Shown here one piece after another: positions 1-64,000 of a stretch of 64,000 nucleotides of DNA. Both the position numbers and the translations under genes were made by a program. The stretch spans positions 706,001 through 770,000 of the forward strand of contig JAWZYU010000124.1 in NCBI GenBank assembly GCA_038380435.1, read 5' to 3'. A model generated the notes under the pieces. The model saw only the letters and a program-made list of their open reading frames with translations. It was not told the DNA's origin and searched no databases. Each line of letters starts with the position of its first letter. Positions within the stretch are counted from its first letter, which is position 1. The stretch comes from Ryuthela nishihirai (lineage: Eukaryota; Arthropoda; Arachnida; Araneae; Heptathelidae).

Positions 1-104
1 ATGGGAACTAATTTTTATTCACCTATCCCCATTTTTTTCCCTTGCTCCACCGAGTGGTACATATGTATATGTATATATTTTTTTTTATTTCATTTTTTCC
101 AGCG

Positions 105-112
105 TGACGTCA
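105..112 (-). promoter_or_regulatory. CRE palindrome TGACGTCA upstream of an off-window gene copy
   Basis: A perfect TGACGTCA, the consensus CREB/ATF site. The equivalent site in the next units lies about 490 bp upstream of the transporter ATG on the minus strand, so this one should serve a copy left of position 1. A TATA-like AT run (about 60-90) lies on its gene-proximal side. Function as a promoter is inferred. Confidence 0.45.
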
Positions 113-1557
113 CCTGCAAACGAGACAGTGCTATACATGCGAGAAGAATATGGGGCAAGTAGAGTATACAAAAGTTTATTAAAGTTTATAAGATAATGAT
201 AGGAAATTTTAAAGTAATTTTCCTAATAAAATAAACAACCAGTACCAAATGTTTCTAAAATAATTCAATACCAGATGTTTACCGATCGTCAAACTACTCA
301 CGTGTTGACAATTCGATTTCGTTACCATCGTTGAAAGGTTCATAATAGACTTTTTTTCTTGAAATTTCCGTCATATCTATCTATTCTACCAACGCATGGA
401 ACTCTAGAAGAGTTTATCAAATGTTGTTTTTGATCTAAATTGGGACTGATTTTGCTGTAGGAATCGTTTCGTCTGGCATAAACGTTAGAAAGGATCCAAA
501 TTAATATATTTTTGCCTTAACGAATAATGGAGAAAAAAATGTCGTTTATTTAAATAAAATATCTCAGCTATTAATGCCTAAATGAAACGGAAAATTTTCT
601 TCTTATTAAATTCTTTCATTCGCTACAGTAAATAAGCCATTCTAGAGTAAATAAGCTATTATATTAAGCTTATTTTGCTAGAGTAAATAAGCTTTCATTT
701 GCTAGAGTAATTTCTAACCGCTTGGGTGAAGTTACCTTTACGTTTTGCCCTGCTATGCTTGTTTGGGAAAAGCTTTTCTGAATATCCTTTAATTACTCTA
801 TATGATTTCGCAAACGTATATCAGTTTATAAGGGGAGATCGTATTTTGAAGTTTTCCGATTTCTTGGTATATATAGTGTGAGGTAATTCTGTCGGAATAA
901 TTTTTCACTGCATAAGAAACTAACGGCTACTCACCACACTTCCCTTAATTGTCCGGATGATTTTAGAGAGGTATAAAAGTGTAAAACTGAAAAATGAATC
1001 TAACACGGAAAAATCTAAATCTGACAACAAAGGACAACCTATATATGACGTAGCAACGGTCTGCCCTACGCAACAGTACTCTCTGAAGGCTTTCATATCG
1101 TATATTATTTTCGCTGCGCAACAATTGGAATTCGAAAAAAACAATTGTTGTTCCTCAATTGTTATCGGTTGGCTTCGAAAAACGATGCTATGGATTCGTG
1201 GTTGTTTTACTCGGCCTTTGATCAAACGGAGACTTCCATTCCCTTTCCTTCCTGTCGACGGAGAATTTCAGAGCAAGTGTGTTATGCGATCCCTTTTTTT
1301 TTTGTCACACTATCGTTTTATTTCTTTTAGTTCTTCTGTAGGAGAGGGTCTATGGGTTGTGCGATCCATTTAGAGGTTCGATCGTGCCCATACCTCTGCT
1401 TTCCACAGACGTGAGCTATATGCTGTTTCTCCTAGAGTAGAGTGATTCACTGGATTTTTTTTTTTTTAAAGGTTTTCTAGGTTTTTCTTAGGAATTGGCG
1501 TTATTCTTGGGATTTTATTTGCTCACTTGTTCCTACCGCTTGGGTCGTGTCGGTCTT
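113..1557. other. AT-rich unit spacer, no gene recognised
   Basis: AT-rich sequence between the CRE and the dispersed-repeat module. It holds several imperfect copies of AGAGTAAATAAGC (616-710) and overlapping weak open frames at 920-1373 on both strands. Those frames differ between units through homopolymer indels and non-conservative changes, so I do not call them genes. The same spacer is present in every unit. Confidence 0.6.
616..710. repeat. Short tandem repeat of AGAGTAAATAAGC
   Basis: Four imperfect copies of a motif around GCTAGAGTAAATAAGC spaced about 20-35 bp, present in every unit. In unit 4 the piggyBac-like insertion landed in the TTAA within this cluster. Confidence 0.6.
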
Positions 1558-1885
1558 TCTTACTTCTGAGCAGCACTTTTTTTGCACACAATGGGCTAAA
1601 GGTCCAGGTCCCATAGACCACGAAGGCTCAGAGGAGGTTGGGGGGTACCCACTGGATCACCCAGTGGGGGGACAAGATGGTAGACTCAAGGCCATCCAGC
1701 GTGTTCATTAACGTGCACAGGATATGGCCCTCCCGCACACGGAGCCACGGCCTAATGTCCCATCCGACGGACGGCGGTCATTCCAATACCATCGGTGTCC
1801 TCTACTGACCGCGGGTAGGGCGGAGATTAATGTAAACGCAGGAAGAGACTTATGGGTGGAGGGTCACCAGCGTGTGAATTTACTT
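1558..1885 (+). repeat. Dispersed-repeat module (SINE/MITE-like, unclassified)
   Basis: A block starting near the motif TTTTTTTGCACACAATGG and running through CCCATCCGACGGACGG. Related copies lie inside the insertion at 20195-20475 (same strand), 23740-24010 (opposite strand) and, degenerate, 16738-16825. It is therefore an interspersed element captured in the macrosatellite unit. A small stem (1648-1655 with 1661-1668) lies inside. No Pol III boxes, coding potential or clear target duplications were seen, so its class is open. Confidence 0.6.
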
Positions 1886-1974
1886 TTTAAGTGTTCTGAC
1901 CTCCTCCTCCAACCCTTCGAACAAAATAACAGGGAGGTGTTTTGTGAATTGGGTTTCGATGCCGTGTGAAAATA

Positions 1975-2725
1975 ATTTAATGTTTGGTGTATTCCCCCGC
2001 TCTAAGGGGAAGTGGTTATGTGGTTAGGGTGTAGGTGTCGCGTGAAATTTTTTCGGTGTACTCTCCCCCCTAACAGGAAGGGGTTATGTGGCTTGGTTTT
2101 AGGTAGCGTGTGAAATTTTTTCGGTGTACTCTCCCCCCTAAGAGGAAGGGGTTATGTGGCTTGGTTTTAGGTAGCGTGTGAAAATTTTTTTGTGTATTCC
2201 CCCCCTCTAAGAGGAAGGGGTTATGTTGGTTGGGTGTAGGTATCGTGTGAAATTTTTTCGGTGAACTCTCCCCCCCCCCTAACAGGAAGGGGTCATGTGG
2301 GTTGGTTGTAGGTAGCGTGTGAAAATTTTCTGGTGTATTCCCACCGTCCAATAGGAAGGGGTTATTTGGGTTGGGTGTAGGTATCGTGTGAAAATTTTTC
2401 GGTGTACTCTCCCCCCCCCCATAAGAGGAAGGGGTTATGTTGGTTGGTTGTAGGTAGCGTGTGAAATTTTTTTGGTGTATTCCCACCGTCCAATAGGAAG
2501 GGGTTATGTGGATTAGGTGTAGGTATCGTGTGAAATTTTTTCGGTGTACTCTCCCCCCCCCCCTCCATAAGAGGAAGGGGTTATGTGGGTTGGTTGTAGG
2601 TAGCGTGTGAAAATTTTTTGGTGTATTCCCACCGTCCAATAGGAAGGGGTTGTGTGGGTGGGATGTAGGTATCGTGTGAAATTTTTTCGGTCCTCCTCTA
2701 AGAGGAAGGGGTTATGTGGGTTGGG
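1975..2725. repeat. C-run minisatellite, unit 1
   Basis: About eleven tandem copies of a ~68-72 bp monomer in two alternating types, with TAGGTAGCGTGTGAAA or TAGGTATCGTGTGAAA, each ending in a C-rich stretch followed by AGGAAGGGGTTATG. C-runs reach about ten or more bases and vary between copies. Long open frames here are by-products of the repeat and shift between units. Confidence 0.9.
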
Positions 2726-3205
2726 TGTCAAGGACCTGTGAATTATTTTTTTTTTCTTTTGTACCTTATTATGAAGTGTCGGGTGACTCTCAACTTCCCT
2801 TCACACTTTATCCAGGCTTAGGACTGGCAGCGCATTGCGCTGGCGTGTTTAAAAGTTGTCTGTCTCTCTGGTGGACTTGGTATCATAGCACAATGTGCAG
2901 AGTTTTAACAACGACATAGAAAAAAGAATACAGTGCACAGCAAAAGTGACATACAAACAATACAAACATACAGGAAACAGCGAGAGTGTCTTCTCTTTGC
3001 TTTTAAGAAATTTTTTATATATTTTTTTTTTATTTTTGAACATTTAAATATTTTTTTTTTATTTTTGAACATTTAAATATTTTTTTTTTGGTTTTTTGAT
3101 TTTCACTTAATTCTTTTTTCAGTTTTTCCTGTTTAGGATGCCAAACCCTTCCCGGACATGGCGGTCAGTCCCGGAAGGGGAGGCCGCTTCCCGATAGCTG
3201 CGACA
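2726..3205. other. 3' flank of transporter copy 1
   Basis: Sequence downstream of the gene on its coding strand. It holds the AATAAA signals and an AT-rich repeat (3026-3086) with GAACATTTAAATA twice. The repeat is present once in units 2, 3 and 6 and three times in unit 5, a small VNTR. No gene seen. Confidence 0.6.
3029..3063 (-). terminator. Poly(A) signals of transporter copy 1
   Basis: Two AATAAA hexamers on the minus strand at 3058-3063 and 3029-3034, about 143 and 172 bp after the stop codon. A single equivalent is found in copies 2, 3 and 5. Use of the signal is inferred. Confidence 0.5.
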
Positions 3206-4597
3206 TCACACTGCGGTGGTGAAGACGTCGAGCCGTTCCTTGAGCGACGCTGCCGCCCGACCCCTCCTCTGGATCAAGACAGCAGAGACGTGCAAGGCGA
3301 CGCCGAAGGCCGTGGCCACACACATCTTCGATCCCATGAAGAGCAGGACTGCGCGGTCGCCACCGGTGGACCGGAGCAGTCCTGCCACGGGAGGGTAGAT
3401 GAGGTTGGCCACTCCCTGGAAGAGCCGCACCAGGGTGAAGGTGCCGTTCATGTTGTCGACTCCGTGATTCGAGCTAAGCAGGAGGGGGATCAGGATGGTC
3501 CACACTCCGGTTCCCACTCCTGCGGCGACGGAGGCAACAACAAGCTGCCAGTACTCGCGGCAGAAAGGCAGTGAGATGACGGCTGCAGCCGAGACGGAGA
3601 CGGCCGCGATGTATTCGGCCGTCCTCGGCAGGGGAGAGCGGCTGGCGAGAAGACCATACGAGAGGCGCACGACCAGGTCGCCGGCAGCAGAGTAGGCGAG
3701 AAGCAGCATGGCACTGCTCTTCTCGATCCCCAGCGACTTGGCGTGCTGGGGAATGTAGTGCAGGAAGTGAGGGTTGCCCATACCCATCGCGAAGATGGAA
3801 GCGCTCGTGAGGAGGAACAGGCCGTCCGTGAGGAAACGGAGGGACAACCTCTCGGCGACCACCTTCGCGCAGGATCTGGGTGCCAGCTCTCCAGCTTCCG
3901 CGGGGGTCACGACGACGGCATCGTTGCTGCCGCCGGCGGGCACCTCGCGGAAGCGGCTCTCGGGCCGAACGAAGAGCAGGCCGCAGACTGCGATGAGCGT
4001 GAAGCAGCCGGCCAGCACGAGGAACGTGTAGTGCAGGCCGACCGCCAGCAGCAGCTCGTTGATCGCAGTGGGTAGGGCCATGGCCCCGAAGCAGCCTCCC
4101 GACAGGGCGACGGCCATCGCTGCCGGCCTCCGTGTCGTGAAGTACTTTCCAGTGCACACTATGCCGGTGGTGATGGCAAAGGATGCACCGACCCCCATGA
4201 GGCCTCCAATGGTACCTATGAGGAAGGAACCGGAGGTGGCCAGGTAGCTGAGGGCAAGGCCAGCGCTGCACAGCAATCCGCCCAGACACACGAGCGGCCT
4301 GTATCCGAAGGTAGACATGAGGATCCCTGTCACCGGTGAGAAGACCAGCGATAGGGTTCCTAGCAGCCCCGGGATCCAGGCCGCCTGGGACGGAGATGTA
4401 TCAGGATACTCCAGGAAGATCGCCACCTTCAGAGCGCTGAAGGACTTGACGAATCCTGAAAGGAGAAAGGTTATGAGAAAGCAGCCACCAGCGACGGCCC
4501 ACCCGTATCCTCCATCGGGTGGAACCATCTTGGTGGCTGTGGTGGCGTTGGCACGCTCTTCCTCTACTCCCTTCGTCGCTGCAACTGGAACGGACAT
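3206..4597 (-). CDS. Monocarboxylate transporter-like MFS protein (SLC16 family), copy 1
   Basis: Single-exon coding sequence of 463 codons for a predicted 12-helix plasma-membrane transporter of the monocarboxylate transporter (SLC16) type. SLC16 members carry lactate, pyruvate or other small substrates; this one's substrate is unknown. Seen: the family signature DGGYGW at residues 28-33 entering TM1; Lys51, aligning with the TM1 lysine of MCT1; the TM5 signature YFTTRRPAAMAVALSGG at 152-168; a hydrophilic loop at about 211-258 between TM6 and TM7; and the TM8 Asp307-x3-Arg311 pair matching the essential pair of MCT1. Length is normal for the family. The start is supported by a good context (CCACCATG), by conservation in all copies and by a splice acceptor 21 nt upstream. 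Coding DNA is much GC-richer than its flanks. It differs from copy 2 at only two residues (Tyr64, Phe255). Confidence 0.9.
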   Translation of the reverse strand: MSVPVAATKGVEEERANATTATKMVPPDGGYGWAVAGGCFLITFLLSGFVKSFSALKVAIFLEYPDTSPSQAAWIPGLLGTLSLVFSPVTGILMSTFGYRPLVCLGGLLCSAGLALSYLATSGSFLIGTIGGLMGVGASFAITTGIVCTGKYFTTRRPAAMAVALSGGCFGAMALPTAINELLLAVGLHYTFLVLAGCFTLIAVCGLLFVRPESRFREVPAGGSNDAVVVTPAEAGELAPRSCAKVVAERLSLRFLTDGLFLLTSASIFAMGMGNPHFLHYIPQHAKSLGIEKSSAMLLLAYSAAGDLVVRLSYGLLASRSPLPRTAEYIAAVSVSAAAVISLPFCREYWQLVVASVAAGVGTGVWTILIPLLLSSNHGVDNMNGTFTLVRLFQGVANLIYPPVAGLLRSTGGDRAVLLFMGSKMCVATAFGVALHVSAVLIQRRGRAAASLKERLDVFTTAV

Positions 4598-4618
4598 GGT
4601 GGAATCCGGCTCAGGTCA

Positions 4619-4923
4619 CTGCAAAAGAAGGAGAAAAAAAATTAATAATTAGAATTGGTAGAGTTAATATAAATCAGTAGTGCGTCGACTAAAGACCACT
4701 ACAGACTATGCTGAAGAATACTGAACCAAAGAGTAAGCGAAAAGGTTACTATGAGGTAAAGTCGGGAGCTGGAAAACGCACGTCTGTAGCTGTCAGTGGT
4801 CGCAGAGCAAAGGGACGGGCGTTGCACTCAGTGGCACGAGTTGTAAAACCCGTTGGCGTCACAGGGAAAACCCAGGGGATTAGTAAAACCCGTTGGCGTC
4901 AGGGAGAAAACCCAGGGGTTTAC
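4619..4923 (-). other. Putative 305 bp 5'-UTR intron of transporter copy 1
   Basis: On the coding strand a polypyrimidine tract (TTTTTTTTCTCCTTCTTTTG) ends in CAG at 4619-4621, a strong acceptor leaving 21 nt of UTR before the ATG. The best donor is TAG|GTAAAC with GT at 4923-4922. The length is 305 bp in all five copies that retain the region. A tandem duplication of a 40 bp block lies within it (4844-4923). An alternative donor, CAG|GTGACG, overlaps the CRE further upstream. Confidence 0.6.
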
Positions 4924-4956
4924 CTACTACCGGTCGTACAGGGTTCGGGTTTCGCG

Positions 4957-4966
4957 CTGCCATCTA
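4957..4966 (-). promoter_or_regulatory. TAGATGGCAG motif, insulator/YY1-like core
   Basis: Reads TAGATGGCAG on the minus strand, matching the 3' core of CTCF-type sites, in the presumed 5'-UTR exon. It is conserved in the units. Motif match only; no functional claim. Confidence 0.2.
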
Positions 4967-5079
4967 TGTGCAAGCATGGGAACTAATTTTTATTCACCTA
5001 TCCCCATTTTTTTCCCTTGCTCCACCGAGTGGTACATATGTATATGTATATATTTTTTTTTATTTCATTTTTTCCAGCG

Positions 5080-5087
5080 TGACGTCA
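5080..5087 (-). promoter_or_regulatory. CRE palindrome upstream of transporter copy 1
   Basis: Perfect TGACGTCA about 485 bp upstream of the copy 1 ATG. On the gene-proximal side, after a short A-rich stretch, lies a TATA-like run at about 5041-5060. Together these make a plausible core promoter. The transcription start site is not determinable. Confidence 0.45.
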
Positions 5088-6532
5088 CCTGCAAACGAGA
5101 CAGTGCTATACATGCGAGAAGAATATGGGGCAAGTAGAGTATACAAAAGTTTATTAAAGTTTATAAGATAATGATAGGAAATTTTAAAGTAATTTTCCTA
5201 ATAAAATAAACAACCAGTACCAAATGTTTCTAAAATAATTCAATACCAGATGTTTACCGATCGTCAAACTACTCACGTGTTGACAATTCGATTTCGTTAC
5301 CATCGTTGAAAGGTTCATAATAGACTTTTTTTCTTGAAATTTCCGTCATATCTATCTATTCTACCAACGCATGGAACTCTAGAAGAGTTTATCAAATGTT
5401 GTTTTTGATCTAAATTGGGACTGATTTTGCTGTAGGAATCGTTTCGTCTGGCATAAACGTTAGAAAGGATCCAAATTAATATATTTTTGCCTTAACGAAT
5501 AATGGAGAAAAAAATGTCGTTTATTTAAATAAAATATCTCAGCTATTAATGCCTAAATGAAACGGAAAATTTTCTTCTTATTAAATTCTTTCATTCGCTA
5601 CAGTAAATAAGCCATTCTAGAGTAAATAAGCTATTATATTAAGCTTATTTTGCTAGAGTAAATAAGCTTTCATTTGCTAGAGTAATTTCTAACCGCTTGG
5701 GTGAAGTTACCTTTACGTTTTGCCCTGCTATGCTTGTTTGGGAAAAGCTTTTCTGAATATCCTTTAATTACTCTATATGATTTCGCAAACGTATATCAGT
5801 TTATAAGGGGAGATCGTATTTTGAAGTTTTCCGATTTCTTGGTATATATAGTGTGAGGTAATTCTGTCGGAATAATTTTTCACTGCGTAAGAAACTAACG
5901 GCTACTCACCACACTTCCCTTAATTGTCCGGATGATTTTAGAGAGGTATAAAAGTGTAAAACTGAAAAATGAATCTAACACGGAAAAATCTAAATCTGAC
6001 AACAAAGGACAACCTATATATGACGTAGCAACGGTCTGCCCTACGCAACAGTACTCTCTGAAGGCTTTCATATGGTATATTATTTTCGCTGCGCAACAAT
6101 TGGAATTCGAAAAAAACAATTGTTGTTCCTCAATTGTTATCGGTTGGCTTCGAAAAACGATGCTATGGATTCGTGGTTGTTTTACTCGGCCTTTGATCAA
6201 ACGGAGACTTCCATTCCCTTTCCTTCCTGTCGACGGAGAATTTCAGAGCAAGTGTGTTATGCGATCCCTTTTTTTTTTTGTCACACTATCGTTTTATTTC
6301 TTTTAGTTCTTCTGTAGGAGAGGGTCTATGGGTTGTGCGATCCATTTAGAGGTTCGATCGTGCCCATACCTCTGCTTTCCACAGACGTGAGCTATATGCT
6401 GTTTCTCCTAGAGTAGAGTGATTCACTGGATTTTTTTTTTTTTAAAGGTTTTCTAGGTTTTTCTTAGGAATTGGCGTTATTCTTGGGATTTTATTTGCTC
6501 ACTTGTTCCTACCGCTTGGGTCGTGTCGGTCT

Positions 6533-6860
6533 TTCTTACTTCTGAGCAGCACTTTTTTTGCACACAATGGGCTAAAGGTCCAGGTCCCATAGACCACGAA
6601 GGCTCAGAGGAGGTTGGGGGGTACCCACTGGATCACCCAGTGGGGGGACAAGATGGTAGACTCAAGGCCATCCAGCGTGTTCATTAACGTGCACAGGATA
6701 TGGCCCTCCCGCACACGGAGCCACGGCCTAATGTCCCATCCGACGGACGGCGGTCATTCCAATACCATCGGTGTCCTCTACTGACCGCGGGTAGGGCGGA
6801 GATTAATGTAAACGCAGGAAGAGACTTATGGGTGGAGGGTCACCAGCGTGTGAATTTACT
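6533..6860 (+). repeat. Dispersed-repeat module, unit 2
   Basis: Full-length version matching 1558-1885, including the 191 bp segment that units 3 and 5 lack. Confidence 0.6.
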
Positions 6861-6949
6861 TTTTAAGTGTTCTGACCTCCTCCTCCAACCCTTCGAACAA
6901 AATAACAGGGAGGTGTTTTGTGAATTGGGTTTCGATGCCGTGTGAAAAT

Positions 6950-7700
6950 AATTTAATGTTTGGTGTATTCCCCCGCTCTAAGGGGAAGTGGTTATGTGGT
7001 TAGGGTGTAGGTGTCGCGTGAAATTTTTTCGGTGTACTCTCCCCCCTAACAGGAAGGGGTTATGTGGCTTGGTTTTAGGTAGCGTGTGAAATTTTTTCGG
7101 TGTACTCTCCCCCCTAAGAGGAAGGGGTTATGTGGCTTGGTTTTAGGTAGCGTGTGAAAATTTTTTTGTGTATTCCCCCCCTCTAAGAGGAAGGGGTTAT
7201 GTTGGTTGGGTGTAGGTATCGTGTGAAATTTTTTCGGTGAACTCTCCCCCCCCCCTAACAGGAAGGGGTCATGTGGGTTGGTTGTAGGTAGCGTGTGAAA
7301 ATTTTCTGGTGTATTCCCACCGTCCAATAGGAAGGGGTTATTTGGGTTGGGTGTAGGTATCGTGTGAAAATTTTTCGGTGTACTCTCCCCCCCCCATAAG
7401 AGGAAGGGGTTATGTTGGTTGGTTGTAGGTAGCGTGTGAAATTTTTTTGGTGTATTCCCACCGTCCAATAGGAAGGGGTTATGTGGATTAGGTGTAGGTA
7501 TCGTGTGAAATTTTTTCGGTGTACTCTCCCCCCCCCCCTCCATAAGAGGAAGGGGTTATGTGGGTTGGTTGTAGGTAGCGTGTGAAATTTTTTTGGTGTA
7601 TTCCCACCGTCCAATAGGAAGGGGTTGTGTGGGTGGGATGTAGGTATCGTGTGAAATTTTTTCGGTCCTCCTCTAAGAGGAAGGGGTTATGTGGGTTGGG
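6950..7700. repeat. C-run minisatellite, unit 2
   Basis: Same monomers and order as in unit 1, differing mainly in C-run and T-run lengths. Confidence 0.9.
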
Positions 7701-8002
7701 TGTCAAGGACCTGTGAATTATTTTTTTTTTCTTTTGTACCTTATTATGAAGTGTCGGGTGACTCTCAACTTCCCTTCACACTTTATCCAGGCTTAGGACT
7801 GGCAGCGCATTGCGCTGGCGTGTTTAAAAGTTGTCTGTCTCTCTGGTGGACTTGGTATCATAGCACAATGTGCAGAGTTTTAACAACGACATAGAAAAAA
7901 GAATACAGTGCACAGCAAAAGTGACATACAAACAATACAAACATACAGGAAACAGCGAGAGTGTCTTCTCTTTGCTTTTAAGAAATTTTTTATATATTTT
8001 TT

Positions 8003-8008
8003 TTTATT
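8003..8008 (-). terminator. Poly(A) signal of transporter copy 2
   Basis: AATAAA on the minus strand about 143 bp beyond the stop codon, in the single copy of the AT-rich repeat. Confidence 0.5.
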
Positions 8009-8150
8009 TTTGAACATTTAAATATTTTTTTTTTGGTTTTTTGATTTTCACTTAATTCTTTTTTCAGTTTTTCCTGTTTAGGATGCCAAACCCTTCCCGG
8101 ACATGGCGGTCAGTCCCGGAAGGGGAGGCCGCTTCCCGATAGCTGCGACA

Positions 8151-9542
8151 TCACACTGCGGTGGTGAAGACGTCGAGCCGTTCCTTGAGCGACGCTGCCG
8201 CCCGACCCCTCCTCTGGATCAAGACAGCAGAGACGTGCAAGGCGACGCCGAAGGCCGTGGCCACACACATCTTCGATCCCATGAAGAGCAGGACTGCGCG
8301 GTCGCCACCGGTGGACCGGAGCAGTCCTGCCACGGGAGGGTAGATGAGGTTGGCCACTCCCTGGAAGAGCCGCACCAGGGTGAAGGTGCCGTTCATGTTG
8401 TCGACTCCGTGATTCGAGCTAAGCAGGAGGGGGATCAGGATGGTCCACACTCCGGTTCCCACTCCTGCGGCGACGGAGGCAACAACAAGCTGCCAGTACT
8501 CGCGGCAGAAAGGCAGTGAGATGACGGCTGCAGCCGAGACGGAGACGGCCGCGATGTATTCGGCCGTCCTCGGCAGGGGAGAGCGGCTGGCGAGAAGACC
8601 ATACGAGAGGCGCACGACCAGGTCGCCGGCAGCAGAGTAGGCGAGAAGCAGCATGGCACTGCTCTTCTCGATCCCCAGCGACTTGGCGTGCTGGGGAATG
8701 TAGTGCAGGAAGTGAGGGTTGCCCATACCCATCGCGAAGATGGAAGCGCTCGTGAGGAGGAACAGGCCGTCCGTGAGGATACGGAGGGACAACCTCTCGG
8801 CGACCACCTTCGCGCAGGATCTGGGTGCCAGCTCTCCAGCTTCCGCGGGGGTCACGACGACGGCATCGTTGCTGCCGCCGGCGGGCACCTCGCGGAAGCG
8901 GCTCTCGGGCCGAACGAAGAGCAGGCCGCAGACTGCGATGAGCGTGAAGCAGCCGGCCAGCACGAGGAACGTGTAGTGCAGGCCGACCGCCAGCAGCAGC
9001 TCGTTGATCGCAGTGGGTAGGGCCATGGCCCCGAAGCAGCCTCCCGACAGGGCGACGGCCATCGCTGCCGGCCTCCGTGTCGTGAAGTACTTTCCAGTGC
9101 ACACTATGCCGGTGGTGATGGCAAAGGATGCACCGACCCCCATGAGGCCTCCAATGGTACCTATGAGGAAGGAACCGGAGGTGGCCAGGTAGCTGAGGGC
9201 AAGGCCAGCGCTGCACAGCAATCCGCCCAGACACACGAGCGGCCTGTATCCGAAGGTAGACATGAGGATCCCTGTCACCGGTGAGAAGACCAGCGATAGG
9301 GTTCCTAGCAGCCCCGGGATCCAGGCCGCCTGGGACGGAGATGTATCAGGAAACTCCAGGAAGATCGCCACCTTCAGAGCGCTGAAGGACTTGACGAATC
9401 CTGAAAGGAGAAAGGTTATGAGAAAGCAGCCACCAGCGACGGCCCACCCGTATCCTCCATCGGGTGGAACCATCTTGGTGGCTGTGGTGGCGTTGGCACG
9501 CTCTTCCTCTACTCCCTTCGTCGCTGCAACTGGAACGGACAT
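8151..9542 (-). CDS. Monocarboxylate transporter-like MFS protein (SLC16 family), copy 2
   Basis: 463 codons, identical to copy 1 except Phe64 (Tyr in copy 1) and Ile255 (Phe in copy 1). All landmarks are kept: DGGYGW 28-33, Lys51, the TM5 RR motif near 156-157, Asp307 and Arg311, with 12 hydrophobic segments. The start is fixed by CCACCATG and the splice acceptor at 9564-9565. Phe64 is the state in copies 3, 4 and 5, so Tyr64 of copy 1 is the newer change. Conversely Ile255 is unique to this copy. The near identity to copy 1, extending through the non-coding flanks, means a very recent duplication, gene conversion or an assembly duplicate. Confidence 0.9.
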   Translation of the reverse strand: MSVPVAATKGVEEERANATTATKMVPPDGGYGWAVAGGCFLITFLLSGFVKSFSALKVAIFLEFPDTSPSQAAWIPGLLGTLSLVFSPVTGILMSTFGYRPLVCLGGLLCSAGLALSYLATSGSFLIGTIGGLMGVGASFAITTGIVCTGKYFTTRRPAAMAVALSGGCFGAMALPTAINELLLAVGLHYTFLVLAGCFTLIAVCGLLFVRPESRFREVPAGGSNDAVVVTPAEAGELAPRSCAKVVAERLSLRILTDGLFLLTSASIFAMGMGNPHFLHYIPQHAKSLGIEKSSAMLLLAYSAAGDLVVRLSYGLLASRSPLPRTAEYIAAVSVSAAAVISLPFCREYWQLVVASVAAGVGTGVWTILIPLLLSSNHGVDNMNGTFTLVRLFQGVANLIYPPVAGLLRSTGGDRAVLLFMGSKMCVATAFGVALHVSAVLIQRRGRAAASLKERLDVFTTAV

Positions 9543-9563
9543 GGTGGAATCCGGCTCAGGTCA

Positions 9564-9868
9564 CTGCAAAAGAAGGAGAAAAAAAATTAATAATTAGAAT
9601 TGGTAGAGCTAATATAAATCAGTAGTGCGTCGACTAAAGACCACTACAGACTATGCTGAAGAATACTGAACCAAAGAGTAAGCGAAAAGGTTACTATGAG
9701 GTAAAGTCGGGAGCTGGAAAACGCACGTCTGTAGCTGTCAGTGGTCGCAGAGCAAAGGGACGTGCGTTGCACTCAGTGGCACGAGTTGTAAAACCCGTTT
9801 GCGTCAAGGGGAAAACCCAGGGGATTTGTAAAACCCGTTGGCGTCAGGGAGAAAACCCAGGGGTTTAC
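9564..9868 (-). other. Putative 305 bp 5'-UTR intron of transporter copy 2
   Basis: Same pyrimidine tract and CAG acceptor and same TAG|GTAAAC donor as copy 1, with identical length. Confidence 0.6.
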
Positions 9869-10024
9869 CTACTACCGGTCGTACAAGGTTCGGGTTTCGC
9901 GCTGCCATCTATGTGCAAGCATGGGAACTAATTTTTCTTCACCTATCCCCATTTTTTTCCATTGCTCCACCGAGTGGTACATATGTATATGTGTATATTT
10001 TTTTTTATTTCATTTTTTCCAGTG

Positions 10025-10032
10025 TGACGTCA
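10025..10032 (-). promoter_or_regulatory. CRE palindrome upstream of transporter copy 2
   Basis: TGACGTCA kept although neighbouring bases differ (GTG instead of GCG just before it on the plus strand). Same position relative to the gene as in copy 1. Confidence 0.45.
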
Positions 10033-11483
10033 CCTGCAAACGAGACAGTGCTATATATGCGAGAAGAATATGGGGCAAGTAGAGTATACAAAAGTTTATT
10101 AAAGTTTATAAGATAATGATAGGAAATTTTAAAGTAATTTTCCTAATAAAATAAACAACCAGTACCAAATGTTTCTAAAATAATTCAATACCAGATGTTT
10201 ACCGATCGTCAAACTACTCACGTGTTGACAATTCGATTTCGTTACCATCGTTGAAAGGTTCATAATAGACTTTTTTTCTTGAAATTTCCGTCATATCTAT
10301 CTATTCTACGAACGCATGGAACTCTAGAAGAGTTTATCAAATGTTGTTTTTGATCTAATTTGGGACTGATTTTGCTGTAGGAATCGTTTCGTCTGGCATA
10401 AACGTTAGAAAGGATCCAAATTAATATATTTTTGCCTTAACGAATAATGGAGAAAAAAATGTCGTTTATTTAAATAAAATATCTCAGCTATTAATGACTA
10501 AATGAAACGGAAAATTTTCTTCTTATTAAATTCTTTCATTTGCTACAGTAAATAAGCCATTCTAGAGTAAATAAGCTATTATATTAAGCTTATTTTGCTA
10601 GAGTAAATAAGCTTTCATTTGCTAGAGTAATTTCTAACCGCTTGGGTGCAGTTACCTTTACGTTTTGCCCTGCTATGCTTGTTTGGGAAAAGCTTTTCTG
10701 AATATCCTTTAATTACTCTATATGATTTCGCAAACGTATATCAGTTTATAAGCGGAGATCGTATTTTGAAGTTTTCCGATTTATTGGTATATATAGTGTG
10801 AGGTAATTCTGTCGGAATAATTTTTCACTGCATAAGAAACTAACGGCTACTCACCACACTTCCCTTAATTGTCCGGATGATTTTAGAGAGGTATAAAAGT
10901 GTAAAACTGAAAAATAAATCTAACACGGAAAAATCTAAATATGACAACAAAGGACAACCTATATACGATGTAGCAACGTTCTGCCCTACGCAACAGTACT
11001 CTCTGAAGGCTTTCATATCGTATATTATTTTCGCTGCGCAACAATTGGAATTCGTAAAAAACAATTGTTGTTCCTCAATTGTTATCGGTTGGCTTCGAAA
11101 AACGATGCTATGGATTCGTGGTTGTTTTACTCGACCTTTGATCAAACGGAGACTTCCATTCCCTTTCCTTCCTGTCGACGGAGAATTTCAGAGCAAGTGT
11201 GTTATGCGATCCCTTTTTTTTTTGTCACACTATCGTTTTATTTCTTTTAGTTCTTCTGTAGGAGAGGGTCTATGGGTTGTGCGATCCATTTACAGGTTCG
11301 ATCGGCCCCATACCTCTGCTTTCCACAGACGTGAGTTATATGCTGTTTCTCCTAGAGTAGAGTGATTCACTGGATTTTTTTTTTTTCTAAAGGTTTTCTA
11401 GGTTTTTCTTAGCAATTGGCATTATTCCTGGGATTTTATTTGCTCACTTGTTCTTTCACTTTTATTTGCGCTTGGGTCGTGTC

Positions 11484-11630
11484 GGTCTTTCTTACTTCTG
11501 AGCAGCACTTTTTTTGCACACAATGGGCTAAAGGTCCAGGTCCCATAGGCCACGAAGGCTCAGAGGAGGTTGGGGGGTACCCACTGGATCACCCAGTGGG
11601 GGGACAAGATGGTAGACTCCCTTTACTTTT
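11484..11630 (+). repeat. Dispersed-repeat module, internally deleted (unit 3)
   Basis: The module runs as far as GATGGTAGACTCCC and then jumps to TTTACTTTTTAAG. It lacks the 191 bp present at 1688-1878 of unit 1. The identical join occurs in unit 5. Confidence 0.65.
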
Positions 11631-11714
11631 TAAGTGTTCTGACCTCCTCCTCCAACCTTCGAACAGAATAACAGGGAGGTGTTTTGTGAATTGGGTTTCG
11701 ATGCCGTGTGAAAA

Positions 11715-12412
11715 TAATTTAATGTTTGGTGTATTCCCCCGCTCTAAGAGGAAGTGGTTATGTGGTTAGGGTGTAGGTGTCGCGTGAAATTTTTTCGGTG
11801 TACTCTCCCCCCTAACAGGAAGGCGTTATGTATCTTGGTTTTAGGTAGCCTGTGAAATTTTTTTGTGCATTCCCCCCCTCTAAGAGGAAGGGGTTATGTT
11901 GTTTGGGTGTAGGTATCGTGTGAAATTTTTTCGGTGAACTCTCCCCCTCCTAACAGGAAGGGGGTCATGTGGGTTGGTTGTAGGTAGCGTGTGAAAATTT
12001 TCTGGTGTATTCCCACCGTCCAATAGGAAGGGGTTATTTGGTTTGGGTGTAGGTATCGTGTGAAAATTTTTCGGTGTACTCTCCCCCCCCCATAAGAGGA
12101 AGGGGTTATGTTGGTTGGTTGTAGGTAGCGTGTGAATTTTTTTTGGTGTATTCGCACCGTCCAGTAGGAAGGGGTTATGTGGATTAGTTGTAGGTATCGT
12201 GTGAAATTTTTTCAGTGTACTCTCCCCCCCCCCCTCCATAAGAGGAAGGGGTTATGTGGGTTGGTTGTAAGTAGCGTGTGAAAATTTTTTGGTGTATTCC
12301 CACCGTCCAATAGGAAGGGGTTGTGTGGGTTGGATGTAGGTATCGTGTGAAATTTTTTCGGTGTATCCCCCCCTCCTCTAAGAGGAAGGGATTATGTGGG
12401 TTGGGTGTCAAG
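11715..12412. repeat. C-run minisatellite, unit 3
   Basis: Same two monomer types, with fewer copies and more point changes than in units 1 and 2. Confidence 0.88.
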
Positions 12413-12695
12413 GACCTGTGAATTATTTTTTTTTGTTTTCTACCTTATTATGAAGTGTCGGGTGACTCTCAACTTCCCTTCACACTTTATCCAGGCTTAG
12501 GACTGGCAGCGCATTGCGCTGGCGTGTTTAAAAGTTGTCTGTCTCTCTGGTGGACTTGGTATCATAGCACAATGTGCAGAGTTTTACAACGACATAGAAA
12601 AAAGAATACAATGCACAGCAAAAGTGACATACAAACGTACAGGAAACAGCGAGAGTGTCTTCTCTTTGCTTTTAAGAAATTTTTTATATTTTTTT

Positions 12696-12701
12696 TTTAT
12701 T
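12696..12701 (-). terminator. Poly(A) signal of transporter copy 3
   Basis: AATAAA on the minus strand about 150 bp past the ancestral stop codon. Confidence 0.45.
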
Positions 12702-12850
12702 TTTTATTTTTGAACATTTAAATATTTTTTTTTTGGTTTTTTGATTTTCACTTAATTCTTTTTTCAGTTTTTGCTGTTTAGGATGCCAAACCCTTCCCGG
12801 ACATGGCGGTCAGTCCCGGAAGGGGAGGCCGCTTCCCGATAGCTGCGACA

Positions 12851-14145
12851 TCACACTGCGGTGGTGAAGACGTCGAGCCGTTCCTTAAGCGACGCTGCCG
12901 CCCGACCCCTCCTCTGGATCAAGACAGCAGAGACGTGCAAGGCGACGCCGAAGGCCGTGGCCACACACATCTTCGATCCCATGAAGAGCAGGACTGCGCG
13001 GTCGCCACCGGTGGACCGGAGCAGTCCTGCCACGGGATCAGGATGGTCCACACTCCCTTTCCCACTCCTGCTGCGATGGAGGCAAGAACAAGCTGCCAGT
13101 ACTCGCGGCAGAAAGGCAGTGATATGACTGCTGCAGCCGAGACGGAGACGGCCGCGATGTATTCAGCCGTCCTCGGCAGGGGAGAACGGCTGGCGAGAAG
13201 ACCATACGAGAGGCGCACAACCAGGTCGCCGGCAGCAGAGTAGGCGAGAAGCAGCATGGCACTGCTCTTCTCGATCCCCAGCGACTTGGCGTGCTGGGGA
13301 ATGTAGTGCAGGAAGTGAGGGTTGCCCATACCCATCGCGAAGATGGAAGCGCTCGTGAGGAGGAACAGGCCATCCGTGAGGAAATGGAGAGACAGCCTCT
13401 CGGCGACCACCTTCTCACAGGATCTGGGTGCCAGCTCTCCAGCTTCAGCGGGGGTCACAACGACGGCATCGTTGCTGCCGCCGGCGGGCACCTCGCGGAA
13501 GTGGCTCTCGGGCCGAACGAAGAGCAGGCCGCAGACTGCGATGAGCGTGAAGCAGCCGGCCAGCACGAGGAACGTGTAGTGCAAGCCGACCGCCAGCAGC
13601 AGCTCGTTGATCACAGTGGGCAGGGCCATGGCCCCGAAGCAGCCTCCCGACAGGGCGACGGCCATCGCTGCCGGCCTCCGTGTCGTGAAGTACTTTCCAG
13701 TGCACACTATGCCGGTGGTGATGGCAAAGGATGCACCGACTCCCATGAGGCCTCCAATGGTACCTATGAGGAAGGAACCGGAGGTGGCCAGGTAGCTGAG
13801 GGCAAGGCCAGCGCTGCACAGCAATCCGCCCAGACACACAAGCGGCCTGTATCCGAAGGTAGACATGAGGATCCCTGTCACCGTTGAGAAGACCAGCGAG
13901 AGGGTTCCTAGCAGCCCCGGGATCCAGGCCGCCTGGGACGGAGATGTATCAGGGAACTCCAGGAAGATCGCCACCTTCAGAGCGCTGAAGGACTTGACGA
14001 ATCCTGAAAGGAGAAAGGTTATGAGAAAGCAGCCACCAGCGATGGCCCACCCGTATCCTCCATCGGGTGGAACCATCTTGGTGGCTGTGGTGGCGTTGGC
14101 ACGCTCTTCCTCTACTCCCTTCGTCGCTGCAACTGGAACGGACAT
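12851..14145 (-). pseudogene. SLC16-like transporter copy 3, frameshifted by a 97 bp deletion
   Basis: Reads as the transporter from the ATG (14145) to about residue 371 (WTILIP), then a 97 bp deletion joined at 13035/13036 shifts the frame. The present open frame continues with 37 unrelated residues to a stop at 12919 (408 codons in all). TM11, TM12 and the cytoplasmic tail are therefore lost, while the ancestral frame is still readable at 12851-13035. DGGYGW, Lys51, Asp307 and Arg311 remain. Relative to copies 1 and 2 it carries several substitutions (Ile35, His215). Promoter, 5'-UTR intron and poly(A) signal look intact, so a transcript is possible. A truncated 10-helix product is unlikely to transport. 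Confidence 0.85.
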
Positions 14146-14166
14146 GGTGGAATCCGGCTAAGGTCA

Positions 14167-14471
14167 CTGCAAAAGAAGGAGAAAATAAATTAATAATTAG
14201 AATTGGTAGAGCTAATATAAATCAGTAGTGCGTCGACTAAAGACCACTACAGACTATGCTGAAGAATACTGAACCAAAGAGTAAGCGAAAAGGTTACTAT
14301 GAGGTAAAGTCGGGAGCTGGAAAACGCACGTCTGTAGCTGTCAGTGGTCGCAGAGCAAAGGGACGGGCGTTGCACTCAGTGGCACGAGTTGTAAAACCCG
14401 TTGGCGTCAGTGGGAAAACCCAGGGGATTTGTAAAACCCGTTGGCGTCGGGGAGAAAACCCAGGGGTTTAC
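14167..14471 (-). other. Putative 305 bp 5'-UTR intron of transporter copy 3
   Basis: Acceptor CAG and donor ATAG|GTAAAC are conserved. The pyrimidine tract has one T-to-A change, and a small deletion lies just outside the donor. Confidence 0.55.
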
Positions 14472-14626
14472 CTATACCGGTCGTACAAGGTTCGGGTTTC
14501 GCGCTGCCATCTATGTGCAAGCATGGGAACTAATTTTTCTTCACCTATCCCCATTTTTTTCCCTTGCTCCACCGAGTGGTACATATGTATAGGTATATAT
14601 TTTTTTTTATTTCATTTTTTCCAGCG

Positions 14627-14634
14627 TGACGTCA
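14627..14634 (-). promoter_or_regulatory. CRE palindrome upstream of transporter copy 3
   Basis: TGACGTCA intact. The nearby TATA-like run has one change compared with units 1 and 2. Confidence 0.45.
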
Positions 14635-15189
14635 CCTGCAAACGAGACAGTGCTATATATGCGAGAAGAATATGGGGCAACTAGAGTATACAAAAGTTTA
14701 TTAAAGTTTATAAGATAATGATAGGAAATTTTAAAGTAATTTTCCTAATAAAATAAACAACCAGTACCAAATGTTTCTAAAATAATTCAATACCAGATGT
14801 TTACCGATCGTCAAACTACTCACGTGTTGACAATTCGATTTCGTTACCATCGTTGAAAGGTTCATAATAGACTTTTTTTCTTGAAATTTCCGTCATATCT
14901 ATCTATTCTACGAACGCATGGAACTCTAGAAGAGTTTATCAAATGTTGTTTTTGATCTAAATTGGGACTGATTTTGCTGTAGGAATCGTTTCGTCTGGCA
15001 TAAACGTTAGAAAGGATCCAAATTAATATATTTTTGCCTTAACGAATAATGGAGAAAAAAATGTCGTTTATTTAAATAAAATATCTCAGCTATTAATGCC
15101 TAAATGAAACGGAAAATTTTCTTCCTATTAAATTCTTTCATTTGCTACAGTAAATAAGCCATTCTAGAGTAAATAAGCTATTATATTAA

Positions 15190-15202
15190 CCCTTTCACTA
15201 CC
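15190..15202 (+). repeat. Left terminal inverted repeat of the TTAA element
   Basis: CCCTTTCACTACC directly after TTAA, pairing with 26466-26478. Confidence 0.8.
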
Positions 15203-16149
15203 ACAGGCCTTGAAAAACGAAGTACCTCAGAATACCATTCCGGCCGAGTTTTGAAATGGACTCTTCCTAGTTTGTCGTCCCCCCTTACTTCACCCGAAGG
15301 GAGAACGGAGTTAACCACAGCAGAGCTCCCCTCCACGCCGTAAATTGCCTCTCATTAAGCTTAGCATTCCCTTGCCTCTAAACCCATATGGTCATGAGCT
15401 ACAGACACACATTGAACACGAGATATCAGACTCCTGTGACTTTTGTTCTTAAATCCTTTCCCAAAACAGTTTTTAAAAAACATGCATGTTTGTGAATTTT
15501 TGAAAAGTTTTTTAATATTAATTTTTAATAGTAACTTTAAAAAGCTATTTATTGGTTTTCTATTTAAAAACGGGCATAAAATTGTAATTATTTGAATTAC
15601 GTCTTTTTACATGAAACAGATGTCAATTAGAAATTTTAGAAAGAAAAAAGTTTTAAATATTTCCATTTTTTGGATTCTAATGCCAGTTTTCTTACATCCA
15701 ACAAAGAGAACGCTGTTATTAATATTCGAATGTATGATGAAAAAAAAAATAAAGAAAGATTATTAAAATAGAGGACCAAAAATAGAAAGCACTAAGAGTG
15801 CTGAATTGAGTTTTAAAGAATAGTTTTTAACACAATTGTAGAGAGTACTCTAACATAAGAATCAAAAATAATTTTGAGAGAAAGGTTTGCATCTGAGATA
15901 AAAGTAACCGAAGTGAATATTGCAAAAGATAGCCGAGGAAGCGAAGACTAGATAAAATGAGAAATAAAGAAACTGAAGCATTCAGAGATCACATAAAAAT
16001 ATTGGAGGTGGTAAAAAATATTATCAAAATGAGGTTGGCTTATGATTATGATGGCTAATGGAAGATGGCTAAATTTAATATGGAAATGAGAACCCACTGG
16101 AAGAAGACAGTGAAAGAGAGACAAAAATGATATGAAACCAACATTGCCG
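15203..16149. other. Left interior of the insertion, nothing recognised
   Basis: About 200 bp of mixed-composition subterminal sequence, then AT-rich DNA. No gene, RNA or repeat family recognised. Confidence 0.4.
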
Positions 16150-16345
16150 AAAAGAAGAGTTTAAGAGCAAGAATGCAAAGATAAAAATAAGCGGATAGAG
16201 ATTGCTGACTGGAACCAAACAACTAAAACTAGGAAAGGTGAAAAGAATAAAATTTTGTATCATTATATTTTTTATAAACTACATTGTTAAGTAATTGAGT
16301 AAGTGATTCAATTCAGCAAATGATTAAATAAAAAGTAGTCTGTTC
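16150..16345 (+). repeat. Diverged direct repeat, copy a
   Basis: Matches 17270-17465 in the same orientation. Shared landmarks include GCAAAGATAAAAATAAG, TGTATCATTA, ACTACATTG and AAGTGATTCAATT. It may be a fragment of an old mobile element; no coding similarity recognised. Confidence 0.5.
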
Positions 16346-16737
16346 TATTTTGCATTTTAGATCATCAGTAATGTGCCTAAAAAGTCTTATGGGTGGAGGG
16401 TTACATACTCGAGTCCAAGGACAAGATCTAGGGAGGGGGGCATCACCTATTCCTTTTCAGAAACTATCGTAGTAAGGTTAATAGAATCAAAAATTATTCA
16501 ACTTATTTATGTTTCATGAATATTTCAAAAAAATTAAAAGACATAAAACGAAGGGAAAATGATACATTGCATTGGAAATACAGCCTCTTGCCCCCCCCCC
16601 CCACCTCCTTTAAGTTCTTTAGTCTCGATTGTGTTTCTTGTTTCCCTCTCTTCTTGATTTTTTTTCCTTCAGATCCAGGCCTGCTCGTGTCTATTGGGGT
16701 GAGGGGATGGAATGATGCTTCAGTTAACGTATTTCGT

Positions 16738-16825
16738 CTGAGCGGCTCTGTTTTCTGCACAATGGGCTAAATGTCCTGGTTACAGCAAAGACTCACTATA
16801 CAACTGTTATGAGACAGATGGAAGC
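16738..16825 (+). repeat. Degenerate copy of the unit's dispersed-repeat module
   Basis: Contains CTGCACAATGGGCTAAATGT followed by GAGACAGATGG, matching the start and middle of the module at 1558-1885. The rest is too diverged to align by eye. Confidence 0.4.
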
Positions 16826-16976
16826 CTGCCTCAATCTTACTGTTTTAATGGCACAGGCTATAGTTATCAGTATGTGCACATGAGGCCAAAAATTTAGTTC
16901 CCATTTAACTGACGTCGGCCTTCCTAATCCCCTCAGTGTCATATTTGCTCCCCGAGGGCACAAATATTATCTATAT

Positions 16977-17150
16977 ACCCTCGTCAAACAGCTGCTTGTC
17001 ACAGAAGTCTGATAGGAGTTTTTCAGTTTATACGCCATAGTAGAAGGGATTTGTGAGGATGGTTGGTCCTCATCAGAAGAATAACACAAACATCCATGCC
17101 TTATCCGGGGCTATAAAAATAGGTCCCTTTGATCAGTAGACAAACATGCT
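16977..17150 (-). repeat. tRNA-headed SINE fragment 1
   Basis: Minus-strand relative of the SINE at 25016-25202. It shares the body (CAGCTGCTTG, CCATAGTAGAAGG, TCCTCA) and the head-proximal TAGGTCCCTTTGATCAGTAG. The B box is mutated and the tRNA-like 5' end is missing. Confidence 0.65.
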
Positions 17151-17269
17151 AATAAATAATTAATTTTTTAAGTTTTTTTCTAATCTATTTTTAGTATTCC
17201 AAATGCAACTCTATCTATTTTTAGTTCCAAATACAAATGTTTTGGATTTCAAAGCAGGTAGAGAAGTAT

Positions 17270-17465
17270 GAGATATGAATAAGACAAGATAAAGATTGCA
17301 AAGATAAAAATAAGTGGAGAGTAATAGTTGATCTGGACCACACAACCTAAATTTGGGAGGGTGAAACGAATGAAATTGTGTATCATTAATTTATTTATGA
17401 ACTACATTGGAAAGTAATTCAGTAAGTGATTCAATTAAGCAAATGACTAAAACAAGCAGAGAGTA
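17270..17465 (+). repeat. Diverged direct repeat, copy b
   Basis: Partner of 16150-16345, about 1.1 kb downstream in the same orientation. Confidence 0.5.
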
Positions 17466-17479
17466 TGGAAAATGAAAGA

Positions 17480-17580
17480 AGCATGGTTCATGCCTAAGGC
17501 ACTTTGGTATAGTGTGTGTGGGGGGCAGAGTCAGCGGGTCCCAACCTAAGACCCAAGGACCACGGAAAACAGAATGGGTG
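17480..17580 (+). repeat. Inverted-repeat arm with hAT-like terminus
   Basis: Contains CAGCGGGTCCCAACCTAAG at about 17532, resembling the CAG..GG..CCCAACC ends of hAT transposons. Its complement, diverged, occurs at 19030-19095. Similarity runs outside the presumed terminus and no 8 bp target duplication was found, so the element boundary is unclear. Confidence 0.35.
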
Positions 17581-18013
17581 AATAACAATACAAATTTGTG
17601 CGCATAAAACAATACAATATTCCGGCCCCCCTGGGTACGTCGCTGTCTCTCGCATTACACAAGAAGCTAGTCAAAAGTTGTTGATGTCTCCATCTTCTAA
17701 CCACATCATCATTTGCTTAGTCAAACCACCGACACTTCAGCATCTAGAATAGTAGTTAACAGGAGATATTTTCTCGTTGTCGCATTAAAGAGCGACAACA
17801 AATAAGCTGCAGCAGAATTAAGAGGAAAGCGAATAAAATTGTAAGGTAAACTCAAATAGAAAAAGAAATTCAGGTAACAAAAGCTTCTAATTTTTTTTTC
17901 AATGTATAGTTCAATCCCCTCATCAAATAGTTATGTACTGTGTCGGGCAATACACTTAATAATACTGCTTCGGTTGAAGTAAATGCTTTCATAATGAAAT
18001 AAAAAATGCTATA

Positions 18014-18240
18014 AATTTGAATCTGAACACCGGTTCTCGTCCGATCACCAAAGTTAGCAGCTTTGGGAGCGTTCGGTACCTGGGAGGTGACCATTTGGGA
18101 ACACCGCGTGCAGTTGGCAAAAAAACTGCTGAGTGCCCGCCATCCTCACAGATCCCTCTATTATGGCGTAATAAACTGACAGGCTCCTGTCAGACCTATG
18201 TGGCAAGCTGCTGCTTGAGGAGGTATTTATTTTTATTTTA
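18014..18240 (+). repeat. 5S rRNA-headed SINE
   Basis: The head (18020-18118) follows 5S rRNA: GGTTCTCGTCCGATCACC, TTAGCAGC, then TACCTGGGAGGTGACC and GGGAACACCGCGTGCAGTTGG. The first ~20 bases of 5S are missing or diverged. After the 5S 3' end it continues into the same body as the tRNA-headed SINEs (GCCATCCTCACAGA, GACAGGCTCCTGTCAGACC, GCTGCTTGAGG) and ends in an ATTT-rich tail. Reading it as a real 5S gene is excluded by the truncation and changes in the internal promoter region. Confidence 0.8.
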
Positions 18241-18789
18241 TATATTAATGCGCTTATTTTAAATTGTTCTTTTGATGGCAAACTTGTATCATAAATAAAA
18301 AGTATCATTAATTTTTTTGTTATTTCAATTATCAAGTAGCCTCACTTGAGAACCGCTGATCTAGAATAAAAGACGTTAAGTTTCTTATTATCTTGTCACA
18401 AAGGAATTATTTTTCATTTTATAATTTGTTTATTGCACAGCTCCAAACATGCCAATCATGCAGCATAGGAATTAACTACTCCAACTTTGCTGTTGGAAAA
18501 ATAAAATCTCCTCTCCCCCACACCCGAAATTTTAGGATGATTATGTAATAATATCAGATAAAAATTGAACTTATAAAAGTTAACTATTCTGTATATTAAT
18601 TTTTTTTCAAACCATTTATTATTATATTACGTGAAAATATATGTTTTATCGGAATTAAAATTATGCATCTATATCTATATTTTTTTAGTTCCACCACTTT
18701 TTAAAAGTTTTGCAAACCATTTTTCCGCTAAATACTTCCTGGCTACATGCTAGAAATACGCTATGAATTCTTTTATAAAAATTGAATAT
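18241..18789. other. AT-rich stretch, no gene seen
   Basis: Contains TTGAGAACCGCTG ending at 18358, which resembles the complement of a hAT-type end (CAGCGGTTCTCAA). It might be the terminus of an old non-autonomous element. Nothing else recognised. Confidence 0.3.
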
Positions 18790-18950
18790 TCCCTCAAGCA
18801 GTTACTTGCCACAGAAGACTGTCAGCTTATAAAGCCATAGTAGAAGGTCTGTGAGGATAGCGGAACCTCAGCAGAAAAACAACATAAACAACCGTAGCTC
18901 ACACGGGAGTCGAACCCAGGTCCCTTTGATCAGTAGACAAGAGTGCAATT
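18790..18950 (-). repeat. tRNA-headed SINE fragment 2
   Basis: On the minus strand GGTTCGACTCC (18906-18916) is a consensus Pol III B box. It is followed by the common SINE body (complement of CCATAGTAGAAGGTCTGTGA and CTTGCCACAGA). The A-box end is lost. Confidence 0.7.
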
Positions 18951-19459
18951 AAATTCTAATTGTATGTCTTAAAATATCAAAAGTTAGAACTAAACAACTT
19001 CCACTTTGTTGTTTAAAATAAATCATTGTATTTTCCGTGGTCCGTGGTCATAAGTTGGGATCCACTAACATAGCTACTGCTTTAGGCATGGGCCATCCCC
19101 TTGCCCTTTTTCTCTCTGTTTCTTTCCTGTACATGGTCTTTATCAGAATTCATGACCCTTGGCCCTCCCTTATTTGTACATCTTATCCCAAATCCCCATC
19201 CATCGAAAAAATTTATTAGTACTCGTTGCTTCGGGTCTGGCCGATTTAGTATATTATAAATAATTCACGAAGTATTTATCATCCAAGTTAATCTTTACAG
19301 TCCAAGTAAATATGAAACACTTGAGTAGATTAGTTGAAATAGGTATGAGCTAATTGCCTAGTATTGTACATTGTCATTCAGGATCCTTTCAGTCTTTACA
19401 TATTTTTATATCCAAATGCTGTACACAATTTAAAGTCTTGAGGAAACAGAAGTCCTTTC
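18951..19459. other. AT-rich stretch with second inverted-repeat arm, no gene
   Basis: Positions 19030-19095 mirror 17480-17580 (CCGTGGTC, AGTTGGGATCCACT, CTTTAGGCATG). The open frame over it (19037-19219) is repeat-derived and not called as a gene. Confidence 0.35.
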
Positions 19460-19540
19460 ATCCTGGAGCGGCAGAGAGTCTAGCGTGTTTGATCACTGAT
19501 CTTGGGTTCGATCCTTGTACATATAGCGTATGAGTTTTCA
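19460..19540 (+). repeat. tRNA-like SINE head
   Basis: GGTTCGATCC at 19505-19514 is a perfect B box. Upstream GGCAGAGAGTCTAGCGTG aligns with the A-box region of the SINE at 25016-25202, and CACTGATCTTGGG matches its central part. The body is not evident downstream, so it is a truncated head. A functional tRNA is excluded because no tRNA fold with acceptor stem is visible. Confidence 0.55.
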
Positions 19541-20194
19541 TTTTTAACTCGATTTCACCCAGTTTTCATCCCCCCCTCTCCACCCGTAAAAACAGATAAA
19601 ATTCTCAGGTATAAAAATAGGTATAAAATAAAAAGATGTGCAGTTCATAATAGGTTGGTGCTTTTTTCTTATAAAAAAAAAAGATTTAATTAGTATACTG
19701 ATTTGTTTTAATTTCCTATTTGTAAAATTTTCTTTATAACGTATTACTAGTGAAAACAATATTACAAGTGAAAACAGTATTACAAGTGAAAAGAACAAAC
19801 TTGGTCAAAGAGGTTCTGTCTTCTAAATGGGTAGGTACAATTAATAGAAACCTTAATATATCTGTTACGGACTTCTGGAGAAAGGCATCTGATCTAGACT
19901 AATTTAGTAAATCTGCACATAATAAAAATGCATGTCATTATGTAAACCTATTCAGATAATTCGTCGAAGTGGACGTTGACTTGATTATTTCAGAATTTTC
20001 TGCTTTTTTTTTAGCTTCCACCAAAAACTATGATTTGAAAATTCTTAAACTTTGGATTGAGATCATCAAGTAAGCAAGGTGGCATTAGCACTGCTTACTT
20101 TGCAACAGATGTGATGTGAGTGATCATTTAGCTAACTAAATAATCTGCCACCGCCTGCCGCAAGTAATTTTGCCAAAGAATTCGTCTCTTTTAT
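19541..20194. other. AT-rich stretch, no gene seen
   Basis: Includes a short triplication of a GTGAAAACA-like motif (19751-19790). No coding or RNA signal recognised. Confidence 0.4.
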
Positions 20195-20475
20195 CTCTTA
20201 GCGGCACTTTTTTTGCACACAGCGGACTAAATGACGTAGTAACAAGTACCCCTATGGTTCAAGAAGGTTGGGAAAGGGGATCCACTGGACAGAGGAGACA
20301 GATGGCCCGCACAAGGGCCCCGGCTTAACGTCCCATCCGGTGGATGGATGCCTATCCAAGCCCATCGATGCCCCTTACTGACAGTGGGCAGGGCGGGAGA
20401 GTTTTTGCGGAGATAAATCTTAAAACTGGTTCAGTTGGGGCTCCAACCTGGGACGACTAAGCCACCCCCGCCCCT
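20195..20475 (+). repeat. Dispersed-repeat module, copy inside the insertion
   Basis: Matches 1558-1885 across its length: TTTTTTTGCACACA, GGATCCACTGGA, AACGTCCCATCCGGTGGATG, ACTGACAGTGGGCAGGGCGG. It shows that the module in the transporter unit belongs to an interspersed family. Confidence 0.65.
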
Positions 20476-20659
20476 CTCGCCGAAGAAACAATGGATATGC
20501 ATATGTTATCATATGTCAATAATAAAATTTATACCTAATGTCTAAATAGTTCAATTATTTTTAATTCAACACAAATTGAAAAAAAAAGTTTTTCCCGGTA
20601 ATTATCCCCCAAATGGGGTTATTTGTAACCTAAAAAAAGTCGTACCCCTGTATAGATGT

Positions 20660-20762
20660 GTCTTTCTGCTGCGGTCTCTCCTTCCTCAAAATATTCTCTA
20701 CAGCGTATTATATTGACAGGTTCCTGTCAGACTTCTCTGAGAAGGAGATGTTTGAGAAATAA
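20660..20762 (+). repeat. SINE body/tail fragment
   Basis: Shares TTTCTGCTG, then TATTATATTGACAGG, TCCTGTCAGACTTCT and GAGAAGGAGATGTTTGAG with the body of the SINEs at 18014-18240 and 25016-25202. The head is not recognisable. Confidence 0.5.
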
Positions 20763-21051
20763 TTTATTTTCATTTTCATTTCATTCCATAAACTGATTTT
20801 TTCCTAGGAAACAGAATTCAGTTTGGAGAAATGAAACAAATATTTGGTCTTAGTGAAAATTTTAGAGTCGAAAAGCCATTTTACTAAACTGACTTCTCTA
20901 GAAACCGCGTTTCAGATTGTCACTAGAAAGCAACTAGTTAATGAGAATGTGACCTTCAGCTACGAGAAAACAACTGTGGTGTGACTTTGGCTGACATTGT
21001 GCATGGAGTGAATATCTGTGAACATTCTTTCTAACTCACCCTAACCTGCAA

Positions 21052-21140
21052 GGCTCTGCTGCAGGAAGAGGTGAGACCTTCCTGCAGGTGCGGTATCTCT
21101 GCTGCAGGAAGCGGTGAGAGCCGCTTCCTGCAGCAGAGCC
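21052..21140. repeat. Nested palindromes with a perfect 18 bp hairpin
   Basis: 21097-21114 and 21121-21138 are exact complements with a 6 nt loop. The outer pair 21052-21068 and 21124-21140 is also a 17 bp exact inverted repeat. A third short stem pairs 21059-21068 with 21078-21087. The block is GC-rich in AT-rich surroundings. It could be a foldback element end or a hairpin RNA; neither is proven. Confidence 0.75.
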
Positions 21141-21356
21141 CTACAGGTAGGTATTGCAATAAAAGGGAACGAAAGGCTTGTCTTCCACATTTGCCTTGAT
21201 TCAGCAGCGAACGCTGAAAAGGAAATAAGTCGGAAAAAAAAATGATTTAAATAGAGAAGATGAAATAAAGCACCTTTCAGAAATACATTTTCGAAGAAGA
21301 AACTATTGCATGAAATTTAAATACAAAAATTTAAACTATATAGTATCGAACTAATA

Positions 21357-21379
21357 TTAATTAATTAATTAATTAATTA
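21357..21379. repeat. (TTAA)n microsatellite
   Basis: About six tandem TTAA units. Confidence 0.9.
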
Positions 21380-22100
21380 GTTAAATTTAACTATATATTA
21401 TTGAATTTTTGGAAGAAATTATTTCTAGTAAACTTTTATATTCTTCAAGAGAGAATTGTGTTCGAAATAATTCCGTGAGCATAGTGAAACGTCAGTAGTG
21501 AAAATTATGACGGAAAATAAAATATTCCACAAGCAATTACTTGCTACCGAGATGTTTGGCAGGAGCCTGTTCATATAGTATTCTATAGAGAAATGAGAAA
21601 AACCAGACCTCGCAAAATAACAAAACAAAAAGAATGGCGATATTCAAATTTTTCAGATAACTATTCATGAGTTCCGGGTTTACAGGATATTTCCTGTGAT
21701 ACTCAATTACAGAAAAGAAATTTTTATACCTAGCCAATGTTATAACATTTTGCAATATTTTACAAAATTAATTATTTCTTTTCCAAAGTTTTTAATAAAT
21801 ATTTCTCATGAGTTATGCTTAATTGGAAAAAGAAACCTGTCAGTGAGTGGTATCCATGGGCATCGACCGAGGGGAGGAGGGCAGTCTCCCCTCTTCTGGT
21901 AAAATAGATCGAAATATTAATTTGTAGCGAATAATACTGGTTTACCATATATTAATGCTTTTTTTCCCTTACGAAATGAAATATTAATTATTTTAATATT
22001 TTCTTTCGTTTTCATAAACATATCACTTATATTTACTAATGTGAAGAAACATTTTTACATGAATATTTCCGTTTTACTCCCATTTTTCCGTTGTACTTTT
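21380..22100. other. AT-rich stretch, no gene seen
   Basis: A small GC-rich patch at 21865-21897 (GAGGGGAGGAGGG...TCCCCTC) resembles eroded mobile-element sequence. Otherwise nothing recognised. Confidence 0.35.
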
Positions 22101-22103
22101 TAT

Positions 22104-22260
22104 AATAATAATAATCTTTATTCACATTCATGCTAGTTATACAAAAGTTTCAACAAATGCCCAAAAAACATCTGCTTATCTGCATCAGAGATGAATAATA
22201 AATAACATTACATGAAAATGCATAAATATTGTATAAAACAATGCCATCAACACTTAAATG
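22104..22260 (-). repeat. Possible 3' end of a non-LTR retrotransposon
   Basis: Read on the minus strand the segment ends in GTGAATAAAGATTATTATTA, an AATAAA followed by an ATT-repeat tail as in many non-LTR elements. A 60-codon open frame just upstream (22254-22436) shows no recognised reverse-transcriptase motif. Low confidence. Confidence 0.3.
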
Positions 22261-22439
22261 TATCGATGTGAAATTTCAGTGGAAGCTCCATTGTAATAAT
22301 TCAGTTTTTTTTTCATTAATTTTTCAGCCTTGAAAAACATTCCTAACATTATTTTTGATTTCTTTAAATTTGTTTGATGAAATGATTTCTCTTGGTAATT
22401 GATTATACCCGTAGGTACTGTAAATGCCTCGTACATTTC

Positions 22440-23486
22440 CCATAGATATTTAATATTTTTGAAGGATGAAAATTATTATTGGATTGTAACCTTGTGTATT
22501 TCTCATGAGAGATTTCAGACTTGAATTGACTGTCAAACAATTTTTTGGAAGTGATCTTCTATTTGAAAAGGTTATTATGAAAGGAAAGTATGACGAAAAT
22601 ATCTTTTTCCATTATAAGCAAGGACGTATCCAGGGAGACCGGTGAGGTTTAGGTCCGACCCCTCCGAAAATCCTGTTATCTCATATAAATCTGAAACTTG
22701 TGTACCTACTTTGAAATCCCTAACAGGTGTCTTTGTATAATTTTCGCCTCATATGACATTCCCGACACTAAAAGTAGATATAAAAAAAACCTATATAATT
22801 TTATCTTATCTAGAATATCATTTTATCATTTCCTGTAGAATATTTCAGTAATTAGGAACCCCACTTTACCATTTATACCTTTGGACCTAAATCATGAACA
22901 TTTGACAGATATTTTTTATGTATTCTGTAATCAACCATAGTGTTCGGATATATATTTGAGCGACTGTAAATAACTCTACTAAACTAAAGGCATGTGCTGT
23001 AGAGTGATTTTATAAAATGGATTTTAAAATAACACTTCTGCTAAGATTTTCATCAAATTTTGCTATTTTTTCGAACCGTAATCTGAAACTACTGTACAAA
23101 ACTTATATACTCCTCCCCCACGAAAAACTATCATGTTCACTGGAAAAACCCAACGTTTCAATTTTGTTGCTTTTTTTTCCTTTTTAAGTACTAGTAAAGT
23201 ATTATTATTTAAATTTTCCAAATCATCTTCTAGTTCGAATTATCACTATTAAAGAGTACAAAATTTGGAAAATGATAAATTTCGTTCTCTTTGAAAAGGA
23301 ACATCCTGTATTCTTCAGAGGCGATATATGTTCTTCCAGTGTTTTGACAGAAATTATTCTTGCCGAAAAAGGCAACGTATGATTTTTCTCTCTTTGAAGT
23401 GATCTTTCAAGAAGTATTATTACAAAGTATGTATATGGTACATGAAAATCAATATGGTCCCCTTTCAGCTCTCCCCAGAACTACCA
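22440..23486. other. AT-rich stretch, no gene seen
   Basis: A GC-richer patch at 22620-22675 (GACGTATCCAGGGAGACC) looks like an eroded mobile-element end. The rest is unremarkable. Confidence 0.35.
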
Positions 23487-23739
23487 GGGCCATAACAACG
23501 GTGAGGCAAGTAAAGCACTAGCCTCGGGCGCACAAGATGTGGTGGCGTATAAAAATACAAAATGAGGGGTTCAGAAAAATACAAGATGAGGAGGCTCAGA
23601 AAAAGACTGCTATGAAACTATATAGGGGTGCAATTTTCTATTCTTGCCTCTGGCACAAATATAGCTAGTTGACAGAGCTCCAGACTCACAATTTTATTTT
23701 CCCAATTTCTACTCCCAAATGCGATTGCATTCAGATTTT

Positions 23740-24010
23740 CTTCCGTTAACCACCGTGAGAAGGGGGTCACGGTGGGTTTCTGAAGATTGCCGTCCGTCAG
23801 ATGGGACATTAACCTGTGGGTAAAACGCCATATCCTATATAAGTAAAAGAATGCACTGAATTCTCTTGATGGGAGATTACCAGCTGTCTCCTAATAGCTG
23901 TCCAGTGGATCTCCTACACCAACTTTCTCCAAGCCCTTTTGATTTGGCCACTTAGCCTGTTGTGTGCAAAAGTGTGCAGTTTAGAAGTTAAACCTAAGAC
24001 TTAACCACCA
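23740..24010 (-). repeat. Dispersed-repeat module, minus-strand copy
   Basis: Complement of the family at 1558-1885: CCGTCAGATGGGACATTAA, GTCCAGTGGATC and TAGCCTGTTGTGTGCAAAA are all recognisable. Confidence 0.55.
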
Positions 24011-24138
24011 CCCAGTGCTGAGTAAAATAACTTTGTCTCTTTACTATTAACTAGGTTCCTAATCAGAGATACACGAATTTGCACATCGTACAATCATTTA
24101 TGAGGGTATAATAATATTTCATCCCTGAATTTTCATTA

Positions 24139-24310
24139 GCTAATAACTAACCGGACGTGGGTCCGAATCCCTGATAAGGCATGGATATTTCTTTTTCTGT
24201 GTTTTCTTTCTACTGATGTTTCGCCTTGATCCCAGTTCTTCTCGATAGCGTATTATGCGTACTAACAGGCTTCTCTCACATCTCTGTGACAGGCTGCTCT
24301 AATAATTTAA
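24139..24310 (+). repeat. tRNA-headed SINE fragment 3
   Basis: GGTCCGAATCC at 24161-24171 is a near-consensus B box. The body follows with TAGCGTATTATGCGTACTAACAGG and the CTCTGTGACAGGCTGCT end. The A box is eroded. Confidence 0.55.
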
Positions 24311-25015
24311 TATTTTATTTATTTTTAGTGTGCTATAAATAATACTAACTACCTATGCTTTATCAGAGAATTTTCTTGGAGCACGTTTTCGGCATGTTCG
24401 CACAAAACTTATGTTATATATAACATATTTCCATAGGCTTTGGTTAGCATTGAATAAAAAGTGGGTTAGAACTTTTCGGAATGTTGCAATTTGCAGTAAT
24501 ATATCCATTGCCGATTTAGAAAGAGCATTTCGTGACATGAAAGGAAAGCATATTCGTAGGTAAATGAAAATTTTAGTGTAAAGTGTTTTATTGAAGATAA
24601 ATTAGTCATCATAACACGTGACTCTTTAATTCTATATTTTCAACATAATTCACTCAATATTTAAAGGGTTATAGAAATTTAAATATTTAACAAGCTCATT
24701 GTATCAGAAATCTATTCCAGAAGTACATTAAAACTATGTAATAGTTTTATACAAGTCGGATCTAGAAAAAAAATTATGGGAAGAGCAATTAACTGGATCG
24801 AACCGGAAAAGAAATAAACGAAAGATGGAAAATACCTGAATTGGTGTTTCAGTATAATATTGCCACTCCATTGTAGTGTTGGTCTTAAATTTGTTTTGAA
24901 AAATCGTGTTGCGTATTTGTTTCATATTATTTATATCTCCAATCCGGTTACTAACATTCTGAAGATGAGGGAAAGAGGGACATGCCGTCCCCTCCACCCC
25001 AATAATAAATGAAAA

Positions 25016-25202
25016 AATAAATAAATAAATACCCCCTCAAGCAGCTGCTTGCCACAGAGGTCTGACAGGAGCCTGTCAGTTTATATGCCATAGTAGAAGG
25101 TCTGTGAGGATGGCAGGATCTCAGCAGAAAAACAACACAAACGAACCCAGGTCCCTTAGATCAGTAGTCAAGCGCGCTAACCACTCGGCCATGGGACGGC
25201 TA
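25016..25202 (-). repeat. Complete tRNA-derived SINE with 15 bp target duplication
   Basis: Minus-strand element bounded by AATAATAAATGAAAA at 25001-25015 and again at 25203-25217. Its 5' head reads GCCGTCCCATGGCCGAGTGG, with A box TGGCCGAGTGGT (25180-25191) as in tRNA-Ser/Leu. The B-box region keeps GGGTTCG but is degenerate after it. The body is that of the 5S-headed SINE at 18014-18240, and the 3' end is an ATTT-repeat tail. Confidence 0.85.
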
Positions 25203-25217
25203 AATAATAAATGAAAA

Positions 25218-26280
25218 TGAATGAAAAATAATATGAAACAAATATGTAACCAATTTTATCAAATAATTGTTTATTTTGGAAGTTTGTATAAATAATTATT
25301 GCTCTGTTAGTAAAGATTATATAAGTTCCTTACGCATTTCTTCTGTTAAATATTCCAGCATATGCAACTCCTTAAATAATAACAGAATATTATTGAAATA
25401 TAATAATTAGCTGAACTAAATGTAGATCTTCATTTTTTTTTTTTTTTGTTTTGTTATAGCATTTTACCATAAAGTCTTATATTTTAAGTTAGAAAGCTCC
25501 AAAAGTTAGCATTCTGTTAAAAAAAAATGGGGAAATTCTTTTATATTGTTGTCTAAGCATTATATCTATACGTAGGTACTGAACAGAAAAAACGTTTCAT
25601 GTTATTTGAATCTGGAGTCATATTCAGATATCAGTAACTTCTTAAGTAATATTAATATGGACAAAATATGACTATAGTTATACTTGAGGTCTCTATCAAA
25701 TCTCTTTAAATGTTGAATTATTCACAAATAATTGTTCAGTATCCAAATAATTTTGTAAGCTGGAAAATGTACTCAATCAAAACCTGAAAAATTATTGCAA
25801 CATATTAAAATGAAAAAGAAACATTCTGTAAACTTTAATGAAATGAATATTTTAGCTGCATATGTAATGATTGAACAGTATACGAATTTTGAATGATTTT
25901 TGGTTAACAAGGTAAGTTAATGTTAAATATTCCAGATTCTATAACTCATTAAATATTAAAAATATCAAAAGTGGGTATTTAGGCCTGACCGCAGTCAGAT
26001 CTTCAAATGTGATTGCCAATAATCACATTTTTCCATAAAATGTTCTTTTAAGAAATTGTAAAGTTGCGATTTTTGATTCCCTCTTGATCAAACATTAAAC
26101 AATTTCAACGGTTTCTACTTTCTGTTGAGAACCTATCAATGCATGAATATATTATTCAGTCCTAAGACGTTTTTCTATTCCCTTCAAATCCAAAAAAATT
26201 ATTCAATGTTTCCTTTGCTCTTTGCTGAAATGTAAGTTTCAAGAAGCAATAAACAACCCACAATCTGCAGTCGACTCTTA
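25218..26280. other. AT-rich stretch, no gene seen
   Basis: Holds a 10 bp perfect hairpin (26005-26014 with 26021-26030, 6 nt loop) and homopolymer T runs. Nothing coding. Confidence 0.4.
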
Positions 26281-26465
26281 GAGTCCCCCTGTTGCCTGGA
26301 GGGATGCAGGCAGTTTGTCAATTAGACGTTAATTGATGGTCGTTTGAACCCTCTGAGCGGGAGATGCACAAAGAGAGGAGGGAGAGTTCACCCGTTCTAC
26401 CTACCTCCTCCCCGGCCGACGGGCCGGTATGGTAGCGAAAGGGATTCGGCCGGTACGGCCGGAAC
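26281..26465. other. GC-richer right subterminal region of the TTAA element
   Basis: Rich in CCGGCC/GGCCGG steps, with an internal near-copy of the terminal repeat at 26431-26443. Such subterminal repeats are common transposase-binding platforms; that role is inferred. Confidence 0.4.
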
Positions 26466-26478
26466 GGTAGTGAAAGGG
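26466..26478 (-). repeat. Right terminal inverted repeat of the TTAA element
   Basis: Complement of CCCTTTCACTACC, immediately followed by TTAA (26479-26482). Confidence 0.8.
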
Positions 26479-26640
26479 TTAAGCTTATTTTGCTAGAGTA
26501 AATAAGCTTTCATTTGCTAGAGTAATTTCTAACCTCTTGGGTGCAGTTACCTTTACGTATTGCCCTGCTATGCTTGTTTGGGAAAAGCTTTTCTGAATAT
26601 CCTTTAATTACTCTATATGATTTCGCAAACGTATATCAGT

Positions 26641-26655
26641 TTATAAGGGCGGCAC
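26641..26655. other. Deletion junction in unit 4
   Basis: Spacer sequence ending TTATAAGGG (26641-26649) is joined through one C to GGCACCTCGCGG of the transporter gene. About 3.1 kb present in other units is missing. Only a few G residues are shared at the join, as in end-joining repair. Confidence 0.85.
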
Positions 26656-27309
26656 CTCGCGGAAGCAGCTCTCGGGCCGAACGAAGAGCAGGCCGCAGAC
26701 TGCGATGAGCGTGAAGCAGCCGGCCAGCACGAGGAACGTGTAGTGCAGGCCGACCGCCAGCAGCAGCTCGTTGATCGCAGTGGGCAGGGCCATGGCCCCG
26801 AAGCAGCCTCCCGACAGGGCGACGGCCATCGCTGCCGGCCTCCGTGTCGTGAAGTACTTTCCAGTGCACACTATGCCGGTTGTGATGGCAAAGGATGCAC
26901 CGACCCCCATGAGGCCTCCAATGGTACCTATGAGGAAGGAACCGGAGGTGGCCAGGTAGCTGAGGGCAAGGCCAGCGCTGCACAGCAATCCGCCCAGACA
27001 CACGAGCGGCCTGTATCCGAAGGTAGACATGAGGATCCCTGTCACCGGTGAGAAGACCAGCGAGAGGGTTCCTAGCAGCCCCGGGATCCAGGCCGCCTGA
27101 GACGGAGATGTATCAGGAAACTCCAGGAAGATCGCTACCTTCAGAGCGCTGAAGGACTTGACGAATCCTGAAAGGAGAAAGGTTATGAGAAAGCAGCCAC
27201 CAGCGACGGCCCACCCGTATCCTCCATCGGGTGGAACCATCTTGGTGGCTGTGGTGGCGTTGGCACGCTCTTCCTCTACTCCCTTCGTCGCTGCAACTAG
27301 AACGGACAT
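26641..27309 (-). pseudogene. SLC16-like transporter copy 4, N-terminal half only
   Basis: An open frame of 222 codons equals residues 1 to about 220 of the intact copies, then reads two foreign residues to a stop inside the spacer. It holds DGGYGW, Lys51, the TM5 RR motif and TM1-TM6, and ends in the central loop. The C-terminal six-helix half with Asp307/Arg311 is gone. Differences from copy 1 include Leu4, Phe64 and Cys215. Promoter sequence, CRE and 5'-UTR intron are intact, but the normal poly(A) region is deleted. Most likely a dead gene. A stable half-transporter cannot be excluded but lacks precedent here. Confidence 0.85.
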
Positions 27310-27330
27310 GGTGGAATCCGGCTCAGGTCA

Positions 27331-27635
27331 CTGCAAAAGAAGGAGAAAAAAATTTAATAATTAGAATTGGTAGAGCTAATATAAATCAGTAGTGCGTCGA
27401 CTAAAGACCACTACAGACTATGCTGAAGAATACTGAACCAAAGAGTAAGCAAAAAGGTTACTATGAGGTAAAGTCGGGAGCTGGAAAACGCACGTCTGTA
27501 GCTGTCAGTGGTCGCAGAGCAAAGGGACGGGCGTTGCACTCAGTGGCACGAGTTGTAAAACCCGTTGGCGTCAGGGGGAAAACCCAGTGGATTTGTAAAA
27601 CCCGTTGGCGTCAGGGAGAAAACCCAGGGGTTTAC
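27331..27635 (-). other. Putative 305 bp 5'-UTR intron of transporter copy 4
   Basis: Acceptor and donor are as in copy 1, still 305 bp although the gene is truncated. Confidence 0.55.
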
Positions 27636-27791
27636 CTACTACCGGTCGTACAAGGTTCGGGTTTCGCGCTGCCATCTATGTGCAAGCATGGGAACTAATT
27701 TTTCTTCACCTATCCCCATTTTTTTCCCTTGCTCCACCGAGTGGTACATATGTATATGTATATATTTTTTTTTATTTCATTTTTTCCAGCG

Positions 27792-27799
27792 TGACGTCA
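27792..27799 (-). promoter_or_regulatory. CRE palindrome upstream of transporter copy 4
   Basis: TGACGTCA intact upstream of the truncated copy. Confidence 0.45.
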
Positions 27800-29239
27800 C
27801 CTGCAAACGAGACAGTGCTATATATGCGAGAAGAATATGGGGCAACTAGAGTATACAAAAGTTTATTAAAGTTTATAAGATAATGATAGGAAATTTTAAA
27901 GTAATTTTCGTAATAAAATAAAACACCAGTACCAAATGTTTCTAAAATAATTCAATACCAGATGTTTACCGATCGTCAAACTACTCACGTGTTGACAATT
28001 CGATTTCGTTACCATCGTTGAAAGGTTCCTAATAGACTTTTTTTCTTGAAATTTCCGTCATATCTATCTATTCTACCAACGCATGGAACTCTAGAAGAGT
28101 TTATCAAATGTTGTTTTTGATCTAAATTGGGACTGATTTTGCTGTAGGAATCGTTTCGTCTGGCATAAACGTTAGAAAGGATCCAAATTAATATATTTTT
28201 GCCTTAACGAATAATGGAGAAAAAAATGTCGTTTATTTAAATAAAATATCTCAGCTATTAATGCCTAAATGAAACGGAAAATTTTCTTCTTATTAAATTC
28301 TTTCATTTGCTACAGTAAATAAGCCATTCTAGAGTAAATAAGCTATTATATTAAGCTCATTTTGCTAGAGTAAATAAGCTTTCATTTGCTAGAGTAATTT
28401 CTAACCGCTTGGGTGCAGTTACCTTTACGTTTTGCCCTGCTATGCTTGTTTGGGAAAAGCTTTTCTGAATATCCTTTAATTACTCTATATGATTTCGCAA
28501 ACGTATATCAGTTTATAAGGGGAAATCGTATTTTGAAGTTTTCCGATTTATTGGTATATATAGTGTGAGGTAATTCTGTCGGAATAATTTTTCACTGCAT
28601 AAGAAACTAACGGCTACTCACCACACTTCCCTTAATTGTCCGGATGATTTTAGAGAGGTATAAAAGTGTAAAACTGAAAAATGAATCTAACACGGAAAAA
28701 TCTAAATATGACAACAAAGGACAACCTATATACGACGTAGCAACGGTCTGCCCTACGCAACAGTACTCTCTGAAGGCTTTCATATCGTATATTATTTTCG
28801 CTGCGCAACAATTGGAATTCGAAAAAAACAATTGTTGTTCCTCAATTGTTATCGGTTGGCTTCGAAAAACGATGGTATGGATTTGTGGTTGTTTTACTCG
28901 GCCTTTGATCAAACGGAGACTTCCATTCCCTTTCCTTCCTGTCGACGGAGAATTTCAGAGCAAGTGTGTTATGCGATCCCTTTTTTTTTGTCACACTATC
29001 GTTTTATTTCTTTTAGTTCTTCTGTAGGAGAGGGTCTATGGGTTGTGCGATCCATTTAGAGGTTCGATCGTGCCCATACCTCTGCTTTCCACAGACGTGA
29101 GTTATATGCTGTTTCTCCTAGAATAGAGTGATTCACTGGATTTTTTTTTTTTTCTAAAGGTTTTCTAGGTTTTTCTTAGCAATTGGCATTATTCCTGGGA
29201 TTTTATTTGCTCACTTGTTCCTACCGCTTGGGTCGTGTC

Positions 29240-29385
29240 GGTCTTTCTTACTTCTGAGCAGCACTTTTTTTGCACACAATGGGCTAAAGGTCCAGGTCCC
29301 ATAGACCACGAAGGCTCAGAGGAGGTTGGGGGTACCCACTGGATCACCCAGTGGGGGGACAAGATGGTAGACTCCCTTTACTTTT
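29240..29385 (+). repeat. Dispersed-repeat module, internally deleted (unit 5)
   Basis: Same GACTCCC/TTTACTTTTTAAG join as unit 3, so both descend from one deletion or have exchanged sequence. Confidence 0.65.
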
Positions 29386-29474
29386 TAAGTGTTCTGACCT
29401 CCTCCTCCAACCCTTCGAACAAAATAACAGGGAGGTGTTTTGTGAATTGGGTTTCGATGCCGTGTGAAAATAAT

Positions 29475-30313
29475 TTAATGTTTGGTGTATTCCCCCGCTC
29501 TAAGAGGAAGTGGTTATGTGGTTAGGGTGTAGGTGTCGCGTGAAATTTTTTCAGTGTACTCTCCCCCCTAACAGGAAGGGGTTATGTGGCTTGGTTTTAG
29601 GTAGCGTGTGAAAATTTTTTTGTGCATTCCCCCCCTCTAAGAGGAAGGGGTTATGTTGGTTGGGTGTAGGTATCGTGTGAAATTTTTTCGGTGAACTCTC
29701 CCCCCCCCCTAACAGGAAGGGGTCATGTGGGTTGGTTGTAGATAGCGTGTGAAAATTTTCTGGTGTATTCCCACCGTCCAATAGGAAGGAGTTATTTGGG
29801 TTGGGTGTAGGTATCGTGTGAAAATTTTTCGGTGTACTCTCCCCCCCCCCCCCATAAGAGGAAGGGGTTATGTTGGTTGGTTGTAGGTAGCGTGTGAATT
29901 TTTTTTGGTGTATTCCCACCGTTCAGTAGGAAGGGGTTATGTGGATTAGGTGTAGGTATCGTGTGAAATTTTTTCGGCGTACTCTCCCCCCCCTCCATAA
30001 TAGGAAGGGGTTATGTGGGTTGGTTGTAGGTAGCGTGTGAATTTTTTTTGGTGTATTCCCACCGTCCAGTAGGAAGGGGTTATGTGGATTAGGTGTAGGT
30101 ATCGTGTGAAATTTTTTCGGTGTACTCTCCCCCCCCCCTCCATAAGAGGAAGGGGTTATGTGGGTTGGTTGTAGGTAGCGTGTGAAAATTTTTTGGTGTA
30201 TTCCCACCGTCCAATAGGAAGGGGTTGTGTGGGTTGGATGTAGGTATCGTGTGAAATTTTTTCGGTGTATCCACCCCTCCTCTAAGAGGAAGGGGTTATG
30301 TGGGTTGGGTGTC
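29475..30313. repeat. C-run minisatellite, unit 5
   Basis: Longest of the five minisatellites. A duplicated pair of monomers at about 29900-30140 accounts for the extra length. Confidence 0.88.
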
Positions 30314-30606
30314 AAGGACTTGTGAATTATGTTTTTTTCTTTTCTACCTTATTATGAAGTGTCGGGTGACTCTCAACTTCCCTTCACACTTTATCCAGGC
30401 TTAGGACTGGCAGCGCATTGCGCTGGCGTGTTTAAAAGTTGTCTGTCTCTCTGGTGGACTTTGTATCATAGCACAATGTGCAGAGTTTTAACAACGACAT
30501 AGAAAAAAGAATACAGTGCACAGCAAAAGTGACATACAAACATACAGGAAACAGCGAGAGTGTCTTCTCTTTGCTTTTAAGAAATTTTTTATATATATAT
30601 TTTTTT

Positions 30607-30612
30607 TTTATT
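30607..30612 (-). terminator. Poly(A) signal of transporter copy 5
   Basis: AATAAA on the minus strand about 187 bp beyond the stop codon, displaced by the extra AT-rich repeats. Confidence 0.45.
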
Positions 30613-30798
30613 TTTGAACATTTAAATATTTTTTTTTGAACATTTAAATATTTTTTTTTGAACATTTAAATATTTTTTTTTTGGTTTTTTGATTTTCACT
30701 TAATTCTTTTTTCAGTTTTTCCTGTTTAGGATGCCAAACCCTTCCCGGACATGGCGGTCAGTCCCGGAAGGGGAGGCCGCTTCCCGATAGCTGCGACA

Positions 30799-32184
30799 TC
30801 ACACAGCGGTGGTGAAGACGTCGAGCCGTTCCTTGAGCGACGCTGACGCCCGACTCCTCCTCTGGACCAAGACAGCAGAGACGTGCAAGGCGACGCCGAA
30901 GGCCGTGGCCACACACATCTTCGATCCCATGAAGAGCAGGACCGCGCGGTCGCCACCGGTGGACCGGAGCAGTCCTGCCACGGGAGGGTAGATGAGGTTG
31001 GCCACTCCCTGGAAGACCCGCACCAGGGTGAAGGTGCCGTTCATGTTGTCGAATCCGTGATTCGAGCTAAGCAGGAGGGGGATCAGGATGGTCCACACTC
31101 CGGTTCCCACTCCTGCGGCGACGGAGGCAACAACAAGCTGCCAGTACTCGCGGCAGAAAGGCAGTGAGATGACGGCTGCAGCCGAGACGGAGACGGCCGC
31201 GATGTATTCGGCCGTCCTCGGTAGGGGAGAGTGGCTGGCGAGAAGACCATACGAGAGGCTCACGACCAGGTCGCCGGCAGCAGAGTAGGCGAGAAGCAGC
31301 ATGGCACTGCTCTTCTCGATCCCCAGCGACTTGGCGTGCTGGGGAATGTAGTGCAGGAAGTGAGGGTTGCCCATACCCATCGCGAAGATGGAAGTGCTCG
31401 TGAGGAGGAACAGGCCGTCCGTGAGGAAACGGAGGGACAGCCTCTCGGCGACCACCTTCGCGCAGGATCTGGGTGCCAGCTCTCCAGCTTCCGCGGGGGT
31501 CACGACGACGGCATCGTTGCTGCCGCCGGCGGGCACCTCGCGGAAGCGGCTCTCGGGCCGAACGAAGAGCAGGCCGCAGACTGCGATGAGCGTGAAGCAG
31601 CCGGCCTGCACGAGGAACGTGTAGTGCAGGCCGACCGCCAGCAGCAGCTCGTTGATCGCAGTGGGCAGGGCCATGGCCCCGAAGCAGCCTCCCGACAGGG
31701 CGACGGCCATCGCTGCCGGCCTCCGTGTCGTGAAGTACTTTCCAGTGCACACTATGCCGGTGGTGATGGCAAAGGATGCACCGACCCCAATGAGGCCTCC
31801 AATGGTACCTATGAGGAAGGAACCGGAGGTGGCCAGGTAGCTGAGGGCAAGGCCAGCGCTGCACAGTAATCCGCCCAGACACACGAGCGGCCTGTATCCG
31901 AAGGTAGACATGAGGATCCCTGTCACTGGTGAGAAGACCAGCGAGAGGGTTCCTAGCAGCCCCGGGATCCAGGCCGCCTGGGACGGAGATGTATCAGGGA
32001 ACTCCAGGAAGATCGCCACCTTCAGAGCGCTGAAGGACTTGACGAATCCTGAAAGGAGAAAGGTTATGAGAAAGCAGCCACCAGCGACGGCCCACCCGTA
32101 TCCTCCATAGGGTGGAACCATCTTGGTGGCTGTGGTGGCGTTGGCACGCTCTTCCTCTACTCCCTTCGTCACTGCAACGGACAT
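30799..32184 (-). CDS. SLC16-like transporter copy 5, full length but lacking two hallmark residues
   Basis: 461 codons, open throughout. It is two residues shorter near the N-terminus and keeps 12 predicted helices, the TM1 lysine and the TM5 RR motif. Two positions that define the family are changed. The TM1 motif is YGGYGW instead of DGGYGW (residue 26; GAT to TAT). The TM8 pair reads Asp-x3-Ser instead of Asp-x3-Arg (residue 309; CGC to AGC). In MCT1 the corresponding TM8 Asp/Arg pair is required for transport. Other changes include Ile for Met in TM4, Gln for Leu in TM6, Ser near 444 and Ser near 448. The gene may be a recent non-functional copy with an intact frame, or it may have altered specificity. 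Start supported as in copy 1; CRE, intron and poly(A) signal present. Confidence 0.85.
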   Translation of the reverse strand: MSVAVTKGVEEERANATTATKMVPPYGGYGWAVAGGCFLITFLLSGFVKSFSALKVAIFLEFPDTSPSQAAWIPGLLGTLSLVFSPVTGILMSTFGYRPLVCLGGLLCSAGLALSYLATSGSFLIGTIGGLIGVGASFAITTGIVCTGKYFTTRRPAAMAVALSGGCFGAMALPTAINELLLAVGLHYTFLVQAGCFTLIAVCGLLFVRPESRFREVPAGGSNDAVVVTPAEAGELAPRSCAKVVAERLSLRFLTDGLFLLTSTSIFAMGMGNPHFLHYIPQHAKSLGIEKSSAMLLLAYSAAGDLVVSLSYGLLASHSPLPRTAEYIAAVSVSAAAVISLPFCREYWQLVVASVAAGVGTGVWTILIPLLLSSNHGFDNMNGTFTLVRVFQGVANLIYPPVAGLLRSTGGDRAVLLFMGSKMCVATAFGVALHVSAVLVQRRSRASASLKERLDVFTTAV

Positions 32185-32205
32185 GGTGGAATCCGGCTCA
32201 GGTCA

Positions 32206-32510
32206 CTGCAAAAGAAGGAGAAAAAAAATTAATAATTAGAATTGGTAGAGCTAATATAAATCAGTAGTGCGTCGACTAAAGACCACTACAGACTATGCTG
32301 AAGAATACTGAACCAAAGAGTAAGCGAAAAGGTTACTATGAGGTAAAGTCGGGAGCTGGAAAACGCACGTCTGTAGCTGTCAGTGGTCGCAGAGCAAAGG
32401 GACGGGCGTTGCACTCAGTGGCACGAGTTGTAAAACCCGTTGGCGTCAGGGGGAAAACCCAGGGGATTAGTAAAACCCGTTGGCGTCAGGGAGAAAACCC
32501 ACGGGTTTAC
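32206..32510 (-). other. Putative 305 bp 5'-UTR intron of transporter copy 5
   Basis: Same acceptor and donor and the same 305 bp length as in the other copies. Confidence 0.6.
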
Positions 32511-32666
32511 CTACTACCGGTCGTACAAGGTTCGGGTTTCGCGCTGCCATCTATGTGCAAGCATGGGAACTAATTTTTCTTCACCTATCCCCATTTTTTT
32601 CCCTTGCTCCACCGAGTGGTACATATGTATATGTATATATTTTTTTTTATTTCATTTTTTCCAGCG

Positions 32667-32674
32667 TGACGTCA
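32667..32674 (-). promoter_or_regulatory. CRE palindrome upstream of transporter copy 5
   Basis: TGACGTCA intact about 485 bp upstream of the copy 5 ATG. Confidence 0.45.
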
Positions 32675-34109
32675 CCTGCAAACGAGACAGTGCTATATAT
32701 GCGAGAAGAATATGGGGCAAGTAGAGTATGCACAAGTTTATTAAAGTTTATAAGATAACAATAGGAAATTTTAAAGTAATTTTCCTAATAAAATAAACAA
32801 CCAGTACCAAATGTTTCTAAAATAATTCAATACCAGATGTTTACCGATCGTCAAACTACTCACGTGTTGACAATTCGATTTCGTTACCATCGTTGAAAGG
32901 TTCATAATAGACTTTTTTTCTTGAAATTTCCGTCATATCTATCTATTCTACGAACGCATGGAACTCTAGAAGAGTTTATCAAATGTTGTTTTTGATCTAA
33001 ATTGGGACTGATTTTGCTGTAGGAATCGTTTCGTCTGGCATAAACGTTAGAAAGGATCCAAATTAATATATTTTTGCCTTAACGAATAATGGAGAAAAAA
33101 ATGTCGTTTATTTAAATAAAATATCTCAGCTATTAATGCCTAAATGAAACGGAAAATTTTCTTCTTATTAAATTCTTTCATTTGCTACAGTAAATAAGCC
33201 ATTCTAGAGTAAATAAGCTATTATATTAAGCTTATTTTGCTAGAGTAAATAAGCTTTCATTTGCTAGAGTAATTTTTAACCGCTTGGGTGCAGTTACCTT
33301 TACGTTTTGCCCTGCTATGCTTGTTTGCGAAAAGCTTTTCTGAATATCCTTTAATTACTCTATATGATTTCGCAAACGTATATCAGTTTATAAGGGGAGA
33401 TCGTATTTTGAAGTTTTCCGATTTATTGGTATATATAGTGTGAGGTAATTCTGTCGGAATAATTTTTCACTGCATAAGAAACTAACGGCTACTCACCACA
33501 CTTCCCTTAATTGTCCGGATGATTTTAGAGAGGTATAAAAGTGTAAAACTGAAAAATGAATCTAACACGGAAAAATCTAAATATGACAACAAAGGACAAC
33601 CTATATACGACGTAGCAACGGTCTGCCCTACGCAACAGTACTCTCTGAAGGCTTTCATATCGTATATTATTTTCGCTGCGCAACAATTGGAATTCGAAAA
33701 AAACAATTGTTGTTCCTCAATTGTTATCGGTTGGCTTCGAAAAACGATGCTATGGATTTGTGGTTGTTTTACTCGGCCTTTGATCAAACGGAGACTTCCA
33801 TTCCCTTTCCTTCCTGTCGACGGAGAATTTCAGAGCAAGTGTGTTATGCGATCCCTTTTTTTTTTGTCACACTATCGTTTTATTTCTTTTAGTTCTTCTG
33901 TAGGAGAGGGTCTATGGGTTGTGCGATCCATTTAGAGGTTCGATCGTGCCCATACCTCTGCTTTCCACAGACGTGAGTTATATGCTGTTTCTCCTAGAGT
34001 AGAGTGATTCACTGGATTTTTTTTTTAAGGTTTTCTAGGTTTTTCTTAGCAATTGGCATTATTCCTGGGATTTTATTTGCTCTCTTGTTCCTACCGCTTG
34101 GGTCGTGTC

Positions 34110-34445
34110 GGTCTTTCTTACTTCTGAGCAGCACTTTTTTTGCACACAATGGGCTAAAGGTCCAGGTCCCATAGACCACGAAGGCTCAGAGGAGGTTGGG
34201 GGGTACCCACTGGATCACCCAGTGGGGGGAAAAGATGGTAGACTCCCCTCAAGGCCATCCAGCGTGTTCTTTAACGTGCACAGGATATGGACCTCCCGCA
34301 CACGGAGCCACGGCCTAATGTCCCATCCGACGGATGGCGGTCATTCCAATACCATCGGTGTCCTCTACTGACCGCGGGTAGGGCGGAGATTAATGTAGAC
34401 GCAGGAAGACACCTATGGGTGGAGGGTCACCAGCGTGTGAATTTA
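34110..34445 (+). repeat. Dispersed-repeat module, unit 6
   Basis: Contains the 191 bp segment and the intermediate sequence GACTCCCCTCAAGGCC. This explains both the short form in units 1 and 2 and the deletion join in units 3 and 5, so it is probably closest to the ancestral state. Confidence 0.6.
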
Positions 34446-34544
34446 CTTTTTAAGTGTTCTGACCTCCTCCTCCAACCCTTCGAACAAAATAACAGGGAGG
34501 TGTTTTGTGAATTGGGTTTCGATGCCATGTGAAAATAACTTAAT

Positions 34545-35030
34545 GTTTGGTGTATTCGCTCCCCCCCACTCTAAGAGGAAGTGGTTACGTGGTTAGGGTG
34601 TAGGTGTCATGTGAAATTTTTTCGGTGTACTCTCCCCCCTAACAGGAAGGGGTTATGTGGCTTGGTTTTAGGTAGCGTGTGAAATTTTTTTTGTGTATTC
34701 CCCCTCTAAGTGGTAGGGGTTATGTTGGTTGGGTGTAGGTATCGTGTAAAATTTTTTCGGTGAACTCTCCCCCCCCAACAGGAAGGGATTATGTGGGTTG
34801 GTTGTAGATAGCGTGTGAAACTTTTTTGGTGTATTCCCACCGTCCAATAGCAAGGGGTTATGTGGGTTGTGTGTACGTATCGTGTGAAATTTTTTCGGTT
34901 TTCTCTCCCCCCCCCGTGTAACAGGAAGTGGTTATGTGGGTTGGGTGTAGGTACCGTGTAAAAATTTTTGGGTGTATTCCCCCCCCCTCCTCTAAGAGGA
35001 AGGGGTTTTGTCGGTTGGGTGTCGACGACC
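34545..35030. repeat. C-run minisatellite, unit 6
   Basis: About seven monomers, with more substitutions and fewer copies than other units. Confidence 0.85.
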
Positions 35031-35463
35031 TGTGAATTATTTTTTTTTCATTTGTTCCTTTTATGAGGTGTCGGGTGACTCTCAACTTCCCTTCACACTT
35101 TATCCAGGCTTAGCACTGGCAGCGCATTGCGCTGGTGTGTTTAAAAGTTGTCAGTCTCTCTGGTAGACTTCGTGTCATAGCACAATGTGCCGAGTTTTAC
35201 AACGACATAGAAAAAAAAATACAATGCACAGAAAAAGTGACATACAAGAAATACAAACATACAGGAAACAGCGAGAGTGTTTTCTCTTTGCTTTTATGAA
35301 ATTTTTTATATTTTTTTATATTTTTGAACATTTAAATATTTTTTTTTGGTTTTTTGATTTTCACTTATTTCTTTTTTCAGTTTTTCCTATTTAGGATGCC
35401 AAACCCTTCCCGGACATGGCGGTCAATACCGGAAGGGGAGGCCGCTTCCCGATAGCTGCGACA

Positions 35464-36724
35464 TCACACTGCGGTGGTGAAGACGTCGAGCCGTTATTTG
35501 AGCGACGCTGCCGCCCGACCCCTCCTCTGGATCAAGACAGCAGAGACGTGCAAGGCGACGCCGAAGGCCATGGCCACACACATCTTCGATCCCATGTAGA
35601 GCAGGACTGCGCGGTCGCCACCGGTGGACCGGAGCAGTCCTGCCACGGGAGGGTAGATGAGGTTGGCCACTCCCTGGAAGAGCCGCACCAGGGTGAAGGT
35701 GCCATTCATGTTGTCGACTCCGTTATTCGAGCTAAGCAGGAGGGGGATCAGGATGGTCCACACTCCGGTTCCCACTCCTGCGGCGACGGAGGCAACAACA
35801 AGCTCTCAGTACTCGCGGCAGAAAGGCAGTGAGATGACGGCTGCAGCCGAGACGGAGACGGCCGCGTTGTAATCGGCCGTCCTTGGCAGGGGAGAGCGGC
35901 TGGCCAGAAGACCATACGAGAGGCGCACGACCAGGTCGCCGGCAGCAGAGTAGGCGAGAAGCAGCATGGCACTGTACTTCTCGATCCCCAGCGACCTAGC
36001 GTGCTGGGGAGTGTAGTGCAGGAAGTGAGGATTGCCCATACCCATCGCGAAGATGTAAGAGCTCTTGAGGAGGAACAGGCCATCCGTGAGGAAACGGAGG
36101 GAGAGCCTCTCACCAACCACCTTCGCGCAGGATCTGGGTGCCAGCTCTCCAGCTTCCGCGGAGGTCATGACGACGGCATCATTGCTGCCACCGGCGGGCA
36201 CCTCGCGGAAGCGACTCTCAGGCCGAACGAAGAGCAGGTCTCAGACTGCGATGAACGTGAAGCAGCCGGCCAGCACGAGGAAGGTGTAGTGCAGGCCGAC
36301 CGCCAGCAGCAGCTCATTGATCGCAGTGGGCAGGGCCATGGCCCCGAAGCAGCCTCCCGACTGTACGACGGCCATCGCTGCCGGCCTCTATATCGTGAAG
36401 TACTTTCCAGTGCACACTATGCCAGTGGTGATGGTAAAGGATGCAGCAACACCCATGAGGCCTCCAATGGTACCTATGAGGAAGGAACCGTAGGTGGCCA
36501 GGTAGCTGAGGGCAAGGCCAGCGTTGCACAGCAATCCGCCCAAACACACGAGAGGCCTGTATCCGAAGGTAGACATGAGGATTCCTGTTACCTTAAGAAG
36601 ACCAGTGAGAAGGTCCCTAGCAGCTCCGGAATCCAGGCCGCCTGGGACGGAGATGTATCAGGAAACTCCAGGAAGATCGCCACCTTCAGAGCGCTGAAGG
36701 CCTTGACGAATCCTGAAAGGAGAA
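35464..36724 (-). pseudogene. SLC16-like transporter copy 6, decayed and 5'-truncated
   Basis: Homologous to the intact copies from the stop codon position (35464) to about residue 47, where satellite DNA replaces the 5' end. The ATG, the DGGYGW motif, the 5'-UTR intron and the promoter are all gone. Premature stops are visible after SLK near the C-terminus (~35493), after CREY (~35805), at Cys205 (~36240) and after YFTI in TM5 (~36387). A 2 bp deletion near 36592 shifts the frame. TM8 Asp and Arg are still encoded. Clearly a pseudogene and older or less homogenised than its neighbours. Confidence 0.92.
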
Positions 36725-36730
36725 TGTTCA
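36720..36730. other. Junction between transporter unit and satellite
   Basis: The unit matches through CCTGAAAGGAGAA (to 36724) and then changes to TGTTCAACCCTTGGGC, which leads into satellite monomers. No duplication or transposon end is visible at the join. Confidence 0.85.
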
Positions 36731-36985
36731 ACCCTTGGGCATGGGTTACACCCTATGGCGTTTTTGCCTGCGCATGGGTTTGACCTGGGGCGATTTTGCT
36801 TGGGCAAGGGGTTTGACCTGGGGCGATTTTGCTTGGGCAAGGGGTTTGACCTGGGGCGATTTTGCTTGGGCAAGGGGTTTGACCTGTGGCGTTTTTGCTG
36901 GTTGTGGGTTTGACATGGTGCGTTTTCGCCTGGGCACGGGGTTTCACCTAGGGCGTTTTCGACAGGACGCGGGTTTGACAGGGCG
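36725..36985. repeat. Irregular proximal edge of the satellite
   Basis: Monomer order differs from the regular 616 bp repeat. The monomer with GGCGATTTTGCTTGGGCAAG occurs three times in a row (about 36785-36880). Then at about 36970 one monomer is fused to another (GGGTTTGACAGGGCGTTTCT), skipping roughly eleven monomers. The regular order starts at about 36985. Confidence 0.8.
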
Positions 36986-39020
36986 TTTCTGCCTTGGCAC
37001 GGTGTTTGACCTACAGCATTTTTCCCTGGGCATGGGTTACACCCTGTGGCGTTTTTGCCTGCGCATGGGTTTGACCTGGGGCGATTTTGCTTGGGCAAGG
37101 GGTTTGACCTGTGGCGTTTTTGCTGGTTGTGGGTTTGACATGGTGCGTTTTCGCCTGGGCACGGGGTTTCACTTAGGGCGTTTTCGACAGGACGCGGGTT
37201 TGACATGGGGTGTTTTTGCCTGGGCACGGGTTTGACCTAGGTGATTTTCCTTGATCATGGGGATTTGACCTGGGGCATTTCAGCCTAGCACGGGTTTGAC
37301 ATGGGGCGTTTTTCCATGGGCATGTGGTTAGACCTGGTGCGTTTTTGCCTGATTGCGGGTTTGAAATGGTACGTTTTCGCCTGGACACAGGGTTTGACGT
37401 GGGGCGTTTTTACCTGGGCACAGGTTACACCCTCTGTCATTTTCACCTGGACCTGGGTTTGAACTGGGGCGTTTTTTCCTGCACACTCATTTGACCTGGG
37501 GCGTTTTTTTCCTGCACACTCATTTGACCTGGGGTGTTTTTCCTTGGGCAAGGGGTTTGACCTGAGTCGTTTCTGCATGGGTGCGTGTTTGACTTGGGGC
37601 GTTTCTGCCTTGGCACGGTGTTTGACCTACAGCATTTTTCCCTGGGCATGGGTTACACCCTGTGGCGTTTTTGCCTGCGCATGGGTTTGACCTGGGGCGA
37701 TTTTGCTTGGGCAAGGGGTTTGACCTGTGGCGTTTTTGCTGGTTGTGGGTTTGACATGGTGCGTTTTCGCCTGGGCACGGGGTTTCACTTAGGGCGTTTT
37801 CGACAGGACGCGGGTTTGACATGGGGTGTTTTTGCCTGGGCACGGGTTTGACCTAGGTGATTTTCCTTGGGCATGGGGATTTGACCTGGGGCATTTCAGC
37901 CTAGCACGGGTTTGACATGGGGCGTTTTTCCATGGGCATGTGGTCAGACCTGGTGCGTTTTTGCCTGATTGCGGGTTTGAAATGGTACGTTTTCGCCTGG
38001 ACACAGGGTTTGACGTGGGGCGTTTTTACCTGGGCACAGGTTACACCCTCTGTCATTTTCACCTGGACCTGGGTTTGAACTGGGGCGTTTTTTCCTGCAC
38101 ACTCATTTGACCTGGGGCGTTTTTTTCCTGCACACTCATTTGACCTGGGGTGTTTTTCCTTGGGCAAGGGGTTTGACCTGAGTCGTTTCTGCATGGGTGC
38201 GTGTTTGACTTGGGGCGTTTCTGCCTTGGCACGGTGTTTGACCTACAGCATTTTTCCCTGGGCATGGGTTACACCCTGTGGCGTTTTTGCCTGCGCATGG
38301 GTTTGACCTGGGGCGATTTTGCTTGGGCAAGGGGTTTGACCTGTGGCGTTTTTGCTGGTTGTGGGTTTGACATGGTGCGTTTTCGCCTGGGCACGGGGTT
38401 TCACTTAGGGCGTTTTCGACAGGACGCGGGTTTGACATGGGGTGTTTTTGCCTGGGCACGGGTTTGACCTAGGTGATTTTCCTTGATCATGGGGATTTGA
38501 CCTGGGGCATTTCAGCCTAGCACGGGTTTGACATGGGGCGTTTTTCCATGGGCATGTGGTTAGACCTGGTGCGTTTTTGCCTGATTGCGGGTTTGAAATG
38601 GTACGTTTTCGCCTGGACACAGGGTTTGACGTGGGGCGTTTTTACCTGGGCACAGGTTACACCCTCTGTCATTTTCACCTGGACCTGGGTTTGAACTGGG
38701 GCGTTTTTTCCTGCACACTCATTTGACCTGGGGCGTTTTTTTCCTGCACACTCATTTGACCTGGGGTGTTTTTCCTTGGGCAAGGGGTTTGACCTGAGTC
38801 GTTTCTGCATGGGTGCGTGTTTGACTTGGGGCGTTTCTGCCTTGGCACGGTGTTTGACCTACAGCATTTTTCCCTGGGCATGGGTTACACCCTGTGGCGT
38901 TTTTGCCTGCGCATGGGTTTGACCTGGGGCGATTTTGCTTGGGCAAGGGGTTTGACCTGTGGCGTTTTTGCTGGTTGTGGGTTTGACATGGTGCGTTTTC
39001 GCCTGGGCACGGGGTTTCAC

Positions 39021-39640
39021 TTAGGGCGTTTTCGACAGGACGCGGGTTTGACATGGGGTGTTTTTGCCTGGGCACGGGTTTGACCTAGGTGATTTTCCTT
39101 GATCATGGGGATTTGACCTGGGGCATTTCAGCCTAGCACGGGTTTGACATGGGGCGTTTTTCCATGGGCATGTGGTTAGACCCCTGGTGCGTTTTTGCCT
39201 GATTGCGGGTTTGAAATGGTACGTTTTCGCCTGGACACAGGGTTTGACGTGGGGCGTTTTTACCTGGGCACAGGTTACACCCTCTGTCATTTTCACCTGG
39301 ACCTGGGTTTGAACTGGGGCGTTTTTTCCTGCACACTCATTTGACCTGGGGCGTTTTTTCCTGCACACTCATTTGACCTGGGGTGTTTTTCCTTGGGCAA
39401 GGGGTTTGACCTGAGTCGTTTCTGCATGGGTGCGTGTTTGACTTGGGGCGTTTCTGCCTTGGCACGGTGTTTGACCTACAGCATTTTTCCCTGGCATGGG
39501 TTACACCCTGTGGCGTTTTTGCCTGCGCATGGGTTTGACCTGGGGCGATTTTGCTTGGGCAAGGGGTTTGACCTGTGGCGTTTTTGCTGGTTGTGGGTTT
39601 GACATGGTGCGTTTTCGCCTGGGCACGGGGTTTCACTTAG
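39021..39640. repeat. Variant satellite copy with compensating indels
   Basis: One copy carries a 2 bp insertion (GACCCCTGGTGCG at 39179-39191), a 1 bp shorter T-run near 39355 and a 1 bp deletion (CCCTGGCATGG near 39490). The net length stays 616 bp. Confidence 0.75.
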
Positions 39641-42600
39641 GGCGTTTTCGACAGGACGCGGGTTTGACATGGGGTGTTTTTGCCTGGGCACGGGTTTGAC
39701 CTAGGTGATTTTCCTTGGGCATGGGGATTTGACCTGGGGCATTTCAGCCTAGCACGGGTTTGACATGGGGCGTTTTTCCATGGGCATGTGGTCAGACCTG
39801 GTGCGTTTTTGCCTGATTGCGGGTTTGAAATGGTACGTTTTCGCCTGGACACAGGGTTTGACGTGGGGCGTTTTTACCTGGGCACAGGTTACACCCTCTG
39901 TCATTTTCACCTGGACCTGGGTTTGAACTGGGGCGTTTTTTCCTGCACACTCATTTGACCTGGGGCGTTTTTTTCCTGCACACTCATTTGACCTGGGGTG
40001 TTTTTCCTTGGGCAAGGGGTTTGACCTGAGTCGTTTCTGCATGGGTGCGTGTTTGACTTGGGGCGTTTCTGCCTTGGCACGGTGTTTGACCTACAGCATT
40101 TTTCCCTGGGCATGGGTTACACCCTGTGGCGTTTTTGCCTGCGCATGGGTTTGACCTGGGGCGATTTTGCTTGGGCAAGGGGTTTGACCTGTGGCGTTTT
40201 TGCTGGTTGTGGGTTTGACATGGTGCGTTTTCGCCTGGGCACGGGGTTTCACTTAGGGCGTTTTCGACAGGACGCGGGTTTGACATGGGGTGTTTTTGCC
40301 TGGGCACGGGTTTGACCTAGGTGATTTTCCTTGATCATGGGGATTTGACCTGGGGCATTTCAGCCTAGCACGGGTTTGACATGGGGCGTTTTTCCATGGG
40401 CATGTGGTTAGACCTGGTGCGTTTTTGCCTGATTGCGGGTTTGAAATGGTACGTTTTCGCCTGGACACAGGGTTTGACGTGGGGCGTTTTTACCTGGGCA
40501 CAGGTTACACCCTCTGTCATTTTCACCTGGACCTGGGTTTGAACTGGGGCGTTTTTTCCTGCACACTCATTTGACCTGGGGCGTTTTTTTCCTGCACACT
40601 CATTTGACCTGGGGTGTTTTTCCTTGGGCAAGGGGTTTGACCTGAGTCGTTTCTGCATGGGTGCGTGTTTGACTTGGGGCGTTTCTGCCTTGGCACGGTG
40701 TTTGACCTACAGCATTTTTCCCTGGGCCTGGGTTACACCCTGTGGCGTTTTTGCCTGCGCATGGGTTTGACCTGGGGCGATTTTGCTTGGGCAAGGGGTT
40801 TGACCTGTGGCGTTTTTGCTGGTTGTGGGTTTGACATGGTGCGTTTTCGCCTGGGCACGGGGTTTCACTTAGGGCGTTTTCGACAGGACGCGGGTTTGAC
40901 ATGGGGTGTTTTTGCCTGGGCACGGGTTTGACCTAGGTGATTTTCCTTGATCATGGGGATTTGACCTGGGGCATTTCAGCCTAGCACGGGTTTGACATGG
41001 GGCGTTTTTCCATGGGCATGTGGTTAGACCTGGTGCGTTTTTGCCTGATTGCGGGTTTGAAATGGTACGTTTTCGCCTGGACACAGGGTTTGACGTGGGG
41101 CGTTTTTACCTGGGCACAGGTTACACCCTCTGTCATTTTCACCTGGACCTGGGTTTGAACTGGGGCGTTTTTTCCTGCACACTCATTTGACCTGGGGCGT
41201 TTTTTTCCTGCACACTCATTTGACCTGGGGTGTTTTTCCTTGGGCAAGGGGTTTGACCTGAGTCGTTTCTGCATGGGTGCGTGTTTGACTTGGGGCGTTT
41301 CTGCCTTGGCACGGTGTTTGACCTACAGCATTTTTCCCTGGGCATGGGTTACACCCTGTGGCGTTTTTGCCTGCGCATGGGTTTGACCTGGGGCGATTTT
41401 GCTTGGGCAAGGGGTTTGACCTGTGGCGTTTTTGCTGGTTGTGGGTTTGACATGGTGCGTTTTCGCCTGGGCACGGGGTTTCACTTAGGGCGTTTTCGAC
41501 AGGACGCGGGTTTGACATGGGGTGTTTTTGCCTGGGCACGGGTTTGACCTAGGTGATTTTCCTTGATCATGGGGATTTGACCTGGGGCATTTCAGCCTAG
41601 CACGGGTTTGACATGGGGCGTTTTTCCATGGGCATGTGGTTAGACCTGGTGCGTTTTTGCCTGATTGCGGGTTTGAAATGGTACGTTTTCGCCTGGACAC
41701 AGGGTTTGACGTGGGGCGTTTTTACCTGGGCACAGGTTACACCCTCTGTCATTTTCACCTGGACCTGGGTTTGAACTGGGGCGTTTTTTCCTGCACACTC
41801 ATTTGACCTGGGGCGTTTTTTTCCTGCACACTCATTTGACCTGGGGTGTTTTTCCTTGGGCAAGGGGTTTGACCTGAGTCGTTTCTGCATGGGTGCGTGT
41901 TTGACTTGGGGCGTTTCTGCCTTGGCACGGTGTTTGACCTACAGCATTTTTCCCTGGGCATGGGTTACACCCTGTGGCGTTTTTGCCTGCGCATGGGTTT
42001 GACCTGGGGCGATTTTGCTTGGGCAAGGGGTTTGACCTGTGGCGTTTTTGCTGGTTGTGGGTTTGACATGGTGCGTTTTCGCCTGGGCACGGGGTTTCAC
42101 TTAGGGCGTTTTCGACAGGACGCGGGTTTGACATGGGGTGTTTTTGCCTGGGCACGGGTTTGACCTAGGTGATTTTCCTTGGGCATGGGGATTTGACCTG
42201 GGGCATTTCAGCCTAGCACGGGTTTGACATGGGGCGTTTTTCCATGGGCATGTGGTCAGACCTGGTGCGTTTTTGCCTGATTGCGGGTTTGAAATGGTAC
42301 GTTTTCGCCTGGACACAGGGTTTGACGTGGGGCGTTTTTACCTGGGCACAGGTTACACCCTCTGTCATTTTCACCTGGACCTGGGTTTGAACTGGGGCGT
42401 TTTTTCCTGCACACTCATTTGACCTGGGGCGTTTTTTTCCTGCACACTCATTTGACCTGGGGTGTTTTTCCTTGGGCAAGGGGTTTGACCTGAGTCGTTT
42501 CTGCATGGGTGCGTGTTTGACTTGGGGCGTTTCTGCCTTGGCACGGTGTTTGACCTACAGCATTTTTCCCTGGGCATGGGTTACACCCTGTGGCGTTTTT

Positions 42601-45600
42601 GCCTGCGCATGGGTTTGACCTGGGGCGATTTTGCTTGGGCAAGGGGTTTGACCTGTGGCGTTTTTGCTGGTTGTGGGTTTGACATGGTGCGTTTTCGCCT
42701 GGGCACGGGGTTTCACTTAGGGCGTTTTCGACAGGACGCGGGTTTGACATGGGGTGTTTTTGCCTGGGCACGGGTTTGACCTAGGTGATTTTCCTTGATC
42801 ATGGGGATTTGACCTGGGGCATTTCAGCCTAGCACGGGTTTGACATGGGGCGTTTTTCCATGGGCATGTGGTTAGACCTGGTGCGTTTTTGCCTGATTGC
42901 GGGTTTGAAATGGTACGTTTTCGCCTGGACACAGGGTTTGACGTGGGGCGTTTTTACCTGGGCACAGGTTACACCCTCTGTCATTTTCACCTGGACCTGG
43001 GTTTGAACTGGGGCGTTTTTTCCTGCACACTCATTTGACCTGGGGCGTTTTTTTCCTGCACACTCATTTGACCTGGGGTGTTTTTCCTTGGGCAAGGGGT
43101 TTGACCTGAGTCGTTTCTGCATGGGTGCGTGTTTGACTTGGGGCGTTTCTGCCTTGGCACGGTGTTTGACCTACAGCATTTTTCCCTGGGCATGGGTTAC
43201 ACCCTGTGGCGTTTTTGCCTGCGCATGGGTTTGACCTGGGGCGATTTTGCTTGGGCAAGGGGTTTGACCTGTGGCGTTTTTGCTGGTTGTGGGTTTGACA
43301 TGGTGCGTTTTCGCCTGGGCACGGGGTTTCACTTAGGGCGTTTTCGACAGGACGCGGGTTTGACATGGGGTGTTTTTGCCTGGGCACGGGTTTGACCTAG
43401 GTGATTTTCCTTGGGCATGGGGATTTGACCTGGGGCATTTCAGCCTAGCACGGGTTTGACATGGGGCGTTTTTCCATGGGCATGTGGTCAGACCTGGTGC
43501 GTTTTTGCCTGATTGCGGGTTTGAAATGGTACGTTTTCGCCTGGACACAGGGTTTGACGTGGGGCGTTTTTACCTGGGCACAGGTTACACCCTCTGTCAT
43601 TTTCACCTGGACCTGGGTTTGAACTGGGGCGTTTTTTCCTGCACACTCATTTGACCTGGGGCGTTTTTTTCCTGCACACTCATTTGACCTGGGGTGTTTT
43701 TCCTTGGGCAAGGGGTTTGACCTGAGTCGTTTCTGCATGGGTGCGTGTTTGACTTGGGGCGTTTCTGCCTTGGCACGGTGTTTGACCTACAGCATTTTTC
43801 CCTGGGCATGGGTTACACCCTGTGGCGTTTTTGCCTGCGCATGGGTTTGACCTGGGGCGATTTTGCTTGGGCAAGGGGTTTGACCTGTGGCGTTTTTGCT
43901 GGTTGTGGGTTTGACATGGTGCGTTTTCGCCTGGGCACGGGGTTTCACTTAGGGCGTTTTCGACAGGACGCGGGTTTGACATGGGGTGTTTTTGCCTGGG
44001 CACGGGTTTGACCTAGGTGATTTTCCTTGATCATGGGGATTTGACCTGGGGCATTTCAGCCTAGCACGGGTTTGACATGGGGCGTTTTTCCATGGGCATG
44101 TGGTTAGACCTGGTGCGTTTTTGCCTGATTGCGGGTTTGAAATGGTACGTTTTCGCCTGGACACAGGGTTTGACGTGGGGCGTTTTTACCTGGGCACAGG
44201 TTACACCCTCTGTCATTTTCACCTGGACCTGGGTTTGAACTGGGGCGTTTTTTCCTGCACACTCATTTGACCTGGGGCGTTTTTTTCCTGCACACTCATT
44301 TGACCTGGGGTGTTTTTCCTTGGGCAAGGGGTTTGACCTGAGTCGTTTCTGCATGGGTGCGTGTTTGACTTGGGGCGTTTCTGCCTTGGCACGGTGTTTG
44401 ACCTACAGCATTTTTCCCTGGGCATGGGTTACACCCTGTGGCGTTTTTGCCTGCGCATGGGTTTGACCTGGGGCGATTTTGCTTGGGCAAGGGGTTTGAC
44501 CTGTGGCGTTTTTGCTGGTTGTGGGTTTGACATGGTGCGTTTTCGCCTGGGCACGGGGTTTCACTTAGGGCGTTTTCGACAGGACGCGGGTTTGACATGG
44601 GGTGTTTTTGCCTGGGCACGGGTTTGACCTAGGTGATTTTCCTTGATCATGGGGATTTGACCTGGGGCATTTCAGCCTAGCACGGGTTTGACATGGGGCG
44701 TTTTTCCATGGGCATGTGGTTAGACCTGGTGCGTTTTTGCCTGATTGCGGGTTTGAAATGGTACGTTTTCGCCTGGACACAGGGTTTGACGTGGGGCGTT
44801 TTTACCTGGGCACAGGTTACACCCTCTGTCATTTTCACCTGGACCTGGGTTTGAACTGGGGCGTTTTTTCCTGCACACTCATTTGACCTGGGGCGTTTTT
44901 TTCCTGCACACTCATTTGACCTGGGGTGTTTTTCCTTGGGCAAGGGGTTTGACCTGAGTCGTTTCTGCATGGGTGCGTGTTTGACTTGGGGCGTTTCTGC
45001 CTTGGCACGGTGTTTGACCTACAGCATTTTTCCCTGGGCATGGGTTACACCCTGTGGCGTTTTTGCCTGCGCATGGGTTTGACCTGGGGCGATTTTGCTT
45101 GGGCAAGGGGTTTGACCTGTGGCGTTTTTGCTGGTTGTGGGTTTGACATGGTGCGTTTTCGCCTGGGCACGGGGTTTCACTTAGGGCGTTTTCGACAGGA
45201 CGCGGGTTTGACATGGGGTGTTTTTGCCTGGGCACGGGTTTGACCTAGGTGATTTTCCTTGATCATGGGGATTTGACCTGGGGCATTTCAGCCTAGCACG
45301 GGTTTGACATGGGGCGTTTTTCCATGGGCATGTGGTTAGACCTGGTGCGTTTTTGCCTGATTGCGGGTTTGAAATGGTACGTTTTCGCCTGGACACAGGG
45401 TTTGACGTGGGGCGTTTTTACCTGGGCACAGGTTACACCCTCTGTCATTTTCACCTGGACCTGGGTTTGAACTGGGGCGTTTTTTCCTGCACACTCATTT
45501 GACCTGGGGCGTTTTTTTCCTGCACACTCATTTGACCTGGGGTGTTTTTCCTTGGGCAAGGGGTTTGACCTGAGTCGTTTCTGCATGGGTGCGTGTTTGA

Positions 45601-48600
45601 CTTGGGGCGTTTCTGCCTTGGCACGGTGTTTGACCTACAGCATTTTTCCCTGGGCATGGGTTACACCCTGTGGCGTTTTTGCCTGCGCATGGGTTTGACC
45701 TGGGGCGATTTTGCTTGGGCAAGGGGTTTGACCTGTGGCGTTTTTGCTGGTTGTGGGTTTGACATGGTGCGTTTTCGCCTGGGCACGGGGTTTCACTTAG
45801 GGCGTTTTCGACAGGACGCGGGTTTGACATGGGGTGTTTTTGCCTGGGCACGGGTTTGACCTAGGTGATTTTCCTTGATCATGGGGATTTGACCTGGGGC
45901 ATTTCAGCCTAGCACGGGTTTGACATGGGGCGTTTTTCCATGGGCATGTGGTTAGACCTGGTGCGTTTTTGCCTGATTGCGGGTTTGAAATGGTACGTTT
46001 TCGCCTGGACACAGGGTTTGACGTGGGGCGTTTTTACCTGGGCACAGGTTACACCCTCTGTCATTTTCACCTGGACCTGGGTTTGAACTGGGGCGTTTTT
46101 TCCTGCACACTCATTTGACCTGGGGCGTTTTTTTCCTGCACACTCATTTGACCTGGGGTGTTTTTCCTTGGGCAAGGGGTTTGACCTGAGTCGTTTCTGC
46201 ATGGGTGCGTGTTTGACTTGGGGCGTTTCTGCCTTGGCACGGTGTTTGACCTACAGCATTTTTCCCTGGGCATGGGTTACACCCTGTGGCGTTTTTGCCT
46301 GCGCATGGGTTTGACCTGGGGCGATTTTGCTTGGGCAAGGGGTTTGACCTGTGGCGTTTTTGCTGGTTGTGGGTTTGACATGGTGCGTTTTCGCCTGGGC
46401 ACGGGGTTTCACTTAGGGCGTTTTCGACAGGACGCGGGTTTGACATGGGGTGTTTTTGCCTGGGCACGGGTTTGACCTAGGTGATTTTCCTTGATCATGG
46501 GGATTTGACCTGGGGCATTTCAGCCTAGCACGGGTTTGACATGGGGCGTTTTTCCATGGGCATGTGGTTAGACCTGGTGCGTTTTTGCCTGATTGCGGGT
46601 TTGAAATGGTACGTTTTCGCCTGGACACAGGGTTTGACGTGGGGCGTTTTTACCTGGGCACAGGTTACACCCTCTGTCATTTTCACCTGGACCTGGGTTT
46701 GAACTGGGGCGTTTTTTCCTGCACACTCATTTGACCTGGGGCGTTTTTTTCCTGCACACTCATTTGACCTGGGGTGTTTTTCCTTGGGCAAGGGGTTTGA
46801 CCTGAGTCGTTTCTGCATGGGTGCGTGTTTGACTTGGGGCGTTTCTGCCTTGGCACGGTGTTTGACCTACAGCATTTTTCCCTGGGCATGGGTTACACCC
46901 TGTGGCGTTTTTGCCTGCGCATGGGTTTGACCTGGGGCGATTTTGCTTGGGCAAGGGGTTTGACCTGTGGCGTTTTTGCTGGTTGTGGGTTTGACATGGT
47001 GCGTTTTCGCCTGGGCACGGGGTTTCACTTAGGGCGTTTTCGACAGGACGCGGGTTTGACATGGGGTGTTTTTGCCTGGGCACGGGTTTGACCTAGGTGA
47101 TTTTCCTTGATCATGGGGATTTGACCTGGGGCATTTCAGCCTAGCACGGGTTTGACATGGGGCGTTTTTCCATGGGCATGTGGTTAGACCTGGTGCGTTT
47201 TTGCCTGATTGCGGGTTTGAAATGGTACGTTTTCGCCTGGACACAGGGTTTGACGTGGGGCGTTTTTACCTGGGCACAGGTTACACCCTCTGTCATTTTC
47301 ACCTGGACCTGGGTTTGAACTGGGGCGTTTTTTCCTGCACACTCATTTGACCTGGGGCGTTTTTTTCCTGCACACTCATTTGACCTGGGGTGTTTTTCCT
47401 TGGGCAAGGGGTTTGACCTGAGTCGTTTCTGCATGGGTGCGTGTTTGACTTGGGGCGTTTCTGCCTTGGCACGGTGTTTGACCTACAGCATTTTTCCCTG
47501 GGCATGGGTTACACCCTGTGGCGTTTTTGCCTGCGCATGGGTTTGACCTGGGGCGATTTTGCTTGGGCAAGGGGTTTGACCTGTGGCGTTTTTGCTGGTT
47601 GTGGGTTTGACATGGTGCGTTTTCGCCTGGGCACGGGGTTTCACTTAGGGCGTTTTCGACAGGACGCGGGTTTGACATGGGGTGTTTTTGCCTGGGCACG
47701 GGTTTGACCTAGGTGATTTTCCTTGATCATGGGGATTTGACCTGGGGCATTTCAGCCTAGCACGGGTTTGACATGGGGCGTTTTTCCATGGGCATGTGGT
47801 TAGACCTGGTGCGTTTTTGCCTGATTGCGGGTTTGAAATGGTACGTTTTCGCCTGGACACAGGGTTTGACGTGGGGCGTTTTTACCTGGGCACAGGTTAC
47901 ACCCTCTGTCATTTTCACCTGGACCTGGGTTTGAACTGGGGCGTTTTTTCCTGCACACTCATTTGACCTGGGGCGTTTTTTTCCTGCACACTCATTTGAC
48001 CTGGGGTGTTTTTCCTTGGGCAAGGGGTTTGACCTGAGTCGTTTCTGCATGGGTGCGTGTTTGACTTGGGGCGTTTCTGCCTTGGCACGGTGTTTGACCT
48101 ACAGCATTTTTCCCTGGGCATGGGTTACACCCTGTGGCGTTTTTGCCTGCGCATGGGTTTGACCTGGGGCGATTTTGCTTGGGCAAGGGGTTTGACCTGT
48201 GGCGTTTTTGCTGGTTGTGGGTTTGACATGGTGCGTTTTCGCCTGGGCACGGGGTTTCACTTAGGGCGTTTTCGACAGGACGCGGGTTTGACATGGGGTG
48301 TTTTTGCCTGGGCACGGGTTTGACCTAGGTGATTTTCCTTGATCATGGGGATTTGACCTGGGGCATTTCAGCCTAGCACGGGTTTGACATGGGGCGTTTT
48401 TCCATGGGCATGTGGTTAGACCTGGTGCGTTTTTGCCTGATTGCGGGTTTGAAATGGTACGTTTTCGCCTGGACACAGGGTTTGACGTGGGGCGTTTTTA
48501 CCTGGGCACAGGTTACACCCTCTGTCATTTTCACCTGGACCTGGGTTTGAACTGGGGCGTTTTTTCCTGCACACTCATTTGACCTGGGGCGTTTTTTTCC

Positions 48601-51600
48601 TGCACACTCATTTGACCTGGGGTGTTTTTCCTTGGGCAAGGGGTTTGACCTGAGTCGTTTCTGCATGGGTGCGTGTTTGACTTGGGGCGTTTCTGCCTTG
48701 GCACGGTGTTTGACCTACAGCATTTTTCCCTGGGCATGGGTTACACCCTGTGGCGTTTTTGCCTGCGCATGGGTTTGACCTGGGGCGATTTTGCTTGGGC
48801 AAGGGGTTTGACCTGTGGCGTTTTTGCTGGTTGTGGGTTTGACATGGTGCGTTTTCGCCTGGGCACGGGGTTTCACTTAGGGCGTTTTCGACAGGACGCG
48901 GGTTTGACATGGGGTGTTTTTGCCTGGGCACGGGTTTGACCTAGGTGATTTTCCTTGATCATGGGGATTTGACCTGGGGCATTTCAGCCTAGCACGGGTT
49001 TGACATGGGGCGTTTTTCCATGGGCATGTGGTTAGACCTGGTGCGTTTTTGCCTGATTGCGGGTTTGAAATGGTACGTTTTCGCCTGGACACAGGGTTTG
49101 ACGTGGGGCGTTTTTACCTGGGCACAGGTTACACCCTCTGTCATTTTCACCTGGACCTGGGTTTGAACTGGGGCGTTTTTTCCTGCACACTCATTTGACC
49201 TGGGGCGTTTTTTTCCTGCACACTCATTTGACCTGGGGTGTTTTTCCTTGGGCAAGGGGTTTGACCTGAGTCGTTTCTGCATGGGTGCGTGTTTGACTTG
49301 GGGCGTTTCTGCCTTGGCACGGTGTTTGACCTACAGCATTTTTCCCTGGGCATGGGTTACACCCTGTGGCGTTTTTGCCTGCGCATGGGTTTGACCTGGG
49401 GCGATTTTGCTTGGGCAAGGGGTTTGACCTGTGGCGTTTTTGCTGGTTGTGGGTTTGACATGGTGCGTTTTCGCCTGGGCACGGGGTTTCACTTAGGGCG
49501 TTTTCGACAGGACGCGGGTTTGACATGGGGTGTTTTTGCCTGGGCACGGGTTTGACCTAGGTGATTTTCCTTGATCATGGGGATTTGACCTGGGGCATTT
49601 CAGCCTAGCACGGGTTTGACATGGGGCGTTTTTCCATGGGCATGTGGTTAGACCTGGTGCGTTTTTGCCTGATTGCGGGTTTGAAATGGTACGTTTTCGC
49701 CTGGACACAGGGTTTGACGTGGGGCGTTTTTACCTGGGCACAGGTTACACCCTCTGTCATTTTCACCTGGACCTGGGTTTGAACTGGGGCGTTTTTTCCT
49801 GCACACTCATTTGACCTGGGGCGTTTTTTTCCTGCACACTCATTTGACCTGGGGTGTTTTTCCTTGGGCAAGGGGTTTGACCTGAGTCGTTTCTGCATGG
49901 GTGCGTGTTTGACTTGGGGCGTTTCTGCCTTGGCACGGTGTTTGACCTACAGCATTTTTCCCTGGGCATGGGTTACACCCTGTGGCGTTTTTGCCTGCGC
50001 ATGGGTTTGACCTGGGGCGATTTTGCTTGGGCAAGGGGTTTGACCTGTGGCGTTTTTGCTGGTTGTGGGTTTGACATGGTGCGTTTTCGCCTGGGCACGG
50101 GGTTTCACTTAGGGCGTTTTCGACAGGACGCGGGTTTGACATGGGGTGTTTTTGCCTGGGCACGGGTTTGACCTAGGTGATTTTCCTTGATCATGGGGAT
50201 TTGACCTGGGGCATTTCAGCCTAGCACGGGTTTGACATGGGGCGTTTTTCCATGGGCATGTGGTTAGACCTGGTGCGTTTTTGCCTGATTGCGGGTTTGA
50301 AATGGTACGTTTTCGCCTGGACACAGGGTTTGACGTGGGGCGTTTTTACCTGGGCACAGGTTACACCCTCTGTCATTTTCACCTGGACCTGGGTTTGAAC
50401 TGGGGCGTTTTTTCCTGCACACTCATTTGACCTGGGGCGTTTTTTTCCTGCACACTCATTTGACCTGGGGTGTTTTTCCTTGGGCAAGGGGTTTGACCTG
50501 AGTCGTTTCTGCATGGGTGCGTGTTTGACTTGGGGCGTTTCTGCCTTGGCACGGTGTTTGACCTACAGCATTTTTCCCTGGGCATGGGTTACACCCTGTG
50601 GCGTTTTTGCCTGCGCATGGGTTTGACCTGGGGCGATTTTGCTTGGGCAAGGGGTTTGACCTGTGGCGTTTTTGCTGGTTGTGGGTTTGACATGGTGCGT
50701 TTTCGCCTGGGCACGGGGTTTCACTTAGGGCGTTTTCGACAGGACGCGGGTTTGACATGGGGTGTTTTTGCCTGGGCACGGGTTTGACCTAGGTGATTTT
50801 CCTTGATCATGGGGATTTGACCTGGGGCATTTCAGCCTAGCACGGGTTTGACATGGGGCGTTTTTCCATGGGCATGTGGTTAGACCTGGTGCGTTTTTGC
50901 CTGATTGCGGGTTTGAAATGGTACGTTTTCGCCTGGACACAGGGTTTGACGTGGGGCGTTTTTACCTGGGCACAGGTTACACCCTCTGTCATTTTCACCT
51001 GGACCTGGGTTTGAACTGGGGCGTTTTTTCCTGCACACTCATTTGACCTGGGGCGTTTTTTTCCTGCACACTCATTTGACCTGGGGTGTTTTTCCTTGGG
51101 CAAGGGGTTTGACCTGAGTCGTTTCTGCATGGGTGCGTGTTTGACTTGGGGCGTTTCTGCCTTGGCACGGTGTTTGACCTACAGCATTTTTCCCTGGGCA
51201 TGGGTTACACCCTGTGGCGTTTTTGCCTGCGCATGGGTTTGACCTGGGGCGATTTTGCTTGGGCAAGGGGTTTGACCTGTGGCGTTTTTGCTGGTTGTGG
51301 GTTTGACATGGTGCGTTTTCGCCTGGGCACGGGGTTTCACTTAGGGCGTTTTCGACAGGACGCGGGTTTGACATGGGGTGTTTTTGCCTGGGCACGGGTT
51401 TGACCTAGGTGATTTTCCTTGATCATGGGGATTTGACCTGGGGCATTTCAGCCTAGCACGGGTTTGACATGGGGCGTTTTTCCATGGGCATGTGGTTAGA
51501 CCTGGTGCGTTTTTGCCTGATTGCGGGTTTGAAATGGTACGTTTTCGCCTGGACACAGGGTTTGACGTGGGGCGTTTTTACCTGGGCACAGGTTACACCC

Positions 51601-54600
51601 TCTGTCATTTTCACCTGGACCTGGGTTTGAACTGGGGCGTTTTTTCCTGCACACTCATTTGACCTGGGGCGTTTTTTTCCTGCACACTCATTTGACCTGG
51701 GGTGTTTTTCCTTGGGCAAGGGGTTTGACCTGAGTCGTTTCTGCATGGGTGCGTGTTTGACTTGGGGCGTTTCTGCCTTGGCACGGTGTTTGACCTACAG
51801 CATTTTTCCCTGGGCATGGGTTACACCCTGTGGCGTTTTTGCCTGCGCATGGGTTTGACCTGGGGCGATTTTGCTTGGGCAAGGGGTTTGACCTGTGGCG
51901 TTTTTGCTGGTTGTGGGTTTGACATGGTGCGTTTTCGCCTGGGCACGGGGTTTCACTTAGGGCGTTTTCGACAGGACGCGGGTTTGACATGGGGTGTTTT
52001 TGCCTGGGCACGGGTTTGACCTAGGTGATTTTCCTTGATCATGGGGATTTGACCTGGGGCATTTCAGCCTAGCACGGGTTTGACATGGGGCGTTTTTCCA
52101 TGGGCATGTGGTTAGACCTGGTGCGTTTTTGCCTGATTGCGGGTTTGAAATGGTACGTTTTCGCCTGGACACAGGGTTTGACGTGGGGCGTTTTTACCTG
52201 GGCACAGGTTACACCCTCTGTCATTTTCACCTGGACCTGGGTTTGAACTGGGGCGTTTTTTCCTGCACACTCATTTGACCTGGGGCGTTTTTTTCCTGCA
52301 CACTCATTTGACCTGGGGTGTTTTTCCTTGGGCAAGGGGTTTGACCTGAGTCGTTTCTGCATGGGTGCGTGTTTGACTTGGGGCGTTTCTGCCTTGGCAC
52401 GGTGTTTGACCTACAGCATTTTTCCCTGGGCATGGGTTACACCCTGTGGCGTTTTTGCCTGCGCATGGGTTTGACCTGGGGCGATTTTGCTTGGGCAAGG
52501 GGTTTGACCTGTGGCGTTTTTGCTGGTTGTGGGTTTGACATGGTGCGTTTTCGCCTGGGCACGGGGTTTCACTTAGGGCGTTTTCGACAGGACGCGGGTT
52601 TGACATGGGGTGTTTTTGCCTGGGCACGGGTTTGACCTAGGTGATTTTCCTTGATCATGGGGATTTGACCTGGGGCATTTCAGCCTAGCACGGGTTTGAC
52701 ATGGGGCGTTTTTCCATGGGCATGTGGTTAGACCTGGTGCGTTTTTGCCTGATTGCGGGTTTGAAATGGTACGTTTTCGCCTGGACACAGGGTTTGACGT
52801 GGGGCGTTTTTACCTGGGCACAGGTTACACCCTCTGTCATTTTCACCTGGACCTGGGTTTGAACTGGGGCGTTTTTTCCTGCACACTCATTTGACCTGGG
52901 GCGTTTTTTTCCTGCACACTCATTTGACCTGGGGTGTTTTTCCTTGGGCAAGGGGTTTGACCTGAGTCGTTTCTGCATGGGTGCGTGTTTGACTTGGGGC
53001 GTTTCTGCCTTGGCACGGTGTTTGACCTACAGCATTTTTCCCTGGGCATGGGTTACACCCTGTGGCGTTTTTGCCTGCGCATGGGTTTGACCTGGGGCGA
53101 TTTTGCTTGGGCAAGGGGTTTGACCTGTGGCGTTTTTGCTGGTTGTGGGTTTGACATGGTGCGTTTTCGCCTGGGCACGGGGTTTCACTTAGGGCGTTTT
53201 CGACAGGACGCGGGTTTGACATGGGGTGTTTTTGCCTGGGCACGGGTTTGACCTAGGTGATTTTCCTTGATCATGGGGATTTGACCTGGGGCATTTCAGC
53301 CTAGCACGGGTTTGACATGGGGCGTTTTTCCATGGGCATGTGGTTAGACCTGGTGCGTTTTTGCCTGATTGCGGGTTTGAAATGGTACGTTTTCGCCTGG
53401 ACACAGGGTTTGACGTGGGGCGTTTTTACCTGGGCACAGGTTACACCCTCTGTCATTTTCACCTGGACCTGGGTTTGAACTGGGGCGTTTTTTCCTGCAC
53501 ACTCATTTGACCTGGGGCGTTTTTTTCCTGCACACTCATTTGACCTGGGGTGTTTTTCCTTGGGCAAGGGGTTTGACCTGAGTCGTTTCTGCATGGGTGC
53601 GTGTTTGACTTGGGGCGTTTCTGCCTTGGCACGGTGTTTGACCTACAGCATTTTTCCCTGGGCATGGGTTACACCCTGTGGCGTTTTTGCCTGCGCATGG
53701 GTTTGACCTGGGGCGATTTTGCTTGGGCAAGGGGTTTGACCTGTGGCGTTTTTGCTGGTTGTGGGTTTGACATGGTGCGTTTTCGCCTGGGCACGGGGTT
53801 TCACTTAGGGCGTTTTCGACAGGACGCGGGTTTGACATGGGGTGTTTTTGCCTGGGCACGGGTTTGACCTAGGTGATTTTCCTTGATCATGGGGATTTGA
53901 CCTGGGGCATTTCAGCCTAGCACGGGTTTGACATGGGGCGTTTTTCCATGGGCATGTGGTTAGACCTGGTGCGTTTTTGCCTGATTGCGGGTTTGAAATG
54001 GTACGTTTTCGCCTGGACACAGGGTTTGACGTGGGGCGTTTTTACCTGGGCACAGGTTACACCCTCTGTCATTTTCACCTGGACCTGGGTTTGAACTGGG
54101 GCGTTTTTTCCTGCACACTCATTTGACCTGGGGCGTTTTTTTCCTGCACACTCATTTGACCTGGGGTGTTTTTCCTTGGGCAAGGGGTTTGACCTGAGTC
54201 GTTTCTGCATGGGTGCGTGTTTGACTTGGGGCGTTTCTGCCTTGGCACGGTGTTTGACCTACAGCATTTTTCCCTGGGCATGGGTTACACCCTGTGGCGT
54301 TTTTGCCTGCGCATGGGTTTGACCTGGGGCGATTTTGCTTGGGCAAGGGGTTTGACCTGTGGCGTTTTTGCTGGTTGTGGGTTTGACATGGTGCGTTTTC
54401 GCCTGGGCACGGGGTTTCACTTAGGGCGTTTTCGACAGGACGCGGGTTTGACATGGGGTGTTTTTGCCTGGGCACGGGTTTGACCTAGGTGATTTTCCTT
54501 GATCATGGGGATTTGACCTGGGGCATTTCAGCCTAGCACGGGTTTGACATGGGGCGTTTTTCCATGGGCATGTGGTTAGACCTGGTGCGTTTTTGCCTGA

Positions 54601-57600
54601 TTGCGGGTTTGAAATGGTACGTTTTCGCCTGGACACAGGGTTTGACGTGGGGCGTTTTTACCTGGGCACAGGTTACACCCTCTGTCATTTTCACCTGGAC
54701 CTGGGTTTGAACTGGGGCGTTTTTTCCTGCACACTCATTTGACCTGGGGCGTTTTTTTCCTGCACACTCATTTGACCTGGGGTGTTTTTCCTTGGGCAAG
54801 GGGTTTGACCTGAGTCGTTTCTGCATGGGTGCGTGTTTGACTTGGGGCGTTTCTGCCTTGGCACGGTGTTTGACCTACAGCATTTTTCCCTGGGCATGGG
54901 TTACACCCTGTGGCGTTTTTGCCTGCGCATGGGTTTGACCTGGGGCGATTTTGCTTGGGCAAGGGGTTTGACCTGTGGCGTTTTTGCTGGTTGTGGGTTT
55001 GACATGGTGCGTTTTCGCCTGGGCACGGGGTTTCACTTAGGGCGTTTTCGACAGGACGCGGGTTTGACATGGGGTGTTTTTGCCTGGGCACGGGTTTGAC
55101 CTAGGTGATTTTCCTTGATCATGGGGATTTGACCTGGGGCATTTCAGCCTAGCACGGGTTTGACATGGGGCGTTTTTCCATGGGCATGTGGTTAGACCTG
55201 GTGCGTTTTTGCCTGATTGCGGGTTTGAAATGGTACGTTTTCGCCTGGACACAGGGTTTGACGTGGGGCGTTTTTACCTGGGCACAGGTTACACCCTCTG
55301 TCATTTTCACCTGGACCTGGGTTTGAACTGGGGCGTTTTTTCCTGCACACTCATTTGACCTGGGGCGTTTTTTTCCTGCACACTCATTTGACCTGGGGTG
55401 TTTTTCCTTGGGCAAGGGGTTTGACCTGAGTCGTTTCTGCATGGGTGCGTGTTTGACTTGGGGCGTTTCTGCCTTGGCACGGTGTTTGACCTACAGCATT
55501 TTTCCCTGGGCATGGGTTACACCCTGTGGCGTTTTTGCCTGCGCATGGGTTTGACCTGGGGCGATTTTGCTTGGGCAAGGGGTTTGACCTGTGGCGTTTT
55601 TGCTGGTTGTGGGTTTGACATGGTGCGTTTTCGCCTGGGCACGGGGTTTCACTTAGGGCGTTTTCGACAGGACGCGGGTTTGACATGGGGTGTTTTTGCC
55701 TGGGCACGGGTTTGACCTAGGTGATTTTCCTTGATCATGGGGATTTGACCTGGGGCATTTCAGCCTAGCACGGGTTTGACATGGGGCGTTTTTCCATGGG
55801 CATGTGGTTAGACCTGGTGCGTTTTTGCCTGATTGCGGGTTTGAAATGGTACGTTTTCGCCTGGACACAGGGTTTGACGTGGGGCGTTTTTACCTGGGCA
55901 CAGGTTACACCCTCTGTCATTTTCACCTGGACCTGGGTTTGAACTGGGGCGTTTTTTCCTGCACACTCATTTGACCTGGGGCGTTTTTTTCCTGCACACT
56001 CATTTGACCTGGGGTGTTTTTCCTTGGGCAAGGGGTTTGACCTGAGTCGTTTCTGCATGGGTGCGTGTTTGACTTGGGGCGTTTCTGCCTTGGCACGGTG
56101 TTTGACCTACAGCATTTTTCCCTGGGCATGGGTTACACCCTGTGGCGTTTTTGCCTGCGCATGGGTTTGACCTGGGGCGATTTTGCTTGGGCAAGGGGTT
56201 TGACCTGTGGCGTTTTTGCTGGTTGTGGGTTTGACATGGTGCGTTTTCGCCTGGGCACGGGGTTTCACTTAGGGCGTTTTCGACAGGACGCGGGTTTGAC
56301 ATGGGGTGTTTTTGCCTGGGCACGGGTTTGACCTAGGTGATTTTCCTTGATCATGGGGATTTGACCTGGGGCATTTCAGCCTAGCACGGGTTTGACATGG
56401 GGCGTTTTTCCATGGGCATGTGGTTAGACCTGGTGCGTTTTTGCCTGATTGCGGGTTTGAAATGGTACGTTTTCGCCTGGACACAGGGTTTGACGTGGGG
56501 CGTTTTTACCTGGGCACAGGTTACACCCTCTGTCATTTTCACCTGGACCTGGGTTTGAACTGGGGCGTTTTTTCCTGCACACTCATTTGACCTGGGGCGT
56601 TTTTTTCCTGCACACTCATTTGACCTGGGGTGTTTTTCCTTGGGCAAGGGGTTTGACCTGAGTCGTTTCTGCATGGGTGCGTGTTTGACTTGGGGCGTTT
56701 CTGCCTTGGCACGGTGTTTGACCTACAGCATTTTTCCCTGGGCATGGGTTACACCCTGTGGCGTTTTTGCCTGCGCATGGGTTTGACCTGGGGCGATTTT
56801 GCTTGGGCAAGGGGTTTGACCTGTGGCGTTTTTGCTGGTTGTGGGTTTGACATGGTGCGTTTTCGCCTGGGCACGGGGTTTCACTTAGGGCGTTTTCGAC
56901 AGGACGCGGGTTTGACATGGGGTGTTTTTGCCTGGGCACGGGTTTGACCTAGGTGATTTTCCTTGATCATGGGGATTTGACCTGGGGCATTTCAGCCTAG
57001 CACGGGTTTGACATGGGGCGTTTTTCCATGGGCATGTGGTTAGACCTGGTGCGTTTTTGCCTGATTGCGGGTTTGAAATGGTACGTTTTCGCCTGGACAC
57101 AGGGTTTGACGTGGGGCGTTTTTACCTGGGCACAGGTTACACCCTCTGTCATTTTCACCTGGACCTGGGTTTGAACTGGGGCGTTTTTTCCTGCACACTC
57201 ATTTGACCTGGGGCGTTTTTTTCCTGCACACTCATTTGACCTGGGGTGTTTTTCCTTGGGCAAGGGGTTTGACCTGAGTCGTTTCTGCATGGGTGCGTGT
57301 TTGACTTGGGGCGTTTCTGCCTTGGCACGGTGTTTGACCTACAGCATTTTTCCCTGGGCATGGGTTACACCCTGTGGCGTTTTTGCCTGCGCATGGGTTT
57401 GACCTGGGGCGATTTTGCTTGGGCAAGGGGTTTGACCTGTGGCGTTTTTGCTGGTTGTGGGTTTGACATGGTGCGTTTTCGCCTGGGCACGGGGTTTCAC
57501 TTAGGGCGTTTTCGACAGGACGCGGGTTTGACATGGGGTGTTTTTGCCTGGGCACGGGTTTGACCTAGGTGATTTTCCTTGATCATGGGGATTTGACCTG

Positions 57601-60600
57601 GGGCATTTCAGCCTAGCACGGGTTTGACATGGGGCGTTTTTCCATGGGCATGTGGTTAGACCTGGTGCGTTTTTGCCTGATTGCGGGTTTGAAATGGTAC
57701 GTTTTCGCCTGGACACAGGGTTTGACGTGGGGCGTTTTTACCTGGGCACAGGTTACACCCTCTGTCATTTTCACCTGGACCTGGGTTTGAACTGGGGCGT
57801 TTTTTCCTGCACACTCATTTGACCTGGGGCGTTTTTTTCCTGCACACTCATTTGACCTGGGGTGTTTTTCCTTGGGCAAGGGGTTTGACCTGAGTCGTTT
57901 CTGCATGGGTGCGTGTTTGACTTGGGGCGTTTCTGCCTTGGCACGGTGTTTGACCTACAGCATTTTTCCCTGGGCATGGGTTACACCCTGTGGCGTTTTT
58001 GCCTGCGCATGGGTTTGACCTGGGGCGATTTTGCTTGGGCAAGGGGTTTGACCTGTGGCGTTTTTGCTGGTTGTGGGTTTGACATGGTGCGTTTTCGCCT
58101 GGGCACGGGGTTTCACTTAGGGCGTTTTCGACAGGACGCGGGTTTGACATGGGGTGTTTTTGCCTGGGCACGGGTTTGACCTAGGTGATTTTCCTTGATC
58201 ATGGGGATTTGACCTGGGGCATTTCAGCCTAGCACGGGTTTGACATGGGGCGTTTTTCCATGGGCATGTGGTTAGACCTGGTGCGTTTTTGCCTGATTGC
58301 GGGTTTGAAATGGTACGTTTTCGCCTGGACACAGGGTTTGACGTGGGGCGTTTTTACCTGGGCACAGGTTACACCCTCTGTCATTTTCACCTGGACCTGG
58401 GTTTGAACTGGGGCGTTTTTTCCTGCACACTCATTTGACCTGGGGCGTTTTTTTCCTGCACACTCATTTGACCTGGGGTGTTTTTCCTTGGGCAAGGGGT
58501 TTGACCTGAGTCGTTTCTGCATGGGTGCGTGTTTGACTTGGGGCGTTTCTGCCTTGGCACGGTGTTTGACCTACAGCATTTTTCCCTGGGCATGGGTTAC
58601 ACCCTGTGGCGTTTTTGCCTGCGCATGGGTTTGACCTGGGGCGATTTTGCTTGGGCAAGGGGTTTGACCTGTGGCGTTTTTGCTGGTTGTGGGTTTGACA
58701 TGGTGCGTTTTCGCCTGGGCACGGGGTTTCACTTAGGGCGTTTTCGACAGGACGCGGGTTTGACATGGGGTGTTTTTGCCTGGGCACGGGTTTGACCTAG
58801 GTGATTTTCCTTGATCATGGGGATTTGACCTGGGGCATTTCAGCCTAGCACGGGTTTGACATGGGGCGTTTTTCCATGGGCATGTGGTTAGACCTGGTGC
58901 GTTTTTGCCTGATTGCGGGTTTGAAATGGTACGTTTTCGCCTGGACACAGGGTTTGACGTGGGGCGTTTTTACCTGGGCACAGGTTACACCCTCTGTCAT
59001 TTTCACCTGGACCTGGGTTTGAACTGGGGCGTTTTTTCCTGCACACTCATTTGACCTGGGGCGTTTTTTTCCTGCACACTCATTTGACCTGGGGTGTTTT
59101 TCCTTGGGCAAGGGGTTTGACCTGAGTCGTTTCTGCATGGGTGCGTGTTTGACTTGGGGCGTTTCTGCCTTGGCACGGTGTTTGACCTACAGCATTTTTC
59201 CCTGGGCATGGGTTACACCCTGTGGCGTTTTTGCCTGCGCATGGGTTTGACCTGGGGCGATTTTGCTTGGGCAAGGGGTTTGACCTGTGGCGTTTTTGCT
59301 GGTTGTGGGTTTGACATGGTGCGTTTTCGCCTGGGCACGGGGTTTCACTTAGGGCGTTTTCGACAGGACGCGGGTTTGACATGGGGTGTTTTTGCCTGGG
59401 CACGGGTTTGACCTAGGTGATTTTCCTTGATCATGGGGATTTGACCTGGGGCATTTCAGCCTAGCACGGGTTTGACATGGGGCGTTTTTCCATGGGCATG
59501 TGGTTAGACCTGGTGCGTTTTTGCCTGATTGCGGGTTTGAAATGGTACGTTTTCGCCTGGACACAGGGTTTGACGTGGGGCGTTTTTACCTGGGCACAGG
59601 TTACACCCTCTGTCATTTTCACCTGGACCTGGGTTTGAACTGGGGCGTTTTTTCCTGCACACTCATTTGACCTGGGGCGTTTTTTTCCTGCACACTCATT
59701 TGACCTGGGGTGTTTTTCCTTGGGCAAGGGGTTTGACCTGAGTCGTTTCTGCATGGGTGCGTGTTTGACTTGGGGCGTTTCTGCCTTGGCACGGTGTTTG
59801 ACCTACAGCATTTTTCCCTGGGCATGGGTTACACCCTGTGGCGTTTTTGCCTGCGCATGGGTTTGACCTGGGGCGATTTTGCTTGGGCAAGGGGTTTGAC
59901 CTGTGGCGTTTTTGCTGGTTGTGGGTTTGACATGGTGCGTTTTCGCCTGGGCACGGGGTTTCACTTAGGGCGTTTTCGACAGGACGCGGGTTTGACATGG
60001 GGTGTTTTTGCCTGGGCACGGGTTTGACCTAGGTGATTTTCCTTGATCATGGGGATTTGACCTGGGGCATTTCAGCCTAGCACGGGTTTGACATGGGGCG
60101 TTTTTCCATGGGCATGTGGTTAGACCTGGTGCGTTTTTGCCTGATTGCGGGTTTGAAATGGTACGTTTTCGCCTGGACACAGGGTTTGACGTGGGGCGTT
60201 TTTACCTGGGCACAGGTTACACCCTCTGTCATTTTCACCTGGACCTGGGTTTGAACTGGGGCGTTTTTTCCTGCACACTCATTTGACCTGGGGCGTTTTT
60301 TTCCTGCACACTCATTTGACCTGGGGTGTTTTTCCTTGGGCAAGGGGTTTGACCTGAGTCGTTTCTGCATGGGTGCGTGTTTGACTTGGGGCGTTTCTGC
60401 CTTGGCACGGTGTTTGACCTACAGCATTTTTCCCTGGGCATGGGTTACACCCTGTGGCGTTTTTGCCTGCGCATGGGTTTGACCTGGGGCGATTTTGCTT
60501 GGGCAAGGGGTTTGACCTGTGGCGTTTTTGCTGGTTGTGGGTTTGACATGGTGCGTTTTCGCCTGGGCACGGGGTTTCACTTAGGGCGTTTTCGACAGGA

Positions 60601-63600
60601 CGCGGGTTTGACATGGGGTGTTTTTGCCTGGGCACGGGTTTGACCTAGGTGATTTTCCTTGATCATGGGGATTTGACCTGGGGCATTTCAGCCTAGCACG
60701 GGTTTGACATGGGGCGTTTTTCCATGGGCATGTGGTTAGACCTGGTGCGTTTTTGCCTGATTGCGGGTTTGAAATGGTACGTTTTCGCCTGGACACAGGG
60801 TTTGACGTGGGGCGTTTTTACCTGGGCACAGGTTACACCCTCTGTCATTTTCACCTGGACCTGGGTTTGAACTGGGGCGTTTTTTCCTGCACACTCATTT
60901 GACCTGGGGCGTTTTTTTCCTGCACACTCATTTGACCTGGGGTGTTTTTCCTTGGGCAAGGGGTTTGACCTGAGTCGTTTCTGCATGGGTGCGTGTTTGA
61001 CTTGGGGCGTTTCTGCCTTGGCACGGTGTTTGACCTACAGCATTTTTCCCTGGGCATGGGTTACACCCTGTGGCGTTTTTGCCTGCGCATGGGTTTGACC
61101 TGGGGCGATTTTGCTTGGGCAAGGGGTTTGACCTGTGGCGTTTTTGCTGGTTGTGGGTTTGACATGGTGCGTTTTCGCCTGGGCACGGGGTTTCACTTAG
61201 GGCGTTTTCGACAGGACGCGGGTTTGACATGGGGTGTTTTTGCCTGGGCACGGGTTTGACCTAGGTGATTTTCCTTGATCATGGGGATTTGACCTGGGGC
61301 ATTTCAGCCTAGCACGGGTTTGACATGGGGCGTTTTTCCATGGGCATGTGGTTAGACCTGGTGCGTTTTTGCCTGATTGCGGGTTTGAAATGGTACGTTT
61401 TCGCCTGGACACAGGGTTTGACGTGGGGCGTTTTTACCTGGGCACAGGTTACACCCTCTGTCATTTTCACCTGGACCTGGGTTTGAACTGGGGCGTTTTT
61501 TCCTGCACACTCATTTGACCTGGGGCGTTTTTTTCCTGCACACTCATTTGACCTGGGGTGTTTTTCCTTGGGCAAGGGGTTTGACCTGAGTCGTTTCTGC
61601 ATGGGTGCGTGTTTGACTTGGGGCGTTTCTGCCTTGGCACGGTGTTTGACCTACAGCATTTTTCCCTGGGCATGGGTTACACCCTGTGGCGTTTTTGCCT
61701 GCGCATGGGTTTGACCTGGGGCGATTTTGCTTGGGCAAGGGGTTTGACCTGTGGCGTTTTTGCTGGTTGTGGGTTTGACATGGTGCGTTTTCGCCTGGGC
61801 ACGGGGTTTCACTTAGGGCGTTTTCGACAGGACGCGGGTTTGACATGGGGTGTTTTTGCCTGGGCACGGGTTTGACCTAGGTGATTTTCCTTGATCATGG
61901 GGATTTGACCTGGGGCATTTCAGCCTAGCACGGGTTTGACATGGGGCGTTTTTCCATGGGCATGTGGTTAGACCTGGTGCGTTTTTGCCTGATTGCGGGT
62001 TTGAAATGGTACGTTTTCGCCTGGACACAGGGTTTGACGTGGGGCGTTTTTACCTGGGCACAGGTTACACCCTCTGTCATTTTCACCTGGACCTGGGTTT
62101 GAACTGGGGCGTTTTTTCCTGCACACTCATTTGACCTGGGGCGTTTTTTTCCTGCACACTCATTTGACCTGGGGTGTTTTTCCTTGGGCAAGGGGTTTGA
62201 CCTGAGTCGTTTCTGCATGGGTGCGTGTTTGACTTGGGGCGTTTCTGCCTTGGCACGGTGTTTGACCTACAGCATTTTTCCCTGGGCATGGGTTACACCC
62301 TGTGGCGTTTTTGCCTGCGCATGGGTTTGACCTGGGGCGATTTTGCTTGGGCAAGGGGTTTGACCTGTGGCGTTTTTGCTGGTTGTGGGTTTGACATGGT
62401 GCGTTTTCGCCTGGGCACGGGGTTTCACTTAGGGCGTTTTCGACAGGACGCGGGTTTGACATGGGGTGTTTTTGCCTGGGCACGGGTTTGACCTAGGTGA
62501 TTTTCCTTGATCATGGGGATTTGACCTGGGGCATTTCAGCCTAGCACGGGTTTGACATGGGGCGTTTTTCCATGGGCATGTGGTTAGACCTGGTGCGTTT
62601 TTGCCTGATTGCGGGTTTGAAATGGTACGTTTTCGCCTGGACACAGGGTTTGACGTGGGGCGTTTTTACCTGGGCACAGGTTACACCCTCTGTCATTTTC
62701 ACCTGGACCTGGGTTTGAACTGGGGCGTTTTTTCCTGCACACTCATTTGACCTGGGGCGTTTTTTTCCTGCACACTCATTTGACCTGGGGTGTTTTTCCT
62801 TGGGCAAGGGGTTTGACCTGAGTCGTTTCTGCATGGGTGCGTGTTTGACTTGGGGCGTTTCTGCCTTGGCACGGTGTTTGACCTACAGCATTTTTCCCTG
62901 GGCATGGGTTACACCCTGTGGCGTTTTTGCCTGCGCATGGGTTTGACCTGGGGCGATTTTGCTTGGGCAAGGGGTTTGACCTGTGGCGTTTTTGCTGGTT
63001 GTGGGTTTGACATGGTGCGTTTTCGCCTGGGCACGGGGTTTCACTTAGGGCGTTTTCGACAGGACGCGGGTTTGACATGGGGTGTTTTTGCCTGGGCACG
63101 GGTTTGACCTAGGTGATTTTCCTTGATCATGGGGATTTGACCTGGGGCATTTCAGCCTAGCACGGGTTTGACATGGGGCGTTTTTCCATGGGCATGTGGT
63201 TAGACCTGGTGCGTTTTTGCCTGATTGCGGGTTTGAAATGGTACGTTTTCGCCTGGACACAGGGTTTGACGTGGGGCGTTTTTACCTGGGCACAGGTTAC
63301 ACCCTCTGTCATTTTCACCTGGACCTGGGTTTGAACTGGGGCGTTTTTTCCTGCACACTCATTTGACCTGGGGCGTTTTTTTCCTGCACACTCATTTGAC
63401 CTGGGGTGTTTTTCCTTGGGCAAGGGGTTTGACCTGAGTCGTTTCTGCATGGGTGCGTGTTTGACTTGGGGCGTTTCTGCCTTGGCACGGTGTTTGACCT
63501 ACAGCATTTTTCCCTGGGCATGGGTTACACCCTGTGGCGTTTTTGCCTGCGCATGGGTTTGACCTGGGGCGATTTTGCTTGGGCAAGGGGTTTGACCTGT

Positions 63601-64000
63601 GGCGTTTTTGCTGGTTGTGGGTTTGACATGGTGCGTTTTCGCCTGGGCACGGGGTTTCACTTAGGGCGTTTTCGACAGGACGCGGGTTTGACATGGGGTG
63701 TTTTTGCCTGGGCACGGGTTTGACCTAGGTGATTTTCCTTGATCATGGGGATTTGACCTGGGGCATTTCAGCCTAGCACGGGTTTGACATGGGGCGTTTT
63801 TCCATGGGCATGTGGTTAGACCTGGTGCGTTTTTGCCTGATTGCGGGTTTGAAATGGTACGTTTTCGCCTGGACACAGGGTTTGACGTGGGGCGTTTTTA
63901 CCTGGGCACAGGTTACACCCTCTGTCATTTTCACCTGGACCTGGGTTTGAACTGGGGCGTTTTTTCCTGCACACTCATTTGACCTGGGGCGTTTTTTTCC

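What the first reader, a model, noticed from the sequence alone, without database searches (positions are those of the whole stretch)
1..36724. Macrosatellite that amplifies a complete SLC16-like transporter gene
At least six head-to-tail ~4.9 kb units each carry (or carried) a transporter gene with its promoter-like region, 5'-UTR intron and poly(A) region. Only two of six are clearly intact. The family call rests on visible SLC16 motifs; the idea that copy number matters for dosage or adaptation is inference.
Basis: partly seen in the sequence, partly recalled or inferred. Interest (0 to 1): 0.75.

Follow-up and report, generated by a model that had tools for sequence, protein, structure and literature searches.

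The report
Transporter gene in a giant macrosatellite
The window is the decaying end of a tandem array in an arachnid genome where a 5-kb unit carrying a monocarboxylate-transporter-like gene is repeated about 2,450 times in the assembly, and the gene's coding sequence appears to be kept intact by selection.

Summary
Confirmed, and far larger than reported. The window holds six head-to-tail units (three with intact genes, not two), ending in a 616-bp satellite at 36,725. It is the last 64 kb of a 770-kb contig whose array spans about 700 kb. Across the 3.11-Gb assembly a unit-spacer probe matches 2,457 times and an exact 174-nt coding probe 1,923 times; reversed-pattern controls 0. The gene is SLC16-like: Pfam MFS_1, closest solved relatives MCT2 and MCT1, Lys/Asp/Arg transport residues aligned. 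Of 29 complete array copies read, 28 are open. Against an intact paralog on a 56-Mb contig, pN/pS is 0.17. Sub-arrays differ at about 1% of spacer sites but at 0-1 of 1,392 coding sites (consensus-type units), though new coding mutations do arise. The array edge and seven of eight copies read elsewhere are damaged. Best reading: a coding macrosatellite enlarged and homogenised by unequal exchange or conversion and kept open by selection, probably for dose. Expression, substrate and read-depth copy number are untested; about 2,000 units were counted but not located. Host: a tetrapulmonate arachnid by one gene tree. Kind known (RS447/USP17, D4Z4); scale for an animal and coding-restricted uniformity look new.

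The parts
1..4975 (-). Unit U1 (window start is arbitrary within the array)
   Evidence: self-BLAST and MAFFT of units, 99.7-99.9% to U2 over most of its length
3206..4597 (-). Gene copy c1, intact, 463 aa, SLC16-like transporter
   Evidence: open frame; MFS_1; MCT2/MCT1 in PDB
4598..4975 (-). 5' region of c1 with acceptor-like tract ending at 4619; putative 5'-UTR intron (inferred)
   Evidence: read; tract kept in diverged copies
1983..2728 (.). 69-bp minisatellite in U1; comparable arrays in U2 (6959-7703), U3 (11728-12408), U5 (29484-30312), U6 (34576-35022)
   Evidence: Tandem Repeats Finder
4976..9920 (-). Unit U2
8151..9542 (-). Gene copy c2, intact, 463 aa
9921..14522 (-). Unit U3
12851..14145 (-). 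Gene copy c3, 97-bp deletion with frameshift
14523..27687 (-). Unit U4: split by the insert and carrying an internal deletion of about 3.1 kb
15186..26482 (.). 11.3-kb insert with TTAA and 13-base inverted ends (piggyBac-like ends), no protein domain found
   Evidence: 17-base end match, 2 sites, 0 in 100 shuffles; Pfam in six frames
26649..27309 (-). Gene copy c4, truncated (5' half only)
27688..32562 (-). Unit U5
30799..32184 (-). Gene copy c5, intact, 461 aa
32563..36724 (-). Unit U6, the array edge: 92-95% like the others from minisatellite through CDS, spacer 98.5-98.9%
35464..36724 (-). Gene copy c6, start lost at the satellite junction, frameshift
36725..64000 (.). 616-bp satellite made of 32-33-bp subunits, bordering the array on the 5' side of the genes

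Best explanation
A coding macrosatellite: a unit of about 5 kb (spacer, 69-bp minisatellite, one complete single-coding-exon SLC16-like transporter gene) multiplied to about 2,450 units (about 12 Mb) in long arrays. Shown: copy number in the assembly, openness of the copies read, long-term constraint on the protein, decay at this array edge. Inferred: units multiply and are homogenised by unequal exchange and gene conversion; single-copy mutations are tolerated because of redundancy, but units with damaged coding sequence do not spread, so the coding sequence stays uniform across sub-arrays while spacers drift; copies at the satellite border and outside the arrays escape this and decay. The likely benefit is a large dose of one transporter, probably a proton-coupled carboxylate carrier or a related solute carrier.
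For: Counts 2,457 (spacer, up to 3 mismatches), 1,923 (exact 174-nt CDS), 2,913 (57-nt CDS, up to 3 mismatches), reversed controls 0. 28 of 29 complete array copies read are open; 92 of 92 scored protein hits open (a list of best hits). pN/pS 0.17 against the intact C31 paralog, 47 S: 21 N. Core against edge-proximal C124 units: CDS 28 polymorphic: 1 fixed (synonymous), spacer 22: 19, p=9e-5. Edge copies c3 (18 S: 9 N) and c6 (29 S: 33 N) are short of nonsynonymous change. Lys51, Asp307, Arg311 align with MCT2.
Against: Young variants among 21 C124 copies are 19 N: 9 S, no sign of selection on single copies (p 0.34-0.51); c5 is 9 S: 14 N, not significant. No expression, transport or read-depth data. 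Synonymous sites are also unusually uniform between sub-arrays (pooled and rough), so conversion directed to the CDS may explain part of the pattern without protein-level selection. C140, C125 and C142 are represented by one complete unit each in the divergence comparisons. About 2,000 of the counted units were not located.
Confidence: 0.72

Rival explanations
1. A selfish or neutral satellite that happens to contain a gene: recent expansion makes the copies look intact and nothing now selects for the protein.
For: Young coding variants look neutral, 19 N: 9 S; arrays border other satellites; satellite-like scale.
Against: pN/pS 0.17 against the C31 paralog; coding sequence fixed across sub-arrays while spacers drift, p=9e-5; older edge copies short of nonsynonymous change. 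The C31 comparison could reflect constraint before the expansion.
Confidence: 0.2
2. Amplification tied to the germline, a sex chromosome or meiotic drive, as for ampliconic gene families, rather than somatic dose.
For: Extreme copy number on unplaced contigs; a known coding macrosatellite, CT47, is normally germline-restricted (passage of PMC3599962).
Against: No direct evidence either way. Relatives, old and intact, sit on several large contigs, so the family is not confined to one chromosome.
Confidence: 0.12
3. Assembly artefact or double counting: repeats over-expanded, or two haplotypes of the same arrays counted twice.
For: No reads were available; contig C124 ends at exactly 770,000 bases; arrays end at contig ends on C124, C140 and C142.
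Against: Units differ in length between contigs (4,880, 5,036, 5,044, 5,135 bp) and carry private variants; C124 and C125 have other DNA at the array's outer side. Double counting would at most halve the number.
Confidence: 0.06

Closest known systems
Human macrosatellite RS447 (USP17 deubiquitinase)
   Same: Unit of 4.7 kb, each encoding one enzyme, in a tandem array (passages of PMC3599962)
   Different: 20-103 units in 37 individuals there, about 2,450 here; different protein; there copy variation between people is measured, here not
D4Z4 (DUX4; the gene name is recalled), CT47 and FLJ40296/PRR20 macrosatellites
   Same: Kilobase units each carrying a gene (passages of PMC3599962)
   Different: Tens of units; human; roles in disease or germline expression, none of which could be tested here
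Dinoflagellate tandem gene arrays (peridinin-chlorophyll a-protein of Lingulodinium)
   Same: Thousands of identical tandem copies, proposed to evolve in concert like rDNA (passages of PMC2488372)
   Different: Protist with unusual genome biology and trans-splicing; here an arachnid, with minisatellite and satellite surroundings
SLC16 monocarboxylate transporters (MCT1, MCT2)
   Same: MFS_1, TM1 DGG-aromatic-GW motif, aligned Lys/Asp/Arg
   Different: About 25% identity to mammalian MCT2; substrate unknown; C-terminus differs between the array gene and its C31 paralog

Membership tests
SLC16 / MCT family | Major facilitator domain | tested here: met
   PF07690 E=7.6e-26, 91.3 bits, cut-off 33.4
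SLC16 / MCT family | Closest characterised relatives are MCTs | tested here: met
   12 PDB sequences at E up to 0.001, named MCT2, MCT1, MCT8 or MCT10
SLC16 / MCT family | TM1 motif [D/E]G[G/S][W/F][G/A]W (recalled) | tested here: inconclusive
   DGGYGW: Tyr where the recalled motif has Trp/Phe
SLC16 / MCT family | Transport residues Lys (TM1), Asp and Arg (TM8) (roles recalled) | tested here: met
   K51, D307, R311 aligned to MCT2 and kept in P0001, P0002
SLC16 / MCT family | Carboxylate or related transport activity | not testable with these tools
Coding macrosatellite | Kilobase unit repeated head to tail | tested here: met
Coding macrosatellite | Complete open gene in the units | tested here: met
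   28 of 29 complete array copies open; c3, c4, c6 broken
Coding macrosatellite | Copy number varies between individuals | not testable with these tools
   one assembly only
piggyBac-like element (insert 15186-26482) | TTAA target site and short inverted ends | tested here: met
   17-base match at both ends
piggyBac-like element (insert 15186-26482) | DDE transposase | tested here: not met
   no Pfam match in six frames apart from one weak, sub-cut-off chance match; at most a non-autonomous relative

The most novel reading that the evidence does not exclude
A multi-megabase protein-coding macrosatellite in an animal in which the coding sequence rather than the whole unit is what stays uniform across sub-arrays: selection for an extreme dose of one carboxylate-type transporter, with array-wide loss of damaged copies and perhaps conversion directed to the coding sequence. 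If the host is a vinegaroon, which the gene tree allows but does not show, a link with its acetic-acid spray (recalled knowledge) could be tested directly.
Probability: 0.3. Interest if true: 0.88.

Novelty: new variant of a known kind. Interest (0 to 1): 0.74.

Why it matters
Gene-bearing macrosatellites are best known from the human genome, with tens of units and unclear roles. An array of about 2,450 units with measurable constraint on its coding sequence makes two open questions testable: whether selection can act on an array as a whole when single copies are redundant, and whether homogenisation can be focused on coding sequence. It also shows that real gene content can sit in satellite-like contigs.

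Tried and rejected
Protein content of the 11.3-kb insert: no domain (one adenovirus E3A match at E=0.028 and one CFAP300 match at E=0.043, both below cut-off, judged chance). Rfam families and tRNAs in the window: none. Named close relatives of the transporter: no named protein above 35% identity in the lists (each scored about 8,000 candidates). Satellite unit in viral contigs: none. Literature on a tandem SLC16 array: none seen in the listings (titles and abstract starts only; subscription papers are not held). CpG decay as a general cause of edge mutations: CpG transitions are 10 of 22 private CDS changes in U3 but 15 of 58 in U6, so not general. Earlier estimate of 2,900 units (note): dropped, because the 57-mer also finds old relatives outside the arrays. 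Structure prediction: not available. Search of the own genome with P0002: not completed.
Full report
WHAT WAS CHECKED. The window contains six head-to-tail units on 1-36,724: 4,975, 4,945 and 4,602 bp, a split unit U4, 4,875 bp, and an edge unit cut at 36,724. The genes lie on the minus strand. c1, c2 and c5 are open (463, 463, 461 aa), so three of six, not two. c3 has a 97-bp deletion, c4 has lost its 3' half in a deletion of about 3.1 kb, c6 lacks its start and is frameshifted.

THE INTERRUPTION. 15186-26482 is a clean insertion: the 17 bases TTAACCCTTTCACTACC stand inverted at both ends, two sites in the window and none in 100 shuffles. The ends are piggyBac-like (recalled features), but no transposase domain was found in six frames.

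THE BOUNDARY. From 36,725 to the end there is a 616-bp satellite built of 32-33-bp subunits: period 616 gives 97.6% self-match and the last 32 of 41 successive comparisons are 1.000. The outermost unit U6 is 92-95% like the others from the minisatellite through the CDS, but its spacer is 98.5-98.9%: decay at the edge, with a sharp change inside the unit.

THE REAL SIZE. The window is G000:C124:706001-770000 in an assembly of 3,110,830,574 bases and 1,680 contigs; C124 is 770,000 bases long. On C124, units fill every stretch sampled from 42.0 kb on and none of those sampled up to 38.4 kb, so this one array is about 700 kb. C125 carries an array starting between 80.4 and 95.0 kb and ending between 383 and 395 kb, with other DNA on both sides; C140 has array from base 1 to somewhere in 580-600 kb, then satellite-like sequence (judged by eye; no BLAST match to the window's satellite); C142 has the window's satellite up to 90,215 and array from there to its last sampled stretch. 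In these three contigs with a satellite border, the satellite lies on the 5' side of the genes. The four contigs hold about 2.1 Mb, some 430 units by length.

GENOME-WIDE COUNTS. CDS 57-mer, up to 3 mismatches: 2,913. Exact CDS 174-mer: 1,923. Spacer 57-mer, up to 3 mismatches: 2,457. The reversed-pattern control is 0 in all three. In the sequence I hold, the spacer probe occurs about once per unit and not in the two outside copies tested. I take about 2,450 as the number of units (about 12 Mb, 0.4% of the assembly); units with a broken gene are included. Only the first 100 or so places are listed in each answer, so the other roughly 2,000 units were counted but not located. Haplotype double counting is possible.

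ARE THE COPIES GENES? One search scored 92 of 3,519 candidates: 92 of 92 are full-length open frames, 91 with the same score; that list is selected for the best. I read 29 complete array copies: 21 of 22 open on C124 (c1 and c2 included; the exception has K245stop), 6 of 6 on C125, C140 and C142, and c5 (listed as partial because its alignment starts at base 13). c3, c4 and c6 are not among the 29. Eight copies outside the big arrays were read: seven are damaged and 89-92% identical to the array CDS; the eighth, on the 56-Mb contig C31 with four listed hits at 3,988-bp spacing, is intact with a different C-terminus.

CONSTRAINT. Array consensus against the C31 paralog over 1,323 bases: 47 synonymous, 21 nonsynonymous, pN/pS 0.17, p 7e-13 to 1e-10 by assumed transition bias. 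Edge copies against the consensus: c3 18 S: 9 N, c6 29 S: 33 N, both short of N; c4 5 S: 3 N, borderline; c5 9 S: 14 N, not significant. Young variants among 21 of the 22 full-length C124 copies (the one with an indel left out): 19 N: 9 S, no different from chance (p 0.34-0.51). So single copies are hardly selected, while the long-term sequence is.

CODING-RESTRICTED UNIFORMITY. Units of C124, C140 and C125 differ at 0-4 of 1,392 CDS sites (0-1 for the two consensus-type C124 units) but at 17-23 of about 1,640-1,680 spacer sites. Fixed differences between seven core C124 units and one unit each: C140 CDS 1, spacer 20; C125 0 and 15; C142 0 and 3. Seven core against nine edge-proximal C124 units (one intermediate unit left out of both groups): CDS 28 polymorphic: 1 fixed, spacer 22: 19, p=9e-5. 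Both fixed CDS differences are synonymous. The 5' region does not show the deficit clearly (5 polymorphic: 4 fixed). Synonymous sites also look too uniform, but that test pools overlapping sets and is rough. Conversion directed to the CDS or selection on codons (GC3 0.77 against 0.37-0.59 in eight other MFS reading frames of this genome) may add to selection on the protein.

WHAT THE PROTEIN IS. MFS_1; the solved relatives at E up to 0.001 are MCT1, 2, 8 and 10. The MCT2 alignment pairs K51, D307 and R311 with residues that carry proton and substrate in MCTs (roles recalled); they are kept in P0001 (60%) and P0002 (40%), both unnamed. One array copy has R311H. The substrate is unknown.

HOST. 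The genome's vesicular acetylcholine transporter, one open frame, is 69-73% identical to the named spider proteins and 75% to an unnamed one. In a tree of 26 rows it branches next to spiders plus that unnamed sequence, support 100: a tetrapulmonate arachnid, perhaps Pedipalpi or an early spider. Contig sizes (C14 77 Mb, C23 67 Mb, C31 56 Mb, C32 51 Mb) would fit the high chromosome numbers reported for these groups (passages of PMC11855311). This rests on one gene.

HOW IT PROBABLY WORKS. Units multiply by unequal exchange or segmental amplification and conversion keeps them alike. A damaged copy does no harm by itself, but damaged units do not spread, so the coding sequence stays fixed while spacers diverge. 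The likely gain is dose. Exchange, conversion and dose are inference.

COMPARISON. The kind is known: RS447/USP17, 4.7 kb and 20-103 units, and CT47, D4Z4 and others (passages of PMC3599962); thousands of identical tandem genes in dinoflagellates (passages of PMC2488372). New here, as far as the searches named above go, are the gene family, the host group, the scale for an animal, and the coding-restricted uniformity.

Noticed in passing
15186-26482: 11.3-kb insert with TTAA and 13-base inverted ends but no transposase domain; it contains several diverged copies of a shorter repeat.
   Followed up: partly
36725-64000; C142:1-90215; C140 from 580-600 kb: 616-bp satellite of 32-33-bp subunits with strong AT skew (about -0.48); the same satellite precedes the C142 array, and a similar-looking one follows the C140 array.
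   Followed up: partly
L065 (C31:44675593-44676984): Intact paralog with another C-terminus; four listed hits at 3,988-bp spacing on a 56-Mb contig, possibly nearer the ancestral locus.
   Followed up: partly
L063, L064, L066-L070: Seven damaged relatives, 89-92% identical, outside the big arrays; six match the array CDS only up to base 1275-1323, suggesting they share the other C-terminus, and L063 and L064 share a stop at the same codon.
   Followed up: partly
window about 1553-1823 and the same phase in other units: Each spacer carries a copy of a dispersed repeat that also occurs at about 72-84% identity in several unrelated loci of the genome (L001, L003-L005, L019, L028, L029, L034).
   Followed up: no
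window end (C124:770000): The contig ends at exactly 770,000 bases inside the satellite, perhaps a cut made by scaffolding software.
   Followed up: no
c3 (12851-14145), c6 (35464-36724): CpG transitions are 10 of 22 private CDS changes in U3 and 15 of 58 in U6, possibly a trace of methylation in silent copies.
   Followed up: no
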